A stretch of 64,000 nt of DNA from Brassica napus (lineage: Eukaryota > Streptophyta > Magnoliopsida > Brassicales > Brassicaceae). Under the pieces are notes generated by a model. The model was given only the letters and a program-made list of their open reading frames with translations. It did not search any database and was not told where the DNA came from. The stretch covers positions 13,151,683-13,215,682 of the forward strand of contig NC_063439.1 in NCBI RefSeq assembly GCF_020379485.1. The letters run 5' to 3'. A program made the translations under genes and the position numbers. Below, piece after piece: positions 1 to 64,000 of this stretch. How positions within the stretch are numbered: position 1 is the stretch's first letter; every line of letters starts with the position of its first letter.

Positions 1-399
1 TTTCTCTCTTCTTCCTCTCCGGCGATCTCTCTCTCCTTCCGGCGTTCTCCATCTTCTCTCGCGACGATATCTCCGGCGACTCCTCTCCATTCCCTTACAA
101 ATCATGTAAGGACCTTATTCCACTCTCTTATGTCCTATTTGTTAGGTTCTTAAGTAGATTTGATGATTTTAGAAGTTTTTTGATAGATTTTTGTTAGGGT
201 GATTGGGTAGGATTGTGATTTGTTGTGTAATAGGTTTAGAATTGTGATTTGGTTGTGTTGAATTGATTTAGAATTTTTTTATAAATTGTTTATTATTTTT
301 GTATTTACAAAACGTTTTTCTATATAAATTCGATTTTACAAAACGTTTTTTGTATATAAATTCGATTTTCGGATTTATAAAAGATGATTTCATATTTAT

Positions 400-1150
400 A
401 AAAATATTTATATTTATTAAAACTAATTTTGTATTTATAAAACATTTTTTTGATTTATAAACACTATTTTTTTATTTTTGTATTTATAAAAACTATTTTT
501 AAATATAAAAAACGTTTTTTGTATATAAATTTGATTTTTGGATTTATAAAAGACGATTTCATATTTTAAAACTAATTTTGTATTTATAAAACATTTTTTT
601 GATTTATAAACACTATTTTATTATTTTTTGTATTTATAAAAACTATTTTGTATTTATAAAAAGATGATTTCATATCTATAAAAATATTTATATTTATAAA
701 ACTAATTTTGTATTTATAAAACATTTTTTGATTTATAAACACTATTTTATTATTTTTTTGTATTTATAAAAACTATTTTATTTTTATAAAAAGATGATTT
801 CATATCTATAAAATATTTATATTTATTAAAACTAATTTTGTATTTATAAAACATTTTTTTATTTATAAACACTATTTTATTATTTTTTGTATTTATAAAA
901 ACTATTTTTTATTTATAAAAAGATGATTTCATATTTATAAAAATATTTATATTTATTAAAACTAATTTTGTATTTATAAAACATTTTTTTGATTTATAAA
1001 CACTATTTTATTATTTTTTGTATTTATAAAAACTATTTTGTATTTATAAAAAGATGATTTCATATTTATAAAAATATTTATATTTATTATAACTAATTTT
1101 GTATTTATAAAACATTTTTTTTATTTATAAAAACTATTTTATTATTTTTG
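400..1150. repeat. AT-rich ~130-bp tandem repeat inside the CACTA element
   Basis: The block ACTAATTTTGTATTTATAAA recurs at about 421, 571, 701, 831, 961 and 1092, giving one spacing near 150 bp and then four near 130 bp. Each unit also has a GATGATTTCATAT segment and runs of TTTATAAA. Units differ by small indels in A/T runs, as expected from slippage and unequal exchange. I see no coding potential. Confidence 0.85.
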
Positions 1151-1244
1151 TATTTTAAATATGTTTTCTATTTCAATTTTAATTTTTTATTTTCGAATTT
1201 CAATTTAAAAAAATAAATTTATATATTTTTTTAAATTTTGGAAA

Positions 1245-1500
1245 TATTCCGAGGAAGTGTATCCCTCGGAATATTCCGACGACATCTTCCTCGGAATATT
1301 CCGAGGACTTTCCGACGAACTTGTGGTCCTCGGAATTTTCTCGGAAATTCATTTCCTCGGAATTTCGTCGGAAATTTCCGAGGGATTTCCGAGGAAAAAT
1401 GAATTTCCGAGGAGTTATTTCCGAGGACTTTTTTCGTCGGTATGTCGTCGGAATAGCGTTATTCCGACGACATACCGACGATTTTTTCCCTCAGTATGTC
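1245..1500. repeat. CACTA subterminal palindromic repeat block
   Basis: About ten copies of short motifs of the form CCTCGGAATATTCCGAGG and TTCCGACGA occur in both orientations, ending with an inverted pair (CGTCGGAATAGCGTTATTCCGACG) near 1446-1470. In CACTA elements, subterminal repeats are the binding sites of the TNPA-type transposition protein; that role is inferred here from position. Confidence 0.75.
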
Positions 1501-1517
1501 GCTGTTTTCTTGTAGTG

Positions 1518-1975
1518 TATTTGTGGAGGGAATTAACCGTGGATGGTGTGATTCTAGTGGTATAATAAACAAGGCAACGGTAGAAAATAAAATACTACAA
1601 GTCCTCAATGAAAGAGTTGGATGCCAGAAACTCCACAAGCATTATCAAAGCAGGATAAAGTTTTTGAAAAACCTATACAATAGCTATGTTGATCTTCAAC
1701 GTAATAGCTCTGGATCTGGATGGGATTTTGATACAAAAAGGTTTACAGCTTCTGAAGAAGTGTGGCAAGGATATTTGAAGGTATTTTTTTTTTACTTTAC
1801 ATAAAAGTTTGATATTGTAGAAAATCATTATTGTATTTCTTATATATGTTTATAAAAATAACAGGCACATCCAAACCACCAGTATATGCGCTATGACTCA
1901 CATGAACAGATTTGAAGATTATCTTTGATGGTACAACTGCCAATGGTACAACTGCCAATGGTACAGAAGATAATT
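1518..1975 (+). pseudogene. Myb/SANT-like DNA-binding protein fragment, copy A
   Basis: This is a 5'-truncated copy of a plant Myb/SANT-like gene (the family related to Harbinger-associated MYB-like proteins). It keeps the W-C-D and C-x3-LHKHYQ segments and the WDF...EEVW motif of the trihelix-like fold. Exon 1 ends at 1780. A probable GT-AG intron runs 1781-1864 and exon 2 resumes at 1865 with AHP. The 5' part was cut off by insertion of the CACTA element at 1517. It is the plus-strand arm of a large inverted repeat with copy B, and exon 2 runs into the loop of that palindrome. Confidence 0.7.
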
Positions 1976-1984
1976 GCCACCATT

Positions 1985-2496
1985 GGCAGTTGTACCATCA
2001 AAGATTATCTTCAAATCTTCAAACTGTTCATGTGAATCATAAAGCATATACTGATGGTTTGGATGTGCCTGTCATTTTTATAAACATACATAAGAAATAC
2101 AATAATGATTTTCTACAATATCAAACTTTTATGTAAAATAAAAAAAAATACCTTCAAATATCCTTGCCACACTTCTTCAGAAGCTGTAAACCTTTTTGTT
2201 TCAAAATCCCATCCAAATCCAGAGCTATTACGTTGAAGATCAACATAGCTATTGTATAGGTTTTTCAAAAACTTTATCCTTCTTTGATAATGCTTGTGGA
2301 GTTTCTGGCATCCAACTCTTTCATTGAGGACTTGTAATATTTTATTTTCTACCGTTGCCTTGTTTATTATACCACTAGAATCACACCATCCACGTTTAAT
2401 TCCCTCCACAAATAATTCAATCAATACTTTCCTTTCATCCTGAGTACATGAATTATAATTACCTTTTTCCTTATCCTCCATTGTAATCTTATTCAA
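1985..2496 (-). pseudogene. Myb/SANT-like DNA-binding protein, copy B
   Basis: This is the most complete of three copies. The open frame starts at 2496; an in-frame ATG fifteen bases further in (2481) may be the true start. It covers a single Myb/SANT-like domain of about 115 residues. The first exon ends at 2152 with a GT donor. An 83-bp intron (2069-2151) ends in CAG, and exon 2 resumes at 2068 with the AHP-H-Q-Y segment, then runs into the inverted-repeat centre near 1985, so the normal C-terminus is missing. Full-length relatives have a longer C-terminal region. It may be a fragment carried by a transposon; expression is unknown. Confidence 0.65.
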
Positions 2497-2681
2497 GAAC
2501 TAACTATAGTTACTATAAATAATTAACAATCGAACTGAAGACAAAAAACACAAGCTAGCAAAAATCAAATGACGAAAGTCAAAAAAAGAAGTCAAAACAC
2601 AAAGCAATTTGTAGAATAATAATACACAATGGTCAACAATGGTGGCTGGAAAATAATTTTATTCTACTGAACTAACTATAG
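2058..2681. repeat. ~625-bp direct repeat unit, first copy
   Basis: It begins at TTTGGATGTGCCTGTCATTT (also at about 2682) and ends in CTACTGAACTAACTATAG. The second copy is 2682-3195 plus 9343-9470, interrupted by the LINE. Copy 1 reads GAAGACAAAAAACACAAGCTAGC without a LINE, and so shows the empty target site. Confidence 0.75.
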
Positions 2682-3130
2682 TTTGGATGTGCCTGTCATT
2701 TTTATAAACATACATAAGAAATACAATAATGATTTTCTACAATATCAAACTTTTATGTAAAATAAAAAAAATACCTTCAAATATCCTTGCCACACTTCTT
2801 CAGAAGCTGTAAACCTTTTTGTTTCAAAATCTCATCCAAATCCAGAACTATTACGTTGAAGATCAACATAGCTATTGTATAGGTTTTTCAAAAACTTTAT
2901 CCTGCTTTGATAATGTTTGTGGAGTTTCTGGCATCCAACTCTTTCATTGAGGACTTGTAGTATTTTATTTTCTACTGTTGATTTGTTTATTATACCACTA
3001 AAATCACGCCATCCACGTTTAATTTCCTCCACAAATAATTCAATCAATACTTTCGTTTCATCCTGAATACAGGAATTATATTTACTTTTTTTCCTTATCC
3101 TCCATTGTAATCTTATTCAAGAACTAACTA
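2682..3130 (-). pseudogene. Myb/SANT-like DNA-binding protein fragment, copy C
   Basis: This is a direct repeat of the copy-B region. The domain is recognisable from 3047 to 2832, but a stop interrupts it where copies A and B read WDF. It belongs to a ~625-bp tandem unit: 2058-2681, then 2682-3195 continuing at 9343-9470. The LINE-1 at 3196-9324 inserted into the promoter-side part of this unit. Confidence 0.6.
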
Positions 3131-3177
3131 TAGTTAGTATAAATAATTTTAACAATCGAATAAAAAACAGTCAAACT

Positions 3178-3195
3178 GAAGACAAAAACACAAGC
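3178..3195. repeat. LINE target-site duplication, left copy
   Basis: GAAGACAAAAACACAAGC is repeated exactly at 9325-9342, immediately after the poly(A) tail. Confidence 0.93.
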
Positions 3196-3518
3196 GGTAA
3201 ACAGATGGAGAATTAACATAGGCCAAAACTAAAAACGATTTCTCTCTCGGCGTAAAATAGCTGGCTCCCTCTTTTTGGCTTATCTCCCTGTTTGCTATTG
3301 TACACCGCATAGCATAGTGGGGCTTCGTGGCAAATTATACACGTTTCCTTTTAAGAAAGAAACCTTTTTTAGATATTTTCGCTGGTTTCCAACCTGATTT
3401 CAGAAAATTCTAGTGTTTGTTCATCGTGTTCTTCAAGAATTTTCTTCGATCAAGTTAATTTCAAGACCGTAGAAGTTGGTGGTTGACCTGTTATTTATCA
3501 AGATTTGAAGTGATAGTC

Positions 3519-4931
3519 ATGTCGTCTCATCTTGATAAAGAGCTGTTAAATCTATCGTTGGAAGAAGAAGAAGATGTTCCGTTCGTTTTCCCGGACAAGC
3601 CAGAGTATTATTCTACAGCAAGGAACTCACTAAGCTTGGTGGGACGCCTCCTTAATCCGTCATGTCAGAGGATGTCTGAATTGATTCTCGAGATGCCTAG
3701 AAAATGGCAACTATACGACAGAGTCAGGGGCGTATGAACATGATCTTTTGGATATCCTCAACAGAGGCGTCCATACGTTTCGGTTATGGCCGATTGTTTT
3801 GGAGAGATGGGTGGAAAGACCTCCAGCAGATTATCTTCAATACTTTATGGTGTGGGTTCAGATGAGAAACATCCCAATTAATCACTATACTTTCAAAGCT
3901 CTGTGGTCTCTTGGGGACTTTGCAGGCCAGGTGGTTGAATTGGCCTTCGATCCAGATAAACCTCAAACCAAAGATTACATCAGGGTTTTAGTCAGGTTTA
4001 ATGTTGCAAAACCGCTCAGGAGATCAAAAAAGGTGACTTTGCCAGGTGGTGAGGTGGTGAACATTCTGTATGACTATGAAAGACTTCAGAAAAGATGTTA
4101 TACTTGTCAAAGACTCACTCATGAGCAAAGTCAGTGCCCTTTTTTCAAGAAGGAGTCGCTGGATCCGGTTCTAGCAGTTGAGTCTTCTTCAACTGGAAAT
4201 AAAGGGATTGGTATCTCTGATAGTCTCCCTGCTTCTGATCCTCGGTTTGGACTCATCCCTGAAGACCTCCTAGGATTGGAGCCTATTTCAGGAAAGCCTA
4301 AGATTGCACCGGAAGTTCTTGATGATATGCGTATGTATCTAATGGTTGCAGATGGTCCTGAAAAATTGGCTAGAGCTGAAAGAGTGAGGAAATCTATAGA
4401 AGAGTTAAGGAATGATCCGATAGGGAGGAAGACTTGCCTGATGTTAGAAACAGCTCCTTCAGTTACTAATGAGGTAGACAAAGGAAAAGGGATTGTTTAT
4501 GACTTCAGTGTTCAGATGAAACCAAACTCAAATCCAGTGAAGTTGATGGCGTCGGCGATTGCAGCAGGGTCAAGGGTCTTACAATCCGGAAAAGTGGTTT
4601 CTGATTTGCCAATTCTTAATGCTCAAGTAGTGCCGTTTGTTCTGCTCTCTCTCAGGTGGGTTCAACGGGTTTTAGTACGGGTTTCGCAGAAACAAGTACT
4701 TCCGGGACTCCCTTGAAGAAAGCTAAACCTCGTAGACGGCCAGGTACTTTTAAACGCAAGGGCAATGGTAAAGCTGTCATGATTCCAGACAGAGATTCTG
4801 GAGTGCAAATTGGAGAAGGTGTAGTGTCAGATCCGAAAAGGAAGGCGAATGATGATGTTGAGCCATCTCAAAGCTCTGCAAGGTTTAAGAAACCATTGGT
4901 GGTCCCAAATGAGGGACCGCCCAATATCTAA
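3519..4931 (+). pseudogene. LINE-1 ORF1 (DUF4283 / zinc-knuckle nucleic-acid-binding protein), frameshifted
   Basis: ORF1 of plant L1 elements binds the element RNA. The ATG at 3519 follows an in-frame upstream codon at 3483 and is preferred because the acidic N-terminus (EEEEDVPF) begins there. The DUF4283 region covers about 3590-4060. A single C-x2-C-x4-H-x4-C knuckle lies at about 4099-4140. Two breaks are visible. Near 3733 a stop follows RVRG and the frame shifts by one, with about ten residues apparently missing relative to the family. Near 4620-4655 a second shift moves to the frame of the basic C-terminus (KAKPRRRPGTFKRKG), which ends at 4931. No intact ORF1 protein is possible. Confidence 0.85.
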
Positions 4932-7900
4932 ATGACGATGATTAGCTGGAATTGCCAGGGCTTGGGCCGTGCACAAGATCTGGTGATTCCAAGACTATGG
5001 GAGATGAGACAAGAACATTTCCCAGAAATTTTGTTTTTGATGGAGACGAAGAACAAGCGAGACGTTTTGGTAGATATTCAAACCTGGCTAGGCTATGATA
5101 GGATCATGACAGTGAATCCTATTGGGTACAGCGGCGGCCTAGCGTTGATGTGGAAAAGCTCAGTGTATATAGATTTCAAGTTTGTCGATAAGCACCTGCT
5201 GGATTTTCATGTACAGTTTGGAAATCTCAGTTTCTTTGTTTCTTGTGTATATGGTGAACCGGTTCGTGGTGATAGACCACATCTGTGGGAGAGACTTTCT
5301 CGGATTGGGGTCTTTAGAAAAGATCCTTGGTGTATGCTTGGGGACTTTAATGAGATTAGAAGCAATGATGAGAAAATAGGAGGTCCTAGAAGAAGTGATA
5401 TATCTTTTCTGCCGTTTAATGAAATGCTTGAAATTGGAGAGATGGTTGAACTTCAAAGCTCTGGAGATAGTTTCACTTGGGGAGGCAATAGAGGGACCTT
5501 GTCCATTCAATCAAAGCTGGATAGGTGTTTTGGAAACAAAATGTGGCATCGGCTCTTTCCGGTTTCTAATCAGGTTTTTTTAGACAAAAGAGGTTCCGAT
5601 CACAGACCTGTGTTGGTTAAGCTTTCATCTGTTTCAGTGGCCAGAAGAGGACAGTTTCGTTTTGATGGAAGATTTCTTCATAAAAAAGGGGTTTCAGAAG
5701 TGTTAAAGAAAGCCTGGTTAACCAATCACCCCTACTTTGAAGCAACTGTTTTGGAGAGACTGAAGTGTTGCAGAAAAGCTTTGAGTACTTGGAAGAAGAA
5801 AGAGTGTTTGAACTCGCGTGACAAGATCAATCAAATCCAGTTTGCTCTGGAAAGAGAACAATCCTCTTTAAGTGCTTCTACAACGACTATCAACTTTCTG
5901 AAAAAAGAACTTGTCAAAGCTTACAAAGAAGAAGAAGAATATTGGCAACAAAGATGTAAGGAGCAATGGGCAACTAAAGGTGACTTGAATACAAAGTATT
6001 ATCATGCCTCAGTCAAGCATAACAGAGCTAGGAAGCGAATCGTTAAGCTAAAGGATGATCTGGGTCAAGATCATTTTTCTGAGGAAGCTAAAGGAGATGT
6101 CGCCAGTGCTTACTTTACTAACCTTTTCAAGTCGGCCAATAATGGAGAATTTTCTGAGTTGTTTGAAGGTTTCTCAGCTAAGGTTACGCCAGCAATGAAT
6201 GACTCCTTATCCAAGGTTGTGAGTAATGCAGAAGTCAAAGAAGCGGTGTTCTCAATCAAGCCTGGAAGTGCCCCTGGCCCTGATGGGATGACAGGGTTAT
6301 TCTTTCAAAAATATTGGGGAATTGTAGGTGATCAAGTGACCAAGGAGGTAAAGGATTTCTTCTCCTATGGTCTGTTTCCAGCTGAGTGGAACTTTACGCA
6401 TCTTTGTTTGCTCCCAAAGATTGATGACCCTATCTTTATGTCTGACTTGAGACCCATTAGCTTGTGTTCAATCCTTTACAAGATCATATCCAAGATTTTG
6501 GTGTCGAGGTTGAAACCGCTTATGCCAAATATTGTGTCTCCAACGCAATCTGCATTTGTGGAGGAAAGGCTTATAACAGACAACATACTTATAGCACATG
6601 AGATTATCCATGCGTTGAGAACTAATGTTAAGTTCTCCAAGGAGTTTATGGCGATTAAATCTGATATGTCAAAGGCTTTTGACCGTGTGGAATGGGGATA
6701 CTTGCGTGCTTTGCTCTCAGCTTTGGGGTTTAACCAGGACTGGATTGAGAAGATCATGTTCTGTGTTTCTACAGTCAGCTATGCTACCTTGATCAATGAT
6801 GTTCCTCATGGCTTTATACTTCCTAAAAGAGGTCTTCGACAGGGAGACCCCTTATCTCCGTTTCTCTTTGTTCTTTCGAAGACCCCTTATCTCCGTTTCT
6901 CTTTGTTCTTTGCACAGAGGGGCTCATTCATTTAATTCACAAGGCAGTTGAGAATGGGAGTCTTCAAGGTATTCAGTTTTGTGAAGAGGGACCGATGATT
7001 CACCATTTGCTGTTCGCTGATGACTGTTTACTCATCAGTAAAGCCTCTCCGGATCAAGCAAGAAAGCTGATGGAAATTCTGAAAATCTATGAAAGGGCTA
7101 CGGGTCAGCTGGTCAATGTTTCTAAATCTGCCATCACTTTTGGTGCTAAGCTTAAGGAGAATCTGAAGGTTGCCATCAAAGAGATTACGGGCATTGAAAA
7201 AGAAGGAGGTTCTGGTTCGTATTTGGGATTACCTGAGTGTTTCAGCGGTTCTAAAACCAAGATCTTAGCCTATATCTATGATAGGCTCAAGGGTAGATTG
7301 TCGGGTTGGTTTTTGAAACTGCTGTCTCTCGGTGGAAAGGAAATTCTGATCAAAGCGGTCGCAATGGCAATGCTGGTTTATGCAATGTCTTGTTTCAAGC
7401 TTACCAAGATTTTTTGTGAGAATCTTACTAAAGCAATGGCAGACTTTTGGTGGAATTCTCTGGAACACAAAAGGAAATTGCATTGGTTGAGTTGGTCTAA
7501 ATTGTGTTTAGCTAAAGATCAAGGGGGTCTTGGTTTCAAAGACATTCAGAGCTTCAACCAAGCCCTATTGGCAAAACAAGCTTGGAGAATTTTGGCTTTT
7601 CCTGACTCACTGTTTGCGAAAGTTTTTAAAAGCAGATACTTTGAAAATTCAGATGTCGTTTCTGCTAAGATCGGATCAAGACCTTCTTATGCATGGCGGA
7701 GCATACAATTTGGTAAAGAACTCTTGGTTCAAGGGTTGAGAAAGCAGGTGGGCAATGGTGAAACGATTTTTGTATGGGTGGATCGTTGGATTGAAGGTGA
7801 TGTGCGTCGAGCTCCTCTCATGAAGAATATTTTTGTTGATCTTTTGCTCAAGGTTAGTGACCTTATCGACCACCAGAACAACTGTTGGAATTTGGAGAAA

Positions 7901-9097
7901 CTTCGTGAACTGTTTTATGAAGAAGACATTGAAAGGATTTTGGCCATGAAAACTGCGTTTAGAGAAGAGGATTATTGGGTTTGGCTGCATAATAGGCATG
8001 GTAGTTATTCGGTGAAATCTGGATACTGGTTTATAAATAATCTGCGCAGAAGAGAAGAAATCAGAGAAGCTGAGGCTCACCCTTCTATTAATGTCTTGAA
8101 GTCCGACATTTGGAAAGTTCATACGGCTCCTAAGATTAAAATGTTCTTTTGGCGAGCTATGAGCAATGCAATTCCGGTGGGTGAACTCCTGGTGAAGAGA
8201 GGTATTAAAATGGATCCATGTCGTCAGTCTTGCGGTTTCCAAGGCGAGTCTATCAATCACATAATCTTCCAATGCTCCATAGCCAGGCAAGTATGGGCGT
8301 TGGCAAATGTACCATATCCAGAGAACGGCTTTGATAAGGTATCTCATTTCTCGAACTTCCATTCCTTGATCTTGATGATGAATGATGCGATCATCCCTGA
8401 GGAAGTAAGAAATGCTATTCCCTGGATCGTGTGGTATCTATGGAAGTATAGAAATGGTATCATTTTTGGTGATAGACAAATGACGACGTTGGATTTAGTG
8501 AAAAAGATTTTCGAAGAAGCAGATTTTTGGTTACTGGCTCAGTTAAATGAAAAGAACCGTGAACAGGAGGAACATGAGGCAGGATTGGATGTTTCAAAGT
8601 CCTGGTCTGTTCCTCCAAAAGGTTGGCTGAAAGGGAACATAGGTGTTCATTGGAACAGATCACAAGCTAGATGTGGTGCTGCCTGGGTTGTTAGAAATGA
8701 CAAAGGAAAGGTCCTTATTCATAGCAGGCGAGCGTTCTCCAATATCAGTTCGTTGGAAGATGCTAAATATCAAGCGCTATTATGGTCTGTGGAATGCTTT
8801 CACTTCCATCATCTCAATAGAATCATAATAGCCTTAGATGATTCTACTTTTCCAAAGGTTATTCTAAGACCGATCGCGTGGCCAAACTTCAAATGTCAAC
8901 ATATCCAGATTATGGCAAGATTGGAGAAATTAGAACGGTGGAGAGTGTTGAAAGAAGAGAGGTCATCTAATAGAGGAGCTTTCCTCATAGCTCAAAGTGT
9001 GATCAAAGGTGGTTATGCTCAATCTTATGTAGCTACTGGTGCTCCTTTTTGGCTTTTGGATTTCTTTGAGAATGAAGAGAGACTTTCCTCTTTTTAG
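4932..9097 (+). pseudogene. LINE-1 ORF2: endonuclease, reverse transcriptase, RNase H; one frameshift
   Basis: ORF2 would supply nicking and target-primed reverse transcription. The N-terminus is an APE-type endonuclease with N7, E38, GDFNE (D138, N140) and SDH (222-224). RT motifs follow: KPGSAPGPDG, SDMSKAFDRVEW and GLRQGDPLSPFLF. The catalytic FADD (about 7012-7023) lies after the break. Downstream are the zinc-binding zf-RVT region (MFFWRA...C...H..FxC, about 8140-8290) and an RNase H-like domain (about 8620-9050). In that domain the usual first Asp after the N-x motif is not evident. The only frame lesion is a 35-bp tandem duplication at 6845-6914; the frame after it (6995 onward) differs by exactly 35 mod 3. 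Otherwise the frame is open to 9097. Confidence 0.93.
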
Positions 9098-9324
9098 ATT
9101 GACTACTGAAGAGCTTCATGGCAAGAATTTTAGTGGTTTCGAATCAAATTTGTAGGAACTAAGTCTCTGGGTTTTTGGCTATTTTTTGGGTTATGTTTTG
9201 ACCAGGTTGTTTTATGGTCTTAGAGGGTATGTTTTGTCTTCTTGAAGTTTGTTGGTGTTGTACCGTTAACTATGATGCTCGTTTGAGCAATGAAATGAAA
9301 TTATCAGATGACAAAAAAAAAAAA

Positions 9325-9342
9325 GAAGACAAAAACACAAGC
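9325..9342. repeat. LINE target-site duplication, right copy
   Basis: Exact copy of 3178-3195, following the A-rich tail at 9311-9324. Confidence 0.93.
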
Positions 9343-10072
9343 TAACAAAAATCAAATGACGAAAGTCACAAAAAGAAGTCAAAACACAAAGCAATACGTA
9401 GAATAATAATACACAATGGTCAACAATGGTGGCTGTAAAATAATTTTATTCTACTGAATATAAAAAGAGCTACAAAATAATGATCAGAAGAAGTAGATAC
9501 CTGTATGTAGCAGGACACGAAAAAGAGAAGGAGAAAAGGAGAAGGAGAAGAGAAGAAGATATGGGTATCATTGTGTCAATTACGTAATGTTTGTATATAT
9601 GGTTTACATCGAGATTTTGTTTTTGGAAATGTACTGAAGAGATTGTTATACATTGCTTTAAATGAAGAAATATTTTGAAAATAATATATTATGGAAATCC
9701 ATAAAAATCAATAAAATCTACAAAAGTCAATTCAAAGTATTTGATAGAAATTTGTAGAATATTTGTTAACTCTACTTAACTTCTAAGAATTTATCCACTT
9801 TTAAAATCACTTAACTCCTTCTAAATTCTGATTCCAATAACCCCCTTATTACACAGATTTCAAAAATCTTATGAGAATAGATGATATTTTCAAAGTCTAG
9901 TTTATGAGTAAAAACATAAGGAATTCACCTCCCAGTAACAATAGAATTCAATAGAATGATAAAGTCCATAATAACTAAACTTTATGAATAACAAAAGATT
10001 TTAATGAAATTTAAAAGTATTTAAACTAATAACAATGGATTTTGATAAGACTTTTTAAATCTGTAAACCAAT
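9343..10072. other. Remainder of repeat unit C and AT-rich intergenic DNA
   Basis: 9343-9470 is the end of the interrupted 625-bp unit and matches 2545-2680. From about 9470 the sequence is unique in the window: a purine-rich patch (GAGAAGG repeats, 9525-9565) followed by AT-rich DNA. The motif CAATAACCCCCTTA occurs at 9835 and again in the duplicated block (10118, 13608), perhaps marking a small MITE. No gene is seen. Confidence 0.6.
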
Positions 10073-13000
10073 AACATGGATTCTCAAATTTTTATAATTT
10101 CTTTAGAATTCTTAAAACAATAACCCCCTTAATAAAATTCAAATAATTTCAATAACTAGATTAAATACCCCGTAAGGATATTTTTGGTATTTATCCAATT
10201 TATATACTGCTTATTCAACTAAGTACATCATTTGGATAATCAAGGAAATATAGTTTTTATTGTCGTACTAGTGGTATTCCGGCACTACGCGCCGGGTTCG
10301 TATATTATAATTTCTAATGAGTTCATAATTGTATTTTTGATCTATTTAATAGTGGTTAGTGTTGGAGTGTAAGTGGGTTTTACTAACCGATTCAATAAAA
10401 ATAGAATAAATAGCTAACAATTACATCAAAGTAAATATATTTGAATTTAAAATATAAAGTAAAATTGATGTTCCAAAAGAAAAAAAAATGTAAATACAAG
10501 TGTTTGTTTTGTTATTTTCTTGTTTGAAGGGAGATAATAAATTCGTTTACCCTCTTAGAAATTTAACAATCTTTGGATGCTTTGTCAATGTCATGGATGT
10601 AGCAATCTATTAGGAAATTCATTGTAGACATGTGTACGTTAAAAAGTAAAACATTTAAAATAATATAGTAGACCTTAATGTAAATCCCAAATAAAAATTT
10701 ACCAGCCATTTCAGTTGGGTTTTAACATTTAGTTGGCCTTAAATGTTGAGGTGATGGAAGTTGCGGTGGAGAAGGAAGGAGACATAGGTCCGGAGAGCTG
10801 TCAGTAATCGTTGAGGCTAGACTCGTCAGCATGAAGATGAGCGCTTCAAGTATGCCTCAATGTCTTCCTCATCATTACAACTTTTCATTCTCATACGTAG
10901 ATGTGTATAATCTACAGTGTATTTTTAGACATTCTAAAACTATTCATAATGTTCTAGGTCATATAAAAATTTATGCCCTTATTTTTCATATATTTTTATC
11001 TATAAAATGTTCTACATTACATCTAAAATTTTCGTATAAGACCATGATATACCTTTTTTTTGCTAAGCAACCGTGATACTTTAACCGGCATGTTTGTTTT
11101 TATCTCGTTGTTATTAAATAAATTTTGTTAAAATTGTTTTCATGAAGCTAGGTTCTATTTTTAGTTTAGGTTATTTAGTTTCTTTTATGTTTTAGTGTGT
11201 TCCTTCACATGTTATTCTATATTTTATCTTCTAATAATCATGTTTAATTGATGAGGTATATTTAATTAGAAGTTTGAGGTAATTTAAATTAAAATGATTA
11301 ATCATTTGTTATATAAACATGAATTTTAAAATTTTATTTAATTTTATTTTATAAACTATTGAACTGTTTTGAAATATTTAGAAGTTTTCATTGTAAAGTC
11401 TTTTTAGTTAAGATTTTAGTTTAAACTAAAAAATAATAATTCTTATAATAAATGAGATTTTAGAGTAGTTTAAATTACATCAGAGTATTTATTAAATATT
11501 CCAAAATCATTTTTAAACTTACTAAAATGACATCGCTTCAGGTTCTAAATTTAATAGATTCCCATGTATTTCTGTTGATTAAAAATTGTTATTCGCTTCA
11601 AGAACAAAATTCACGTAAATAACTAAAATGAAATATGTTTTAAAATATTTTAGCTGTATTTATTAAACAATATTCAATAAAACAACATAAATCAAACAAA
11701 ATTAACTACTTGAGAAGTTCAACCCGTAATGAAAAGAAAATTGATTAATGATCTCTTACAAAAAATTATAATAATCATGGTTAGTTTAATGGTCTATTTA
11801 ATTGGAAGTTTGAGGTAATTTAAATTAAAGTGACAACTCATTTGTTATTTAAACATAAAAATTTAATTTGTTATTGAACTTGATTATTAATAAACTATTT
11901 GAAAATAACTATTTAAAATATTATGAAGTTGTAATTTTTAATATTTTCATTTATTGTATAGTGTTTTTAGTGGAATTTTTAGTTTTTAAAAAAATCTTTA
12001 GTTATTTGAAATTCTAGAATAATTTAATCTAAATCATAGTAATTCTTAAATTTTCCAAGACCATTTAAAACTTACTAAAATTAAATCCCTTTAGCTTCTA
12101 AATTTAATACATTACCCCATGTATTTATTTTGATTTCTTTTCTTTAATTTTCAAAAATGAAATATATTTAATTAAGATAATTTAGAAAAAAAATAATATG
12201 TACTTAATCAAACCGTAACAATATCCAAAAACATTTTAAATCACACAAAATTAATAACTTGCAAAGTTCAAACAAAAAAACCTTTCAAAGTTCAATATTC
12301 AAGAAAACAATATAAATCAAACAAAATTAACCACTTGCAAAGTTCAACAATTCAGACCGTAATAAAGGGAAATTGATTAATTATAACTTACAAAGACAAA
12401 AATCTGTGAAACTAAAGGAAAACATTTGTTTATACGGTATGAACCAAAATTATTTGTTTATATGGTATGAACCAGAATTACACAGAGTACGCGATGCTTG
12501 GATCAATAACGTTACACTCAAGTCTTTGAAACAAAAATATACACAACAAAGCTCGCTTAGCTTCACAAAACAATTTTTGGGTTTGGACATGTATATAGGA
12601 TCTATGTATATGGTCAAACCGGTACTGAACTGGAAAGTCAATCTTTGTTGATCAAAGCCTCTTTCCTTGCAGATGTTTTGTCATGACACTCAGAAACACT
12701 ATAAAAATGAAATGGATTCTTTGATACTCAAATTGCAGCAGCTTCTGTTTTGTTGATTCAACATGCTGATTCAGATTCTCTCATCACTATAAAAATCTAA
12801 AACATTTTGCCTGAGAGAACTAAAGCACAGAAAAGTTTTACAACAGTGGTTTTATAGAAAATTACATCCTAGATTGAGTTAAAATTGAGCTTTTTGAGTG
12901 GATAAGAGTAACACAGATTTTCACAGAATACATCCCAGATAGAAACATATCATGAAGTTCAAGTTAATAGGCACAACAAATCCTGAAGTTAACCCAAAAA

Positions 13001-13562
13001 TATCTGCTTCGTCTAAATAAAAATGACCTCAAGAGCATTCAGAAGGATTTCTCGATCCAATCCTCTCCAAAAAAGCTACGAAGCTAACCACAAAAATATT
13101 AGCATTTTTCAATAAATCTATAAGATAACAAAGGAATCAGGAGTCGAGAGATACGATTGATCGAACAATAGAAACAAACAAATAACACTCCTTTAGTCCA
13201 AAAACATACCAGGTAGTTTTCTGGTCGTACGTATGGAATCAGAAAAAAATCATTTGGTATTTGCTTCACGGACTCTAGCAACTTTTCAGAAAAAGTGCCA
13301 TTAGTGAAACGTATGGCGAGGGAGCATCAGATAATCGAAAATTCTGGGTAACGTCGAACCCGCTCATCTTGTACACAGAGCCTTTAGTGAAACGCTCCCT
13401 GCAGATGCTGAGACGGTTCGCATTCACAGATCCTTCCTTGCATAAGCGTTGCTTTTGCAGACAAACAAATGAAAAACATTACAGTCTCTGTAAAACTGGT
13501 ATCGTCAAAAGGGTTTACAAAATTCGGGACAGATTACCTTGGTTGTGGTTGAACATCGACCG
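10073..13562. repeat. 3.49-kb tandem duplication, copy 1
   Basis: Copy 1 (3,490 bp) and copy 2 (13563-17057, 3,495 bp) are adjacent direct repeats, nearly identical by eye, differing by scattered substitutions and 1-4-bp indels. The unit begins AACATGGATTCTC and ends GAACATCGACCG. It contains 195 bp of left flank plus the 3'-terminal part of a Helitron. Only short AT-rich chance ORFs occur, identical between copies, with no recognisable domain. Confidence 0.92.
10268..13562 (-). mobile_element. Partial Helitron (duplicated 3' part)
   Basis: Read on the minus strand, the left edge ends in CTAG|T at 10268, preceded by a hairpin at 10280-10294. This copy has one stem mismatch (A at 10284) compared with the perfect hairpin in copy 2. 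It lacks the 5' terminus because the tandem duplication broke inside the element. No Rep/helicase coding sequence is present. Confidence 0.65.
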
Positions 13563-16500
13563 AACATGGATTCTCAAATTTTTATAATTTCTTTAGAATT
13601 CTTAAACCAATAACCCCCTTAATAAAATTCAAATAATTTCAATAACTAGATTAAATACCCCGTAAGGATATTTTGGTATTTATCCAATTTATATACTGCT
13701 TATTCAACTAAGTACATCATTTGGATAATCAAGGAAATATAGTTTTTATTGTCGTACTAGCGGTATTTCGGCGCTACGCGCCGGGTTCGTATATTATATT
13801 TTCTAATGAGTTCATAATTGTATTTTTGATCTATTTAATAGTGGTTAGTGTTGGAGTGTAAGTGGGTTTTACTAACCGATTCAATAAAAATAGAATAAAT
13901 AGCTAAGAATTACATCAAAGTAAATATATTTGAATTTGAAATATAAAGTAAAATTGATGTTCCAAAAGAAAAAAAAAATGTAAATACAAGTGTTTGTTTT
14001 GTTATTTTTTTGTTTGAAGGGAGATAATAAATTCGTTTACCCTCTTAGAAATTTAACAATCTTTGGATGCTTTGTCAATGTCATGGATGTAGCAATCTAT
14101 TAGGAAATTCATTGTAGACATGTGTAGGTTAAAAAGTAAAACATTTAAAATAATATAGTAGGCCTTAATGTAAATCCCAAATAAAAATTTACCAGCCATT
14201 TCAGTTGGGTTTTAACATTTAGTTGGCCTTAAATGTTGAGGTGATGGAAGTTGCGGTGGAGAAGGAAGGAGACATAGGTCCGGAGAGCTGTCAGTAATCG
14301 TTGAGGCTAGACTCGTCAGCATGAAGATGAGCGCTTCAAGTATGCCTCAATGTCTTCCTCATCATTACAACTTTTCATTCTCATACGTAGATGTGTATAA
14401 TCTACAGTGTATTTTTAGACATTCTAAAACTATTCATAATGTTCTAGGGTCATATAAGAATTTATGCCCTTATTTTTCATATATTTTTATCTATATAATG
14501 TTCTACATTACATCTAAAATTTTCGTATAAGACCATGATATACCTTTTTTTTGCGAAGCAACCGTGATACTTTAACCGGCATGTTTGTTTTTATCTCGTT
14601 GTTATTAAATAAATTTTGTTAAAATTGTTTTGATGAAGCTAGGTTCTATTTTTAGTTTAGGTTATTTAGTTTCTTTTATGTTTTAGTGTGTTCCTTCACA
14701 TGTTATTCTATATTTTATCTTCTAATAATCATGGTTAATTGATGAGGTATATTTAATTAGAAGTTTGAGGTAATTTAAATTAAAATTATTAATCATTTGT
14801 TATATAAACATGAATTTTAAAATTTTATTTAATTTTATTTTATAAACTATTGAACTGTTTTGAAATATTTAGAAGTTTTCATTGTAAAGTCTTTTTAGTT
14901 AAGATTTTAGTTTAAACTAAAAAATAATAATTCTTATAATAAATGAGATTTTAGAGTAGTTTAAATTACATCAGAGTATTTATTAAATATTCCAAAATCA
15001 TTTTTAAACTTACTAAAATGACATCGCTTCAGGTTCTAAATTTAATAGATTCCCATGTATTTCTGTTGATTAAAAATTTTTATTCGCTTCAAGAACAAAA
15101 TTCACGTAAATAACTAAAATGAAATATGTTTTAAAATATTTTAGCTGTATTTATTAAACAATATTCAATAAAACAACATAAATCAAACAAACTTAACTAC
15201 TTGAGAAGTTCAACCCGTAATGAAAAGAAAATTGATTAATGATCTCTTACAAAAAATTATAATAATCATGGTTAGTTTAATGGTCTATTTAATTGGAAGT
15301 TTGAGGTAATTTAAATTAAAGTGACAACTGATTTGTTATTTAAACATAAAAATTTAATTTGTTATTGAACTTGATTATTAATAAACTATTTGAAAATAAC
15401 TGTTTAAAATATTATGAAGTTGTAATTTTTAATATTTTCATTTATTGTATAGTGTTTTTAGTGGAATTTTTAGTTTTTAAAAAAATCTTTAGTTATTTGA
15501 AATTCTAGAATAATTTAATCTAAATCATAGTAATTCTTAAATTTTCCAAGACCATTTAAAACTTACTAAAATTAAATCCCTTTAGCTTCTAAATTTAATA
15601 CATTACCCCATGTATTTATTTTGATTTCTTTTCTTTAATTTTCAAAAATGAAATATATTTAATTAAGATATTTTAGAAAAAAAAATAATATGTACTTAAT
15701 CAAACCGTAACAATATCCAAAAACATTTTAAATCACACAAAATTAATAACTTGCAAAGTTCAAACAAAAAAAACTTTCAAAGTTCAATATTCAAGAAAAC
15801 AATATAAATCAAACAAAATTAACCACTTGCAAAGTTCAACAATTCAGACCGTTATAAAGGGAAATTGATTAATTATAACTTACAAAGACAAAAAAATCTG
15901 TGAAACTAAAGGAAAACATTTGTTTATACGGTATGAACCAAAATTATTTGTTTATATGGTATGAACCAGAATTACACAGAGTACGCGATGCTTGGATCAA
16001 TAACGTTACACTCAAGTCTTTGAAACAAAAATATACACAACAAAGCTCGCTTAGCTTCACAAAACAATTTTTGGGTTTGGACATGTATATAGGATCTATG
16101 TATATGGTCAAACCGGTACTGAACTGGAAAGTCAATCTTTGTTGATCAAAGCCTCTTTCCTTGCAGATGTTTTGTCATGACACTCAGAAACACTATAAAA
16201 ATGAAATGGATTCTTTGATACTCAAATTGCAGCAGCTTCTGTTTTGTTGATTCAACATGCTGATTCAGATTCTCTCATCACTATAAAAATCTAAAACATT
16301 TTGCCTGAGAGAACTAAAGCACAGAAAAGTTTTACAACAGTGGTTTTGTAGAAAATTACATCCTAGATTGAGTTAAAATTGAGCTTTTTGAGTGGATAAG
16401 AGTAACACAGATTTTCACAGAATACATCCCAGATAGAAACATATCATGAAGTTCAAGTTAATAGGCAGAACAAATCCCTGAAGTTAACCCAAAAATATCT

Positions 16501-17057
16501 GCTTCGTCTAAATAAAAATGACCTCAAGAGCATTCAGAAGGATTTCTCGATCCAATCCTCTCCAAAAAAGCTACGAAGCTAACCACAAAAATATTAGCAT
16601 TTTTCAATAAATCTATAAGATAACAAAGGAATCAGGAGTCGAGAGATACGATTGATCGAACAATAGAAACAAACAAATAACACTCCTTTAGTCCAAAAAC
16701 ATACCAGGTAGTTTTCTGGTCGTACGTATGGAATCAGAAAAAAATCATTTGGTATTTGCTTCACGGACTCTAGCAACTTTTCAGAAAAAGTGCCATTAGT
16801 GAAACGTATGGCGAGGGAGCATCAGATAATCGAAAATTCTGGGTAACGTCGAACCCGCTCATCTTGTACACAGAGCCTTTAGTGAAACGCTCCCTGCAGA
16901 TGCTGAGACGGTTCGCATTCACAGATCCTTCCTTGCATAAGCGTTGCTTTTGCAGACAAACAAATGAAAAACATTACAGTCTCTGTAAAACTGGTATCGT
17001 CAAAAGGGTTTACAAAATTCGGGACAGATTACCTTGGTTGTGGTTGAACATCGACCG
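13563..17057. repeat. 3.49-kb tandem duplication, copy 2
   Basis: Its left junction (CGACCG/AACATGG at 13562/13563) joins the unit end to the unit start with at most one base of shared sequence. The right junction continues into unique Helitron sequence (ACTTTCAGATC). That arrangement defines a tandem duplication rather than two insertions. Confidence 0.92.
13757..13783 (-). terminator. Helitron 3'-terminal hairpin and CTAG end
   Basis: CGGCGC-TAC-GCGCCG forms a perfect stem-loop at 13769-13783, next to CTAG at 13757-13760. Helitron 3' hairpins act as rolling-circle termination signals. Confidence 0.7.
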
Positions 17058-17576
17058 ACTTTCAGATCACCAAGCAGGGTGAATGAATTCGCGATTGTTG
17101 GAGGTGATACTTGTAGTTTTCGTACACACGGCTGTCTTCATCGCTGCAACGATGGCAATTAATAGGAGAGCTTTGGTCGGTCACATACGAAGAGTCTGAG
17201 CTCAATTTAATGTTGAGTAGTGGGGAGAGTGGGACAAAGCTTGTTAATGCTCGGATTAAAGGACCAAATTAGGTGTTTCAGGTTGTGTATTGGAGGCGGC
17301 TCCGTCGGGACAATGATGACGATTGATCTAAATGGTGTTTTTTCTGTAGAACATAAAATATGGGTCTGGAGATATACAATAGGAAGTCCAAATCAAATAA
17401 CACATATGAAACGAAAAAGAATTTTGGACTTTGAGACAAAGACAAATAAAAAAACGCAGGGAAAAGAAAAATCGGTTTAATTGATTTTCTTAGATGCCAC
17501 GTGGCTCAAAATGCCCCATGCTAGATGGTGATGTGGCTCAAGGAGGAGAGAGACAACTCTCCTTTATTGTATAAGA
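13757..17576 (-). mobile_element. Non-autonomous Helitron
   Basis: On the minus strand the element would start TCTTATACAATAAAGG at 17576 and end CTAG at 13757. It would be flanked by host A on the 5' side and T on the 3' side, as expected for Helitron insertion between A and T. The 3' end carries a perfect 6-bp stem, 3-base loop hairpin (13769-13783) eight bases from CTAG. No RepHel protein or captured gene is recognised in 3.8 kb, so movement would need helper proteins. The 5' limit is judged from the terminal sequence only. Confidence 0.6.
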
Positions 17577-17852
17577 TATTCAAATTTCCCAATATGAAAT
17601 GATGTCACATGTGCGTTTAGTTTTCGCCTGTTTGGAAAGTCAGGAACCTGTTTTTTGGTTGGTGGCTCTGGATCGACAATTTTTTTAAATTTACTACAAA
17701 ATTAGGGATTTTTCATGAACTTTTGTGTGATATACGTGGACCATGTTCGACGAATCTGGCCAAATATTTATGCTCAAAACTGGAAACAATAAATCTTTTA
17801 TTTTTCTGGAGCTTCACTCAAAATAATTTTATGCTCTTGGGAAAAGAGTTCA
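17577..17852. other. Flanking DNA between Helitron and Copia-1
   Basis: This 276-bp AT-rich stretch has no ORF, repeat or RNA gene that I recognise. It continues on the far side of Copia-1 at 22703. Confidence 0.5.
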
Positions 17853-17857
17853 CACGA

Positions 17858-18057
17858 TATAGAGGAACAGAGAAGAAAGCAAATGTCGAAATATTATGTG
17901 TATTACGTTGAATGTGATTACATGTATATATACAAGACATGAGATATCATATCTCAACTAAGTTCCTAAGTAATCGTAACAGAAAAAGAGTTACGGAGAA
18001 CTAAGTTATCTCAACAAGCAAATGATATTCCCTAAAGTATCGGAGTATATTCCAACA
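17858..18057 (-). repeat. Copia-1 3' LTR
   Basis: 200 bp; on the minus strand TGTTGG...CTATA. It carries 25 bp (about 18018-18042) absent from the 5' LTR. A TATATATA box is visible at 17925-17932. Confidence 0.93.
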
Positions 18058-18112
18058 CCCTCCCTTAAGTTGGAGCATACAAGTCTTGAATGCCCAACTT
18101 GTTTTGAAAACC

Positions 18113-18950
18113 TTAAAACTCATATTTTCCCAATGCCTTCGTGAACACGTCATCCAACTGCGCCTTTGTAGTAACATGAGAAGTAGCAATAATAACAGCA
18201 ATAATAGCATCCCGTATGAAATGACAATCGAGTTCAATATGTTTTGTTCTCTCATGGAAAACAGGATTGTTACCAATGTGAAGTGCAGCTTTTCTGTCGC
18301 AATATAACCTTATCGGTTGTTCGTGCTTGACCCCAAGCACCATTAGTATCCTCTTGAGCCATATCAGTTCCTTTGTAAGGTAAGCCATGGCCCTGTATTC
18401 AGCTTCCGCAGACAACATGCTTACTGTATGTTGCTTCTTCGTCTTCCAAGATATTGGTGAGCTGCCAAGTTGAACAAAGTAGCCGGTGATGGATCTTCGT
18501 GTAACCGGGCAACTAGCCCAATGAGAGTCTGACCATCCCGTTTTCTGGAAGTTGTCATCCGCTCGCAGTAAGAGTCCTTGGCCCAGTGTGCCTTTCAAAT
18601 ATCGAACAACCCTTAGAGCAGCCTGCCAATGATCTGTGCGTGGAGTTTGCATAAACTGAGCTAGGATATGAACCTGAGTAAGCTAAATCAGGTCTAGTTA
18701 CCCCAAGATATATCAGTCTCCCTACGAGACTGCGATACATCTCCAGATGTTCAAGTAGTGGAGATTCGGAGAGAGCCAATTTATGGTTTTGCTCCATTGG
18801 AAATGTAGCAGGCTTAGAGTTCGTCAAGCCCGTGTCTTGAATTATCTCAAGCGCATACTTTCTTTGACTCAAATACTTACCAGTCTTGCTTCTAGCCACC
18901 TCAATTCCCAAAAATACCTCAAAAGACCTAAGTCTTTCATCTTGAAACAT
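18113..18950 (-). pseudogene. Copia-1 RT C-terminus and RNase H
   Basis: The segment encodes the end of RT (FLGIEVARSK) and the RNase H domain (SDSHWASCPVTRRS, SAEAEYRAM, YCDRKAA, HERTKHIELDCHF). The domain would degrade the RNA strand of the replication hybrid. The catalytic D, E and D positions are readable. Two frames are used, switching near 18640, so at least one indel is present. The 3' end lies about 55 bp from the polypurine tract. Confidence 0.85.
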
Positions 18951-19997
18951 GACGACAGGAAAGTTTTGAAGAAGTCTACCGCATCAGGTTGATTACCTGT
19001 TATTATCAAGTCATACACGTAGATAAGAATTTGAATCTGAGTAGAACCCTTGGTATATGTGAACAACGAGTAATCCGAGAGACATTGTTCAAAACCGTAA
19101 GTTTTGAGAGCTGTAGACAACTTCTCAAACCAGCATCTCGGGGCCTGGCGTAGTCCATACAAAGATTTCCGCAGTCGATACACCTTTGTCGAGTCCTTCG
19201 ACTGAAACCCTGGAGGGAGTTTCATATACACCTCCTCATGAAGATCTCCATGCAAAAAAGCATTGTGTACATCCATTTGATGTACATCCCAACCTCTTTT
19301 CGTAGCTACATCCAAAAAGAGTAACTGTACCCATTTTGGCGACTGGAGCGAAAGTCTCTTTGTAATCAACCCCCTCGACCTGTTTATTCCCGAGAGCTAC
19401 CAAACGTGCTTTGAAGCGTTCGATCGGTCCATCAGCCCTATACTTCACCGTGTAGACCCATTTACACCCAATCGCCGTCTTTCCTGGCGGTAGATCAACG
19501 ACATCCCAAGTGCGGCTCCCTTCTAACGCGGTAATCTCTGTTCCCATAGCCTTTTTGAACCATTCATCCTCAACAGCTTTCTTGTAAGATTTCGGTGGAG
19601 TTATCTTACCAGTCGAGACCTGATAATCCGTATGGCACGCTGAGAAGCGTCCGTAGCTGACATAATTCGTGATCGGATACATCAGTTCTTTCCCATTCGA
19701 AGAGCTTCCGAGTAACCGAGTCTGAGCTGAGTTTGTAATGAAGTTTTTCAGCGTTACCGGTGGTTGTCGTCTCCGTTGGCCACGACCAAGCTCCGGTTCC
19801 AGAATTGTGACAACTGCTGGCTCTCTTGTTTCTATTTCCGGTTGCGATGTAGAAGAAGAGCTTGATTCCATTGCTGGTTGCGCCGTTGGTGGTATTAATG
19901 GAATAATGGGCCTAGCGGGATGAGCAGGAGAAACTTCTCGGCCCAAAGTTTCATTAATTTGAGTGTTTGGCTGTTGCGGGTCGTCTTCTTCATACAT
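18869..19997 (-). pseudogene. Copia-1 reverse transcriptase, frameshifted, catalytic motif mutated
   Basis: The RVT_2-type domain is recognised from WVYTVKYRADG, FKARLVALG, MDVHNAFLHGDL and SLYGLRQAPRCW. The frame shifts near 19325 and again near 18900-18960. The polymerase motif, normally YVDD, reads Y-V-Y-D at about 19013-19024: a GAT to TAT change removes one of the two metal-binding aspartates. This copy could not encode an active polymerase even if the frame were intact. Confidence 0.9.
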
Positions 19998-20059
19998 ATC
20001 TGCACCAGTAATGGATTCCTATACAACTGGAGTTGTTGTGGCTGTTTCTTCATCTCTCT

Positions 20060-20840
20060 TCAAATTCGCATAAGGAAATTGGTCCTCAAAGAAAACATCT
20101 CTGGAGACCCAGAATTCTTGTTTTTCCAAATCAAACAACCTCCAACCCTTTTTCCGTAAGGACAACCCATAAACACACAACGTCTTCCTCGTGGTGCAAA
20201 TTTATCCCCATTTGTTTCCTGATTATGCGCATAACACAGACTGCCAAAGAGTTTTAGATGATCGTAAGTAGGCAGTTTGCCATGAATCTTTTCGTAAGGT
20301 ATAAGTCCTCCAAGAATCGAAGATGGTGTCCGATTGATCAAGTAGCCTGCGGCAAGGATACACTCGCCCCAAAACTCAATTAGTAGATGTGCCTGGAACC
20401 GAAGAGCGCGAGCTATGTTGAGGATATGGCGATGCTTTCGCTCGACTCTGCCATTTTGTTGTGGAGTTCCGACACACGATGTCTCGTGTACGATGCCTAG
20501 TTGCAAGAAATGTTCTTTTAAACATAAGAACTCCGTGCCGTTATCGCTTCTGATGGTTCCAACGTTTGTTTGATGTTGCGTCTGAACAATCGACATAAAA
20601 AATTTCAACTGTTTAGGTGCTTTGGTTTTGTCTTTGAGAAGAAAAATCCACACCTCACGAGAGTAGTCATCAACCAGAATTAAAAATATCGAGCACCAGT
20701 AAACGATTCTGTTCTGTAAGGACCCCAAAGATCTGTGTGTATCATTTCAAAAACCTTCAATGTTTTATTGAGACTAACTGGAAAACAAGATCTTGTTTGC
20801 TTTGCGCGGAGACAAACATCACACGCCTTATTGAGAAAAA
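20060..20840 (-). pseudogene. Copia-1 integrase
   Basis: The rve core is visible: VDDYSREVWIFLLKDK, RSDNGTEF and GTPQQNGRVERKHRHI carry the D, D and E catalytic positions, followed by the NRTPSSILGG and FGSLCYAH segments. The zinc-finger end (CDVCLRAKQ, about 20765-20830) is in a different frame. Integration into host DNA would be its role. The frame closes at 20060, before RT. Confidence 0.88.
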
Positions 20841-20856
20841 CATAATTAACTGAACT

Positions 20857-21852
20857 TTAAACAACAGGGAGTGAGCAAACAACTTTAGCAGCAGGATGTC
20901 CCATCCTTTTATGCCACAGCTTATAAGATTCTTCATCATTTGTTATAGCTGCAGCCGCACTTTCCATACTGCGTATGCGGAATGCTCCAAGCTCCCTCTT
21001 AGCCGCTCCAGTCACCATCCTCGTAATGTGGTCCTGGATAATCAAGAAATGATCAGCCAACTGTACAACACATCTATTCTCATCCATAAGCTGACCAACA
21101 GATATAAAGTCCGAAGGCATTCCTTCAACATAAGAAACAGAGTTCAACACCAGACCCTGTCCAATTCTGACTTTCCCTTCTTGTACTGAAAGCATTTCTC
21201 TACCATCAGCCAACACTATTAGAACTGGTTCCATATCTCTAATGTCAGTGAGAATATCAAGCTTGCCAGTCAAATGATGACTTGCTCCAGTATCCAATAT
21301 CCATGAATGAGTAGAAGACATACCAGTTAAAGTTTCAGCTGTGTTAGCGTGACTTTTCCCCGCATTTGAGTTAAGGATGTTTAAGATTGACTTCCATTGA
21401 TTGTCACTCAGACAAGTGACGCCATCACGGTCTTTGTCAGTAACCACGTAATTTGCCTGCTCCACTTGGTGACGCCCTGGTAAGGTTACCGCATTAGCAG
21501 TAACTGTCGCACTACGCCCTCTTCCATAGCCAGTAGAAGAAGAACCACGACCTCTCCCTTGCGTAGACCCTGCGTGTGGCCTATCTCCCCACCACTCTGG
21601 GTAGCCAATGACAGCAAAGCAACTGTCGGTAGAATGACCAGTGCGGTTACAGTGTTTGCAGAACACCGACTGATTTGAATCATCAGGACGTCCTCGACCT
21701 TTGGTTTGAAATGCGAAGGCCGTCACAGGAGCCGTTGAGGTATCTTCCTCCAATTTGTGTGCTGCTCTCATATCTTCTTCTTGTCGCACCACATTGTACA
21801 CTTCTTCCATCGGTTGGAGTGGTGTGCGTGAGACAGTAGAAGATCGCACCAT
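20857..21852 (-). pseudogene. Copia-1 gag C-terminus, zinc knuckle, protease, pre-integrase
   Basis: In order it contains a CCHC knuckle (CKHCNRTGHSTDSC, about 21625-21668), an aspartic protease with DTGASHHLTG (about 21265-21295), and the gag-pre-integrase motif LWHKRMGHP (about 20890-20917). It is in frame with the upstream gag segment, separated by one TGA stop at 21853-21855. It then loses the frame at 20857. Confidence 0.9.
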
Positions 21853-22455
21853 TCAAAAGTAGTCATCATCAAGACCATACAAGAACTGGTGAACCTTATC
21901 TTCTTCACGGTCATTCTCTTGGAGCGTTCGAAGATCACAAGTACAGTTTCCACACTTGCAAACATGAAGAGGACGGTAGCTTGCCATGCTGTCCCAAATG
22001 CCATTGAGTTTCCCAAAGTACACCTCTATCGCCAAACCCCTTTGTTTGCAACAAGCCAGCTCTGCCTTGATCTGTTGAATGCGAGGTCCACTGAGCACCG
22101 AGAACCGCCTTTTCAGATGATCCCATAGATCCTTAGCAACATCTCTGTGAGAAATGTTGCATCGCAAGGCGGGTTAAATTATCATTTTGATCCAAGACAC
22201 TAGTAGTGCTTGAATCGTCCACCAATCCTCCAAGTCAGGAGAACCGTCATCAGGTCGTTTGATAGATCCATCAATGAATCCAAAATTCTTGCGAGAGCAG
22301 AGAGCCGTCCTCATTCCGCAAGCCCACTCATCATAGTTCGTACCCTTCAGTAAAGGATGCGAAATCACAACCCCGAGATTATCCGTAGAGTGTAAGTCAT
22401 AAGGAGAAACCTTCCTTCTCATTTCCGTTGTTGTCGTGTTCGCATCAGTTGTCAT
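21853..22455 (-). pseudogene. Copia-1 gag N-terminal region
   Basis: The ATG at 22455 lies 67 bp inside the 5' LTR. The LLKGTNYDEWACGMRTAL segment is typical of plant copia gag, with KDLWDHLKRRFSV and FLYGLDDDYF downstream. In-frame stops occur at 22174 (TAA) and 21853 (TGA). Both interrupt conserved positions, so the capsid protein is truncated. Confidence 0.9.
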
Positions 22456-22507
22456 TGGCGTTGTTTTGTTTCAGAGATCAGAAAAAAAAATTAAAAGAAA
22501 AGATATT

Positions 22508-22522
22508 CAAGCTCTAATACCA
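22508..22522 (-). other. Copia-1 primer-binding site
   Basis: TGGTATTAGAGCTTG directly follows the 5' LTR on the minus strand. It matches the initiator Met-tRNA complement (TGGTATCAGAGC) with one change. Confidence 0.9.
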
Positions 22523-22697
22523 TATAGAGGAATAGAGAAGAAAGCAAATGTCGAAATATTCTGTGTATTACGTTGAATGTGATTACATGTATATATACAA
22601 GACAGGAGATATCATATCTCAACTAAGTTCCTAAGTAATCGTAACAGAACAAGAGTTACGGAGAACTAAGTTATCTCAACAAGAGTATATTCCAACA
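22523..22697 (-). repeat. Copia-1 5' LTR
   Basis: 175 bp. A TATATATA box at about 22590-22597 (minus strand) is the likely promoter. It lacks 25 bp that are present in the 3' LTR. Confidence 0.93.
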
Positions 22698-22702
22698 CAC
22701 GA

Positions 22703-24727
22703 GACGAGACATATTAAAAGCCGAAGATGAGGCGATATAAATAGAGTTTATTGCATCAACTTGGCTCATTTTTTCCTTTTCTTTTTTTTGAGAAAAGCTC
22801 GACTCATTTTCTCCTTCAAGAACCGTAAAAATTCTTGTGCTGGGTTCACATCGAAGATACATAACTTCAGGCAGAGCAGGTACCATTGCACGATAGCCAG
22901 CCTCAACGGAAGAATGACACATTGTGTATTGCTTCTTTGTTTTCCAGCCAACCGGTAAGTTACTAAGCATGACGACAAACACAGTAAATGACCAACGGGT
23001 GATATGACACGACGACCAATATGAGTCACAGTTAATGGTCAATGACAGACCATGAGATGAACTTAGCAAGACACCTTAACCAAGAGAGCCTTTTAAGTAA
23101 CTGAAAATCCGAAGAGCAGACTCCCAGTGAGCAGACTCCCAGTGAGCTTCTTTCAGAGTTTGCATACACTGAGGCAAAATATGTATTGAGTAGCTCAAAT
23201 CTGGTCTTGTGTGTGAAAGGTATATTAAACGACCCATGAGACGTCAAAATTTCTTAGGATCAGTTAGCAATTGACTCTCGACGACCGCGAGTTGGTGATT
23301 TTTCTCGAGAGGTATGGGTGCAGGACGCAAGCCAAGATTTCCTGTGTCAGTGACGATGTCTAAGGCGTACTTTCGCTGCCCCTTTGCTAACTTCAGTGCC
23401 AAGAAAGTATTTCAACTTTCCCAAGTCCTTCATTGAGAAACATCTTCCCAAGTATTCCTTCAAATTCCCAATCATTTATAAATTGTTGCCAATAATGATT
23501 AAATCATCAAAATATATTAAAACATGAAGAACCACTCTTTTGTACGAATGAAAACAGGGAGTAGTCATCTTATGCATGTATAAATCCAAACTTGAGCAAC
23601 GAGTCCAATAGCTTTTTAAACCAACACCTCGGTGCCTGTTTAAAACCAAAAAGAGACTTCCTAAAACTACACACTTTGTAGGGATATGAGTGTTTAAAAC
23701 CAGAAGGAAGTTTCATGTAAACCTCCCCTTCATGGCCACCATGGAGAAATGCATTGCTAACATCCATTTGGTAAACTTCCACTTATGTGCTGCAACCAGA
23801 TGAAGCAGTGTTCTAAACAGTTGACTTCTCATGTGTATGTGCTTGCGATCCACTCGACCATTCTGCTGTGGTGTTGAAACACACGAGGCTTGATGAGTTC
23901 CCTTCTCGCGGAAGAAAGCAGAAAGACACATGAACTTTGTCCCGTTATCACTAGGAATGATTTTCACAGTTTTACCAAATTATTTTTCAGCGTAAGATAT
24001 GTCATACTGCCCGAGAAAATTCATCAAAAATCGTTAAAAATAGACTGCACCACATAAAGAAGGGACTTTGTAAGGACATTATACATCAACATGCATTAAA
24101 GAAACACAACCATCAGATTTATTGATACTTTCTGGAAAACCTCTAGTTTGCTTAGTTCAAAAATATACGTCAGAAGAACGAGAGTTAACAGAAGTAGAAG
24201 AAAACAATAGTATAGTCAAAAGAATAGAAAAAACTATTATGTTCTAAACGCTGATGCCACAAAGTCGGATTAGATGACGCATTAACCATGTGTATCTTTT
24301 ATGTAGCAACATCCATCAAGTAATATACCCAATCACGCTCTTCACCGGTTCCAATCAGAGTCTTCGAGAAACGGTTCTGCAAAACATAAACTACATCAGT
24401 AAATGTTGCGAAGCATCCTGTTTGTTTAAGTATTTTTGAGCAATGAAATCTTTTCTGATATAAGTAAAACACCCGTATTCAGAGCAAACATTTGAGTGAC
24501 ATCTGCAAAATCAATAGAGCACAGAGGAATGTAGACTACATCTCTCAAAAGAGAGAAATTGTCAGTTAGGTGTTGCGATGCTCTAGTGTCCAAAATAACA
24601 TTACCAAATTTTGTCTTACAAGATAACTTATATATACCTGATTTCTTTGGAATCATCTGAGACAAGATTTTCCATTGGTCATGCGTGAAATCAGGAAAGG
24701 CCGATGCATTAAAGCTGGTAGCATGAG
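22703..24727 (-). pseudogene. Copia-2 pol remnant (protease, integrase, RT, RNase H)
   Basis: This is an older Ty1/copia pol, fragmented by many stops. The protease reads DTRASQHLT at about 24568-24595 (active-site Gly replaced by Arg). Integrase is visible as SDNGTKF and TPQQNGRVDRKH (23850-23960). RT is seen in MDVSNAFLHGG and KQAPRCWF (23610-23770) with YFDD near 23490, and RNase H in GWKTKKQYTM...EAGYRAM (22890-22960). Homology fades near 22855. Its gag half lies 21.8 kb away at 46526-47529, displaced by element A; the two halves join in frame at the ATGAG duplication. 23970-24420 is the degraded pre-integrase stretch. Confidence 0.88.
24723..24727. repeat. Element A target-site duplication ATGAG, left
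   Basis: Matches 46526-46530 on the far side of element A. Confidence 0.85.
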
Positions 24728-25350
24728 TGATATCAATCAAATTACCCCAAGGAGTGACTTGTACTTTCTCAAATAAGAAGTTCAGTCGTAGTACTTATGG
24801 ATCAAATCAACAAGGACCTAAGACACAAAATCGATCCTAACCAGTTTATGATTAAGCTAGGCAAACAATTAAATAGTAAATGCAGAGGTGAACAAGGCAG
24901 TTGTTCGATTGTTTGGTTGTAAGCAATTATGAGAAATAGCTAGATCTAGGGTTTCATGTAATTGGGATTAATGGTATATAGATGCTAAGGTTTTCAATCC
25001 TAAAACACGAATTCTAATTACAAAGTATTTCAGCTTCTGTGTGCGAATAAATCCTACTGACTAAGTCTATATCTCAGCTGTCACTTGTTGAAATAGTTAG
25101 AACGTCGATCGACACTATGTGACTAGCGTCGCTTGATGTTTACCTAGGAAAGTGTTACCGATCTATTTGATAGGTTCACTAGTTTGACTAAATCAGATGT
25201 CGCTTGTTTCTAACAATCTTAGCTCAAGGGAATTAATTCAGGTAAAAGACCATGCTTTCGCTTGCGCATAATTATCCTAAGTTCGGGGTTCTAGTTAGCT
25301 TCTCTATAACACAAGCATTAATAACAATTCTTATGAAGGAAATCTTTATC
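24728..25350 (-). repeat. Element A 3' LTR, first part (truncated by inversion)
   Basis: About 620 bp aligned to 45282-45910 of the 5' LTR (TCAAATTAC..AAGGAGTGACTT, ..GTTTACCTAG.). It stops at the shared AATCTTTATCA. The missing remainder is at 34160-34693 in opposite orientation. Confidence 0.85.
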
Positions 25351-25360
25351 AAAGCTTAAT

Positions 25361-25887
25361 TTACCCACAAATTGTGGATATTCTTCAGAAAAAACAAGGA
25401 GACTGAACAAGACATTGAGAGGATGTTCCAAGAGGTCAGAGAGAAGATGAGAGAGAGGATTACATTGGAGAAGAAGAGTGATCCTGGAAAGTTTTTAGTG
25501 CCATGCTTGATAAGAGGAATTGACTACCATAGTGCGCTTTGCGACACACGTTGTTCAGTCAGCATTCTACCAAAGGTGATGATAGACCATCTGGATCTGG
25601 AGATAGAGCCCTTAGAGGATTCATTCACTTTTGTGTACTATTGTAAGAGGTACTTGGGAGGAATCATCAGAAACCTTGAGGTGAAGATTGGAAATGCCCT
25701 AGTTCCAGTGGAATTCCATGTCCTAGATATCAAGCTTAACTGGAATTCTTCTCTATTACTTGGGAGAGCTTTCATGGCTATTGTAGGAGCAGTTTGCAAC
25801 ATGCAGACTAACCAGTTGTGCCTGACACTCATAGACCCTAACATCTATTATGATCCACTGAGAGTTGTCAAGACACATACATCATAG
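25361..25887 (+). pseudogene. Element A aspartic protease
   Basis: This retropepsin-like protein has GIDYHSALCDTRCSVSILP, where the catalytic DTG is changed to DTR, and the second conserved region LLLGRAFM. It is homologous along its full length to the element B protease at 40236-40676. It is on the plus strand only because it lies in the inverted segment. The frame is open to 25887, and the flanking TLIDPN..YDPL segment matches the B protein past its stop. Confidence 0.85.
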
Positions 25888-26396
25888 ATGGAGATTAGAG
25901 ATGATCCATGATTCATAGTAGTATGTTACTCCGATCCCGGAGCCAAACTTGAGTCGGATAATGGAGCATCGATCGACACTCAACCTGAGCCGTCATTCGA
26001 TTGTCGGTTTGAAGCAACGATCGACAGTGACCCTGCGAATGAGATAGACGATTTTCCAGGAGGATCGATCGACAGTTGGGAGAATGATCACTACCAACCC
26101 AGCTTCGGAATTCACATTGCTATCCCTTCGAAAAGGAAGATCTGTGTCGTGCAGCCGGATGAGTATGACGTATACAGAGATGAAGATGGCAACGCTCATG
26201 CACTGGATGGGAGGATCATCAATGTTTCTAAGAAGGATATAGAAGAAATATTAGAAATGGCTGATAATTAAGGAGGGAAGTATATAAGTCTACCACAGTA
26301 TGATGCACGTTTTCAGATGCCTAGAATCTAACCCATACCTACAACTTCACCAGAAGATGACATATACACTAGAGATGAAGTCATGGAGATAATGAA
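25888..26396 (+). pseudogene. Element A SID-repeat ORF, upstream part
   Basis: Degenerate coding sequence follows the protease. TCGATCGA-type motifs lie on a 24-bp grid at 25969, 25993, 26017 and 26065. One copy of the DEYDVYRDEDGNAHALDG module sits at about 26160-26265. Stops interrupt it. It is cut at 26396 by the LARD and resumes at 33216. Confidence 0.75.
26392..26396. repeat. LARD target-site duplication ATGAA, left
   Basis: Repeated at 33211-33215. Removing the LARD and one copy gives continuous homologous sequence. Confidence 0.85.
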
Positions 26397-27828
26397 TGTG
26401 GGAACCGAAATTCACACTGTCGATTTCCGTTTAAATAAGGAAACTAGGAAAACCCTAATTTCCCAGATGTCCCGGATCTCTGCGAGAGCCAACGACAAGT
26501 GACCAAATATATGCGGAAATTATGAAAAGATAACAAACGAGTTTAGAGAAAACAATTGATCTTATTTCGATTCCGCGTAAGAGCGTTGCGATCATTACAA
26601 GAGATCATGAAAGCTTTGGCCGCAAAGGCTGTCAGAGAGTTACTTAGTTCTAGCGGCCTAATAGCTCAAACCTAGTTGAGTCGCAGCTCGATAACGAAAG
26701 ACGAAATAGATAAAGAAAAGGTTTTTGATTGATTTCGGACTGAACCTTGTTAACGGCTGCCTACGTACCCCTTTCGAGGATCAAGCCGAACGTAGTTCAA
26801 TTGATAGAGCTGGACAAGAGATCGAACTGCCTGGGCGAGTTCGTCTAGTAATTGAGTGCCAGTCATAGAAACCAAACTTGTCGAGAATAAGCCTAAAGTT
26901 TCTAAGTGAGGAGAGTTCCGAATCTAAAAAGTTCTCTCCTCCTTCTTGCTCCTCGCCTAGGACTCCTTATATACTAGCTCCAAGGTCGGTTTACGCTTTT
27001 ACTCTTCTGCCTTTAAGCCGTCATAGCATAAAAATGGAGATATTCCATTTTTCCCGATCTTCACAATTATCTTCAAAACTTCCGTATTTATCTGCGGAAA
27101 CTTGACATTTATCCTTCCTTGTGGGCCAAACGTAAACCATGCTGTGGTTTACGGGCTTTTGGTTAGGAAAATCATAGGATGGGCCTCGAGTCGTGTTTTA
27201 GGTCCCTTTGGGCCGTCTTCCGACTCGACACTTTTACTACGAGTTTTCCGCGGTTTCTAATCCGCTAAGTTTGATCGATGAATTAGAATGGCGGGAAACT
27301 TGGACTGAGCTTGCTACGGTCTTCGGGAAATAGCGTTCGAAGGTTTGACGAGAATGCAAGAACTGGTGTCGTATCGATGTTCGGAAAGGTTCAATCGCTA
27401 CACAGCGACCGAATTTTGGCTCGAGCCCGGTCGCTTCGTAGCGACCGAGCGGGACGAGCGCTCGGTCGCTACGTAGCGACCGAGCTTTGGCTCGAGCTCG
27501 GTCGCTACGTAGCGACCGAGCGGGACGGACGCTCGCTCGCTACGTAGCGACCGGGCTGTGTGCATGCTTGGTCGCCGCGTATCGATCGAGCTTGGCTTGT
27601 CCGTGGTCCGATTGTCGTACTCGAGCTTGTCCGTGGCCGAATTGGATACATGTCTGTTTCCTTCGGATAATCGGTATTTAGTGGTTCGATTAAGATTTGA
27701 ACAAGATTTTACCGCAAGGCTCTTTGTAAAGATATCTTTACGAAAATTACTTTTTCGTAAAAATGTTAATGCTGATTTTTATGGACTTTTAGACGTTGAT
27801 TCCGTCGTGACCGATTTTGACCCCAACG
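26397..27828 (-). repeat. LARD 3' LTR
   Basis: 1,432 bp, closely similar to 31708-33210. A TATATAAGG box lies on the minus strand at 26965-26973. It contains a palindrome array at about 27396-27590. It is shorter than the partner mainly by about two repeat units. Confidence 0.9.
27396..27590. repeat. Palindrome array in LARD 3' LTR
   Basis: Five to six copies of the palindrome core GGTCGCTACGTAGCGACC or close variants, with spacers such as GAGCTTTGGCTCGAGCTC. The outer copies are degenerate (TCGCTACACAGCGACC, GGTCGCCGCGTATCGATC). Confidence 0.9.
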
Positions 27829-30800
27829 GTTAGCCCCCCAGCTCGTTAGAACCATGAGTTTACAGCGTGAGGTTCTAGCGAGTGGCCTGGCAAGTTAGGC
27901 AAGTGAGTTAGGCGGAATTAATGGTTAAAAAGGTCAGTGGTAAATGGTCTTCTCGCTCTTCTAAAAATAGAACGCGATAAGATTGGGGCTGCACCTTATG
28001 ACGGCTGCCTACGTACCCTTGGTGAAGGGATCAAGCCTTTCGTAGTTCGTCTTGGAGTTTAAGGTTCTTATGACTAGTTTTCCAGTAGGACCTTTATGGT
28101 CTAGTTTTTATGTAGCGGTTATAAGGCGTGTTGCTGCCGATGGCATTTTGTATGGGTGCAGAGGGAAGACTACGAGTTGTCGTCTCGTAATCTAACTCTG
28201 TGTGTATTGCCATATCCATAATCTATTTCGAGAGTTTTCCGCAGTGTGTAAACTTGCGGGATTTTTCTGAAGACGTTCGAATATTGGCAAAGAGACAAAT
28301 TTTGGGATCTCGTATCAGGGTGTTTGATACTATGCCTAGAGATGTTAGAGACCAGTGCGCTGGGTTTAGGGCAAGACCTAGGTTTACTTTCGGTTTAAGG
28401 ATTGTGCGGTGACTGGCCGGCTATCGTTTTTCCTGTTGCGATTTCTTCCTGATTCGTATCGATTTAAAGTCCGCGATAGGTTCTCGGCTTATACGACTTG
28501 TTTGATACGAATCGAGCATCTCTCTGGAAACCGGAAGTGCTAGACCAAAATTTCGGATTTCTTTTATAGCGCTATTATCCTTGTGTCGGATGTAAGAGAG
28601 TCATCTTCTACGAGATGGCTAAGTCTGTTTAGGACGTTTAAGAGTTTGTTGTGATCAGCAACAAACTTAATGGTAAAAATTACTATTTTGAGTCTTCGCG
28701 AAAAATATGTTTTGAGAAGATGTTAGTGCGTATGACTGTCTGGTCTTCCATGAAGGTGTTTTTATCGAGGAAGGAAATGTCGTCGAAGAACTAATCTTCA
28801 GGCGTCCGCGACGTCTCGCGATGCTGAAGATTTGTTATTCTTTCGTATGCCACGTTTCGTGCTTGAAATGTTCGCGGGCTTTGAAGATGTTTCGCGATGT
28901 TGCGAGGGTTTAGTATTAGCCCTGTGTTCGAGAAACGTTCTGGTTTGACTATGAATGTTCGCAGCCAAAAATTGTTGTTCCTGCTCGGATGCTAATAGCT
29001 TTATTTGCGATCGAGGAATTATGACTGAGGTGTCGTGTAAATTTGTCCATGGGAACAAGCGTTTTCCTTCATGGTTCTTTGTGAAGAGTTGGCCTTCCGA
29101 GATGTATTTCGTGCATTTTTTAGGATGTTTCGTATAGCTCTAGAAGCTTTGTTACGAATTTTTCCTTACATGCCGCGTATTATGGTTAAAACGTTGCGGG
29201 CTTAAAGTGAATTGTGGAGCGTATTGAACTTGGTCAATTTTCGAAAAGTTTAGATTTTCCGTTAACCGTTTGGTTGTTAGGACTTAGTTTCGTTACGAAG
29301 AATTTATCATATGATTTCCGACTGTGGGCTACACGATAATTTATCATATCATATAACCGATTTTACGAAGGTTGTAAATCAGTGATATGTAAACATATGT
29401 CAAAGTAGCATTGTTTCTGCGGGTTCTACTAGAAACGTTCCCGCTGTGATTTTGATCTTAGATGAAAGTTTCTTGGAGTTACCCATGGAGTATTACCGAA
29501 GTTTATTTCAATACGATCTAGTCGCGGAACGCTTTTCATAGGTTTTTCGAGAGGATTCTTATGACACATTCGTTTCTTGAACGAATTGGTCAACCATAAG
29601 TGGTTCTAGCTAACCAGCGGGAGGAAAATGTTCCTTTTAATGTGCACGATGCTACATATATTCTCGAGTTTTCTTCGTCGCAAATGTTTTCGATGCTTTT
29701 CCGTGACTTACTTGGTACAATGGAAACTGAAAGAAACGCTTTGGTGATTGAAGATTTCTCGTAGAAATTTTTAAAACGAAACTGGCTTTCTGAAGCCGGA
29801 AAAGGCTTCAATACTTTGGCTAATCGTCGAGTTTCAGTTTGATATTGGTACAAGTTTTCTGTACGCATGATTGCGACAAGAAATGATGTATAGTTTTTGA
29901 GATTATGTTCATGATCGTCTGGATATGTTGCTAGCGTTTAGACGAATATTAAGATTGTCGTTTGCCTATTCTTGACGATTTGCAGAAGTTTTTTGAAGTT
30001 TGGGAGTATACGAGTATAGTATACGTACCTACTCCCTTTTTTTTTTTTACGAAAGAAAAACGGTTGAACCGATACTTTGAAGGGTTGTGTACGTTTCCTC
30101 TCCTGATGTTTGGAATGATCGATAATTCGGGACGATTTATAGACTACGCTTGGACTGTGATTTGGTTGTTTCCACGTTGACGACTTGGTTCCGAGAAAAT
30201 TGCCAGAAACGAATCGGTTTTAAGACGACGTTCATGTCTCTAACTTTTTCTCTCTTTAGGAAGCGAACTTGATATGCGTGGCGATCGTTTCTCGACTTTC
30301 GGAGAGTTTAGATCGGTTTGCAAGATCTGGATGAACAATTATGGAACAATATATCGAGACAGGAAAAATCGCTTAAAACTTAGTTCGCTAGACTATCCGC
30401 CTAGGTTTTACGTTCCCTAAAGTTCTATGGCAGCCTCAAAGTAATTTCCTACGAAAATTCCAAGTCTGATTTCAAAAGTTTCAAGTCGGAAATACCTTAA
30501 TTCTCTCGAAGATGCAGTTTTGTCCCTTCTCAGTTTTGCATGCTCATTTCCGTTTCCTATTCTCGTGTATGTTCGCCATTTCCGATATTGATGTTTATCC
30601 TTTGACTGTTATCTTCTCCTTAGATAAGACGTCGATTTTTGTAAAAAGGTTCAACGTAATCGTATAGTTAAGGCGGCTAAGGTGTAAAGTTAACCATTGC
30701 CGTTTTATACGATTAATCTGAATCTATGCGAGAAAATAGGTCTTTGCGGGTTTTTTTTATATCGTAAAGTCTCAATGGTAACTTCAATCGAGGCGAAACA

Positions 30801-31690
30801 AGAGACGTTTCGATCGAGATTCGAAAGTGAACGCAAAGATGGAGGTAGGGTGAGCAGAAACAAGCCAAGGAGTTTAAGATGAGGTTTACTTGTGTTTGTC
30901 GTAAAATCTCAACGGAAACTCCGATTGAGACGAAACGAAAAACGTTTCAATGAGAATTCAAAGGAGAACGCAAAGGAGGACCCCTTTGAGGCCTGACAGG
31001 TCGCTATAGCGAGTGAGGAGTTGGCTTGAGCTCGGTCACTACGTAGCGACCGAGCAGCGTGTGTGCTCGGTCGCTACGTAGCGACCGAGCCGTGTGCGTG
31101 CTCGGTCGCTACGTAGCGACCGAGCAGCGTGTGTGCTCGGTCGCTACGTAGCGACCGAGCAGTGTGTGTGCTCGGTCGCTACGTAGCGACCGAGCAGCGT
31201 GTGTGCTCGGTCGCTACGTAGCGACCGAGCAGCGTGTGTGCTCGGTCGCTACGTAGCGACCGAGCCGCGTGCGTGCTCGGTCGCTACGTAGCGACCGAGC
31301 TGTGTAATCGTTTTGTTGTGTTTCCTTTTTCCGCGATTAGCGTAGGGGTTTTTCAGCGGTTTTTTTTGGGAGAACAAGTTTTATCCCTCCGAAATGTTTT
31401 CGGAAAATGTGTTATTGTAAAACCCTTACGCATCGAGATTTCTTTACGGGGTTTTGATAAGATTTATCGTTTCCCTTCTTGTTTACAGGGAGAAATCGTG
31501 AGCTTGTTTTAGTGCTCTTCCTGTGGCGGAAGGTCGCGACTAAGTTTTCGATTTTGTTGATAACTACGGCGTTTTGCGTAAGCGTTGGCCATAGGAGCAG
31601 TCAGTGCTGCGAGTTTGTCTTTCATATATCCAAACATCGTTTCGATCAAGAGTTTTGTGGCCATGAGTAAGAGTAATCCGTAACCCCCCC
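27829..31690. other. LARD interior, noncoding
   Basis: The longest open frames are about 60-92 codons, with no conserved domain and no coherent series in one frame. A T-rich run (30031-30048) is present. The only structured part is the 35-bp array at 31031-31299. The left edge has the purine tract (27829-27841, minus strand). Confidence 0.8.
31031..31299. repeat. Eight-copy 35-bp palindromic minisatellite
   Basis: The unit starts fall exactly at 31031, 31066, 31101, 31136, 31171, 31206, 31241 and 31276. Each holds a 24-26-bp perfect palindrome centred on TACGTA (one unit has a single change) and a 9-base spacer such as AGCGTGTGT. A decayed relative is at about 31001. Every unit can form a hairpin on either strand. 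Confidence 0.95.
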
Positions 31691-31707
31691 TCCTTCTAGC
31701 GCCAAAC
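31690..31707 (-). other. LARD primer-binding site
   Basis: Minus strand GTTTGGCGCTAGAAGGAG directly follows the 5' LTR end (CCCACA). The TGGCGC start is typical of tRNA-complementary gypsy primer sites; I cannot name the tRNA. Confidence 0.65.
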
Positions 31708-33210
31708 TGTGGGAACCGAAATTCGCACTGTCGATTTCCGTTTAAATAAGGAAACTAGGAAAACCCTAATTTCCCAGAGGTCCTGGATCTCTGCGAGAGC
31801 CAACGACAAGTGACCAAATATATGCGGAAATTATGAAAAGATAACAAACGAGTTTAGAGAAAACAATTGATCTTATTTCGATTCCGCGTAAGAGCGTTGC
31901 GATCATTACAAGAGATCATGAAAGCTTTGGCCGCAAAGGCTGTCAGAGAGTTACTTAGTTCTAGCGGCCTAATAGCTCAAACCTAGTTGAGTCGCAGCTC
32001 GATAATGAAAGACGAAATAGATAAAGAAAAGGTTTTTGATTGATTTCGGACTGAACCTTGTTAAAGGGTGCCTACGTACCCCTTTCGATGATCAAGCCGA
32101 ACGTAGTTCAATTGATAGAGCTGGACAAGAGATCGAACTGCCTGGGCGAGTTCGTCTAGTAATTGAGTGCCAGTCATAGAAACCAAACTTGTCGAGAATA
32201 AGCCTAAAGTTTCTAAGTGCAGAGAGTTCCAAATCTAAAAAGTTCTCTCCTCCTTCTTGCTCCTCGCCTAGGACTCCTTATATACTAGCTCCAAGGTCGG
32301 TTTACGCTTTTACTCTTCTGCCCTTAAGCCGTCATAGCATAAAAATGGAGATATTCCATTTTTCCCGATCTTCACAATTATCTTCAAAACTTCCGTATTT
32401 ATTCGCGGAAACTTGACATTTATCCTTCCTTGTGGGCCAAGCGTAAACCATGCTGTGGTTTACGGGCTTTTGGTTAGGAAAATCATAGGATGGGCCTCGA
32501 GTCGGGTTTTAGGTCCCTTTGGGCCGTCTTCCGACTCGACACGTTTACTACGAGTTTTCCGCGGTTTCTAATCCGCTAAGTTTGATCGATGAATTAGAAT
32601 GGCGGGAAACATAGACTGAGCTTGCTACGGTCTTCGGGAGATAGCGTTCGAAGGTTTGACGAGAATGCAAGAACTGGTGTCATATCGATGTTCGGAAAGG
32701 TTCAATCGCTACACAGCGACCGAATTTTGGCTCGAGCCTGGTCGCTTCGTAGCGACCGAGCGGGACGAGCGCTCGGTCGCTACGTAGCGACCGAGCTTTG
32801 GCTCGAGCTCGGTCGCTACGTAGCGACCGAGCTTTGGTTCGAGCTCGGTCACTACGTAGCGACCGAGCGGGACGATCGCTCGCTCGCTACGTAGCGACCG
32901 AGCGGGACGGACGCTCGCTCGCTACATAGCGACCGGGCTGTGTGCATGCTTGGTCGCCGCGTATCGATCGAGCTTGGCTTGTCCGTGGTCCGATTGTCGT
33001 ACTCGAGCTTGTCCGTGGCCGAATTGGATACATGTCTGTTTCCTTCGGACAATCGGTATTTAGTGGTTCGATTGAGATTTGAACAAGATTTTACCGCAAG
33101 GCTCTTTGTAAAGATATCTTTACGAAGATTACTTTTTCGTAAAAATGTTAATGCTGATTTTTACGGACTTTTAGACATTGATTCTGTCGTGACCGATTTT
33201 GACCCCAACA
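31708..33210 (-). repeat. LARD 5' LTR
   Basis: 1,503 bp. A TATATAAGG box lies on the minus strand at 32276-32284. The palindrome array at about 32706-32980 has roughly two more units than the 3' LTR. Confidence 0.9.
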
Positions 33211-33215
33211 ATGAA

Positions 33216-33760
33216 CAAAGCCATGTCTGACCAGGATAAGATGTACGACAAGATGCAACAAACTATGGACAGACTCTTCTACCCTCTCCACAACAGCAAT
33301 GCTTGGATAAGCAAAACAATGGAGGAGCTGTAGCAGAAATTGGATTATACTGAATGGATTAGTCAGAGGCAGCAAAATCATAGAACCAAAGGTGAAGAAG
33401 CAATAAAAAGCTTTGTTGGTACCTAGTTCGAGATGTCCAAAGAAGATGTAGACACTTGTTTCCCAACAAGTAGTCACCTACCTCCTTACTATAACAAACC
33501 GCTTAATGGGAGGCAATCCATTGGTAAGTTTTGTTTACGTTTTAATTAGCTGTTTGCATCGACCGATGAGACATAGCCGATAGCGATAGACAGTACATCA
33601 CCACCGACGATCGATCGACACTGACATTAGCGGGCATGTATATCATTTTTCTTGTTAAATTGAGTACTTTTGATTTATGTTCTCACCAAAATTCGACTGA
33701 ATAACCACTGCGGACATTGTTGTTTAAATCTGGGGGAGTTTTAGTGATATTAGTTTATTT
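33216..33760 (+). pseudogene. Element A SID-repeat ORF, C-terminal part, and 3' noncoding sequence
   Basis: It continues the frame broken by the LARD (MNKAMSDQDKMYDKMQ...). It ends near the conserved block YYNKPLNGRQ at 33489-33518, also present on the minus strand of B (37885-37915) and C (56305-56335). TCGATCGA occurs again at about 33611. A purine-rich CTGGGGGAG follows at 33731. Confidence 0.6.
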
Positions 33761-34159
33761 GAGTCTTACAAAAAACTGCATTTACTTAAGTTTTATCGAG
33801 TCAAGATTATTATCTTATTACCATTTAGATACTACTCTAACCACTCTCTACCACCATCTAGATTTATTGATTGCATGATGTATTAGATGGAAACGCCGCA
33901 GTGTATTACGTGTTACTCACATCCACACTTACTAAGAATGTCTGGAGAAACCAAAGTTGACTTCATCAGTAGAGTTGTGTGATGTATGGTAATGGTGACT
34001 ACGCTAGAGTGTAGTACATTGAATCATCCAAGGTTAGTAATCATTCACTTTCACCTTTCATATTTGCAGAAGTGAGAGTAGTGATTTTGTTTTCAAAACC
34101 TTCATTAGGAATGCTATTGTTTTCCTTGAAGACAAGCAAAAGAGTAAGTATGAGGGAGT

Positions 34160-34693
34160 TGATTTACCATAGATTTTACCTGTTTTTAGTCATGTTATTT
34201 ATGTGTTTTAAGAGTTATTTGTTATGTTTTGAAGTCTTTAGAGTATTTATAGGTTCATGAGTGTTTTGGAGATATATGGTGATTTTGGGGCATTTTGGAG
34301 ATAAAGCTAAAAAAAACTCGTAGATGTCCATCGAACCAGTCTAAAGTCGACATTCAGAGTCAAACGTCGATTGACGAACCACTCTTTTCCTTGATCAACA
34401 GCGAAGCACACAAGGTCCGACTTGGTTCCAGTCAACTTATGGTCCAAGTTCCACATCATTTACAAGAATACCCCTAACCAACTTTAACCTAATATTTATG
34501 TGCTCTACCATTGTTTTGGGCAACACACGCTTTCATACTTTCTACTTTTCAGAGCAAAACATATTTAGATTTTTAGTAGTTTGGAGAGAAGATCCAAGAC
34601 TCCTTCAGAGCTTTGTATTAGAACTCCAATTTTTCTACCTTATTCTATTTATGCATTTTATTTAGATATTTGCTATGTTCTGCTTTGATATGT
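34160..34693 (+). repeat. Element A LTR fragment in inverted orientation
   Basis: It starts TGATTTACCATAG right after a polypurine tract (AAGTATGAGGGAGT, 34146-34159). It matches the U3 side of 45282-46525 read on the minus strand. Joined to 24728-25350 it gives about 1,157 bp of LTR, lacking only ~75 bp at the inversion breakpoint. Confidence 0.8.
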
Positions 34694-35220
34694 CAGCTGC
34701 TGCTGGCCTTGAAGAACTTGATCAAGCTTTTCTTCGATCTTGCTCTCCTCGGTCTCTAGTAGTGGTTTCTGGCAAGAAAAATTTCCATAGGTTTTGTTGT
34801 TGTAGTTGTTGCAGTAGGGTTTCTAGTACTGCAAACAGTGGTTGTAGCTGCTCCTCTGTTTATTGCCATAGGAGTTTTTGTATCCACTCTGATTGCCAGA
34901 CCTCTGATTTTGAAAAACAGTACCACTGATGATGTTCACAACTTCCTCGACGTTTATGTCACTGTCGACGTTTACAGCTTCTACGTCTTCTGCAAAACTC
35001 ACATGCTTTTTGAGAAGCTTATGAACAATATCCAGCTTGGCCTTGCCGTCGTCCAACTGATCCTTCCCAAGAGTAGTGGCTGAAATCTTCCTTTTAATAT
35101 CAGTGTTCTTCGTGCTGTTACGTGATGCCAAGTTCTCAATGAGTCTCACAGCCTCTTATGGATTCCTAATGTTGAACTTTCCTTCACTATCAATGTCTAG
35201 AGCCATCTGATATGCTAGTG
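34694..35220 (-). pseudogene. Element A gag, C-terminal part
   Basis: It contains EAVRLIENLAS-type sequence and a Q/N/S-rich tail, homologous to B gag at 41600-41990. It continues into 44267 once element B is removed: the frame reads ...FFRGIAL then AYQMALD. Left of 34694 the sequence changes abruptly to the inverted LTR. Confidence 0.78.
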
Positions 35221-36525
35221 TGATACCAATCAAATTACCATAAGGAGTGATTTATACTCTCTCAAATCAGAGGTCGAGTTGTAGTAATTAGGGATTGAAT
35301 TCACAGGGAGTTAGGGAACTTAGGGATTCTAATATGATTTGTTAAGCAAAGATGTTTTAAGAGTTTTAAAAGTAAATTGCAGTTTTATATTGAACAAGTG
35401 TTTGTTCAATAGCAGGTTTTTGGGGTTTTGGTGCTTAAAAAGGAAATAGGTAGACTTAGGGTTTTATTCCGGAAAGCTGGAATTGCAATCCTATAGATGC
35501 CTAATGACTTACATGCATGATAATGTAAAGCTCAACTATTTGATCAACAAGTGTTTCAGCTCTTGCGGGCATTGACTTGTTGTATATTAACTAGATCTAT
35601 GTTCTCAACTCTCGTTATATTGATCTATAGAAAGTATCGATCGATATTCCAATGGGCGTATCGATCGATACACCTTTTGCACCGTCGATCGATTATTCAA
35701 GTATGATATCGATCGATGCGCTCTAGTCAAGCTTTATGCGCAGGTTGAATGAATGCTTACTAAGCTCACTAGATCAGCTCTCGCCTTGCTCATAGCAAGA
35801 AACATAGCTCTATTAGAATGTTTTCAGGATGAGAATTAAGCTATGGCTTCTATCAATCAATCCAAGCGCACATTCTAGGTAGCTAATCTAGACACATGCA
35901 TCAATGAACAATCCTAAGAATGATTATCACAACTCAGCAATCTATAGTTGGGGATAATCCCTCCTAACCTATTTAAACACTAAAATCTAACAAGATAACT
36001 ACTCAGACATGGCTAAGCAATTCATAACAATAGTTAAGTGTAAAAATTTCATAGCATAAATAAAATAGATATCAATGGAGTTCCAATCAAAAATTATAAC
36101 TTTGGATCTTCTCTCCTATCTATCAGTAAAACAATGAAACACAAAGAAAGCACTCTCTGCCTCTAACATGGCGGCAAAGCTTATATAATTAGGGTAAAAT
36201 CTCATCAGGGGCAATCATGTAAAATAGTGAAATCTTGGGCTTCAAGTCGGATGTGACCAAACGGGCTTCATGCGCGCTTTGCTGTCGATCGACATCATGT
36301 CTTGTGTATCGATCGAATCTAGCTCTCCAATATCGACCGATAGTCGATCTCGATTGTCATCTCGGGTGCTTGCTCCAAATATATCCAAATTGCTCCAAAA
36401 TCATCACTTATCTCCAAAACATTTATGATCTTATAAATATAATAAATAGACTCTATAATAATATAATTATTAGTAAAAACACCTATAAACTATGGATGAA
36501 AATGGGTCAAATCCATAGTCTATCA
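35221..36525 (-). repeat. Element B 3' LTR
   Basis: 1,305 bp. Four TCGATCGA palindromes occur at 35637, 35661, 35685 and 35709, and a second cluster at 36285, 36309 and 36333. A TATATAA box is on the minus strand near 36182-36188. Confidence 0.9.
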
Positions 36526-38136
36526 ACTCCCATAGACTTACCTTTTTGCTTATATTCAAGAAAAACAAACATGCAGTCTCTCTGAATGAGGTTTTTAAAA
36601 ACAGCAGGACTCACATGATTTAAAACTTAGAATCATCACCTCTACAATATTGCAATCCACATCTAAGAAGTCCTAATCACAAAAGTACATCATACCATAT
36701 CCTAGCTTAGCAATCAAATTCATCTAGCCAACAACTTAGCATAATCTTGTCTTTCATTCCTCTATACCAACCTCATTTCTTAGCATAAAATAAAAGTGAA
36801 TGCTTTACCTTGGGAGTATAAATCACAGGATTATACGATTTTCAAACAAGTATCTCGACCTGCAAATAAACATTAGTTCATATCCTCTCCCTCTCTACTA
36901 ATTTTCTCTCTTGGTCCAAGTCTGCTTATATGCAAGATCATTAACCAAGATTGGACAGGCTTCCATGAATTAAGCCTTAATGGTGGTTGCCACCAAGTAA
37001 TGTTCACTCCTTTTTGACATATATCCTAGGATTATTTGTGAAGCAAGCCTTAATGGTTGTAGCCACCAAGTCATGTTCTAATCCTTTAATTATGAAATTC
37101 TTATGAAGCAAGCCTTAATGGTTGTAACCACCAAGTCTTGTTCGAACTCCTTCCTAATAAATCTCTAATATAATAATATATATATATATACATATTTTTT
37201 TTTATAAAATCTATTTTTCAAAAATAGAGAGAGAAATAGTGATAAATCTATATACACAAAGCATTACCTTCCAGATTTATTTGAAGAATTTGATCCCATG
37301 TATACCAAGCCCCAAAACAAGCAGTTGTGTCAAGTTTAGTGTTGGAGGTCAGCTTTGGTTTCTTCAAAACAATCTTAGCAAGAGTGGATAGTTGACATGT
37401 TGATCCACTTTAGTATCTTTAGTACTATCTGCAATCAGTAAGTCTAGAATGGTGCTGAAGAGTAGTTAGATATCTAGCAAAATCTATAAGTTCATAATCC
37501 CTTTCTTCACTCAATAATAACTTAGTTTGAAAATATTTTTAATAAGACTAATAAGTAAATAAATATCAGTAAACCTCTCCCAGACTTAAACTACACTGTC
37601 CCCAGTGTAAATTCAGTCGGAATTATGGTTAAAAATAAATCATAAAGACTCAATGTAACAAGTAGGAACGATATACCAGACCGGAACATATGTCGACCGA
37701 TGTAGGGATGTTGAAGTCGGTCGACGCAGGTAAGGCAATGTCGATCGATGTCGACTTGTTCGCATCAGTCGATACAGATGGTAATCATCTACTCGGATCT
37801 TCTTTTTGTTTTTTTATTATGACCTACAATAATTAAAAACCAACATAAATAGTAAATTAATAAAAACTTAATAAATATTATCTAATAGTGGGTTGCCTCC
37901 CACTCAGCGCTTTGTTATAGTCATTTAGCTTGACTTTGGAGGTGTTTTGGCTAGTAGTGTTGTGAACTGGGACTTGTTGGAAAACAAGTATCCATCTCTT
38001 CTTTGCGCTTGTTGAACCATGTACCAGTGAAGTCTCTCATTGCTTCATCCCATCTGCGCCATTTATCCTTCATTGCTGCAGTTGTGTTTTCAATCCTCTG
38101 CAATCTTTCACCAAGACTCTCAAGGGTTAATTGATG
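36526..38136. other. Element B 3' noncoding region
   Basis: It holds the polypurine tract (36526-36540), three copies of a CCTTAATGG...CCACCAAG repeat at 36974, 37047 and 37112, and an AT dinucleotide run at 37169-37195. A patch of GTCGATCGATG-type motifs lies at 37690-37780. The conserved TATAACAAAGCGC/GGGAGGCAACCCA block at 37885-37915 marks the end of the SID ORF family. No other gene. Confidence 0.7.
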
Positions 38137-40235
38137 TCAGGTAAGTGCGGCGTAAGTGTCAGCTGAGATCTCCTTTCCATGGTAAGATGTGTTGGACATG
38201 TCGGATGTCATCTTTCGTACTAGCCGGCCTCGGTTTGTATCGCTGTCGATCGATGTTGAATTGTGGGTGTAGATCGATTTGTTGTCGTGTCTGTCGATCG
38301 ATATCGATGCTTCTGGTCGACGCGAAATGTAACTCTGAATCTCTACCAACTCCCCTTGTATAGCTTCAACCTTGGAGGTCAATGCACTGGATTAAAATCC
38401 ATTGGGAAATAGATGTCATCACATCTCCCATCAAGCATCTCCTCTGTTGTTTCCAGAGCTCTGTAGATCCCTTCTACCAACTGATCTATCTCTTCTCTGG
38501 TGTGGAAATCTGGTTGAGACTTCATCGTGTGTGGGCGTGGCGGATTGGTGTCGATCGATGCGGCCAAGCGGTTGTCAATCGATGCATGATGGCGCTCGTC
38601 GATCGATGGTGATTGTCTGATGTCGATCGATTGGGGTTGTCTTACGTAGATCGATGGAGGTCAAGCAACGTCGGTCGCGTTCTGAATTCTGGTTATGTCT
38701 TGCTTCATCTCCTCCATGCAAGTAGTTAGCCAACTTATACTATCATTCAATGGATAGTAGACACCATCAAGCTTCATCTAGAAGGCTTATTTGTTCCTCT
38801 CATGTTCACCACAGACTCCATAGACATCTCATTGATCTCGTCCTTGGTGTAGATTTCTTGTACCAACTTTCTCTGTGTGAATGAGCTAGCATGTTCAAGG
38901 AGACATATGTAGACTGGTTCATCTCTTGAAACTCTTTCCATAAGTCTTCTGATATCCTTGGTGTGAATAGGAATGGTGTGTCCATCTAAATCTCTGGCAA
39001 ATTCGCGATCATCTCTGTAGACTCCATACTCATCTTTCTCTTCCCAGTAAAATTTCCTGTTACCATAAAGGTCGTAAGCTCTTTTGCCGAATTCTGGCTC
39101 TCTGGTGACCGTTCGGACGTCTATGTTGATCGAGGGATGGGTTGTATGGCAAGATCGTTGTTTGAAACTGTTTTTTATGCCACCAGCTGTGCCATAGAAC
39201 TCCTTTGTAGTCTTCTGTTCGTGGTTGCTGCGTTGATCAATGAACAAATTGTCTGCTCCATTGGCTTTTTGAAGGATATCTGCAATATCTTCTCGAGATA
39301 CGTGTAGTGTGCAGCCGTCTATGGCTTTTGCGAAGCCATTAGGGTCCCTGAAAATACTAAATTCGTCTGGAGTTAGATACTGGTTATCTAATTTATCTTT
39401 TTCGCTTATAGTGGTTTTCGGTATTGGATGGTTGTCGATCGACGTGGTATTGTTGATGTTGATCGATTGTTGAGGAAGCTTTTCGATCGATTGCGGATGA
39501 CGAGTGTCGATCGATTGACTAGAATGTGTTCTTTCCCAAGCAGCTTCTGCTTGAAATTGATCTGTATCATCGCGCTTTTGCATGTTGAGCAGCTCCTCGT
39601 ATGTGAAACTATCTTTTAGTTTACCTGCTCCTGGTGTGTAGGTTACTGTTTCTACTGCAAAGCTCTCGTGGTGGTGTTCATCTACACAATTACCAATCGA
39701 GTAGTCTCCATCTCGCACACGGTTGAAGTCAGTGTCGACCGATTTGTAGTAGGCAGTGTCGGTCGATACTCGCTTTTGGCATCGTTGTTGAGGTTGAGTG
39801 TCGATCGATGGCAAGCTTATCATGTCGAACGATGGTGCGTTTCTTTTCCAAGAGGAATGATGTAAGAGTTTATCTTCGGATGGCTCTGTACTCAATGGCT
39901 CGTTCCTCCTCGAAGTCTTCATCATACTCGTCTGTATGCATATTTTGTCTTGTGTAAGCATCAATAGTGGGGTTGTAGTAGTCATTCTCCCATTCATCTG
40001 GACTACTATCAAACGATTTGTCATGTGGTATGTCGGTCGATTTCTGGTGACCACTGTCGATCGATGTTGATGTGTGAGTCTCGATCGATTCCGAGTTGTC
40101 AGATTCGTACTCGGCTCCACAGTGGCAAGCTGCAATGATTTCTGCATCATTGACTCTTCTGGAGATTGTCTGCAGCTTCTTGACTGGGATAGGGTCATAG
40201 TGGGCATTAGGATCGATGAGTGTTAGAGGCAACTA
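38137..40235 (-). pseudogene. Element B SID-repeat ORF (ORFx) of unknown function
   Basis: A long low-complexity protein region follows the protease. It is rich in S-I-D triplets spaced eight residues apart and has two copies of a ~45-residue module: DEFSIFRDPNGFAKAIDG...DIADIL near 39230-39370 and DEYGVYRDDREFARDLDG...DIRRLM near 38930-39035. The second is followed by a HASSFTQ...EIYTKDEINEM segment. Frames change near 39870 and near 38770-38570. A TAG stop at 40233-40235 separates it from the protease, where element A has a sense codon. I do not recognise a function. It may be a structural or nucleic-acid-binding extension of gag-pro. Confidence 0.7.
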
Positions 40236-40676
40236 GTTGTTTTGCAAGTTGCATACTGCTCCCACTGTTGACAAGAAAGCTATCCCAAGTAGTAGAGAAG
40301 AGTTCCAGTTTAACTTGATGTCCAAGACATGGAAATCAACTGGAACTAGAGCATTACCAATCTGCACCTCTAGGTCTCTCACAATTCCTCCCGAGTTCTT
40401 TTGGGAACAATCCACAAAAGTGAACAATTCCTGCGAAGGCTTCATCTGCAGACCCAGATGGTCTGCCATAACCCTAGGTAGGATGCTGACTGATGCTCCT
40501 GTATCGCACAAGGCATGTGGGAAATCAATACCCTGCACTGTGCATGGTATCGCAAATTGCCCAGGATCACTCTTCTTCTTCAATGTAATCATTTTTCTCA
40601 TCTTTTCTCTAGCTTCACAGAACATTCTCCTAATGTCTTCTTCTTTCTCTCTGGTTTCTCTGAAGAACATCCACAA
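40236..40676 (-). pseudogene. Element B aspartic protease
   Basis: Retropepsin-like domain with an intact LCDTGASVSILP active site and LLLGIAFLS as the second conserved segment. A basic, Glu-rich N-terminal stretch (EDIRRMFCEAREKMRKMITLKKKSDPG) precedes it. It would process gag. The open frame (147 aa) ends in a stop next to the SID ORF. Apart from that stop, this domain looks undamaged. Confidence 0.88.
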
Positions 40677-40761
40677 TCTGTGGCTGTAATAAGCTTCTTT
40701 GAATGGCTTATGTAGAGGAATCCTGAAGACTCTCTTTTGGAAATTTTCCTTTTATTTTTCA

Positions 40762-41826
40762 TTAGCCCCCCTCTTCAGATGTTTCGCCACTTTTTTTCTT
40801 TCTTCTCCTTAGGGTTCCTCCAGTAGTAACCGTATCCTCTTCCATAGGATCATCTCCATCATCTGAAAGTGTTATGACAGGCTCCGGTGGTTGTTCTGAA
40901 GGTTTAGGTTTGGGCATGAGTGTGCTAAGTCGTGCCACATCTATCTTCGGCATCTGCACTCGATAGGTAATAAGGGCTCGTCGATCGATAGGCGGTGATG
41001 GCGGTCGATCGATATTAGCTTCTGAGTGTCCATCGACATTGCTGTTAGCATGTCGATCGATTCGGACTTTGTTAGGGCTGGGCGGATGTGGGTGTTTTGC
41101 TGCAAAGTCCTCATGAGTTAGAATCTTCACTGCATTGCAAGACGCAGTTGACTCCATAGGCGTTTTCAATCGATGCTCTGATACTCCTGTCGATCGATTT
41201 GAGTTGGTGTATGTCGATCGATGTTCGGTGGGTGGTGTCGATCCACACCAATGTGACCCGCCAAAACTCATCAAACGTTCTACCTCGAAGTTGCCTTCTT
41301 GCAGCTTCTCTTCCTTCACCACTTGCCAAAAGTCATCCTTAATAATGGCATTCACGTGGTGCTTCATCACATCATCCCTTACTCCTCTTGTTGAAGCTTC
41401 CTGCCTCCTAATAGCATCTCCTGTCTGCACAACCTGTATCTCCATCTTCTTCAAATGTGTTCAGGTTGGTGTACACATAATCTATCTTCCCATTGAAGTC
41501 CACTGTCATTCGCAGTTGTGCCTCAGGAACCCTATCGAGCATCTCTTCAATCTTGCTCTCTTGAGTAGGCGGCGGTGGCTTCTGGTAGTAGGAACTTCCA
41601 AAATTCATGTTGTTGTTGTAGCTGTTGTAGTAGGGTTTCTGGTACTGCGAATTTTGGTTGAAGTTACTCCTATTTTCATAGGAGTTTTTGTTTCCACCCT
41701 GGTTTCCTTGGAATCCAGCTCCACCAATGTAGTTTACTTCTTCTTCCTTGCTCTACCCTCTACAGTGCGTCATCAACAAAACTAACCTGCTTCTTGAGAA
41801 GCTTGTGAACACTGTCCAGTTTGCCT
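40762..41826 (-). pseudogene. Element B gag-protease linker
   Basis: Coding sequence spread over two frames (41408-41608 and 40762-41454). It carries SID-type repeats (IDRHANSN, VDGHSEAN, IDRPPSPP: eight-residue period), an acidic SDDGDDPMEED stretch and a basic RRRKKKSG end before a stop at 40762. No zinc knuckle is seen. Confidence 0.65.
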
Positions 41827-42432
41827 TCACCTCATCCATCTTATCATTCCTAGGATGGTGGCAGTTTTCTTCCTCTCAAAATCAGTGTTCTTGGTTTTGT
41901 TGCTGGATGCTAGGTTTTCAATCACCTTGACTGCCTCCTCTGGATTCATGGTGTTGAAGTTTCCGTTGCTGGAAGCATCAAGAGCCATCTTGTAAGACTT
42001 GAATCTGATCCAAAAGACCCTGAATGATTCTGCAGCCTCTTGAGTGAATATATAAATCTTGCTCCTCAAGTCTTCAACATGCGCCTCACCAAAGAAATTG
42101 CATAAGTATGCATTCTTGATGTCGCTCCAGGATTTAAGAGATCCTGGTTGTAACTGCTTGAGCCAATGCAGAGCTTCTCCAGCAAGTGAATATCTGAAAA
42201 GCTTGCATAATAGGTAGTCCTCAGAGACTCCATCGACTCTAATAGCAGAAATCAGATCCTCAAACCTCTCCAGATGGTCCATAGGATGCTCGTGGGATAG
42301 TCCATGGTAGGGTAGCTGTCCCACAATTGTGTAGTACTGCACTTTCAACTCAAAATCCCTCTCAATGGTGGGAGGAAGGATGGCTGATTTGTCGGTGTAG
42401 TTGCGATCTGGACGGTTGTAGCCAGATAACAT
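41827..42432 (-). pseudogene. Element B gag (retrotransposon gag domain)
   Basis: Capsid-type domain of Athila-like elements: QYYTIVGQLPYHGLSHEHPMDHLERFEDL, LFRYSLAGEALHWLKQLQPGSLKSW, NFFGEAHVEDLRSKIYIFTQ. It is about 200 residues before the frame breaks at 41827. It aligns with element A gag (44267-45028) and D gag (51341-52924). The open frame begins near 42432; upstream leader frames are broken. Confidence 0.85.
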
Positions 42433-42978
42433 CCTGGGTTGTGCAGCCTCATCTACAGGTAAGGTAGTACATGTAGTAGTAGCATCAGGCTAAGGGATTG
42501 CAGCCCCCTGACCATCTATTCTCTAACCTGCTGCATTATGCAGATGACCCTCCTTGTCATGCATGTCTCCATTGTTGTCCCGAACAAGTATCAAAGTCAC
42601 AACCATGTCTCCCGGTTCAGTATCGATCAATGTCCGAGATGGAATGTCGATCGATGTCGGGTGAAGGGTATCGGTCGACAGAAGGTTTTTGTTGTCGATT
42701 CACAGGGGTGAGCGAGAATCAGTCGACGGAACTGGTGTCTGGGTCGGCGGTGGTTGAGCAGAATCGAGCGACACGAAAGTGTTGTTGTCGGTCGATAGGG
42801 AGTGCGCTTCCTTACGGATCGTGTGTTCCAAACTTGCAGGATCTGGTGAAAATATCAGTTGGGATTCCTTGTTGCTTCTGGTACTGCTGGAAAATCCAAG
42901 AAAAAAAAATTTCTGTCAGAATACTTAACAAAAATTAGAAAATAGGCGATCAAAGCTCCACGGCAACGACGCCAAATT
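42433..42978. other. Element B leader
   Basis: Sequence between primer site and gag, with GTCGATCGATG motifs at about 42610-42680 and variants to 42800. No intact ORF continues into gag. The primer site remnant is at 42962-42976. Confidence 0.55.
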
Positions 42979-44266
42979 TGATACCACTCAAATTACCCTA
43001 AAAAGTGATTTATACTCTCTCAAATAAGAGGTCGAGTTGTAGTACTTAGGAATCGAATTCACATGGTGCTAGGGAACCTAGGGATTCTAATATGATTTGT
43101 TAAGCAAAGATGTTTAAAAGTAAATTGCAGTTTTATATTGAACAAGTGTTTGTTCAATAGCAGGGTTTTGGGATTTTAGTGCTTAAAAAGAAAATAGGTA
43201 GATTTAGGGTTTTATTCAGGAAAGTTGGATTTATAATCCTGTAGATGCCTAATGAGTTGGATGCATGATAATGTAAACTATTTAATCAACAAGTCTTTCG
43301 GCTCTTGCGGGCATTGACTTGTTGTCTATTAACTAGATCTATGATCTAAACTCTTGTTATATTGATCTATAGAAAGTCTCAATCAATATTCCAATGGGCA
43401 CATCAATCGATACACCTTTTGAACCGTCGATCGATTATTCAAGTATAATATTGATCGACGCACTCTAGTCAAGCTTTATGTGCAGGTTTAATGAATGCTT
43501 ACTAAGCTCACTAGATCAGCTCTCGCCTTCCTCATAGAAAGAAACATAGCTCTATTAAAATGTTTCAGGATGAGAATTAAGCTATGGCTTTTATCAATCA
43601 ATCCAAGGACAGGTTTTAGGTAGCTAATCTAGACACATGCATTAATGAACAATCCTAAAGATGATTATCACAACTCAACAATCTATTGTTGGGGCTAATC
43701 CCTCCTAACCTATTTAGACCTTAAAATCAAACAAGAGAACTACTCAGACATGGCTAAGCAATTCATAACAATAGTTAAATATAAAAACTTCATAGAATAA
43801 ATAAAATAGATATCAATGGAGTTCTAATCACAAATTATAACTTTGGATCTTCTCTCCTATCTGTAAGTAAAACAATGAAACACAAAGAAAGCACTCTCTG
43901 CCTCTAACATGCCGGCAAAGCTTATATAATTAGGGTAAAAACTCGTCAGGGGCAATCTTGTAAAATAGTGAAATCTTGGGCTTCAAGTCAGCTGTGACCA
44001 AACGGGTTTCCTGCGCTCTTTGCTGTCGATCGACACCATGTCTTGTGTATTGATCGATTCTAGCTCTCCAATATCGACCGATAGTCGATCTCAATGGTCA
44101 TCTCGGATGCTTGCTCCAAATATCTCCAAAATACTCCAAAATCATCACTTATCTCCAAAACATTCCTGATCTTATAAATATAATAAATAGACTCTATAAT
44201 AATATAATTATTAGTAAAAACATCTATAAACTATGGATGAAAATGGGTCAAATCCTTAGTCTATCA
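42979..44266 (-). repeat. Element B 5' LTR
   Basis: 1,288 bp. The 24-bp grid is kept at 43379, 43403, 43427 and 43451, but three of the four palindromes carry C-to-T or G-to-A changes. A TATATAA box lies on the minus strand near 43922-43928. Confidence 0.9.
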
Positions 44267-45028
44267 CAATGCGATGCCTCTGAAGAAAGTGTTCATCAGC
44301 TGCACTTTGTTGAATCCATGGTGTGTACAATATATCTGATAGGACTTGCATTTCATCAAGGAGCTTCTGAATGATTCCAAAAGCCTCTGTGTGAATGTAG
44401 AAATCTTGCTTCTCAACTCTTCAGCGCATCCCTCATCAAATAAATTACGCAGGAATGTGTTCTTGACTTCAATCCATGATGTAAGAAATTTTGGTGGTAA
44501 CTGCATGAACCAGTGCGGAGTGTCTCCAGCTAGTGAGTACTTGAAGAGCTTGCAAAACAGATAGACCTTAGGGACTCCATTGGCTTTAATGGCAGAAAGC
44601 AAATCCTTAAACCACTCCAGATGGTCCATAAGGTGCTCATGTGGGAGACCACAGTAAGGTGTATGTCCCACAAGTGTAAAGTACTGATGCTTCAGCTCGA
44701 AATCGTTCCTCTGAATAGCTGGAGGACAGATAGCAGATCTGTTGGCACATAATTGATCTGGACGGTCATAGTCAGCTAACGTTTTGGGTAGATCAGCATG
44801 CACATTATCATCACCTACAAGCTGAGCATCAGCTGCAGTTGCATCAGCATCAATATCAGGAGGTACAGCCCTCTGATCATCTAATCTCTGACCTGCTGCA
44901 TTACGCAGATGACCCTCCTTCTCATGTATGTCTCCATTCTCACCTCGCATCAGAACAAGAGTCACAACTGTCTCACGGACGGATGTCGATCGATGTTCGG
45001 GTAGAAGTGTCGATCGGCGGTAGCTCAC
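44267..45028 (-). pseudogene. Element A gag, N-terminal part
   Basis: Gag capsid domain with HQYFTLVGHTPYCGLPHEHLMDHLEWF, LFKYSLAGDTPHWF and NLFDEGCAEELRSKISTFTQ. It is open to the element B junction at 44267 and continues at 35220. The N-terminal part (45028-44900) includes SID-like Ser/Arg repeats and a variable acidic stretch. Confidence 0.82.
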
Positions 45029-45263
45029 AAGTATCGATCGATGGATCTGAGTTGTTGTCGATCGATGCGGCTCGTCTCTCTTTGCGGATCGTTTGTTCCA
45101 AGCGTGTGGGATCTGGGAATACTAGCAATTTTTCCTTGTTGCTTCAGGTACTGTTGGGAATGCACCTGAAAGAAGTCAAGAAACAAATTTATGAGAATTT
45201 TTCAATAATAGTAAAACCTAGACAAAATCAAACTAATAAGATCTAATGTTAATCAAAACTCTC

Positions 45264-45281
45264 TGGCAACATCGCCAAATT
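45264..45281 (-). other. Element A primer-binding site (degenerate)
   Basis: Minus strand AATTTGGCGATGTTGCCA next to the LTR; compare TGGCGCCGTTGCC in element D. It fits an Asp-tRNA complement with mutations. Confidence 0.65.
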
Positions 45282-46525
45282 TGATATCACTCAAATTACA
45301 CCAAGGAGTGACTTTTACTCTCACAAATAGGAGGTTCGGTCGTAGTACTTAGGGATAAAATCCACAAGGACCTAAGGCACACAATAGATCCTAACAAGTT
45401 TATGAATAAGCTAGGCAAACAATTAAATAGTAAATAGCAGAGGTAAACAAGACAGTTGTTCGGTTGATTGAATGTTTGGCTGTAAACAATTATGAGAAAT
45501 AACTATATCTAGGATTTTACGTAATTGAGATTATATTGATATAGATGCTAAGGTTTTCAATCCTAGAACACGAATTCTAATTGCAAAGTACTCCAGCTTC
45601 CGCGTGCAAAAAAATCCTATTGACTAAGTCTATATCTCAGCTGTCCCTTGTTCATATAGTTCAAATCAACGATGCTATGTGACTAGCATCGCTCGATGTT
45701 TACCTAGACAAGTGTTACCGAGCTGTTCGATAGGTTCAATAGTTTGACTAAATCAGCTGTCGCTTATTTCTAGCAATCCTACCTCAAGGGAATTAATTCA
45801 GGTAAAAAGACCATGCTTTCGCTTGCGCCTAATTATCCTAAGTTCAGAGCTCTAGTCAGCTACTTTAGAACATAAGCATTAATAACAATTCCTATGAAGG
45901 AAATCTTTATCACTTTAGTGTATCTATATTGTGGGCTAATCTCTCATAACCTTACTTACCCTAAATCTAACAAATGTAACTACTAAGACATAGCAAAGCA
46001 GAACATAGTAAATATCTGAATAAAATGCAAAAATTAAATAAGGTAGAAAAAACTAGAGTTCCAATTCAAAGCTCTGAAGGACTCTTGGATCTTCTCTTTG
46101 AACTACTCAAAACCCTAAATATGTTTTCTCGTGAAAAATAGAAAGTATGAAAGCGTGTTTTCCCAAAACAATAGCATAGCACATAAATATTAAATTAAAG
46201 TCGGCCAGAGGTATTCTTGTAAATGATGTGGAACTTGGGCTATAAGTCAGCTGGGAACCAAGTCGGGCCCTGTTGATCGACGACAAAAGTTGTCCGTCAA
46301 TCGAATTTTGAGTCTGAATGTCGACTTTGGACAGATTCGATGGACAGCTACGAGTTTCTTCTAGGTTTATCTCCAAAATGCCCCAAAATCACCATATATC
46401 TTCAAAACACTATGAACCTGTAAATACTCTAAAAAAAATTCAAAACATAACAAATAACTTCTAAAACACCTATATACCATGGCTAAAAACATATAAAATC
46501 CATGGTATATCACCATGGTATATCA
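45282..46525 (-). repeat. Element A 5' LTR
   Basis: 1,244 bp, TGATATCACTC...GGTATATCA, followed by ATGAG. A 13-base direct repeat (CCATGGTATATCA) ends the LTR. Its 24-bp palindrome cluster is mostly decayed or absent compared with B, D and E. Confidence 0.88.
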
Positions 46526-47529
46526 ATGAGCTGCCGAAGCTTGTCCTCTGCCACGTCCACCACCATTATTTTCACCACAAGTACGAGATCCACGACCAGC
46601 TGCACCTCGTTCAGATCGCTCATTCCACCACCCTGTAAAACCTATGAGTTCCCAGCAGTCCTTCTTCTCATGACCATTCTGGCCACAATGAGAACACGTC
46701 ATAGTTCGGTCCTTGTTGCGAAGAATGGAAACACTTTGCTTGTCACCACTTGAGGTTGCATCAGTTTGTCGAGCCACAAAATCCACTCCTTCCTCTTTAT
46801 GTTCCAAACTCGAGACACTCCTAGCCTATGTTCTTCTCTGAGCACCTTAGAATAAACTTCTCCAATAGATGCCAACGGATCCATACCAATCAAAGTGGTG
46901 CACAGAACCGAAACGAGAGTCGTCAAGTCCCATTATGAATTGGTGGACGTTATCACCGTCTCTTTTTTTCTGATTTCATTAGCAGCTCCATAAGAGCACA
47001 CTAGACGTGGTCTGTATATCGTAAAATCCTCCCCCAACGCACACAACCGTCCATAATATTCTAAGACGGTTTGACCTTCTTGACGACATTGAGCCTGTTG
47101 AGCTTTAAGTTGATGAATTCTCACTTTATTCTAAACAGAGAAACGTTGTTTTAACCCGCTCCACAATTGGCTAGATTTAGACACAAAAGTTACATACAAC
47201 TTCACTTTAGGATCAATGGAAGCTCGTATCTACCCTATGACCATTAAGTTCACTACTACCCAATTGTCATCATCATGACTATCACTTGATGGTTTCTACA
47301 AACTTTAATTAACAAACCCTACCTTTTTCTTGGCTTGCAATGCATTGAGTATCTCATTGGCCCACATATTATAATTATCTCCATTCAACATAACTGGAAT
47401 GATCATATCTCATGGGTTATCGGAACAATAGAGAATGTATGGTGAAAGAGGTGATTTCTCCATTGTTTCACCGGATTTCACTAGAGATATCGATGTTTCA
47501 TCATCATTTTTGGGATTGTCATCAGACAT
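46526..47529 (-). pseudogene. Copia-2 gag
   Basis: The ATG at 47529 starts a copia gag, with MLNGDNYNMWANEILNALQAKKK-type sequence near 47330-47410. A CCHC knuckle (CSHCGQNGHEKKDC, about 46660-46701) and a Gly/Arg-rich tail follow, ending at the ATGAG target site. Removing element A continues it in frame as ASAAH|ATSF into 24722. Several stops and frameshifts are present. Confidence 0.85.
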
Positions 47530-47590
47530 GACTTCTCAAGAATTTGTTCAAACTATGAACACAGTCGAAAATATTATTGTTTATGTTTCT

Positions 47591-47800
47591 TTAACTTTGA
47601 TATCATGTGGAATAAGATATCGAACTAACTTATTTATTGTTGTTCCTTTAAACTGTATACATATAAAATATCAAAGTCAGCTAAAGATATTCCTAAACCT
47701 TATCAAACTATGAAATTACATACTTATCATATTGGAAGAGTGATCACAAACAGTATGTAAATAGAAAATATAGTCATTATCTATAATGATATACTTCCTT
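47591..47800 (-). other. Copia-2 primer site and start of 5' LTR
   Basis: TGATATCAAAG (minus strand, about 47595-47605) resembles the initiator Met-tRNA site. The LTR would begin (plus-strand reading) TGTGGAATAAG at 47606. Its far end is not resolved and no second LTR is found. Confidence 0.55.
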
Positions 47801-47925
47801 AATACTAATCAACTCAAGAGGATCCCCTGTGATTCTTTGTAACATCTTATCGTTATGAGTTTTCCATAAATACCAAATAATCCAAGAATAAAGGTTTCTA
47901 TCTAGCTCCCGATTCTTTCACTTTT
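47800..47925 (-). pseudogene. LINE ORF2 scrap
   Basis: Minus-strand frame reads SWIIWYLWKTHNDKMLQ..., resembling the post-RT segment PWIVWYLWKYRNGIIF of the LINE at about 8420-8465. Only about 35 codons remain. Confidence 0.5.
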
Positions 47926-49440
47926 TTAGTTGTGTATTTGGTCTATGCCATCCTCAGTCATGAAGTACCCACTCGCGGACAACCTTGCATATATATATTC
48001 TCTGACCAAGATGAAATATGGTTGATGGGTAAAGCCAGATCTGAACAAGTGAAGAAACCCACTTCGAAAAAATAATATATTAGAAAACTCAAAAATAGTT
48101 ATTCTTGACCTAAACATTTTTAACAAAAAACAAATATTAAAATTTTACTTATGCTTTTGTTGCATGTTTCTTCAAAAAATTTAACCATCATCTTTGTTTT
48201 GTTTGTTTTACTTCCAAATTTCTTGGTGGTACTAATGAAAGACTAAAGTCGTATTCTTTTTCATATATGATGATTGATTAAACTTCTCTTGGTCCTCTGT
48301 TATGTTTTCGGTGCATGTGGTCCAAAGAGTCTTGGAGTCCCCACTCGCGCGTCTTGCTCATGATTTAACCAATATTTTTTTTTTTGAACATTAGATTTAA
48401 CCAATTTTTTTTTTGTGAACATTAGATTTAACCAATATTACATCACTCTACCAGCTTAAAACTCTTTAAAGCTGGCTAGGACTAACCAAACATTATAATT
48501 CTATTACTTTAGAGGTAACCGGGTATTGATTAATTTTTGTCAAAGCATGAAGAGTTTGTTGGGAAAGAGTAAAAGTTGTTCATACACTTGCAAAGATCTT
48601 AATGTAGATTTTTTTTTATCAATATGGAGATATAAATACGCTAAATACAGTATGACTTAGTACACCAAAAGTACAAGGTTTAGGTTCTATGGGCCTAAAT
48701 ATTCAATGTTGGTTATTGTCTAAACGTTACTGTTTTGTAATATCTTCTAGTAGCGTTTTGTATTATCTTTTCCGCTTTCCCTTTATCCTCGTGCAAACTT
48801 TATTTTATCAGCTTCTTTTTAAAAGAAAGTAGTGTTGTTGTTTTTTAAAGAAAGCAAGATCGTGCGTTCTGCTTTTGCGCAGAAAAATATAATAAAGAAA
48901 CTATAAAAGTTTATTTACACTAATTACTGACTAAAATGAAATGAAACGGAAGTAAACGTTACAGAAGAACATCAAAGGTTTCAAGAAGATGATCTAAAAT
49001 TTCGAATATATAAAATATTATGTGGAAAAAAAGGAAATTGCCAATATGGCCTAAATTTGATTTTAAACGTAAAATTATATTCCAAATTGAATCAAATGAA
49101 AAAGTAACTTAAAAGGCTAGTAAATTACAACTAAACTAAACAAAAAATATATATATTTTTTACGAATATAACTCCATGAAGTCTTTTCATGTAGTAAATC
49201 TTCAAAAATAATTTATTAATTTTATAAAAAATATTTTCATGGGAGGGGGTGTGAAATAGAAATCATATAATTATAAAAAAAATTTAATAATTTAAATTTA
49301 GGTTTACTAAAACGGAATTATTTTCGACATAGATGAGTAAATATATGTTGTAAGTCATGAATGTTTTTGGTTTAGGATTTGCGAACATATGTTGTAGTAT
49401 TATTTGTATTTTACGGTTAGATTTTAGAATCATAATCAAG
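47926..49440. other. AT-rich unassigned DNA
   Basis: No domain, RNA gene or repeat is recognised. A local direct repeat TTAGATTTAACCAATxTTT occurs at 48390-48440. Poly(T) and TA runs are common. The right part (49284-49440) abuts the truncated RT of element D. Confidence 0.5.
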
Positions 49441-50212
49441 GCTTTCTTTATTTCTTCAAAAGATTTTACGCATTCTGGTGAGAAGTCGAATTTAACTTCT
49501 TTACAGAGGAGGAAAGTGAGAGGTCTAGCGATTTTGCTAAAATCTTTTATGAATCTCCTGTAAAATCCGGCATGCCCGAGAAAACTTCTCACATCTTTTA
49601 CGTTTTTGGGGGCTGGCAGGCCAGTCATTACCTCAATTTTTGCTCGATCTACCTCTATATCAGCAGCAGATACCTTGTGTCCTAGGACGATTCTATTATT
49701 AACCATAAAGTGGCATTTTCCCAATTCAGAACGAGAATCTTTTCTTCGCATCTTGCCAAAACTTTACATAGGTTATCGAGACAGTTTTTGAAACTGGATC
49801 CATATACTGAGAAATCGTCCATGAAGACTTCCATGAAGTCTTCTATCATATCAGTAAAGATCGACATCATGCATCATTGGAAAGTGGCAGGAGCATTACA
49901 AAGATCGAATGGCATTCTGCGGTATGAGAATGTTCCGTAGGGGCATGTAAAGGTTGTCTTTTCTTGATCGTTAGGAAGTATAGGGATTTAAAAAAATTTG
50001 GAGCATCCGTCAAGAAAACAATAGTATTGATGATTAGCCAATCTTTCCAATATTTGATGAATGAAAGGTAAAGGGAAGTGATCTTTTCTTGTAGCAGCGT
50101 TTAGCTTTCTATAATCGATACACATTCGATGTCCAGTGACGGTTCGGGTGGGAATGAGTTCGTCTTTGTCATTCTTCACCACAGTTATTCCGTCCTTTTT
50201 TTGGTACAACAT
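49440..50212 (-). pseudogene. Element D reverse transcriptase, truncated
   Basis: In order: MCIDYRKLNAATRKDHFPLPF (about 50070-50130), the catalytic VFMDDFSVYG (about 49800-49830) with both aspartates intact, then GHKVSAADIEVDRAKIEV and RSFLGHAGFYRRFIKDFSKIARPL (49500-49690). Frames shift near 49985 and 49740. The sequence stops after FEEIKKALI. Confidence 0.9.
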
Positions 50213-50382
50213 GCACGGGGCTAACCCGATTGCTATCCGACATCCAGAAGTTTGATTATTTCCTCTTTAACCACTTCCTTCAAGTTCGGATTTAGTCACC
50301 TTTGGTGTTCTATTGACAATTTAGAACCATCTTCTAAGTGAATCCGGTGCATGCACAGATCTGGAGAAATGCCAGGAATGTC

Positions 50383-51222
50383 TTAGAGAGAGTACCTGAT
50401 CGCCTTTCTGTACTTGCGTAGTTTATTTAATAACAGTGCAAATTCTCTGTTTGTGAGGTTGGCATTCATGATTACTGGATATGAATCTTTATAGAGAAAG
50501 GCATATTTGAGTCCAGCGGGCAGCTGTTTTAACTCAATCTTCGGTGATTTTTCGGGATCCCATTCCTTCGAGCAGGATGGTTGTCGATCGACAGATTTTA
50601 ATAAGTATCGATCGACGTTGATTTCTGAAACGTCATCCTCTATGTCATCAACGCTTGCTGTTTCCATGCTTGCATCCATTAATCGTGTATATTCTTCAGC
50701 TCTACTATCGACACTGAAAGATTCCTCTTCACCAGTTGTGAATACTTTCTCCAAAGGATTGTCTAAGCATGAGTTTATGAAGGATCCTTCGGCCAATGCA
50801 CTGATGTCGTCCACGTTGGATGTCTGTTTATCGATCAAGGGTCGTCTCATCAGGTTGTCCATGTCGAAAGTCATTGGAATATTTCCAATGTTCAGACATA
50901 TCCTACCCTCCTTGACATCGATTATCGCACCAGCAGTGGCTAGGAATGGTCTACCCAAAATAAGGGGGTCCTTTGGTTCATTTTGGTATTTCAATACTAC
51001 GAAATCCGTTGGGACGTGACAGCCGTTGATCCTTATTGGCACGTCGTCAAGCACTCCCTCAGGTAGTCTAACGGATATATCGGCCAAAATCAAAGTTATT
51101 TTGATAGGTATGAACATGTCGTATCCTAGGGATATAGCGACAGAATGTGGCATGAGGTTCAAGCTGGAACCCAGGTCACAAAGAAATCGAGGAAAATTTT
51201 TGTTCCGTATATTGCAATCCAA
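50383..51222 (-). pseudogene. Element D protease region
   Basis: A 279-aa open frame. [17 protein letters not shown] is the Athila-type active site (DLGSS in place of DTGAS). [21 protein letters not shown] is the second conserved segment. SID-type residues ([14 protein letters not shown]) follow at about 50580-50620. The frame is offset from gag near 51340, so gag-pro is broken. Confidence 0.88.
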
Positions 51223-51340
51223 AACAAAACTGCCCAGACCAGGTCTCTTGATCGGGGACCTTGGATTATTGCACTTACTTCCTCGGAAACCATCATGACG
51301 CTGCTCTCAGTGGCTGGAAAGCTGTTGGATACCATATTCT

Positions 51341-52924
51341 TTACGCATTCTTTATTGAAGGCAATACTTTGAATGCGTCACTCAATGGCATTTCCAACGT
51401 GATCTTATCGAATGCTTTCTTGCAGATTGCTTTATCTAGCTCTCGTTTAGTTTGCGTCTTGTTAGGAGGGAAAGGTGGGAGAGTCCTATACATCCTTTCA
51501 ATTACCGGGTCAGTCGGAGTCGGGAGTCGATCGACATTTTTTTCAGAGGGTCGATCGATACTAACCGTGTTTTGTCGATCAATACTTGTTCTTCCTTGTC
51601 GATCGATTTCGGCATCCTCTTCTATTTCTCCTTCTTCTTCCTCGAGTTCGATGGCCTCTTTCTCAATGTTGGGCTTCTGTCTTTCTCGAGGTATTCCTGA
51701 CTCGGTACTGGAATCATCGAGGTCTATAGGGTGTGACCCACTTTCACCGGTTTCCTCAACCACAACATGTTTCTTTGTGTTGTTGATTTCTATTGCCCTC
51801 GGGATGAGGCGTTTTCCGCTTCTAAATAACACAGCATTGACCTGATGTTTTGGGTTTGCGTCAGTCCGGCCAGGGAGACCTCCTGTCTTTCTTTTGATGG
51901 CGGCGGCGTTTTCCGCGACCTGACTGTCCAGCCTCTTAATTTGTACACTTAAAGTGTCGAACTTCCTCATCAGCTCACTGAAGACTATGTCTATCTTTCC
52001 GTTCAGGTCAGTGGCCAATTTGCGATTTCCCGTGAAAGATTGGTTCAGCCTAGATTTTTCTCTTCCCTGGCGTGATCCAACAATAGCATCGTAATTTTGG
52101 GTAAAACTATAGGGGTTAGGGTAATTATTTTTCAAGGTATGGCTATCTACGAAATCTATTTGCTGTTCTAGTTCAGATAAGGTGGAATCATCAATTTGGT
52201 AGATTCCAAATTGGTTCTGTCCCTCAAGAGCAGGATGGGGCGAGTCTAGATGTTCTTTGATTTTGAGTAAAGGTGACTCATCATCTGGGTCAGCTTTTCT
52301 TCCTAACTCTACGTCCATCATTTCGTAGGATCTACCCGTAGCTATATTATTGATCAAACGCCTCGCCTCCTCAGGGTTTCTGGTATTTACGTTCCCTTCA
52401 CTGGCTGTGTCGAGCGTGATCTGGTAATGAAGGTCAACACCTCTGTAAAAGGTACTAATGAGTTCCGGCTCTGAATAGCCATGGTGGGGGCATTCAAGTT
52501 GGTAGCTCTTGAATATCTCCCATGCATTTCTGAATGATTCTCGTGGGTTTTGACGGAATGTGGAGATTTTCCACCTTGCATCCCAGTAGTGCGCCTCATC
52601 AAAAAATTGATTTATAAAAGCATTCCTTATCTCCTTCCAACAGGTCAGAGATCCTGTTGGTATTTGGTTCAGCCAGTTCCTGGCGTCGCCTTCTAAGGAA
52701 AAAGGAAATAGTTTACAGCGATTGTACTCGTCCTTTATCAATTCTTCTAGATATTCGATGTGATCTTGTGGTCGCTCTGAGACGGTCCCACGGAAAGGGT
52801 TTTGACGTACCATGATTAAGTATTTGGGACTAATCCCAAATCTCTCGGTATCATCTTTTGGTAGTCTAATTGCAGACCTATTGGAATATGTACTTCCAGG
52901 ATTTAAATAGTCTTGCAAAGGCAA
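51341..52924 (-). pseudogene. Element D gag
   Basis: 527-aa open frame. The gag capsid domain lies in the first ~190 residues (YLIMVRQNPFRGTVSERPQDHIEYLEEL, LFPFSLEGDARNWLNQIPTGSL, QFFDEAHYWDARWKISTFRQ). After that come a linker, a predicted helical stretch (LMRKFDTLSVQIKRLDSQVAENAAAIKRK) and an acidic EEEEGEIEED segment. A SID array (IDRQGRTS, IDRQNTVS, IDRPSEKN) follows at 51527-51606. It would form the particle shell. The N-terminal leader (53014-53229) is out of frame. Confidence 0.9.
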
Positions 52925-53013
52925 TTTCCATTTATTATCTCTTTCTGAGATAGATTTAATTTGAACAGTGATTTCAGTCCCCTGTTCACTTGTAATTTGG
53001 TTATTTGCGTTGC

Positions 53014-53229
53014 TTAGTTGACTTTTAGGTTTCCTAGGACTATTCTTTCATTAGCATCATCGGTAAGAGAATACTTACCTGCTTCCGGCGGGGTATTGTC
53101 GATCGATGTTTGATGTTCTTTGTCGATCGACATTTCTGTCGACATGTCGATCGATATTGCTTTCCCTCCGTCAATCGATATGCCTATCTCCTCGTTGATC
53201 GTTGTCCGGCCGAAATCCATGTCTTCCAT
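53014..53229 (-). pseudogene. Element D gag N-terminal leader with SID array
   Basis: 71-aa frame with IDGGKAIS, IDMSTEMS, IDKEHQTS and IDNTP. The DNA palindromes sit at 53099, 53123, 53147, 53171 and 53195 (exact 24-bp steps). It is probably the original gag start, later separated by a frameshift. Confidence 0.65.
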
Positions 53230-53338
53230 CTTGCAGCTCCTGTATCAGCAGGAAAAGAGAGAAAACGTTTTTAGCAAATTTAGTAACAAAATCTAGATTA
53301 AATTCTTAACATAATCTAATGGTAATAAGAAAGAGTCC

Positions 53339-53353
53339 CCGGCAACGGCGCCA
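53339..53353 (-). other. Element D primer-binding site
   Basis: Minus strand TGGCGCCGTTGCCGG next to the LTR: complement of the 3' end of plant Asp-tRNA, typical of Athila elements. Confidence 0.85.
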
Positions 53354-53357
53354 GATT

Positions 53358-54719
53358 TGATATCACTCAAATTACCCTAAGGAGTGAATTACTCTCTCAA
53401 ATAAGAGGTTCAGATGTAGTACTTAGGGATCGAATCCACAGAGACTCTAAGATTACTCAATAGATTATGGTTTTGAACTTATTACTAGATTGAATGGTTT
53501 ATGGGTTTTAAAGCTGTAAATTGGTTGGTGAGCAAGTTTATTACTCGATTGATTGTTTTGAGTTTGTTAACAGTTGGTTGAAGTAGCTAGATTCAGGTAT
53601 ATTCCCAGGTATGATAAATAATACTTAATTTGGGAAATTAGGAATTTGTTAATATTAATTGTTCTTGAATTCAAACTAAGGTATAATCTTTATGATTATC
53701 AAATTTGGATCTCGGACCTCAACTCTCGTTATTTTGGTCGCGAGAAAGTGTCGATCGATAATTCTTTGTGAATATCGATCGATACACCTTTCAAAATATC
53801 GATCGACAGAGCTAACGATGCGTCGATCGATACTTCTTCCAGAGAGCTTTACGAACGGGTTTGATTTGTATTCTCTAACGACTAACGAGACCAACTCTCG
53901 TCTGTATCTAGTTACTTAGATCATCCTAGTTATTTTCAGGTATTGAGTCAAGCAATGGCTTGATCCCAATTTATCCTAGGATCTAAGTTTAAAGGGTGAT
54001 CAATGCTAAACTTAGCTTTAATGCATAACTAGATGGTTGTACTATATTTCTAAACATCCTAATAATTGTTGTGTCAGTATTAAATTATCAACCTATTTGG
54101 GAAACATAAATCTAACAGTTAAGACTACTCAGACATATTCATGGAACACATAGTTATGATGGTCTGAATAATACTTAAATAAATTAAATAACAAAAGTAA
54201 CAAAAATAATGAAAGCAAGGGAGTTCAAGATCTTCTCTGTTTTGAAGTAAATCTATCTCTCCAGTCCTAAGCTTTCCTCTTTCAATGGTGGCTTCTTGCC
54301 TCTTCCAAAATAGGTCTAAAAAGGTCTCCAGGCAAAAAAATGCCTCTAAAACAATACAAACCCCTAATAAATAGCCTAACAGGCGGCCAAGGACTAATGA
54401 TGTAATTATTGAGATTTTTGTGAAACTTGAAATCTTCTAATTTGTCATTAACTCTCGAATGGCTTCATAATCGGTCGATACAAGGGCTTGACTTCGATCG
54501 ATATTTGGTGGTGGCTATCGGTCGATATGGAGCCGCGGCCTTCGTCCATGTCTGGTTTCCAGCGAAGCTCAAAAGATCTCTAAATAACTCCAAATACATC
54601 ATTTTCTTCCATATAGTTCATGAACTTGTAATTACTCTAAATAGACTCTATATAGTAATAATATATCTTAAAATACTCATAAACCATGGTTAAAAATTGG
54701 TAAAATCCATGGTCTATCA
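53358..54719 (-). repeat. Element D 5' LTR
   Basis: 1,362 bp, TGATATCACTC...GGTCTATCA (plus-strand reading). TCGATCGA occurs at 53751, 53775, 53799 and 53823; weaker variants at 54470-54530. Confidence 0.9.
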
Positions 54720-55765
54720 TGTTCACATCATGACATCAATCGACGGCGAAGCGCGCAGAAGCTCGTTTGGTCCAAGCCGACTTAAAGTCCAAGTCTTTAC
54801 CAATTTACAAGATCAGCCCTGACGAGTTTTACCCTAATTATATAAGCTTGCCAACATGTTAGAGGCAAAGTGTGCTTTCTTGTTTTTACTATTTTCACAG
54901 CAAAAGATTTTCTAGGATTTTTAGTAGATTGGAGAGATGATCCAAAGAGATTTGTGATTGGAACTCCATTAATATCTATCTATTTATCTATGCAGTTTTT
55001 ATAAATAATTGTTTTTATGAATTGCTTAGCGATGTCCGAGTAGTTCTCTTTTTAGGTTTAGGGTTTAAATAGGTTATAAGGGATTAGCCCAACTATAGAT
55101 TGCTAAGTTATGATATTCATCAATAGGATTGTCATTAAAGCATGTTTCTAGTTTAGCTAGCTAGAACTTGATCTAGGAGTTTGAGGTAAAGGTCATTACT
55201 TGCATCTCACCCTGAATCCACCCTAATTGAGCTAAGATTGCTAGAGTAAGGCGAGAGCTGATCTAGGAAGCTTAGTGAGAACATTCAACCTGCGCGTTAA
55301 AACTTGGCCAAACGCGTCGATCGATATTCTAATAGAATAAATCGGTCGACGGTTCAACAAGTGTATCGATCGATATTCCTATAGAATCATTGATCGACAC
55401 TTATATCTTGTCAATCGACAAACCAAGAAAGCGAGAGCCTATCGGTTTGTTTATAAGTGTTGAGCTCTATAGTATCATGCATACAACTTGTTAGGCATTG
55501 TAGGATTATAATCATGATTACCTGAATAAAAACCTTAAGTCTAGTTATTTTCTTCTAAGTACCAAAACCCCCAATCAAATCAATCGAGCAACTGCCTTGC
55601 TCAAAAACCTGCTTTTACATTTAATCATAATCAACCTTGCTTAATCAATCTGATTAGGTTTATTAGGTTCCTTAGCTCTCTGTGAATTTGATCACTAAGT
55701 ACGACAACTGAACCTCTTATTTGAGAGAGTAATTAACTCCTTAGGGTAATTTGAGTGAGATCAGT
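54720..55765 (+). repeat. Element C LTR fragment, plus orientation
   Basis: Matches the inner and U5 parts of the B/E LTRs read on their coding strand. It carries AATTATATAAGC (TATA box, about 54837), palindromes at 55317, 55342, 55366, 55390 and 55411, and the LTR end GGTAATTTGAGTGAGATCA. Its U3 start is missing where element D abuts. Confidence 0.85.
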
Positions 55766-57694
55766 ATACCAAGCCCTAAAACAAGCAAGTTAAGTTGATT
55801 AAAATTGGAAGTCAGCTTCAGTTTCTTCAAACTTTCTAAGCTAGAGTGGATGTTATTGGCAGGTGATCCACTTTGGCGTTTCAATTCAGTACACATGCAG
55901 TCAATAACCTCAAAGACTGGTGCTAGATATTGGTTAGATAATAAGTAAATTTGAAAATTTTCATCGTCCCCTTCTTGATTCTATAAAACTCAATAAAAAC
56001 ACAAAACTAATTCACGAAATAAAACACAATATCAGTAACTACCTCCCCTAGACTTGAAAAAATTTTTGTCTCAGTGTTATACAGTCCAAGATTGGTGAGG
56101 AAAATAAATCATAGGTAAACGTTAACAAGCAAAAACTGTATACGTGCCTTCTGGTAGGAGTGTCGATCGACACATTGAAGTGACACCGGCCGGTTGTCGA
56201 TCAATGCTGGTATATCAACTCGTCTTCCTTGAATCATTTTTTAACTAGAATCAAATAAAACCGAAAAATCAGTAAGAAATGAAAATAAAACAAAATTTAA
56301 AACTTACTATTCGGTTGCCTCCCATCAAACGCTTGCTTATAGTCATTAGCTTGACTTCTGAAGATCTGATTTTGTCAGGAAAAGAATGAAAATTTGCTCC
56401 AAAACAAGTCTCAGTGTCTCTCTTCCTCATCTTGTTAATGCAGTTGATAAAATATTTTGCGGAAGCTTCTCATCTGTATCTCAGCTTTGGATTACACTGC
56501 ACCCTGACCTTGGTAAAAGGTTGTAGACCTTCTCTGCAGCGCACCATATACTCAAGACTTTCCTCATGACATCGTGAAGGAACCAGTGTAAAGAAATTTG
56601 CATGTACTTTATTTTTCTTCTTTCTGGCTCTTTCCCCAAACTTAGGCTTTTCAGTCTCGGTTTTTATGAAATTCGGAGGGTGTTGACAGATGCTGATGGC
56701 TGAGGGTTGATCGACGATGATGATGGTTTTACAGTCTCGCAATTTGAATCGGCTGTAGGTGCTGGATATTCAGACAAATATATGCAGGAAATAAACTCCT
56801 CACCTTTGGTCCTCTCTACAGGATCATAGAAGACAGTTTCATCAACATTAGTCATGCACATCTTATTCTTCTTTAGATCACAAATTTTCCCCACTGTAGC
56901 TATGAAGAATCTTCCTTAAAGAAGAGGAGATTCCTGACCTGATTTGATCTTCACGACATGAAAGTCCACAGGGACAGTGCATTCCCCTATCTCTACTTTA
57001 ACATTTTTAATCATGCCGACTGAGTTTACCTTAGAGTTATCCACGAAGGTGAAACTGCCTTGAGAGGCTTCCACATTTAATCATAATGGTTCAGCAGTGT
57101 CTTTGCCCACAATGCTGACCGAAGATCTAGTATTGCAGAGGGCATATGGGAAACCGTGGCCACGTATACAACAAATAATTAGAAATTTTCTAGGCTCTTA
57201 TTCCTTCTTCAGTGTCTTTTTGAGTTTACGATTGACCTTGTTAAAAGCAACTCAATGTCATTATTTGTCTCTTTGCTCTCTTTGAAGAAGTTACCAAGTC
57301 TATATTTATGATAGGCATCCTCGAACGACATATCCTTTGGAACCCTCTTCCCTCTTTAGGGAAATCCATTAAGTTCATCTTTGTTAGCTTCTCTCCTGAG
57401 GTGTTTGGGAACATAGGGCTTCCTAGAGTTCACTCACTTCTATGGAATTCTTTCTTGTGTTGCCTGCTGATCCATGACAGGTTCATGTTCGTCCATATGG
57501 TGTCGATCAACATTGGTGTGTGTCGATCGACACTAGGTGTGTGTCGATCGATACTAGGTGTGTGTCGTTCGACACTCTGAACGAATGAGGTTTTGCCTAG
57601 GGTTGATTTCTCTTGTTCGGCTGCATCTGCAAGTTGCTGAGTGTTGTTCATTGTTGGCTTTGTTGATGTCTGATATGGGTAGAGAGTTGCATTC
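55766..57694 (-). pseudogene. Element C internal remnant: protease and linker
   Basis: Minus-strand body. The 3' noncoding part starts TATACCAAGCCC (compare 37290 and 59760). The protease relic lies at about 56800-57330 (VGKICDLKKNKMCMTN...VFYDPVE is its C-terminal side). The SID linker at 57500-57580 has a 21-bp instead of 24-bp period (VDRHTPS, IDRHTPS). A different Lys-rich segment (ERARKKKNKVHANFFTLVPSR) lies at 56560-56640. Many stops. Next to a plus-oriented LTR it must be rearranged. Confidence 0.65.
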
Positions 57695-58976
57695 TGATCT
57701 CACTTAAATTACCCTAAAGAGTGAATTTACTCTCTCAAATAAGAGGTTCAATTGCAGTACTTAGGTATCGAATGCACAAGGAGCTAGGAAACCTAATAAA
57801 TCTAATGGGATTTGTTAGGTTGGATGTTTTAATGATTAAAATGAAATTTGCAGTTTTTATTGAGCAAGTAATTGCTCGATTGATTGGTTGAGGTTTTGGT
57901 GCTTAAAGAAAAATAGCTAGACTTAGGGCTTTTATTCAGGAAACTTGGAATTATAATCCTACAGATGCCTAATGAGTTGCATGCATGATAATGTATAGCT
58001 CAACTACTAAGCAACATATCAATCAGCTCTCACGTTTCTGGACTTGTTTAACTATATCTAATGACCCAAACAAATGTGTGCGATCAATAGCAAGTGTCGA
58101 TCGATGATCCTATAAGGATATCTATCGATACACCTTTCACTCCGTCAATCGTTTATCTAATACGGATATCGATCGACGCACTTCTAGTTAAGCTTTATGT
58201 GCGGGTTGAATATTGCTCACTAAGATCACTAGATCAGCTCTCACCTTACTCTTAGCAAGAAACTTAGCTCAATTAGAATGGTTTCAGGATGAGAATGAAG
58301 CTATCGCTTTTATCTAACAATCCTAGGGCAAGTTCTAGGTAGCTAATCTAGAATCAGATATTAATGACAATCCTAATGATTATTATCACAAGTCAGCAAT
58401 CTATAGTTGGGGCTAATCCCTCATAACTTATTTAAACGCTAAAATCTAACAATGAAACTACTCAGACATGGCTAAGAAATTCATAACATAAATTAGGTAA
58501 GAAAACTTCATTAGAATAGTAAATATATATTAATGGAGTTTCAATCACAAATATAACTTTGGATCTTTTCTCCAATCTATCATAATCCTAAAAACCTTTG
58601 CTGATAATAATAAAACTAGAAACACAAGAAAGCACACTTTGCCTCTGACATGGTGGCAAAGCTTATATAATTAGGTTAAAACTCGTCAAGGATAATCTTG
58701 TAAATTGGTGAAGACTTGGGCTTCAAGTCGGTTGTGACCAAACGGACTTTCTGCACACTTCGCTGTTGATCGATGTTCTAATGTGAACATCAATCGATAT
58801 TTGTTCCTCAATATCGACCGATGGTCGAGCTCGATGGTCATCTTGGGTGCTTGCTCCAAATATCTCCAAAATTCTCCTGATCTTACAAATATAGTAAATA
58901 TACTCTATAATATAATAATTAATAGTAAAAACACCTATAAACCATGGTGAAAGTGGGTCAAATCCATGGTCTATCA
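57695..58976 (-). repeat. Element E 3' LTR
   Basis: Palindrome grid at 58097, 58121, 58145 and 58169; two of the four are mutated. TATATAA box on the minus strand near 58661-58667. It inserted in element C; the five bases before it are CATTC. Confidence 0.88.
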
Positions 58977-59606
58977 ACTCCTCCAAACTTACCCTTTTGC
59001 TTGTCCTCAAGCAAAACAAACATGCAGTCTCTCTGAAAGAGGCTTGAAAACAGCAGGGACTCACAAAATTTTAAACTTAGAATCATCACCTCTACAGTAT
59101 TGCAATCCACATCTAAGAAGTCCTAATCACAAAAGCACATTATACCATATCCTAGCTTAACAACTTAGCAAATCTTGTCTGACATTCCCCTTTACCAACC
59201 TCATTTCTTAGCATAAATAAAAGTGCAGGTTTTACCTTGGGAGTATCGATCACAGGATGTAAGGAGTTTCAAATAAGTATTTGGACCTTCAGATAAACAT
59301 TAGTTCATATCCTCTCTCTCTACTAATTTTCTCTCTTAGTCAAAGTCTGCTTATATTTGCAAGATCATTTACCAAGATTGGACAGGCTTCCATGAATCAA
59401 GACTTAATGGTGGTTGCCACCAAGTTCTGTTCTTTTCTTATTGACCTATATTCTAAGATTATTTGTGAAGCGAGCCTTAATGGTTGTAGCCACCAAGTCC
59501 TGTTCTAATCTTTTTCCTATATAATTATTATGAAGGAAGCCTTAATGGTTGTAGCCACCAAGTCATGTTCTAATCCCTTCCTAATAATTCTCTAATAGAT
59601 ACGTAT

Positions 59607-59615
59607 AATAATAAA

Positions 59616-59656
<41 letters not shown>

Positions 59657-59700
59657 TTTAAATATATCTATATTTCGAAAATAGAGAGAGAGAGAGAGAG
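59607..59700. repeat. AT and AG microsatellites in element E
   Basis: A (TA)n run at about 59621-59652 and (AG)n at about 59682-59700. The matching place in element B (37169-37235) has shorter runs. Confidence 0.9.
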
Positions 59701-60014
59701 GGTGATAATCTATAGACACAAGGCTTTACCTTCCAGACTTGTTTGAAGAATCCGATCCTATGTATACCAAGCCCCAAGACAAGCAGTTGTGTCAAGTTTA
59801 GTGTTGGATGTTAGCTTTGGTTCCTTCAAACAATCTCAGCAAGTGTAACATAGTTGACAGGTTGATCCACTTTAGTATCTTTAGTACTATCTGCAATCAG
59901 TAAGTTCTAGAATGGTGCTAATGAGTGGTTAGATAACAAGAAAAAATATAATAAGTTCATTTTCCATTGTTGACTCAATAAAAACTTAATGTTTGAAAAT
60001 ATTTTTTAAATTCA

Positions 60015-60476
60015 TGAATGGTACGGCCTTGGATAGGCTGTTGTTCCTGGATCACTTGAGGTGGGTCGAATTGAAGTTGTCCTCCGGGGTTACTAACACT
60101 CGTTGGACAGATGGACTTCTCCTGGAAGCTATGGGTTCCTTACAGGATGTATAGCTACTCTCTAGCACAGGTGCGCCCTGCTGGTTGCTAGGATGATCAC
60201 GTTAGAGATTCCTCTCCTTAGGTGAGTTCAATGTTCTTGATGCTGAACAGAGAAAGCAATAGGACACAAGACAAGCAATAGCTCAAAGTTCTTAGATTAA
60301 TCGTTAATCGCCAACTTAGCTGGTTACATGACATAAATAAGAAAGAATGTGGCTACTACTGTAGCTAGAAAACCCTAAGCCTAAACCGAGATGGTTTAGG
60401 AATTCTAATCATAATTGTCTTTGGTTTACTTAAATAAAACTCCTAAATCGACATGTCTTTTGGTTCTGAATTTGAA
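60015..60476 (-). repeat. Probable 3' LTR region of element F
   Basis: A new sequence begins TGAATGGTACGG exactly where homology to element E ends. It is noncoding and runs up to the pol stop. The partner LTR is outside the window, so the limits are not fixed. In CRM-type elements the LTR can overlap the end of pol. Confidence 0.45.
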
Positions 60477-62151
60477 TCAATTACATAACTTAAAAGCATT
60501 AAACCAACAAGCTGGTTTCGTCTTGATCTCGTCCAGCTCCTCCACTTTAGCTCTCACGAATTTGACTAAGTGTTGTAAGGATTTCTCTTGGGCTCTGGCT
60601 CTGGATCTCGTGATAGGTCCCTCCCTCAAGACCAAGGGGTCTTGATATGGCAAGCTCTTCCCATCTGCCATGTTCTAGCATGCTACTGTCCTCTTGAACT
60701 GTGCCAACGTCTTCCTTAGGTTCCATGTCAGGCTTCCAACTAGATGCACCTCCATCGCCCTGGTTCACACTTGACCAGAGTTCAGTTAGCTCATCGTCCT
60801 TATACTTGCCCTGCTCATCACCTTCCTCATCACTCTCCTCATCACTGCTGGAACTGTCTTGCTCGGCTTCAGTCTGGGCCGCACCATCCCCTCCTCCTTT
60901 AAAAGGATTTGTCCTCAAATCCAAGTCATCTGCAACAAAAGGATCAAGGTCAGAAACATTGAAAGTAGAACTAATGGGATACTTACCTTCAAGATCAATT
61001 TGATAAGCATTGTCATTGATCCGTTTGAGCACTTTAAAGGGTCCATCTTTCCGTTTCATTAGCTTGGAGTTTCTCTCATGAGGAAACCTGTCTTTCATGA
61101 GATGTATCCAAACTAAATCACCAGGTTGAAGTACTAGCTCCTTCCGACCTTTGTTCTTCTTCCTAGCATACATCTTGGTGCCCTCCTCTATGTTCTTCTT
61201 AACCTGTTCATGCGAAGACTTAACAAAATATGCCTTTTGGCTGCCATCAAGGTTAGTTTGTTCTTTCAGTGGTAATGCAAACAAATCAAGAGGTTCTAAC
61301 GAATTAAACATATATACAACCTGAAAGGGAGTGAACTTTGTTACTGAGTGCAGTGATCTATTATAAGCAAATTCCACATGAGGTAAACAATCCTCCCAAG
61401 TCTTAACGTTCTTTTTAATTAACGCACGCAATAGAGTCGACAATGTCCTATTCACAGTCTCAGTTTGGCCATCAGTCTGGGGATGACAAGTTGTAGAAAA
61501 CAACAGTCTGGTTCCAAACTTAGCCCATAAAGTTTTCCAGAAATAACTAAGGAACTTAGTGTCTCTATCCGAAACAATTTTCCTAGGCATTCCATGCAAT
61601 CTAACTACTTCTCTAAAGAAAAGATCAGCTACAATAGATGCATCATCAGTCGTATGGCAGGGAATGAAATGTGCCATCTTAGAAAACCTATCAAGCACCA
61701 CAAAGATACTATCCCTACCTCTTTTAGTTCTAGGCAAACCTAAAACAAAGTCCGTAGAGATATCAACCCAAGGATGTTCAGATATGGGAAGAGGAATATA
61801 CAAACCAGTCGGCTGTACCTTTGATTTAGCTTGCTTACAAGTGACACACCTGGAACACACTCTCTCCACGTCTTGTTTCATCTTAGGCCAGTAGAAATTT
61901 TCTGGCAGGGTGCTTAGTGTTTTCGCAACACCAAAGTGTCCCATCAAGCCTCCTCCGTGAGCTTCCCTAACATACAGCTCTCTCAGAGACACACACGGCA
62001 CACACAGGCGGTTATCATAGAAAACAAATCCTTTTACTTGATAGTAACGACCACTAGCATGCTTATCAGTTTCCTTATAAATTTCATGGAAATCAGGGTC
62101 ATCTGTATAACAAGTCTTTAGGTGTTCAAAGCCTAAGAGTTTTGTTTCCAT
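60477..62151 (-). pseudogene. Element F integrase (chromovirus-like, CRM-type C-terminus)
   Basis: 534-aa open frame from 62151 to 60547. HHCC zinc finger: H65, H72, C99, C102 region. Catalytic core D134, D195, E231, with 35 residues between the second D and the E. A GPF-type C-terminal fold ([32 protein letters not shown]) follows. No chromodomain is apparent; instead there is a [11 protein letters not shown] stretch and an acidic Ser-rich tail. A frameshift near 60610 moves to a frame holding [11 protein letters not shown], ending at 60477. The catalytic residues are intact. Confidence 0.9.
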
Positions 62152-62247
62152 GGACGAGAGAAGAGAATACCTGCGTGAGAGTGCATCTGTTACTACATTC
62201 TCCTTACCTTGTTTGTAGTTGATGACATAAGGAAAGGTTTCTATGAA

Positions 62248-62640
62248 CTATACCCACCTTGCATGTCTCCTGTTCAGCTTATGTTGCCCTTTGAGATGTT
62301 TGAGAGATTCATGATCTGTATGGATCACAAATTCTTTAGGCAAAAGACAGTGCTGCCACGTCTGAAGGGCTCTCACCAGTGCGTACAACTCCTTGTCATA
62401 GGTAGGGTAGTTCAGAAAAGCACCTCCTAGCTTTTCACTGAAATATGCTATAGATCTCTTCTCTTGCATCAACACACCTCCAATGCATACTCCTGAGGCG
62501 TCACATTCTATCTCAAAAGTTTTAAGAAAGTTAGGTAACACAAGTAATGGGGCATTACATAATCTTTCTTTCAGCAATTGGAATGCCTTATCTTGGGTGT
62601 GACCCCATAAGAATCCCACACTCTTCTTTATAACCTCAGT
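62248..62640 (-). pseudogene. Element F RNase H
   Basis: The RT-associated RNase H domain: [45 protein letters not shown] and [13 protein letters not shown] supply D, E and D. It is in a different frame from both RT and integrase. Confidence 0.85.
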
Positions 62641-63590
62641 GACTGGGGCAGCAATAGTACTGAAGTCTTTTACAAACCTTCAGTAGAAACCAGCCAATAA
62701 GCTCCGGACCTCTCAAGGCGTCGGCCATTCCCTGATGGCTCTCACTTTCTCCTCATCAACCTGTACACCCTGTGAAGTCACAACAAAACCCAAAAAGACC
62801 AGGTTATCTGTCCCAAAAGAGCACTTCTTGTAATTGGTAAACAAAGTTTCTTTTCTAAGCACATCTAGTACCTGTTAAGTGTTCAACATGTTCTTTCATT
62901 GATTTACTATAAATGAGAATGTGATTAAAGTAAACTACCACGAACAGTCCTATGTAAGCTCTCAAAACATGGTTCATCAATCTCATGAAATTACTAGGTG
63001 CATTAGTGAGGCCAAAGGGCATAACTAGCCATTCATACAATCCTAGTTTAGTTTTAAAGGCAGTTTTCCACTCATCTCCCTCTTTCATTCTAATCTGGTG
63101 GTAACCACTCTTTAAGTCAACCTTAGAAAAGACACATGAACCATGTAACTCATCTAACATAGCATCTAAACGAGGGATAAGATGTCTATACTTAACTGTG
63201 ATGTTATTAATTCTCTGCAATCAACACACATACGCCAGCTCCCATCCTTCTTGGGAACTAGTAGTACTGGTACAGCACATGGGCTCATACTTTCTCGGAT
63301 GTGTCCCTTCTCCAGAAGCTCATTGACTTGTTTATGGAGCTCCTTAGTCTCCACAGGGTTGGTCATGTAGGCTGGACGATTAGGAAGTGTAGCTCCTGGT
63401 ACAAGATTAATCTGGTGCTCAATGCCTCTGATGGGTGGCAACCAACGGGGCTATCATCTGGAAAGACATCCTTGTATTCATGTAAAATATTTTCAATTTC
63501 TCTAGGAATAGAAGGTGCACTGTTAGTTTGAGTTAGTAAACCTCTGTAAATAATCAGGACCAGGGATTGTTGATTAAACACGGCATCCTT
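62640..63590 (-). pseudogene. Element F reverse transcriptase, catalytic motif lost
   Basis: RT motifs: [19 protein letters not shown] (about 63220-63280), [15 protein letters not shown] (63080-63130) and [17 protein letters not shown] (62960-63020). The normally YxDD motif reads Y-F-N-H at about 62925-62936, so both metal-binding aspartates are gone. Frame changes occur near 63440, 63200 and 62855. The linker with EIENILHEYKDVFPDD lies at 63440-63520. Confidence 0.9.
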
Positions 63591-64000
63591 AAGATCTCCT
63601 GAGGTAGCTAATAAATTGAGATGACTTACCTGATCGGCTCCCTATACCAGTAGAGATTTTGCAGCAGCTTCGGCTTGAGGTACATCTGATCTTCATGTAC
63701 TTCCTGTGGCATCAAAGGAACAAGTGTGATCTGTTTTCCTCCATGGGAAAAGGAATGTCATTGGTGAAACGATCATGCAGCACCCTTCTGTCGAATTGCC
63801 ACGGCCTCCCCAACAGGATGTGACTGGAATCCATGGGTAATACATCACAAGTGATTTCGTCTTGGTACCTTCCAATCGTGAGTGGTACCTTCACTTTTTT
63901 TGTCACCCTTAGCTCTCCTTCTGTGTCGCTCAGCCATTGAAGCAAGTATGGTCGTGGATGTTTATGTACGGATAGCCCAAGCTTCTTCACAAAGGTTTCA
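63590..64000 (-). pseudogene. Element F protease region (partial, runs off the window)
   Basis: HKHPRPYLLQWLSD and CDVLPMDSSHILLGRPWQFDRRVLHD are the post-active-site protease segments typical of chromovirus pol. The active-site DSG/DTG lies beyond the window end. Gag is not in the window. Confidence 0.8.

Follow-up and report, generated by a model that had tools for sequence, protein, structure and literature searches.

To our knowledge, the only plant transposons with a described sequence-specific self-recognition are a few DNA transposons. VANDAL elements are DNA transposons, and so is the CACTA element En/Spm, whose 12-bp repeats are subterminal and are not known to follow a constant grid, in all of which it differs from the Athila arrays described here. 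In the accounts considered here, TnpA, a protein of the element itself, activates methylated En/Spm together with demethylation (PMC10398659), and what the two systems share is the presence of repeated sites borne by the element. The targets of VANC in the VANDAL elements of Arabidopsis are short motifs, dense in one transposon group and present in many copies per element, whose arrays grow by repeat duplication and change in a lineage-specific manner; they lie mainly in non-coding DNA and are not called palindromic in the parts of the two papers considered (PMC5735166, PMC10398659). In Drosophila, the retroelement gypsy is described as carrying clustered sites of approximately 12 bp with degenerate Y/R ends, 12 of them in 340 bp, which form a single cluster in the 5′ untranslated region, in AT-rich surroundings, and are read by the host zinc-finger protein Su(Hw) (PMC2374998). 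Finally, the SIRC cassettes of A. thaliana transposable elements, ATHILA included, are reported to consist of short direct repeats with unrelated spacers, and on the basis of amino-acid composition their authors favour a role at the DNA or RNA level over one in proteins (PMC10342631).

As far as these sources go, the Athila arrays resemble VANC targets in being a dense and element-specific motif, in the sequence sampled, with many copies in each element, array growth through duplicated repeats and changes between lineages, but they are found in an LTR retrotransposon, in coding as well as non-coding DNA, and at a fixed 24-bp step. With gypsy they share the retroelement host and the clustering of short sites with degenerate ends; unlike the single cluster described there, they run through coding sequence in all three frames and are present as well in the LTRs, the linkers, orfX and further internal DNA. 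Short repeats with unrelated spacers, and the argument for a non-protein role, are common to SIRC, whereas the main text of the SIRC paper contains neither a TCGA-containing repeat nor a mention of 21 bp and, in the parts considered, neither a 24-bp grid nor a reading-frame or footprint test (PMC10342631). No description of a 24-bp grid was found in the titles and abstract openings of the literature on Athila, Brassica LTR elements and binding-site arrays, in which few subscription papers are covered; for extensions of TCGATCGA to 11–12 bases, none of the matches listed concerns a transposon, judging by titles and abstract openings, and TCGATCGA together with “retrotransposon” gave no match in the literature searched.

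The window, that is, the whole 64-kb stretch of DNA analysed, contains 56 exact copies of the palindrome TCGATCGA, against 0.67 expected from dinucleotide shuffles, and this count was reached by 0 of 100 shuffles. Every one of them falls within 24728-59000, where Athila-related elements are nested (24.7–59 kb), and none in 1-24727 or 59001-64000; in 200 kb sampled from the same chromosome there is a single exact copy. Among the 56 pairs of exact copies at most 400 bp apart, the most frequent distance is 24 bp (17 pairs), followed by 48 bp (11) and 72 bp (8), and multiples of 24 account for 37 pairs. The Brassica genome to which the window belongs (997 Mb) contains 22,260 pairs at exactly 24 bp, 1,095 at 23 bp and, for the reversed control, 1 at 24 bp. 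These counts confirm the original prediction of TCGATCGA on a 24-bp grid in LTRs and coding regions; the prediction is also upheld by a frequency far above background and by the spacing in other family members, which peaks at 24 bp, although the loci beyond the window, used for the counts of array span, relatives’ spacing, centre variants and spacer identity, were chosen for holding a 24-bp pair, and their peak is partly due to this choice, unlike the window and genome-wide distances. Window distances of 17 modulo 24 are apparently in surplus as well, which seems due to a few pairs of neighbouring arrays.

When one mismatch per unit is allowed, the window contains 27 arrays of at least two units. 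Element B with its LTRs accounts for 15 of these, and 5 of the 27 hold no exact unit. Many of these arrays were absent from the original prediction. The 32 unit starts that it did list all fall on the grid, but only 21 are exact, 7 having one mismatch and 4 two (43379, 58145, 53195 and 25993), so that “seen directly” was an overstatement for 11 of them; in 43379-43458, for example, one unit of four is exact. Of 66 arrays (counted without L005, L006 and the stretch of L002 that overlaps), 25 span two slots, 16 three, 21 four, 3 five and 1 seven, with a fall-off beyond four slots and mostly two to four sites per array.

The elements that host the arrays belong to the Athila lineage of Ty3/gypsy, judging from their coding sequences: gag and/or protease domains were found by Pfam in window elements B–D, and the related locus L027, 72% identical to element D over 2.2 kb, has the order RVT_1, RT_RNaseH, rve and then PF03078 (2.4e-25), in agreement with gag-protease-RT-RNaseH-integrase and a downstream ATHILA ORF-1. 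This assignment covers B–D and L027, with the A-type LTRs outside it. The positions of the elements and of their arrays are collected in Table 1.

Table 1. Elements and TCGATCGA-type arrays of the window (window coordinates).
Feature	Position	Strand	Remarks
Element A, degenerate array	25969-26072	+	2 exact units in 5 slots
Element B 3′ LTR	35221-36525	-	Direct repeat with 42979-44266, 91% (self-BLAST)
B 3′ LTR arrays	35637-35716; 36285-36340	-	4 exact units; 3 units, 2 exact
Three arrays between B 3′ LTR and orfX (37693-38654)	37693-37748; 38246-38301; 38551-38654	-	Outside ORFs of at least 100 aa
B orfX (ORF 38774-40222) arrays	39435-39514; 39735-39766; 39801-39832	-	S-I-D frame; second array without exact unit
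B orfX array	40033-40088	-	x-R-S frame
Two 4-unit arrays in one B ORF (40762-41460)	40981-41060; 41166-41245	-	I-D-R frame; H-R-S frame
Arrays upstream of B gag ORF	42623-42678; 42764-42795	-	Second array without exact unit
Element B 5′ LTR	42979-44266	-	Both 3′-LTR arrays present, partly decayed: 43379-43458, 44026-44081
Element C gag ORF, N-terminal part	44986-45065	-	4 units, H-R-S frame; outside gag domain
Element D, after protease domain	50584-50615	-	2 exact units, V-D-R frame
D gag-protease linker	51527-51606	-	4 units, I-D-R frame
Leader upstream of D gag	53099-53178	-	4 units; not in an ORF of at least 100 aa
Element D 5′ LTR, aligned part	53708-54719	-	Arrays 53751-53830 (4 exact), 54471-54525 (steps 24 + 23, 1 exact)
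Element F (plus-strand relative), partial LTR	54719-55763	+	Sites in 55317-55397
21-bp tandem array, same core (GTGTCGATCGACACTAG)	57500-57576	.	
Element E LTR	57695-58976	-	Arrays 58097-58176 (2 exact), 58766-58821 (no exact unit)

The coding arrays could be read as a protein-level repeat, in which an eight-residue S-I-D-x spacer peptide is selected in Gag and in linkers and the LTR copies are accidental, but this is scarcely credible. The S-I-D-x reading given in the original prediction does occur, although it is only one of three frames in use: under a strict assignment, limited to the coding arrays of the window, all three frames are found, two of them within a single ORF in two cases (orfX and 40762-41460). 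The array of the D linker (4 x 8 residues) is also present in Brassica relatives, and among the best 120 of 591 relatives the 8-aa periodicity occurs in all three frames; the S-I-D frame leads with 365 pairs at 8 aa against 22 and 37 in the others, as would suit a peptide, in a search made mostly with an S-I-D-frame query. A wider count of reading frames took the longest ORF of at least 100 aa on either strand and so places a few arrays (e.g. 36285 and 42623) in antisense or chance ORFs. In a set that likewise takes in antisense ORFs, synonymous changes are mildly over-represented in the other two frames (12/24 vs 31% expected), in favour of the peptide, and show no excess in the S-I-D frame (2/19 vs 21% expected), against it. 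Moreover, the residues between the motifs vary widely. In favour of DNA-binding arrays, six of six arrays in the scanned ORFs with a Pfam match lie outside the match (positions assigned by hand, two matches being below the Pfam cut-off). The footprint in non-coding LTRs already contradicts a peptide and, with the three ORF frames, bears out the earlier argument that a protein-only explanation is insufficient. In eight divergent LTR pairs (B, E or F against D or L27), whose remaining LTR sequence agrees at about half of the positions, identity is 81–95% in held-out motif columns and, in the 16 bp on each side of the motif, 39–46% (Fisher p 3.6e-4 to 6.5e-9, the pairs not being independent), while the two LTRs of insertion B show no contrast (motif 91%, flank 93%). 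The retention of the motif between divergent LTRs, without contrast inside one insertion, points to selection on the nucleotide motif during element replication, and these alignments show purifying selection on it in the replicating lineage. The same contrast weighs against a passive growth of minisatellites, in which 24-bp slippage would have built the arrays without selection. Some arrays did gain 24- or 48-bp unit duplications recently (4 of 87 within-array spacer pairs are identical at 9/12 positions or more), but the core is kept while the spacer columns carry only 0.01–0.25 bits each, copies are not similar over the whole unit, spacers are barely more alike within arrays (4.0/12) than between them (3.2/12), and 62 of the 66 arrays span at most four slots; slippage alone is thus very unlikely.

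The structure of the sites bears on whether they act as DNA or RNA. The units have the consensus YRTCGRYCGAYR, a dyad that is close to symmetric (B 5′ LTR units, as duplicates of the 3′ LTR, were dropped from the consensus, spacer and centre-variant counts, and L031 and L001–L004 were also left out of the centre-variant and covariation count). An RNA-level signal, with UCGAUCGA repeated in the sense RNA and bound by Gag or self-pairing for packaging or genome dimerisation, would suit a self-complementary core and sites distributed along the whole element, gag and leader included. On the sense strand, however, the centre variants TCGGTCGA, in which G-U is tolerated, and TCGACCGA, which creates an A-C mismatch, are equally frequent (11 vs 9), and the half-sites vary independently: positions -1/+8 are A-T in 42 units, A-C in 90, G-T in 8 and G-C in 17 (odds ratio 0.99, p 0.61). 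This flank pair alone made up the within-site test, centre doubles being too few, and the compensated centre TCGGCCGA was found next to no unit, an uninformative result given fewer than one expected by estimate. Equal variants on both strands and the lack of covariation favour duplex DNA over RNA pairing, and a protein reading single-stranded RNA needs no dyad. The LTR units (38) are nearly strand-symmetric, with A at -1 more frequent than at the mirror position (30:7 against 20:14, p 0.07). The 49 internal units of the window, instead, share a sense-strand preference at +8, where C outnumbers T by more than the composition of the spacers accounts for (41:5 against 200:110 in spacers, p 6e-4), A over G at -1 not exceeding it (p 0.14); this bias, not predicted by a dimer blind to strand, counts against the DNA reading and leaves a place for the RNA role that the original prediction had proposed as packaging, which on balance we regard as unlikely. 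More improbable still is a host-side mark, i.e. a dyad for a host repressor, insulator or heterochromatin protein, or a 24-bp step tied to the production of 24-nt siRNA. Protein evidence places the motif, seemingly, in several Brassicaceae genera, as would suit a conserved host reader, and the gypsy insulator with host Su(Hw), as described, offers a precedent (PMC2374998). Nevertheless, it is difficult to see why selection should retain repressor sites in a replicating lineage if the element had nothing to gain, the step is apparently 21 in Arabidopsis as against 24 in Brassica, and the LTRs of B differ at 18 of 36 CpG positions, which suggests methylation and decay of old copies.

The arrays are probably clusters of dyad DNA-binding sites, usually two to four YRTCGRYCGAYR units at 24-bp centres, a prediction drawn from the sequence features above; of the functions suggested originally, the binding of a dimeric factor agrees best with the dyad consensus and strand-equal variants. 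Athila-lineage elements would keep these putative sites in LTRs, leader, inter-domain linkers and non-coding internal DNA, where a dimeric and probably self-contacting protein, encoded by the element or by the host, may occupy two to four neighbouring sites; contacts between adjacent dimers would set the 24-bp step, and occupancy along the element would allow the family to be recognised as a unit. Further observations weigh against DNA-binding arrays besides the strand bias at +8: 17,825 of the 40,085 genome-wide pairs within 12–42 bp have spacings other than 24 bp, most of them unclassified, and the footprint is weak in closer LTR pairs (p >0.05 in 4 of 5). Same-face helical phasing was considered as a reason for the step; a strict model of this kind fails, since 24 bp correspond to about 2.3 turns, not a whole number, and the step in the Arabidopsis relatives is apparently 21 bp. 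As for the reader, Pfam scanning of the element ORFs (those of L001, L030 and L031 left out) gave no DNA-binding domain beyond those of integrase and no VANC-like domain, and at a loose threshold orfX and five of its relatives gave solely retroviral or gag protease matches and chance-level ones. AlphaFold models of B orfX (pLDDT 48, pTM 0.26) and of ATHILA ORF-1 from relatives (pLDDT 43) were too poor for a structure-library search.

By analogy, the arrays are best read as operator-like and would work in the manner of VANC targets or of the Su(Hw) sites clustered in gypsy, and they look like built-in docking sites for a predicted DNA-binding protein. What occupancy would do is more tentative: activation of transcription or resistance to silencing, as for VANC on VANDAL elements, is the most likely effect, though we would not rate it as high as an even chance. 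Somewhat more doubtful is the possibility that the arrays are a self-address, in which spaced dyad operators run through regulatory and coding DNA in any frame and are read by a co-evolving, perhaps element-encoded protein, whose multimer geometry would set a step of 21 bp in Arabidopsis and of 24 bp in Brassica and its relatives, and which would give sequence-specific, element-wide activation or silencing resistance. If true, this would be a retrotransposon with a fixed-step operator array over its own genes, where DNA-level selection overrides protein sequence in all frames, and it would provide a defined probe for the reader protein in a crop genus in which such elements are abundant. The motif seems common to several Brassicaceae genera, with Arabidopsis proteins pointing to the 21-bp step, and the results suggest that “SID” repeats, present in many predicted Brassica proteins, arise as a side effect of the nucleotide signal.

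The 24-bp palindrome grid put forward in the original prediction proved to be real, far above chance and larger than first described. The exact motif, TCGATCGA, occurs 56 times in the window against 0.67 expected, and the dominant distances between copies are 24 bp (17), 48 bp (11) and 72 bp (8); it is the top 8-mer at a fixed spacing in 24.5-59 kb, followed by a different palindrome repeated at 35 bp. The array-bearing sequence examined (120 kb: the window plus nine loci or parts, selected for containing a 24-bp pair) has, among exact pairs no more than 130 bp apart, 57 at 24 bp, 28 at 48 bp and 18 at 72 bp, with minor distances of 23, 47 and 71 bp (4, 5 and 4) and 14 scattered others. The prediction also implied a 24-bp spacing genome-wide and a frequency above background, and both are found. 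Across 997 Mb, 22,260 pairs lie exactly 24 bp apart (reversed control, 1) and 40,085 at all distances from 12 to 42 bp (control, 84), so that about 56% fall at one of 31 possible distances and the other 44% elsewhere, provided that each place is counted once. Pairs at 23 bp number 1,095, and 27 of the 50 matches listed are one identical sequence; among the first 50 pairs listed for the 12-42 bp range, 13 are not spaced at 24 bp (six at 32 bp, four at 23, two at 21 and one at 42). A single exact motif (L026:6215) is present in 200 kb sampled from this chromosome as twenty 10-kb stretches (0.5-12.85 Mb); it sits in a stretch aligning to the element nest of the window, and the off-grid one-mismatch copies in two background stretches (18 and 28) include none 24 bp apart.

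The motif is tied to a nest of LTR retrotransposons and their fragments (see the table), whose ORFs encode gag and aspartic protease domains (Pfam) and whose proteins match Brassica: over 70% of the length of orfX, an ORF of element B, the identity to a protein of Brassica campestris (rapa) is 99%. Because the domain order of L027, a locus of the same genome, is RT, RNase H, integrase and finally ATHILA ORF-1 (PF03078, 2.4e-25), the element group is placed in the Athila lineage, with the A-type LTRs outside this placement. No exact TCGATCGA occurs in the window outside the nest, where putative LINE-like and copia-like ORFs (identified by reading, without Pfam confirmation) and an ORF combining integrase with a Tf2-1-like SH3 domain are found, and the array is absent from another gypsy gag in locus L029. 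The latter locus combines an A-type LTR with internal TCGATCGA arrays; therefore, a single element can have different motifs in its LTR and its interior.

Coordinates of the features discussed, in the window unless another locus is named
Feature	Coordinates	Remarks
Element nest	24.7-59 kb	LTR retrotransposons and fragments
Exact TCGATCGA copies	24728-59000	all 56 copies
orfX of element B	38774-40222	two related, strongly conserved modules of ~45 residues, [FY]G[IV][FY]RD..G.A...DG.TI, present in many Brassica relatives, without a Pfam family
21-bp array of the same core	57500-57576	
CGGTCGCTACGTAGCGACCG arrays	26397-27827, 30999-31305, 31708-33209; L029 3064-4241 and 7149-8000	
Other gypsy gag	L029 1-3052	
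65-bp tandem repeat (ATGAAGCAAGCCTTAATGGTTGTAGCC...)	36965-37152 and 59393-59589	near LTRs of B and E
Direct head-to-tail repeat	10073-17058	3.5-kb segment, 99.1% identity
AT-rich tandem repeats	335-1173	nested periods, ~20, ~39 and ~130 bp

The argument that a protein-only explanation falls short is borne out by the reading frames. The eight-residue S-I-D-x repeat first noticed in coding DNA is present, but it is just one of three frames, as the motif is translated as S-I-D, I-D-R and x-R-S in element ORFs, with two frames used within orfX and two also in the next ORF of B. Among the best 120 of 591 orfX relatives (from B. cretica, rapa/campestris, napus, oleracea and a few others), the 8-residue periodicity is found in all three frames (365, 22 and 37 pairs), which occur together in 5 proteins. 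In scanned ORFs having a Pfam match, 6/6 arrays, positioned by hand, lie outside that match; in L027, for instance, the array is located between the RNase H and integrase domains. The protease matches of D and L028 are below the Pfam cut-off. In the S-I-D frame, 2/19 deviations are synonymous against an expected 21%, hence without enrichment, and in the other two frames 12/24 against 31%, a small set including antisense ORFs. Taken together, the arrays appear to have no protein-level explanation.

Other species were compared through protein sequences alone. The gag-protease linker array, with its four 8-residue units, is also found in Brassica relatives, and the corresponding position in Raphanus has three recognisable units. 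In gag-type proteins, an [IV]DR pair 8 residues apart is found in Cardamine (2/2), Arabis (1/1) and Microthlaspi (1/3), and in 0/1 from Capsella. In Arabidopsis, pairs lie 7 residues apart in 5/7 proteins (VDRHHxG, VARHHQG) from A. suecica and A. arenosa, species that are not independent, the A. suecica genome being partly arenosa; in one further protein the spacing is 14, and no pair is seen in the A. thaliana protein. The 7-residue spacing suggests a 21-bp step in Arabidopsis, and the window itself contains the core in a 21-bp array. All frames of 24 Asteraceae and Apium relatives were searched for such a pair within 32 residues, without a match.

Six LTRs or parts were aligned (B 3', B 5', E, D, the plus-strand partial F and L027), and two arrays occupy roughly equivalent positions (alignment columns 195-243 and 915-988) in all of them, F being without most of the first. 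With motif columns set from sequences outside the compared pair, the eight divergent pairs (B, E or F versus D or L27), which like all the LTR pairs are non-independent, are 81-95% identical in motif columns, against 39-46% in the 16 bp on each side and 46-56% in the rest (p 3.6e-4 to 6.5e-9); for B3-L27 the values are 0.95, 0.39 and 0.52, and for D-L27 0.94, 0.63 and 0.67 (p 1.8e-5). Closer pairs give a weaker contrast (B3-F, p 0.006; B3-E, 0.052; B5-F, 0.060; B5-E, 0.43; E-F, 0.30). The two B LTRs, identical at insertion, have diverged equally in the motif (0.91) and elsewhere (0.93), with 18/36 CpG positions changed. Since divergent LTRs keep the motif columns and the two B LTRs show no contrast, the motif is maintained by selection during element replication and decays once inserted, a pattern to be expected of a function that active elements use.

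The evidence supports the proposal of a DNA- or RNA-level function through binding of a dimeric factor, and favours DNA over RNA. In 172 grid units on the sense strand, the centre variant TCGGTCGA, tolerable as G-U in RNA self-pairing, and its reverse complement TCGACCGA, rejected as A-C, are equally frequent (11 versus 9), and the flank pair -1/+8 shows no covariation (odds ratio 0.99, p 0.61), being mostly unpaired A-C (90/172). Both observations speak against RNA self-pairing and match what a dimer on duplex DNA half-sites would leave. The signal in 77 oriented units is YRTCGRYCGAYR, with spacer columns of 0.01-0.25 bits, and LTR units (n=38) are nearly strand-symmetric, A being slightly more frequent at -1 than at the mirror position (30:7 versus 20:14, p 0.07). 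Internal window units (n=49) instead favour C over T at +8 on the sense strand (41:5 versus a spacer composition of 200:110, p 6e-4), their A over G at -1 being accounted for by composition (p 0.14); they therefore carry some orientation, unneeded by a strand-blind dimer. A protein reading the sense RNA, a less likely alternative, would be compatible with this bias as well as with the centre and flank data.

Most likely, a dimeric DNA-binding protein would occupy two to four neighbouring dyads, the 24-bp step being set by contacts between adjacent dimers; such protein-protein geometry would fit because the step is fixed without helical phasing and lineage-specific. The dispersal of the motif along the element would suit a system marking the whole element. 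Among the scanned ORFs, Pfam matched no DNA-binding domain besides integrase domains, and the structure models of B orfX and ATHILA ORF-1 were both unusable. The nearest working precedent for the arrays is VANC, described as inducing methylation loss at targets that are motif arrays evolving by tandem repeat formation (PMC5735166), and the retroelement precedent is the gypsy insulator, reported to have 12 sites for Su(Hw) within 340 bp (PMC2374998). The outcome may be activation, anti-silencing or insulation.

The 66 arrays span 2 slots in 25 cases, 3 in 16, 4 in 21, 5 in three and 7 in one; because units decay, the usual original number of sites may be four. Spacers are only slightly more alike within an array than between arrays (4.0 versus 3.2 of 12) and 4/87 pairs are recently duplicated. 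Growth of the arrays by unit duplication therefore seems likely, with subsequent drift of almost everything except the dyad.

The A-type LTRs and their vicinity contain tandem arrays, at 35 and 71 bp, of a second palindrome, CGGTCGCTACGTAGCGACCG. Furthermore, the six 32-bp pairs of TCGATCGA, on the chromosome arm G000:C1 3.8-9.0 Mb, have the sequence TCGATCGATCC...GGATCGATCGA. This inverted repeat does not resemble the Athila arrays and may represent the ends of a small transposon.
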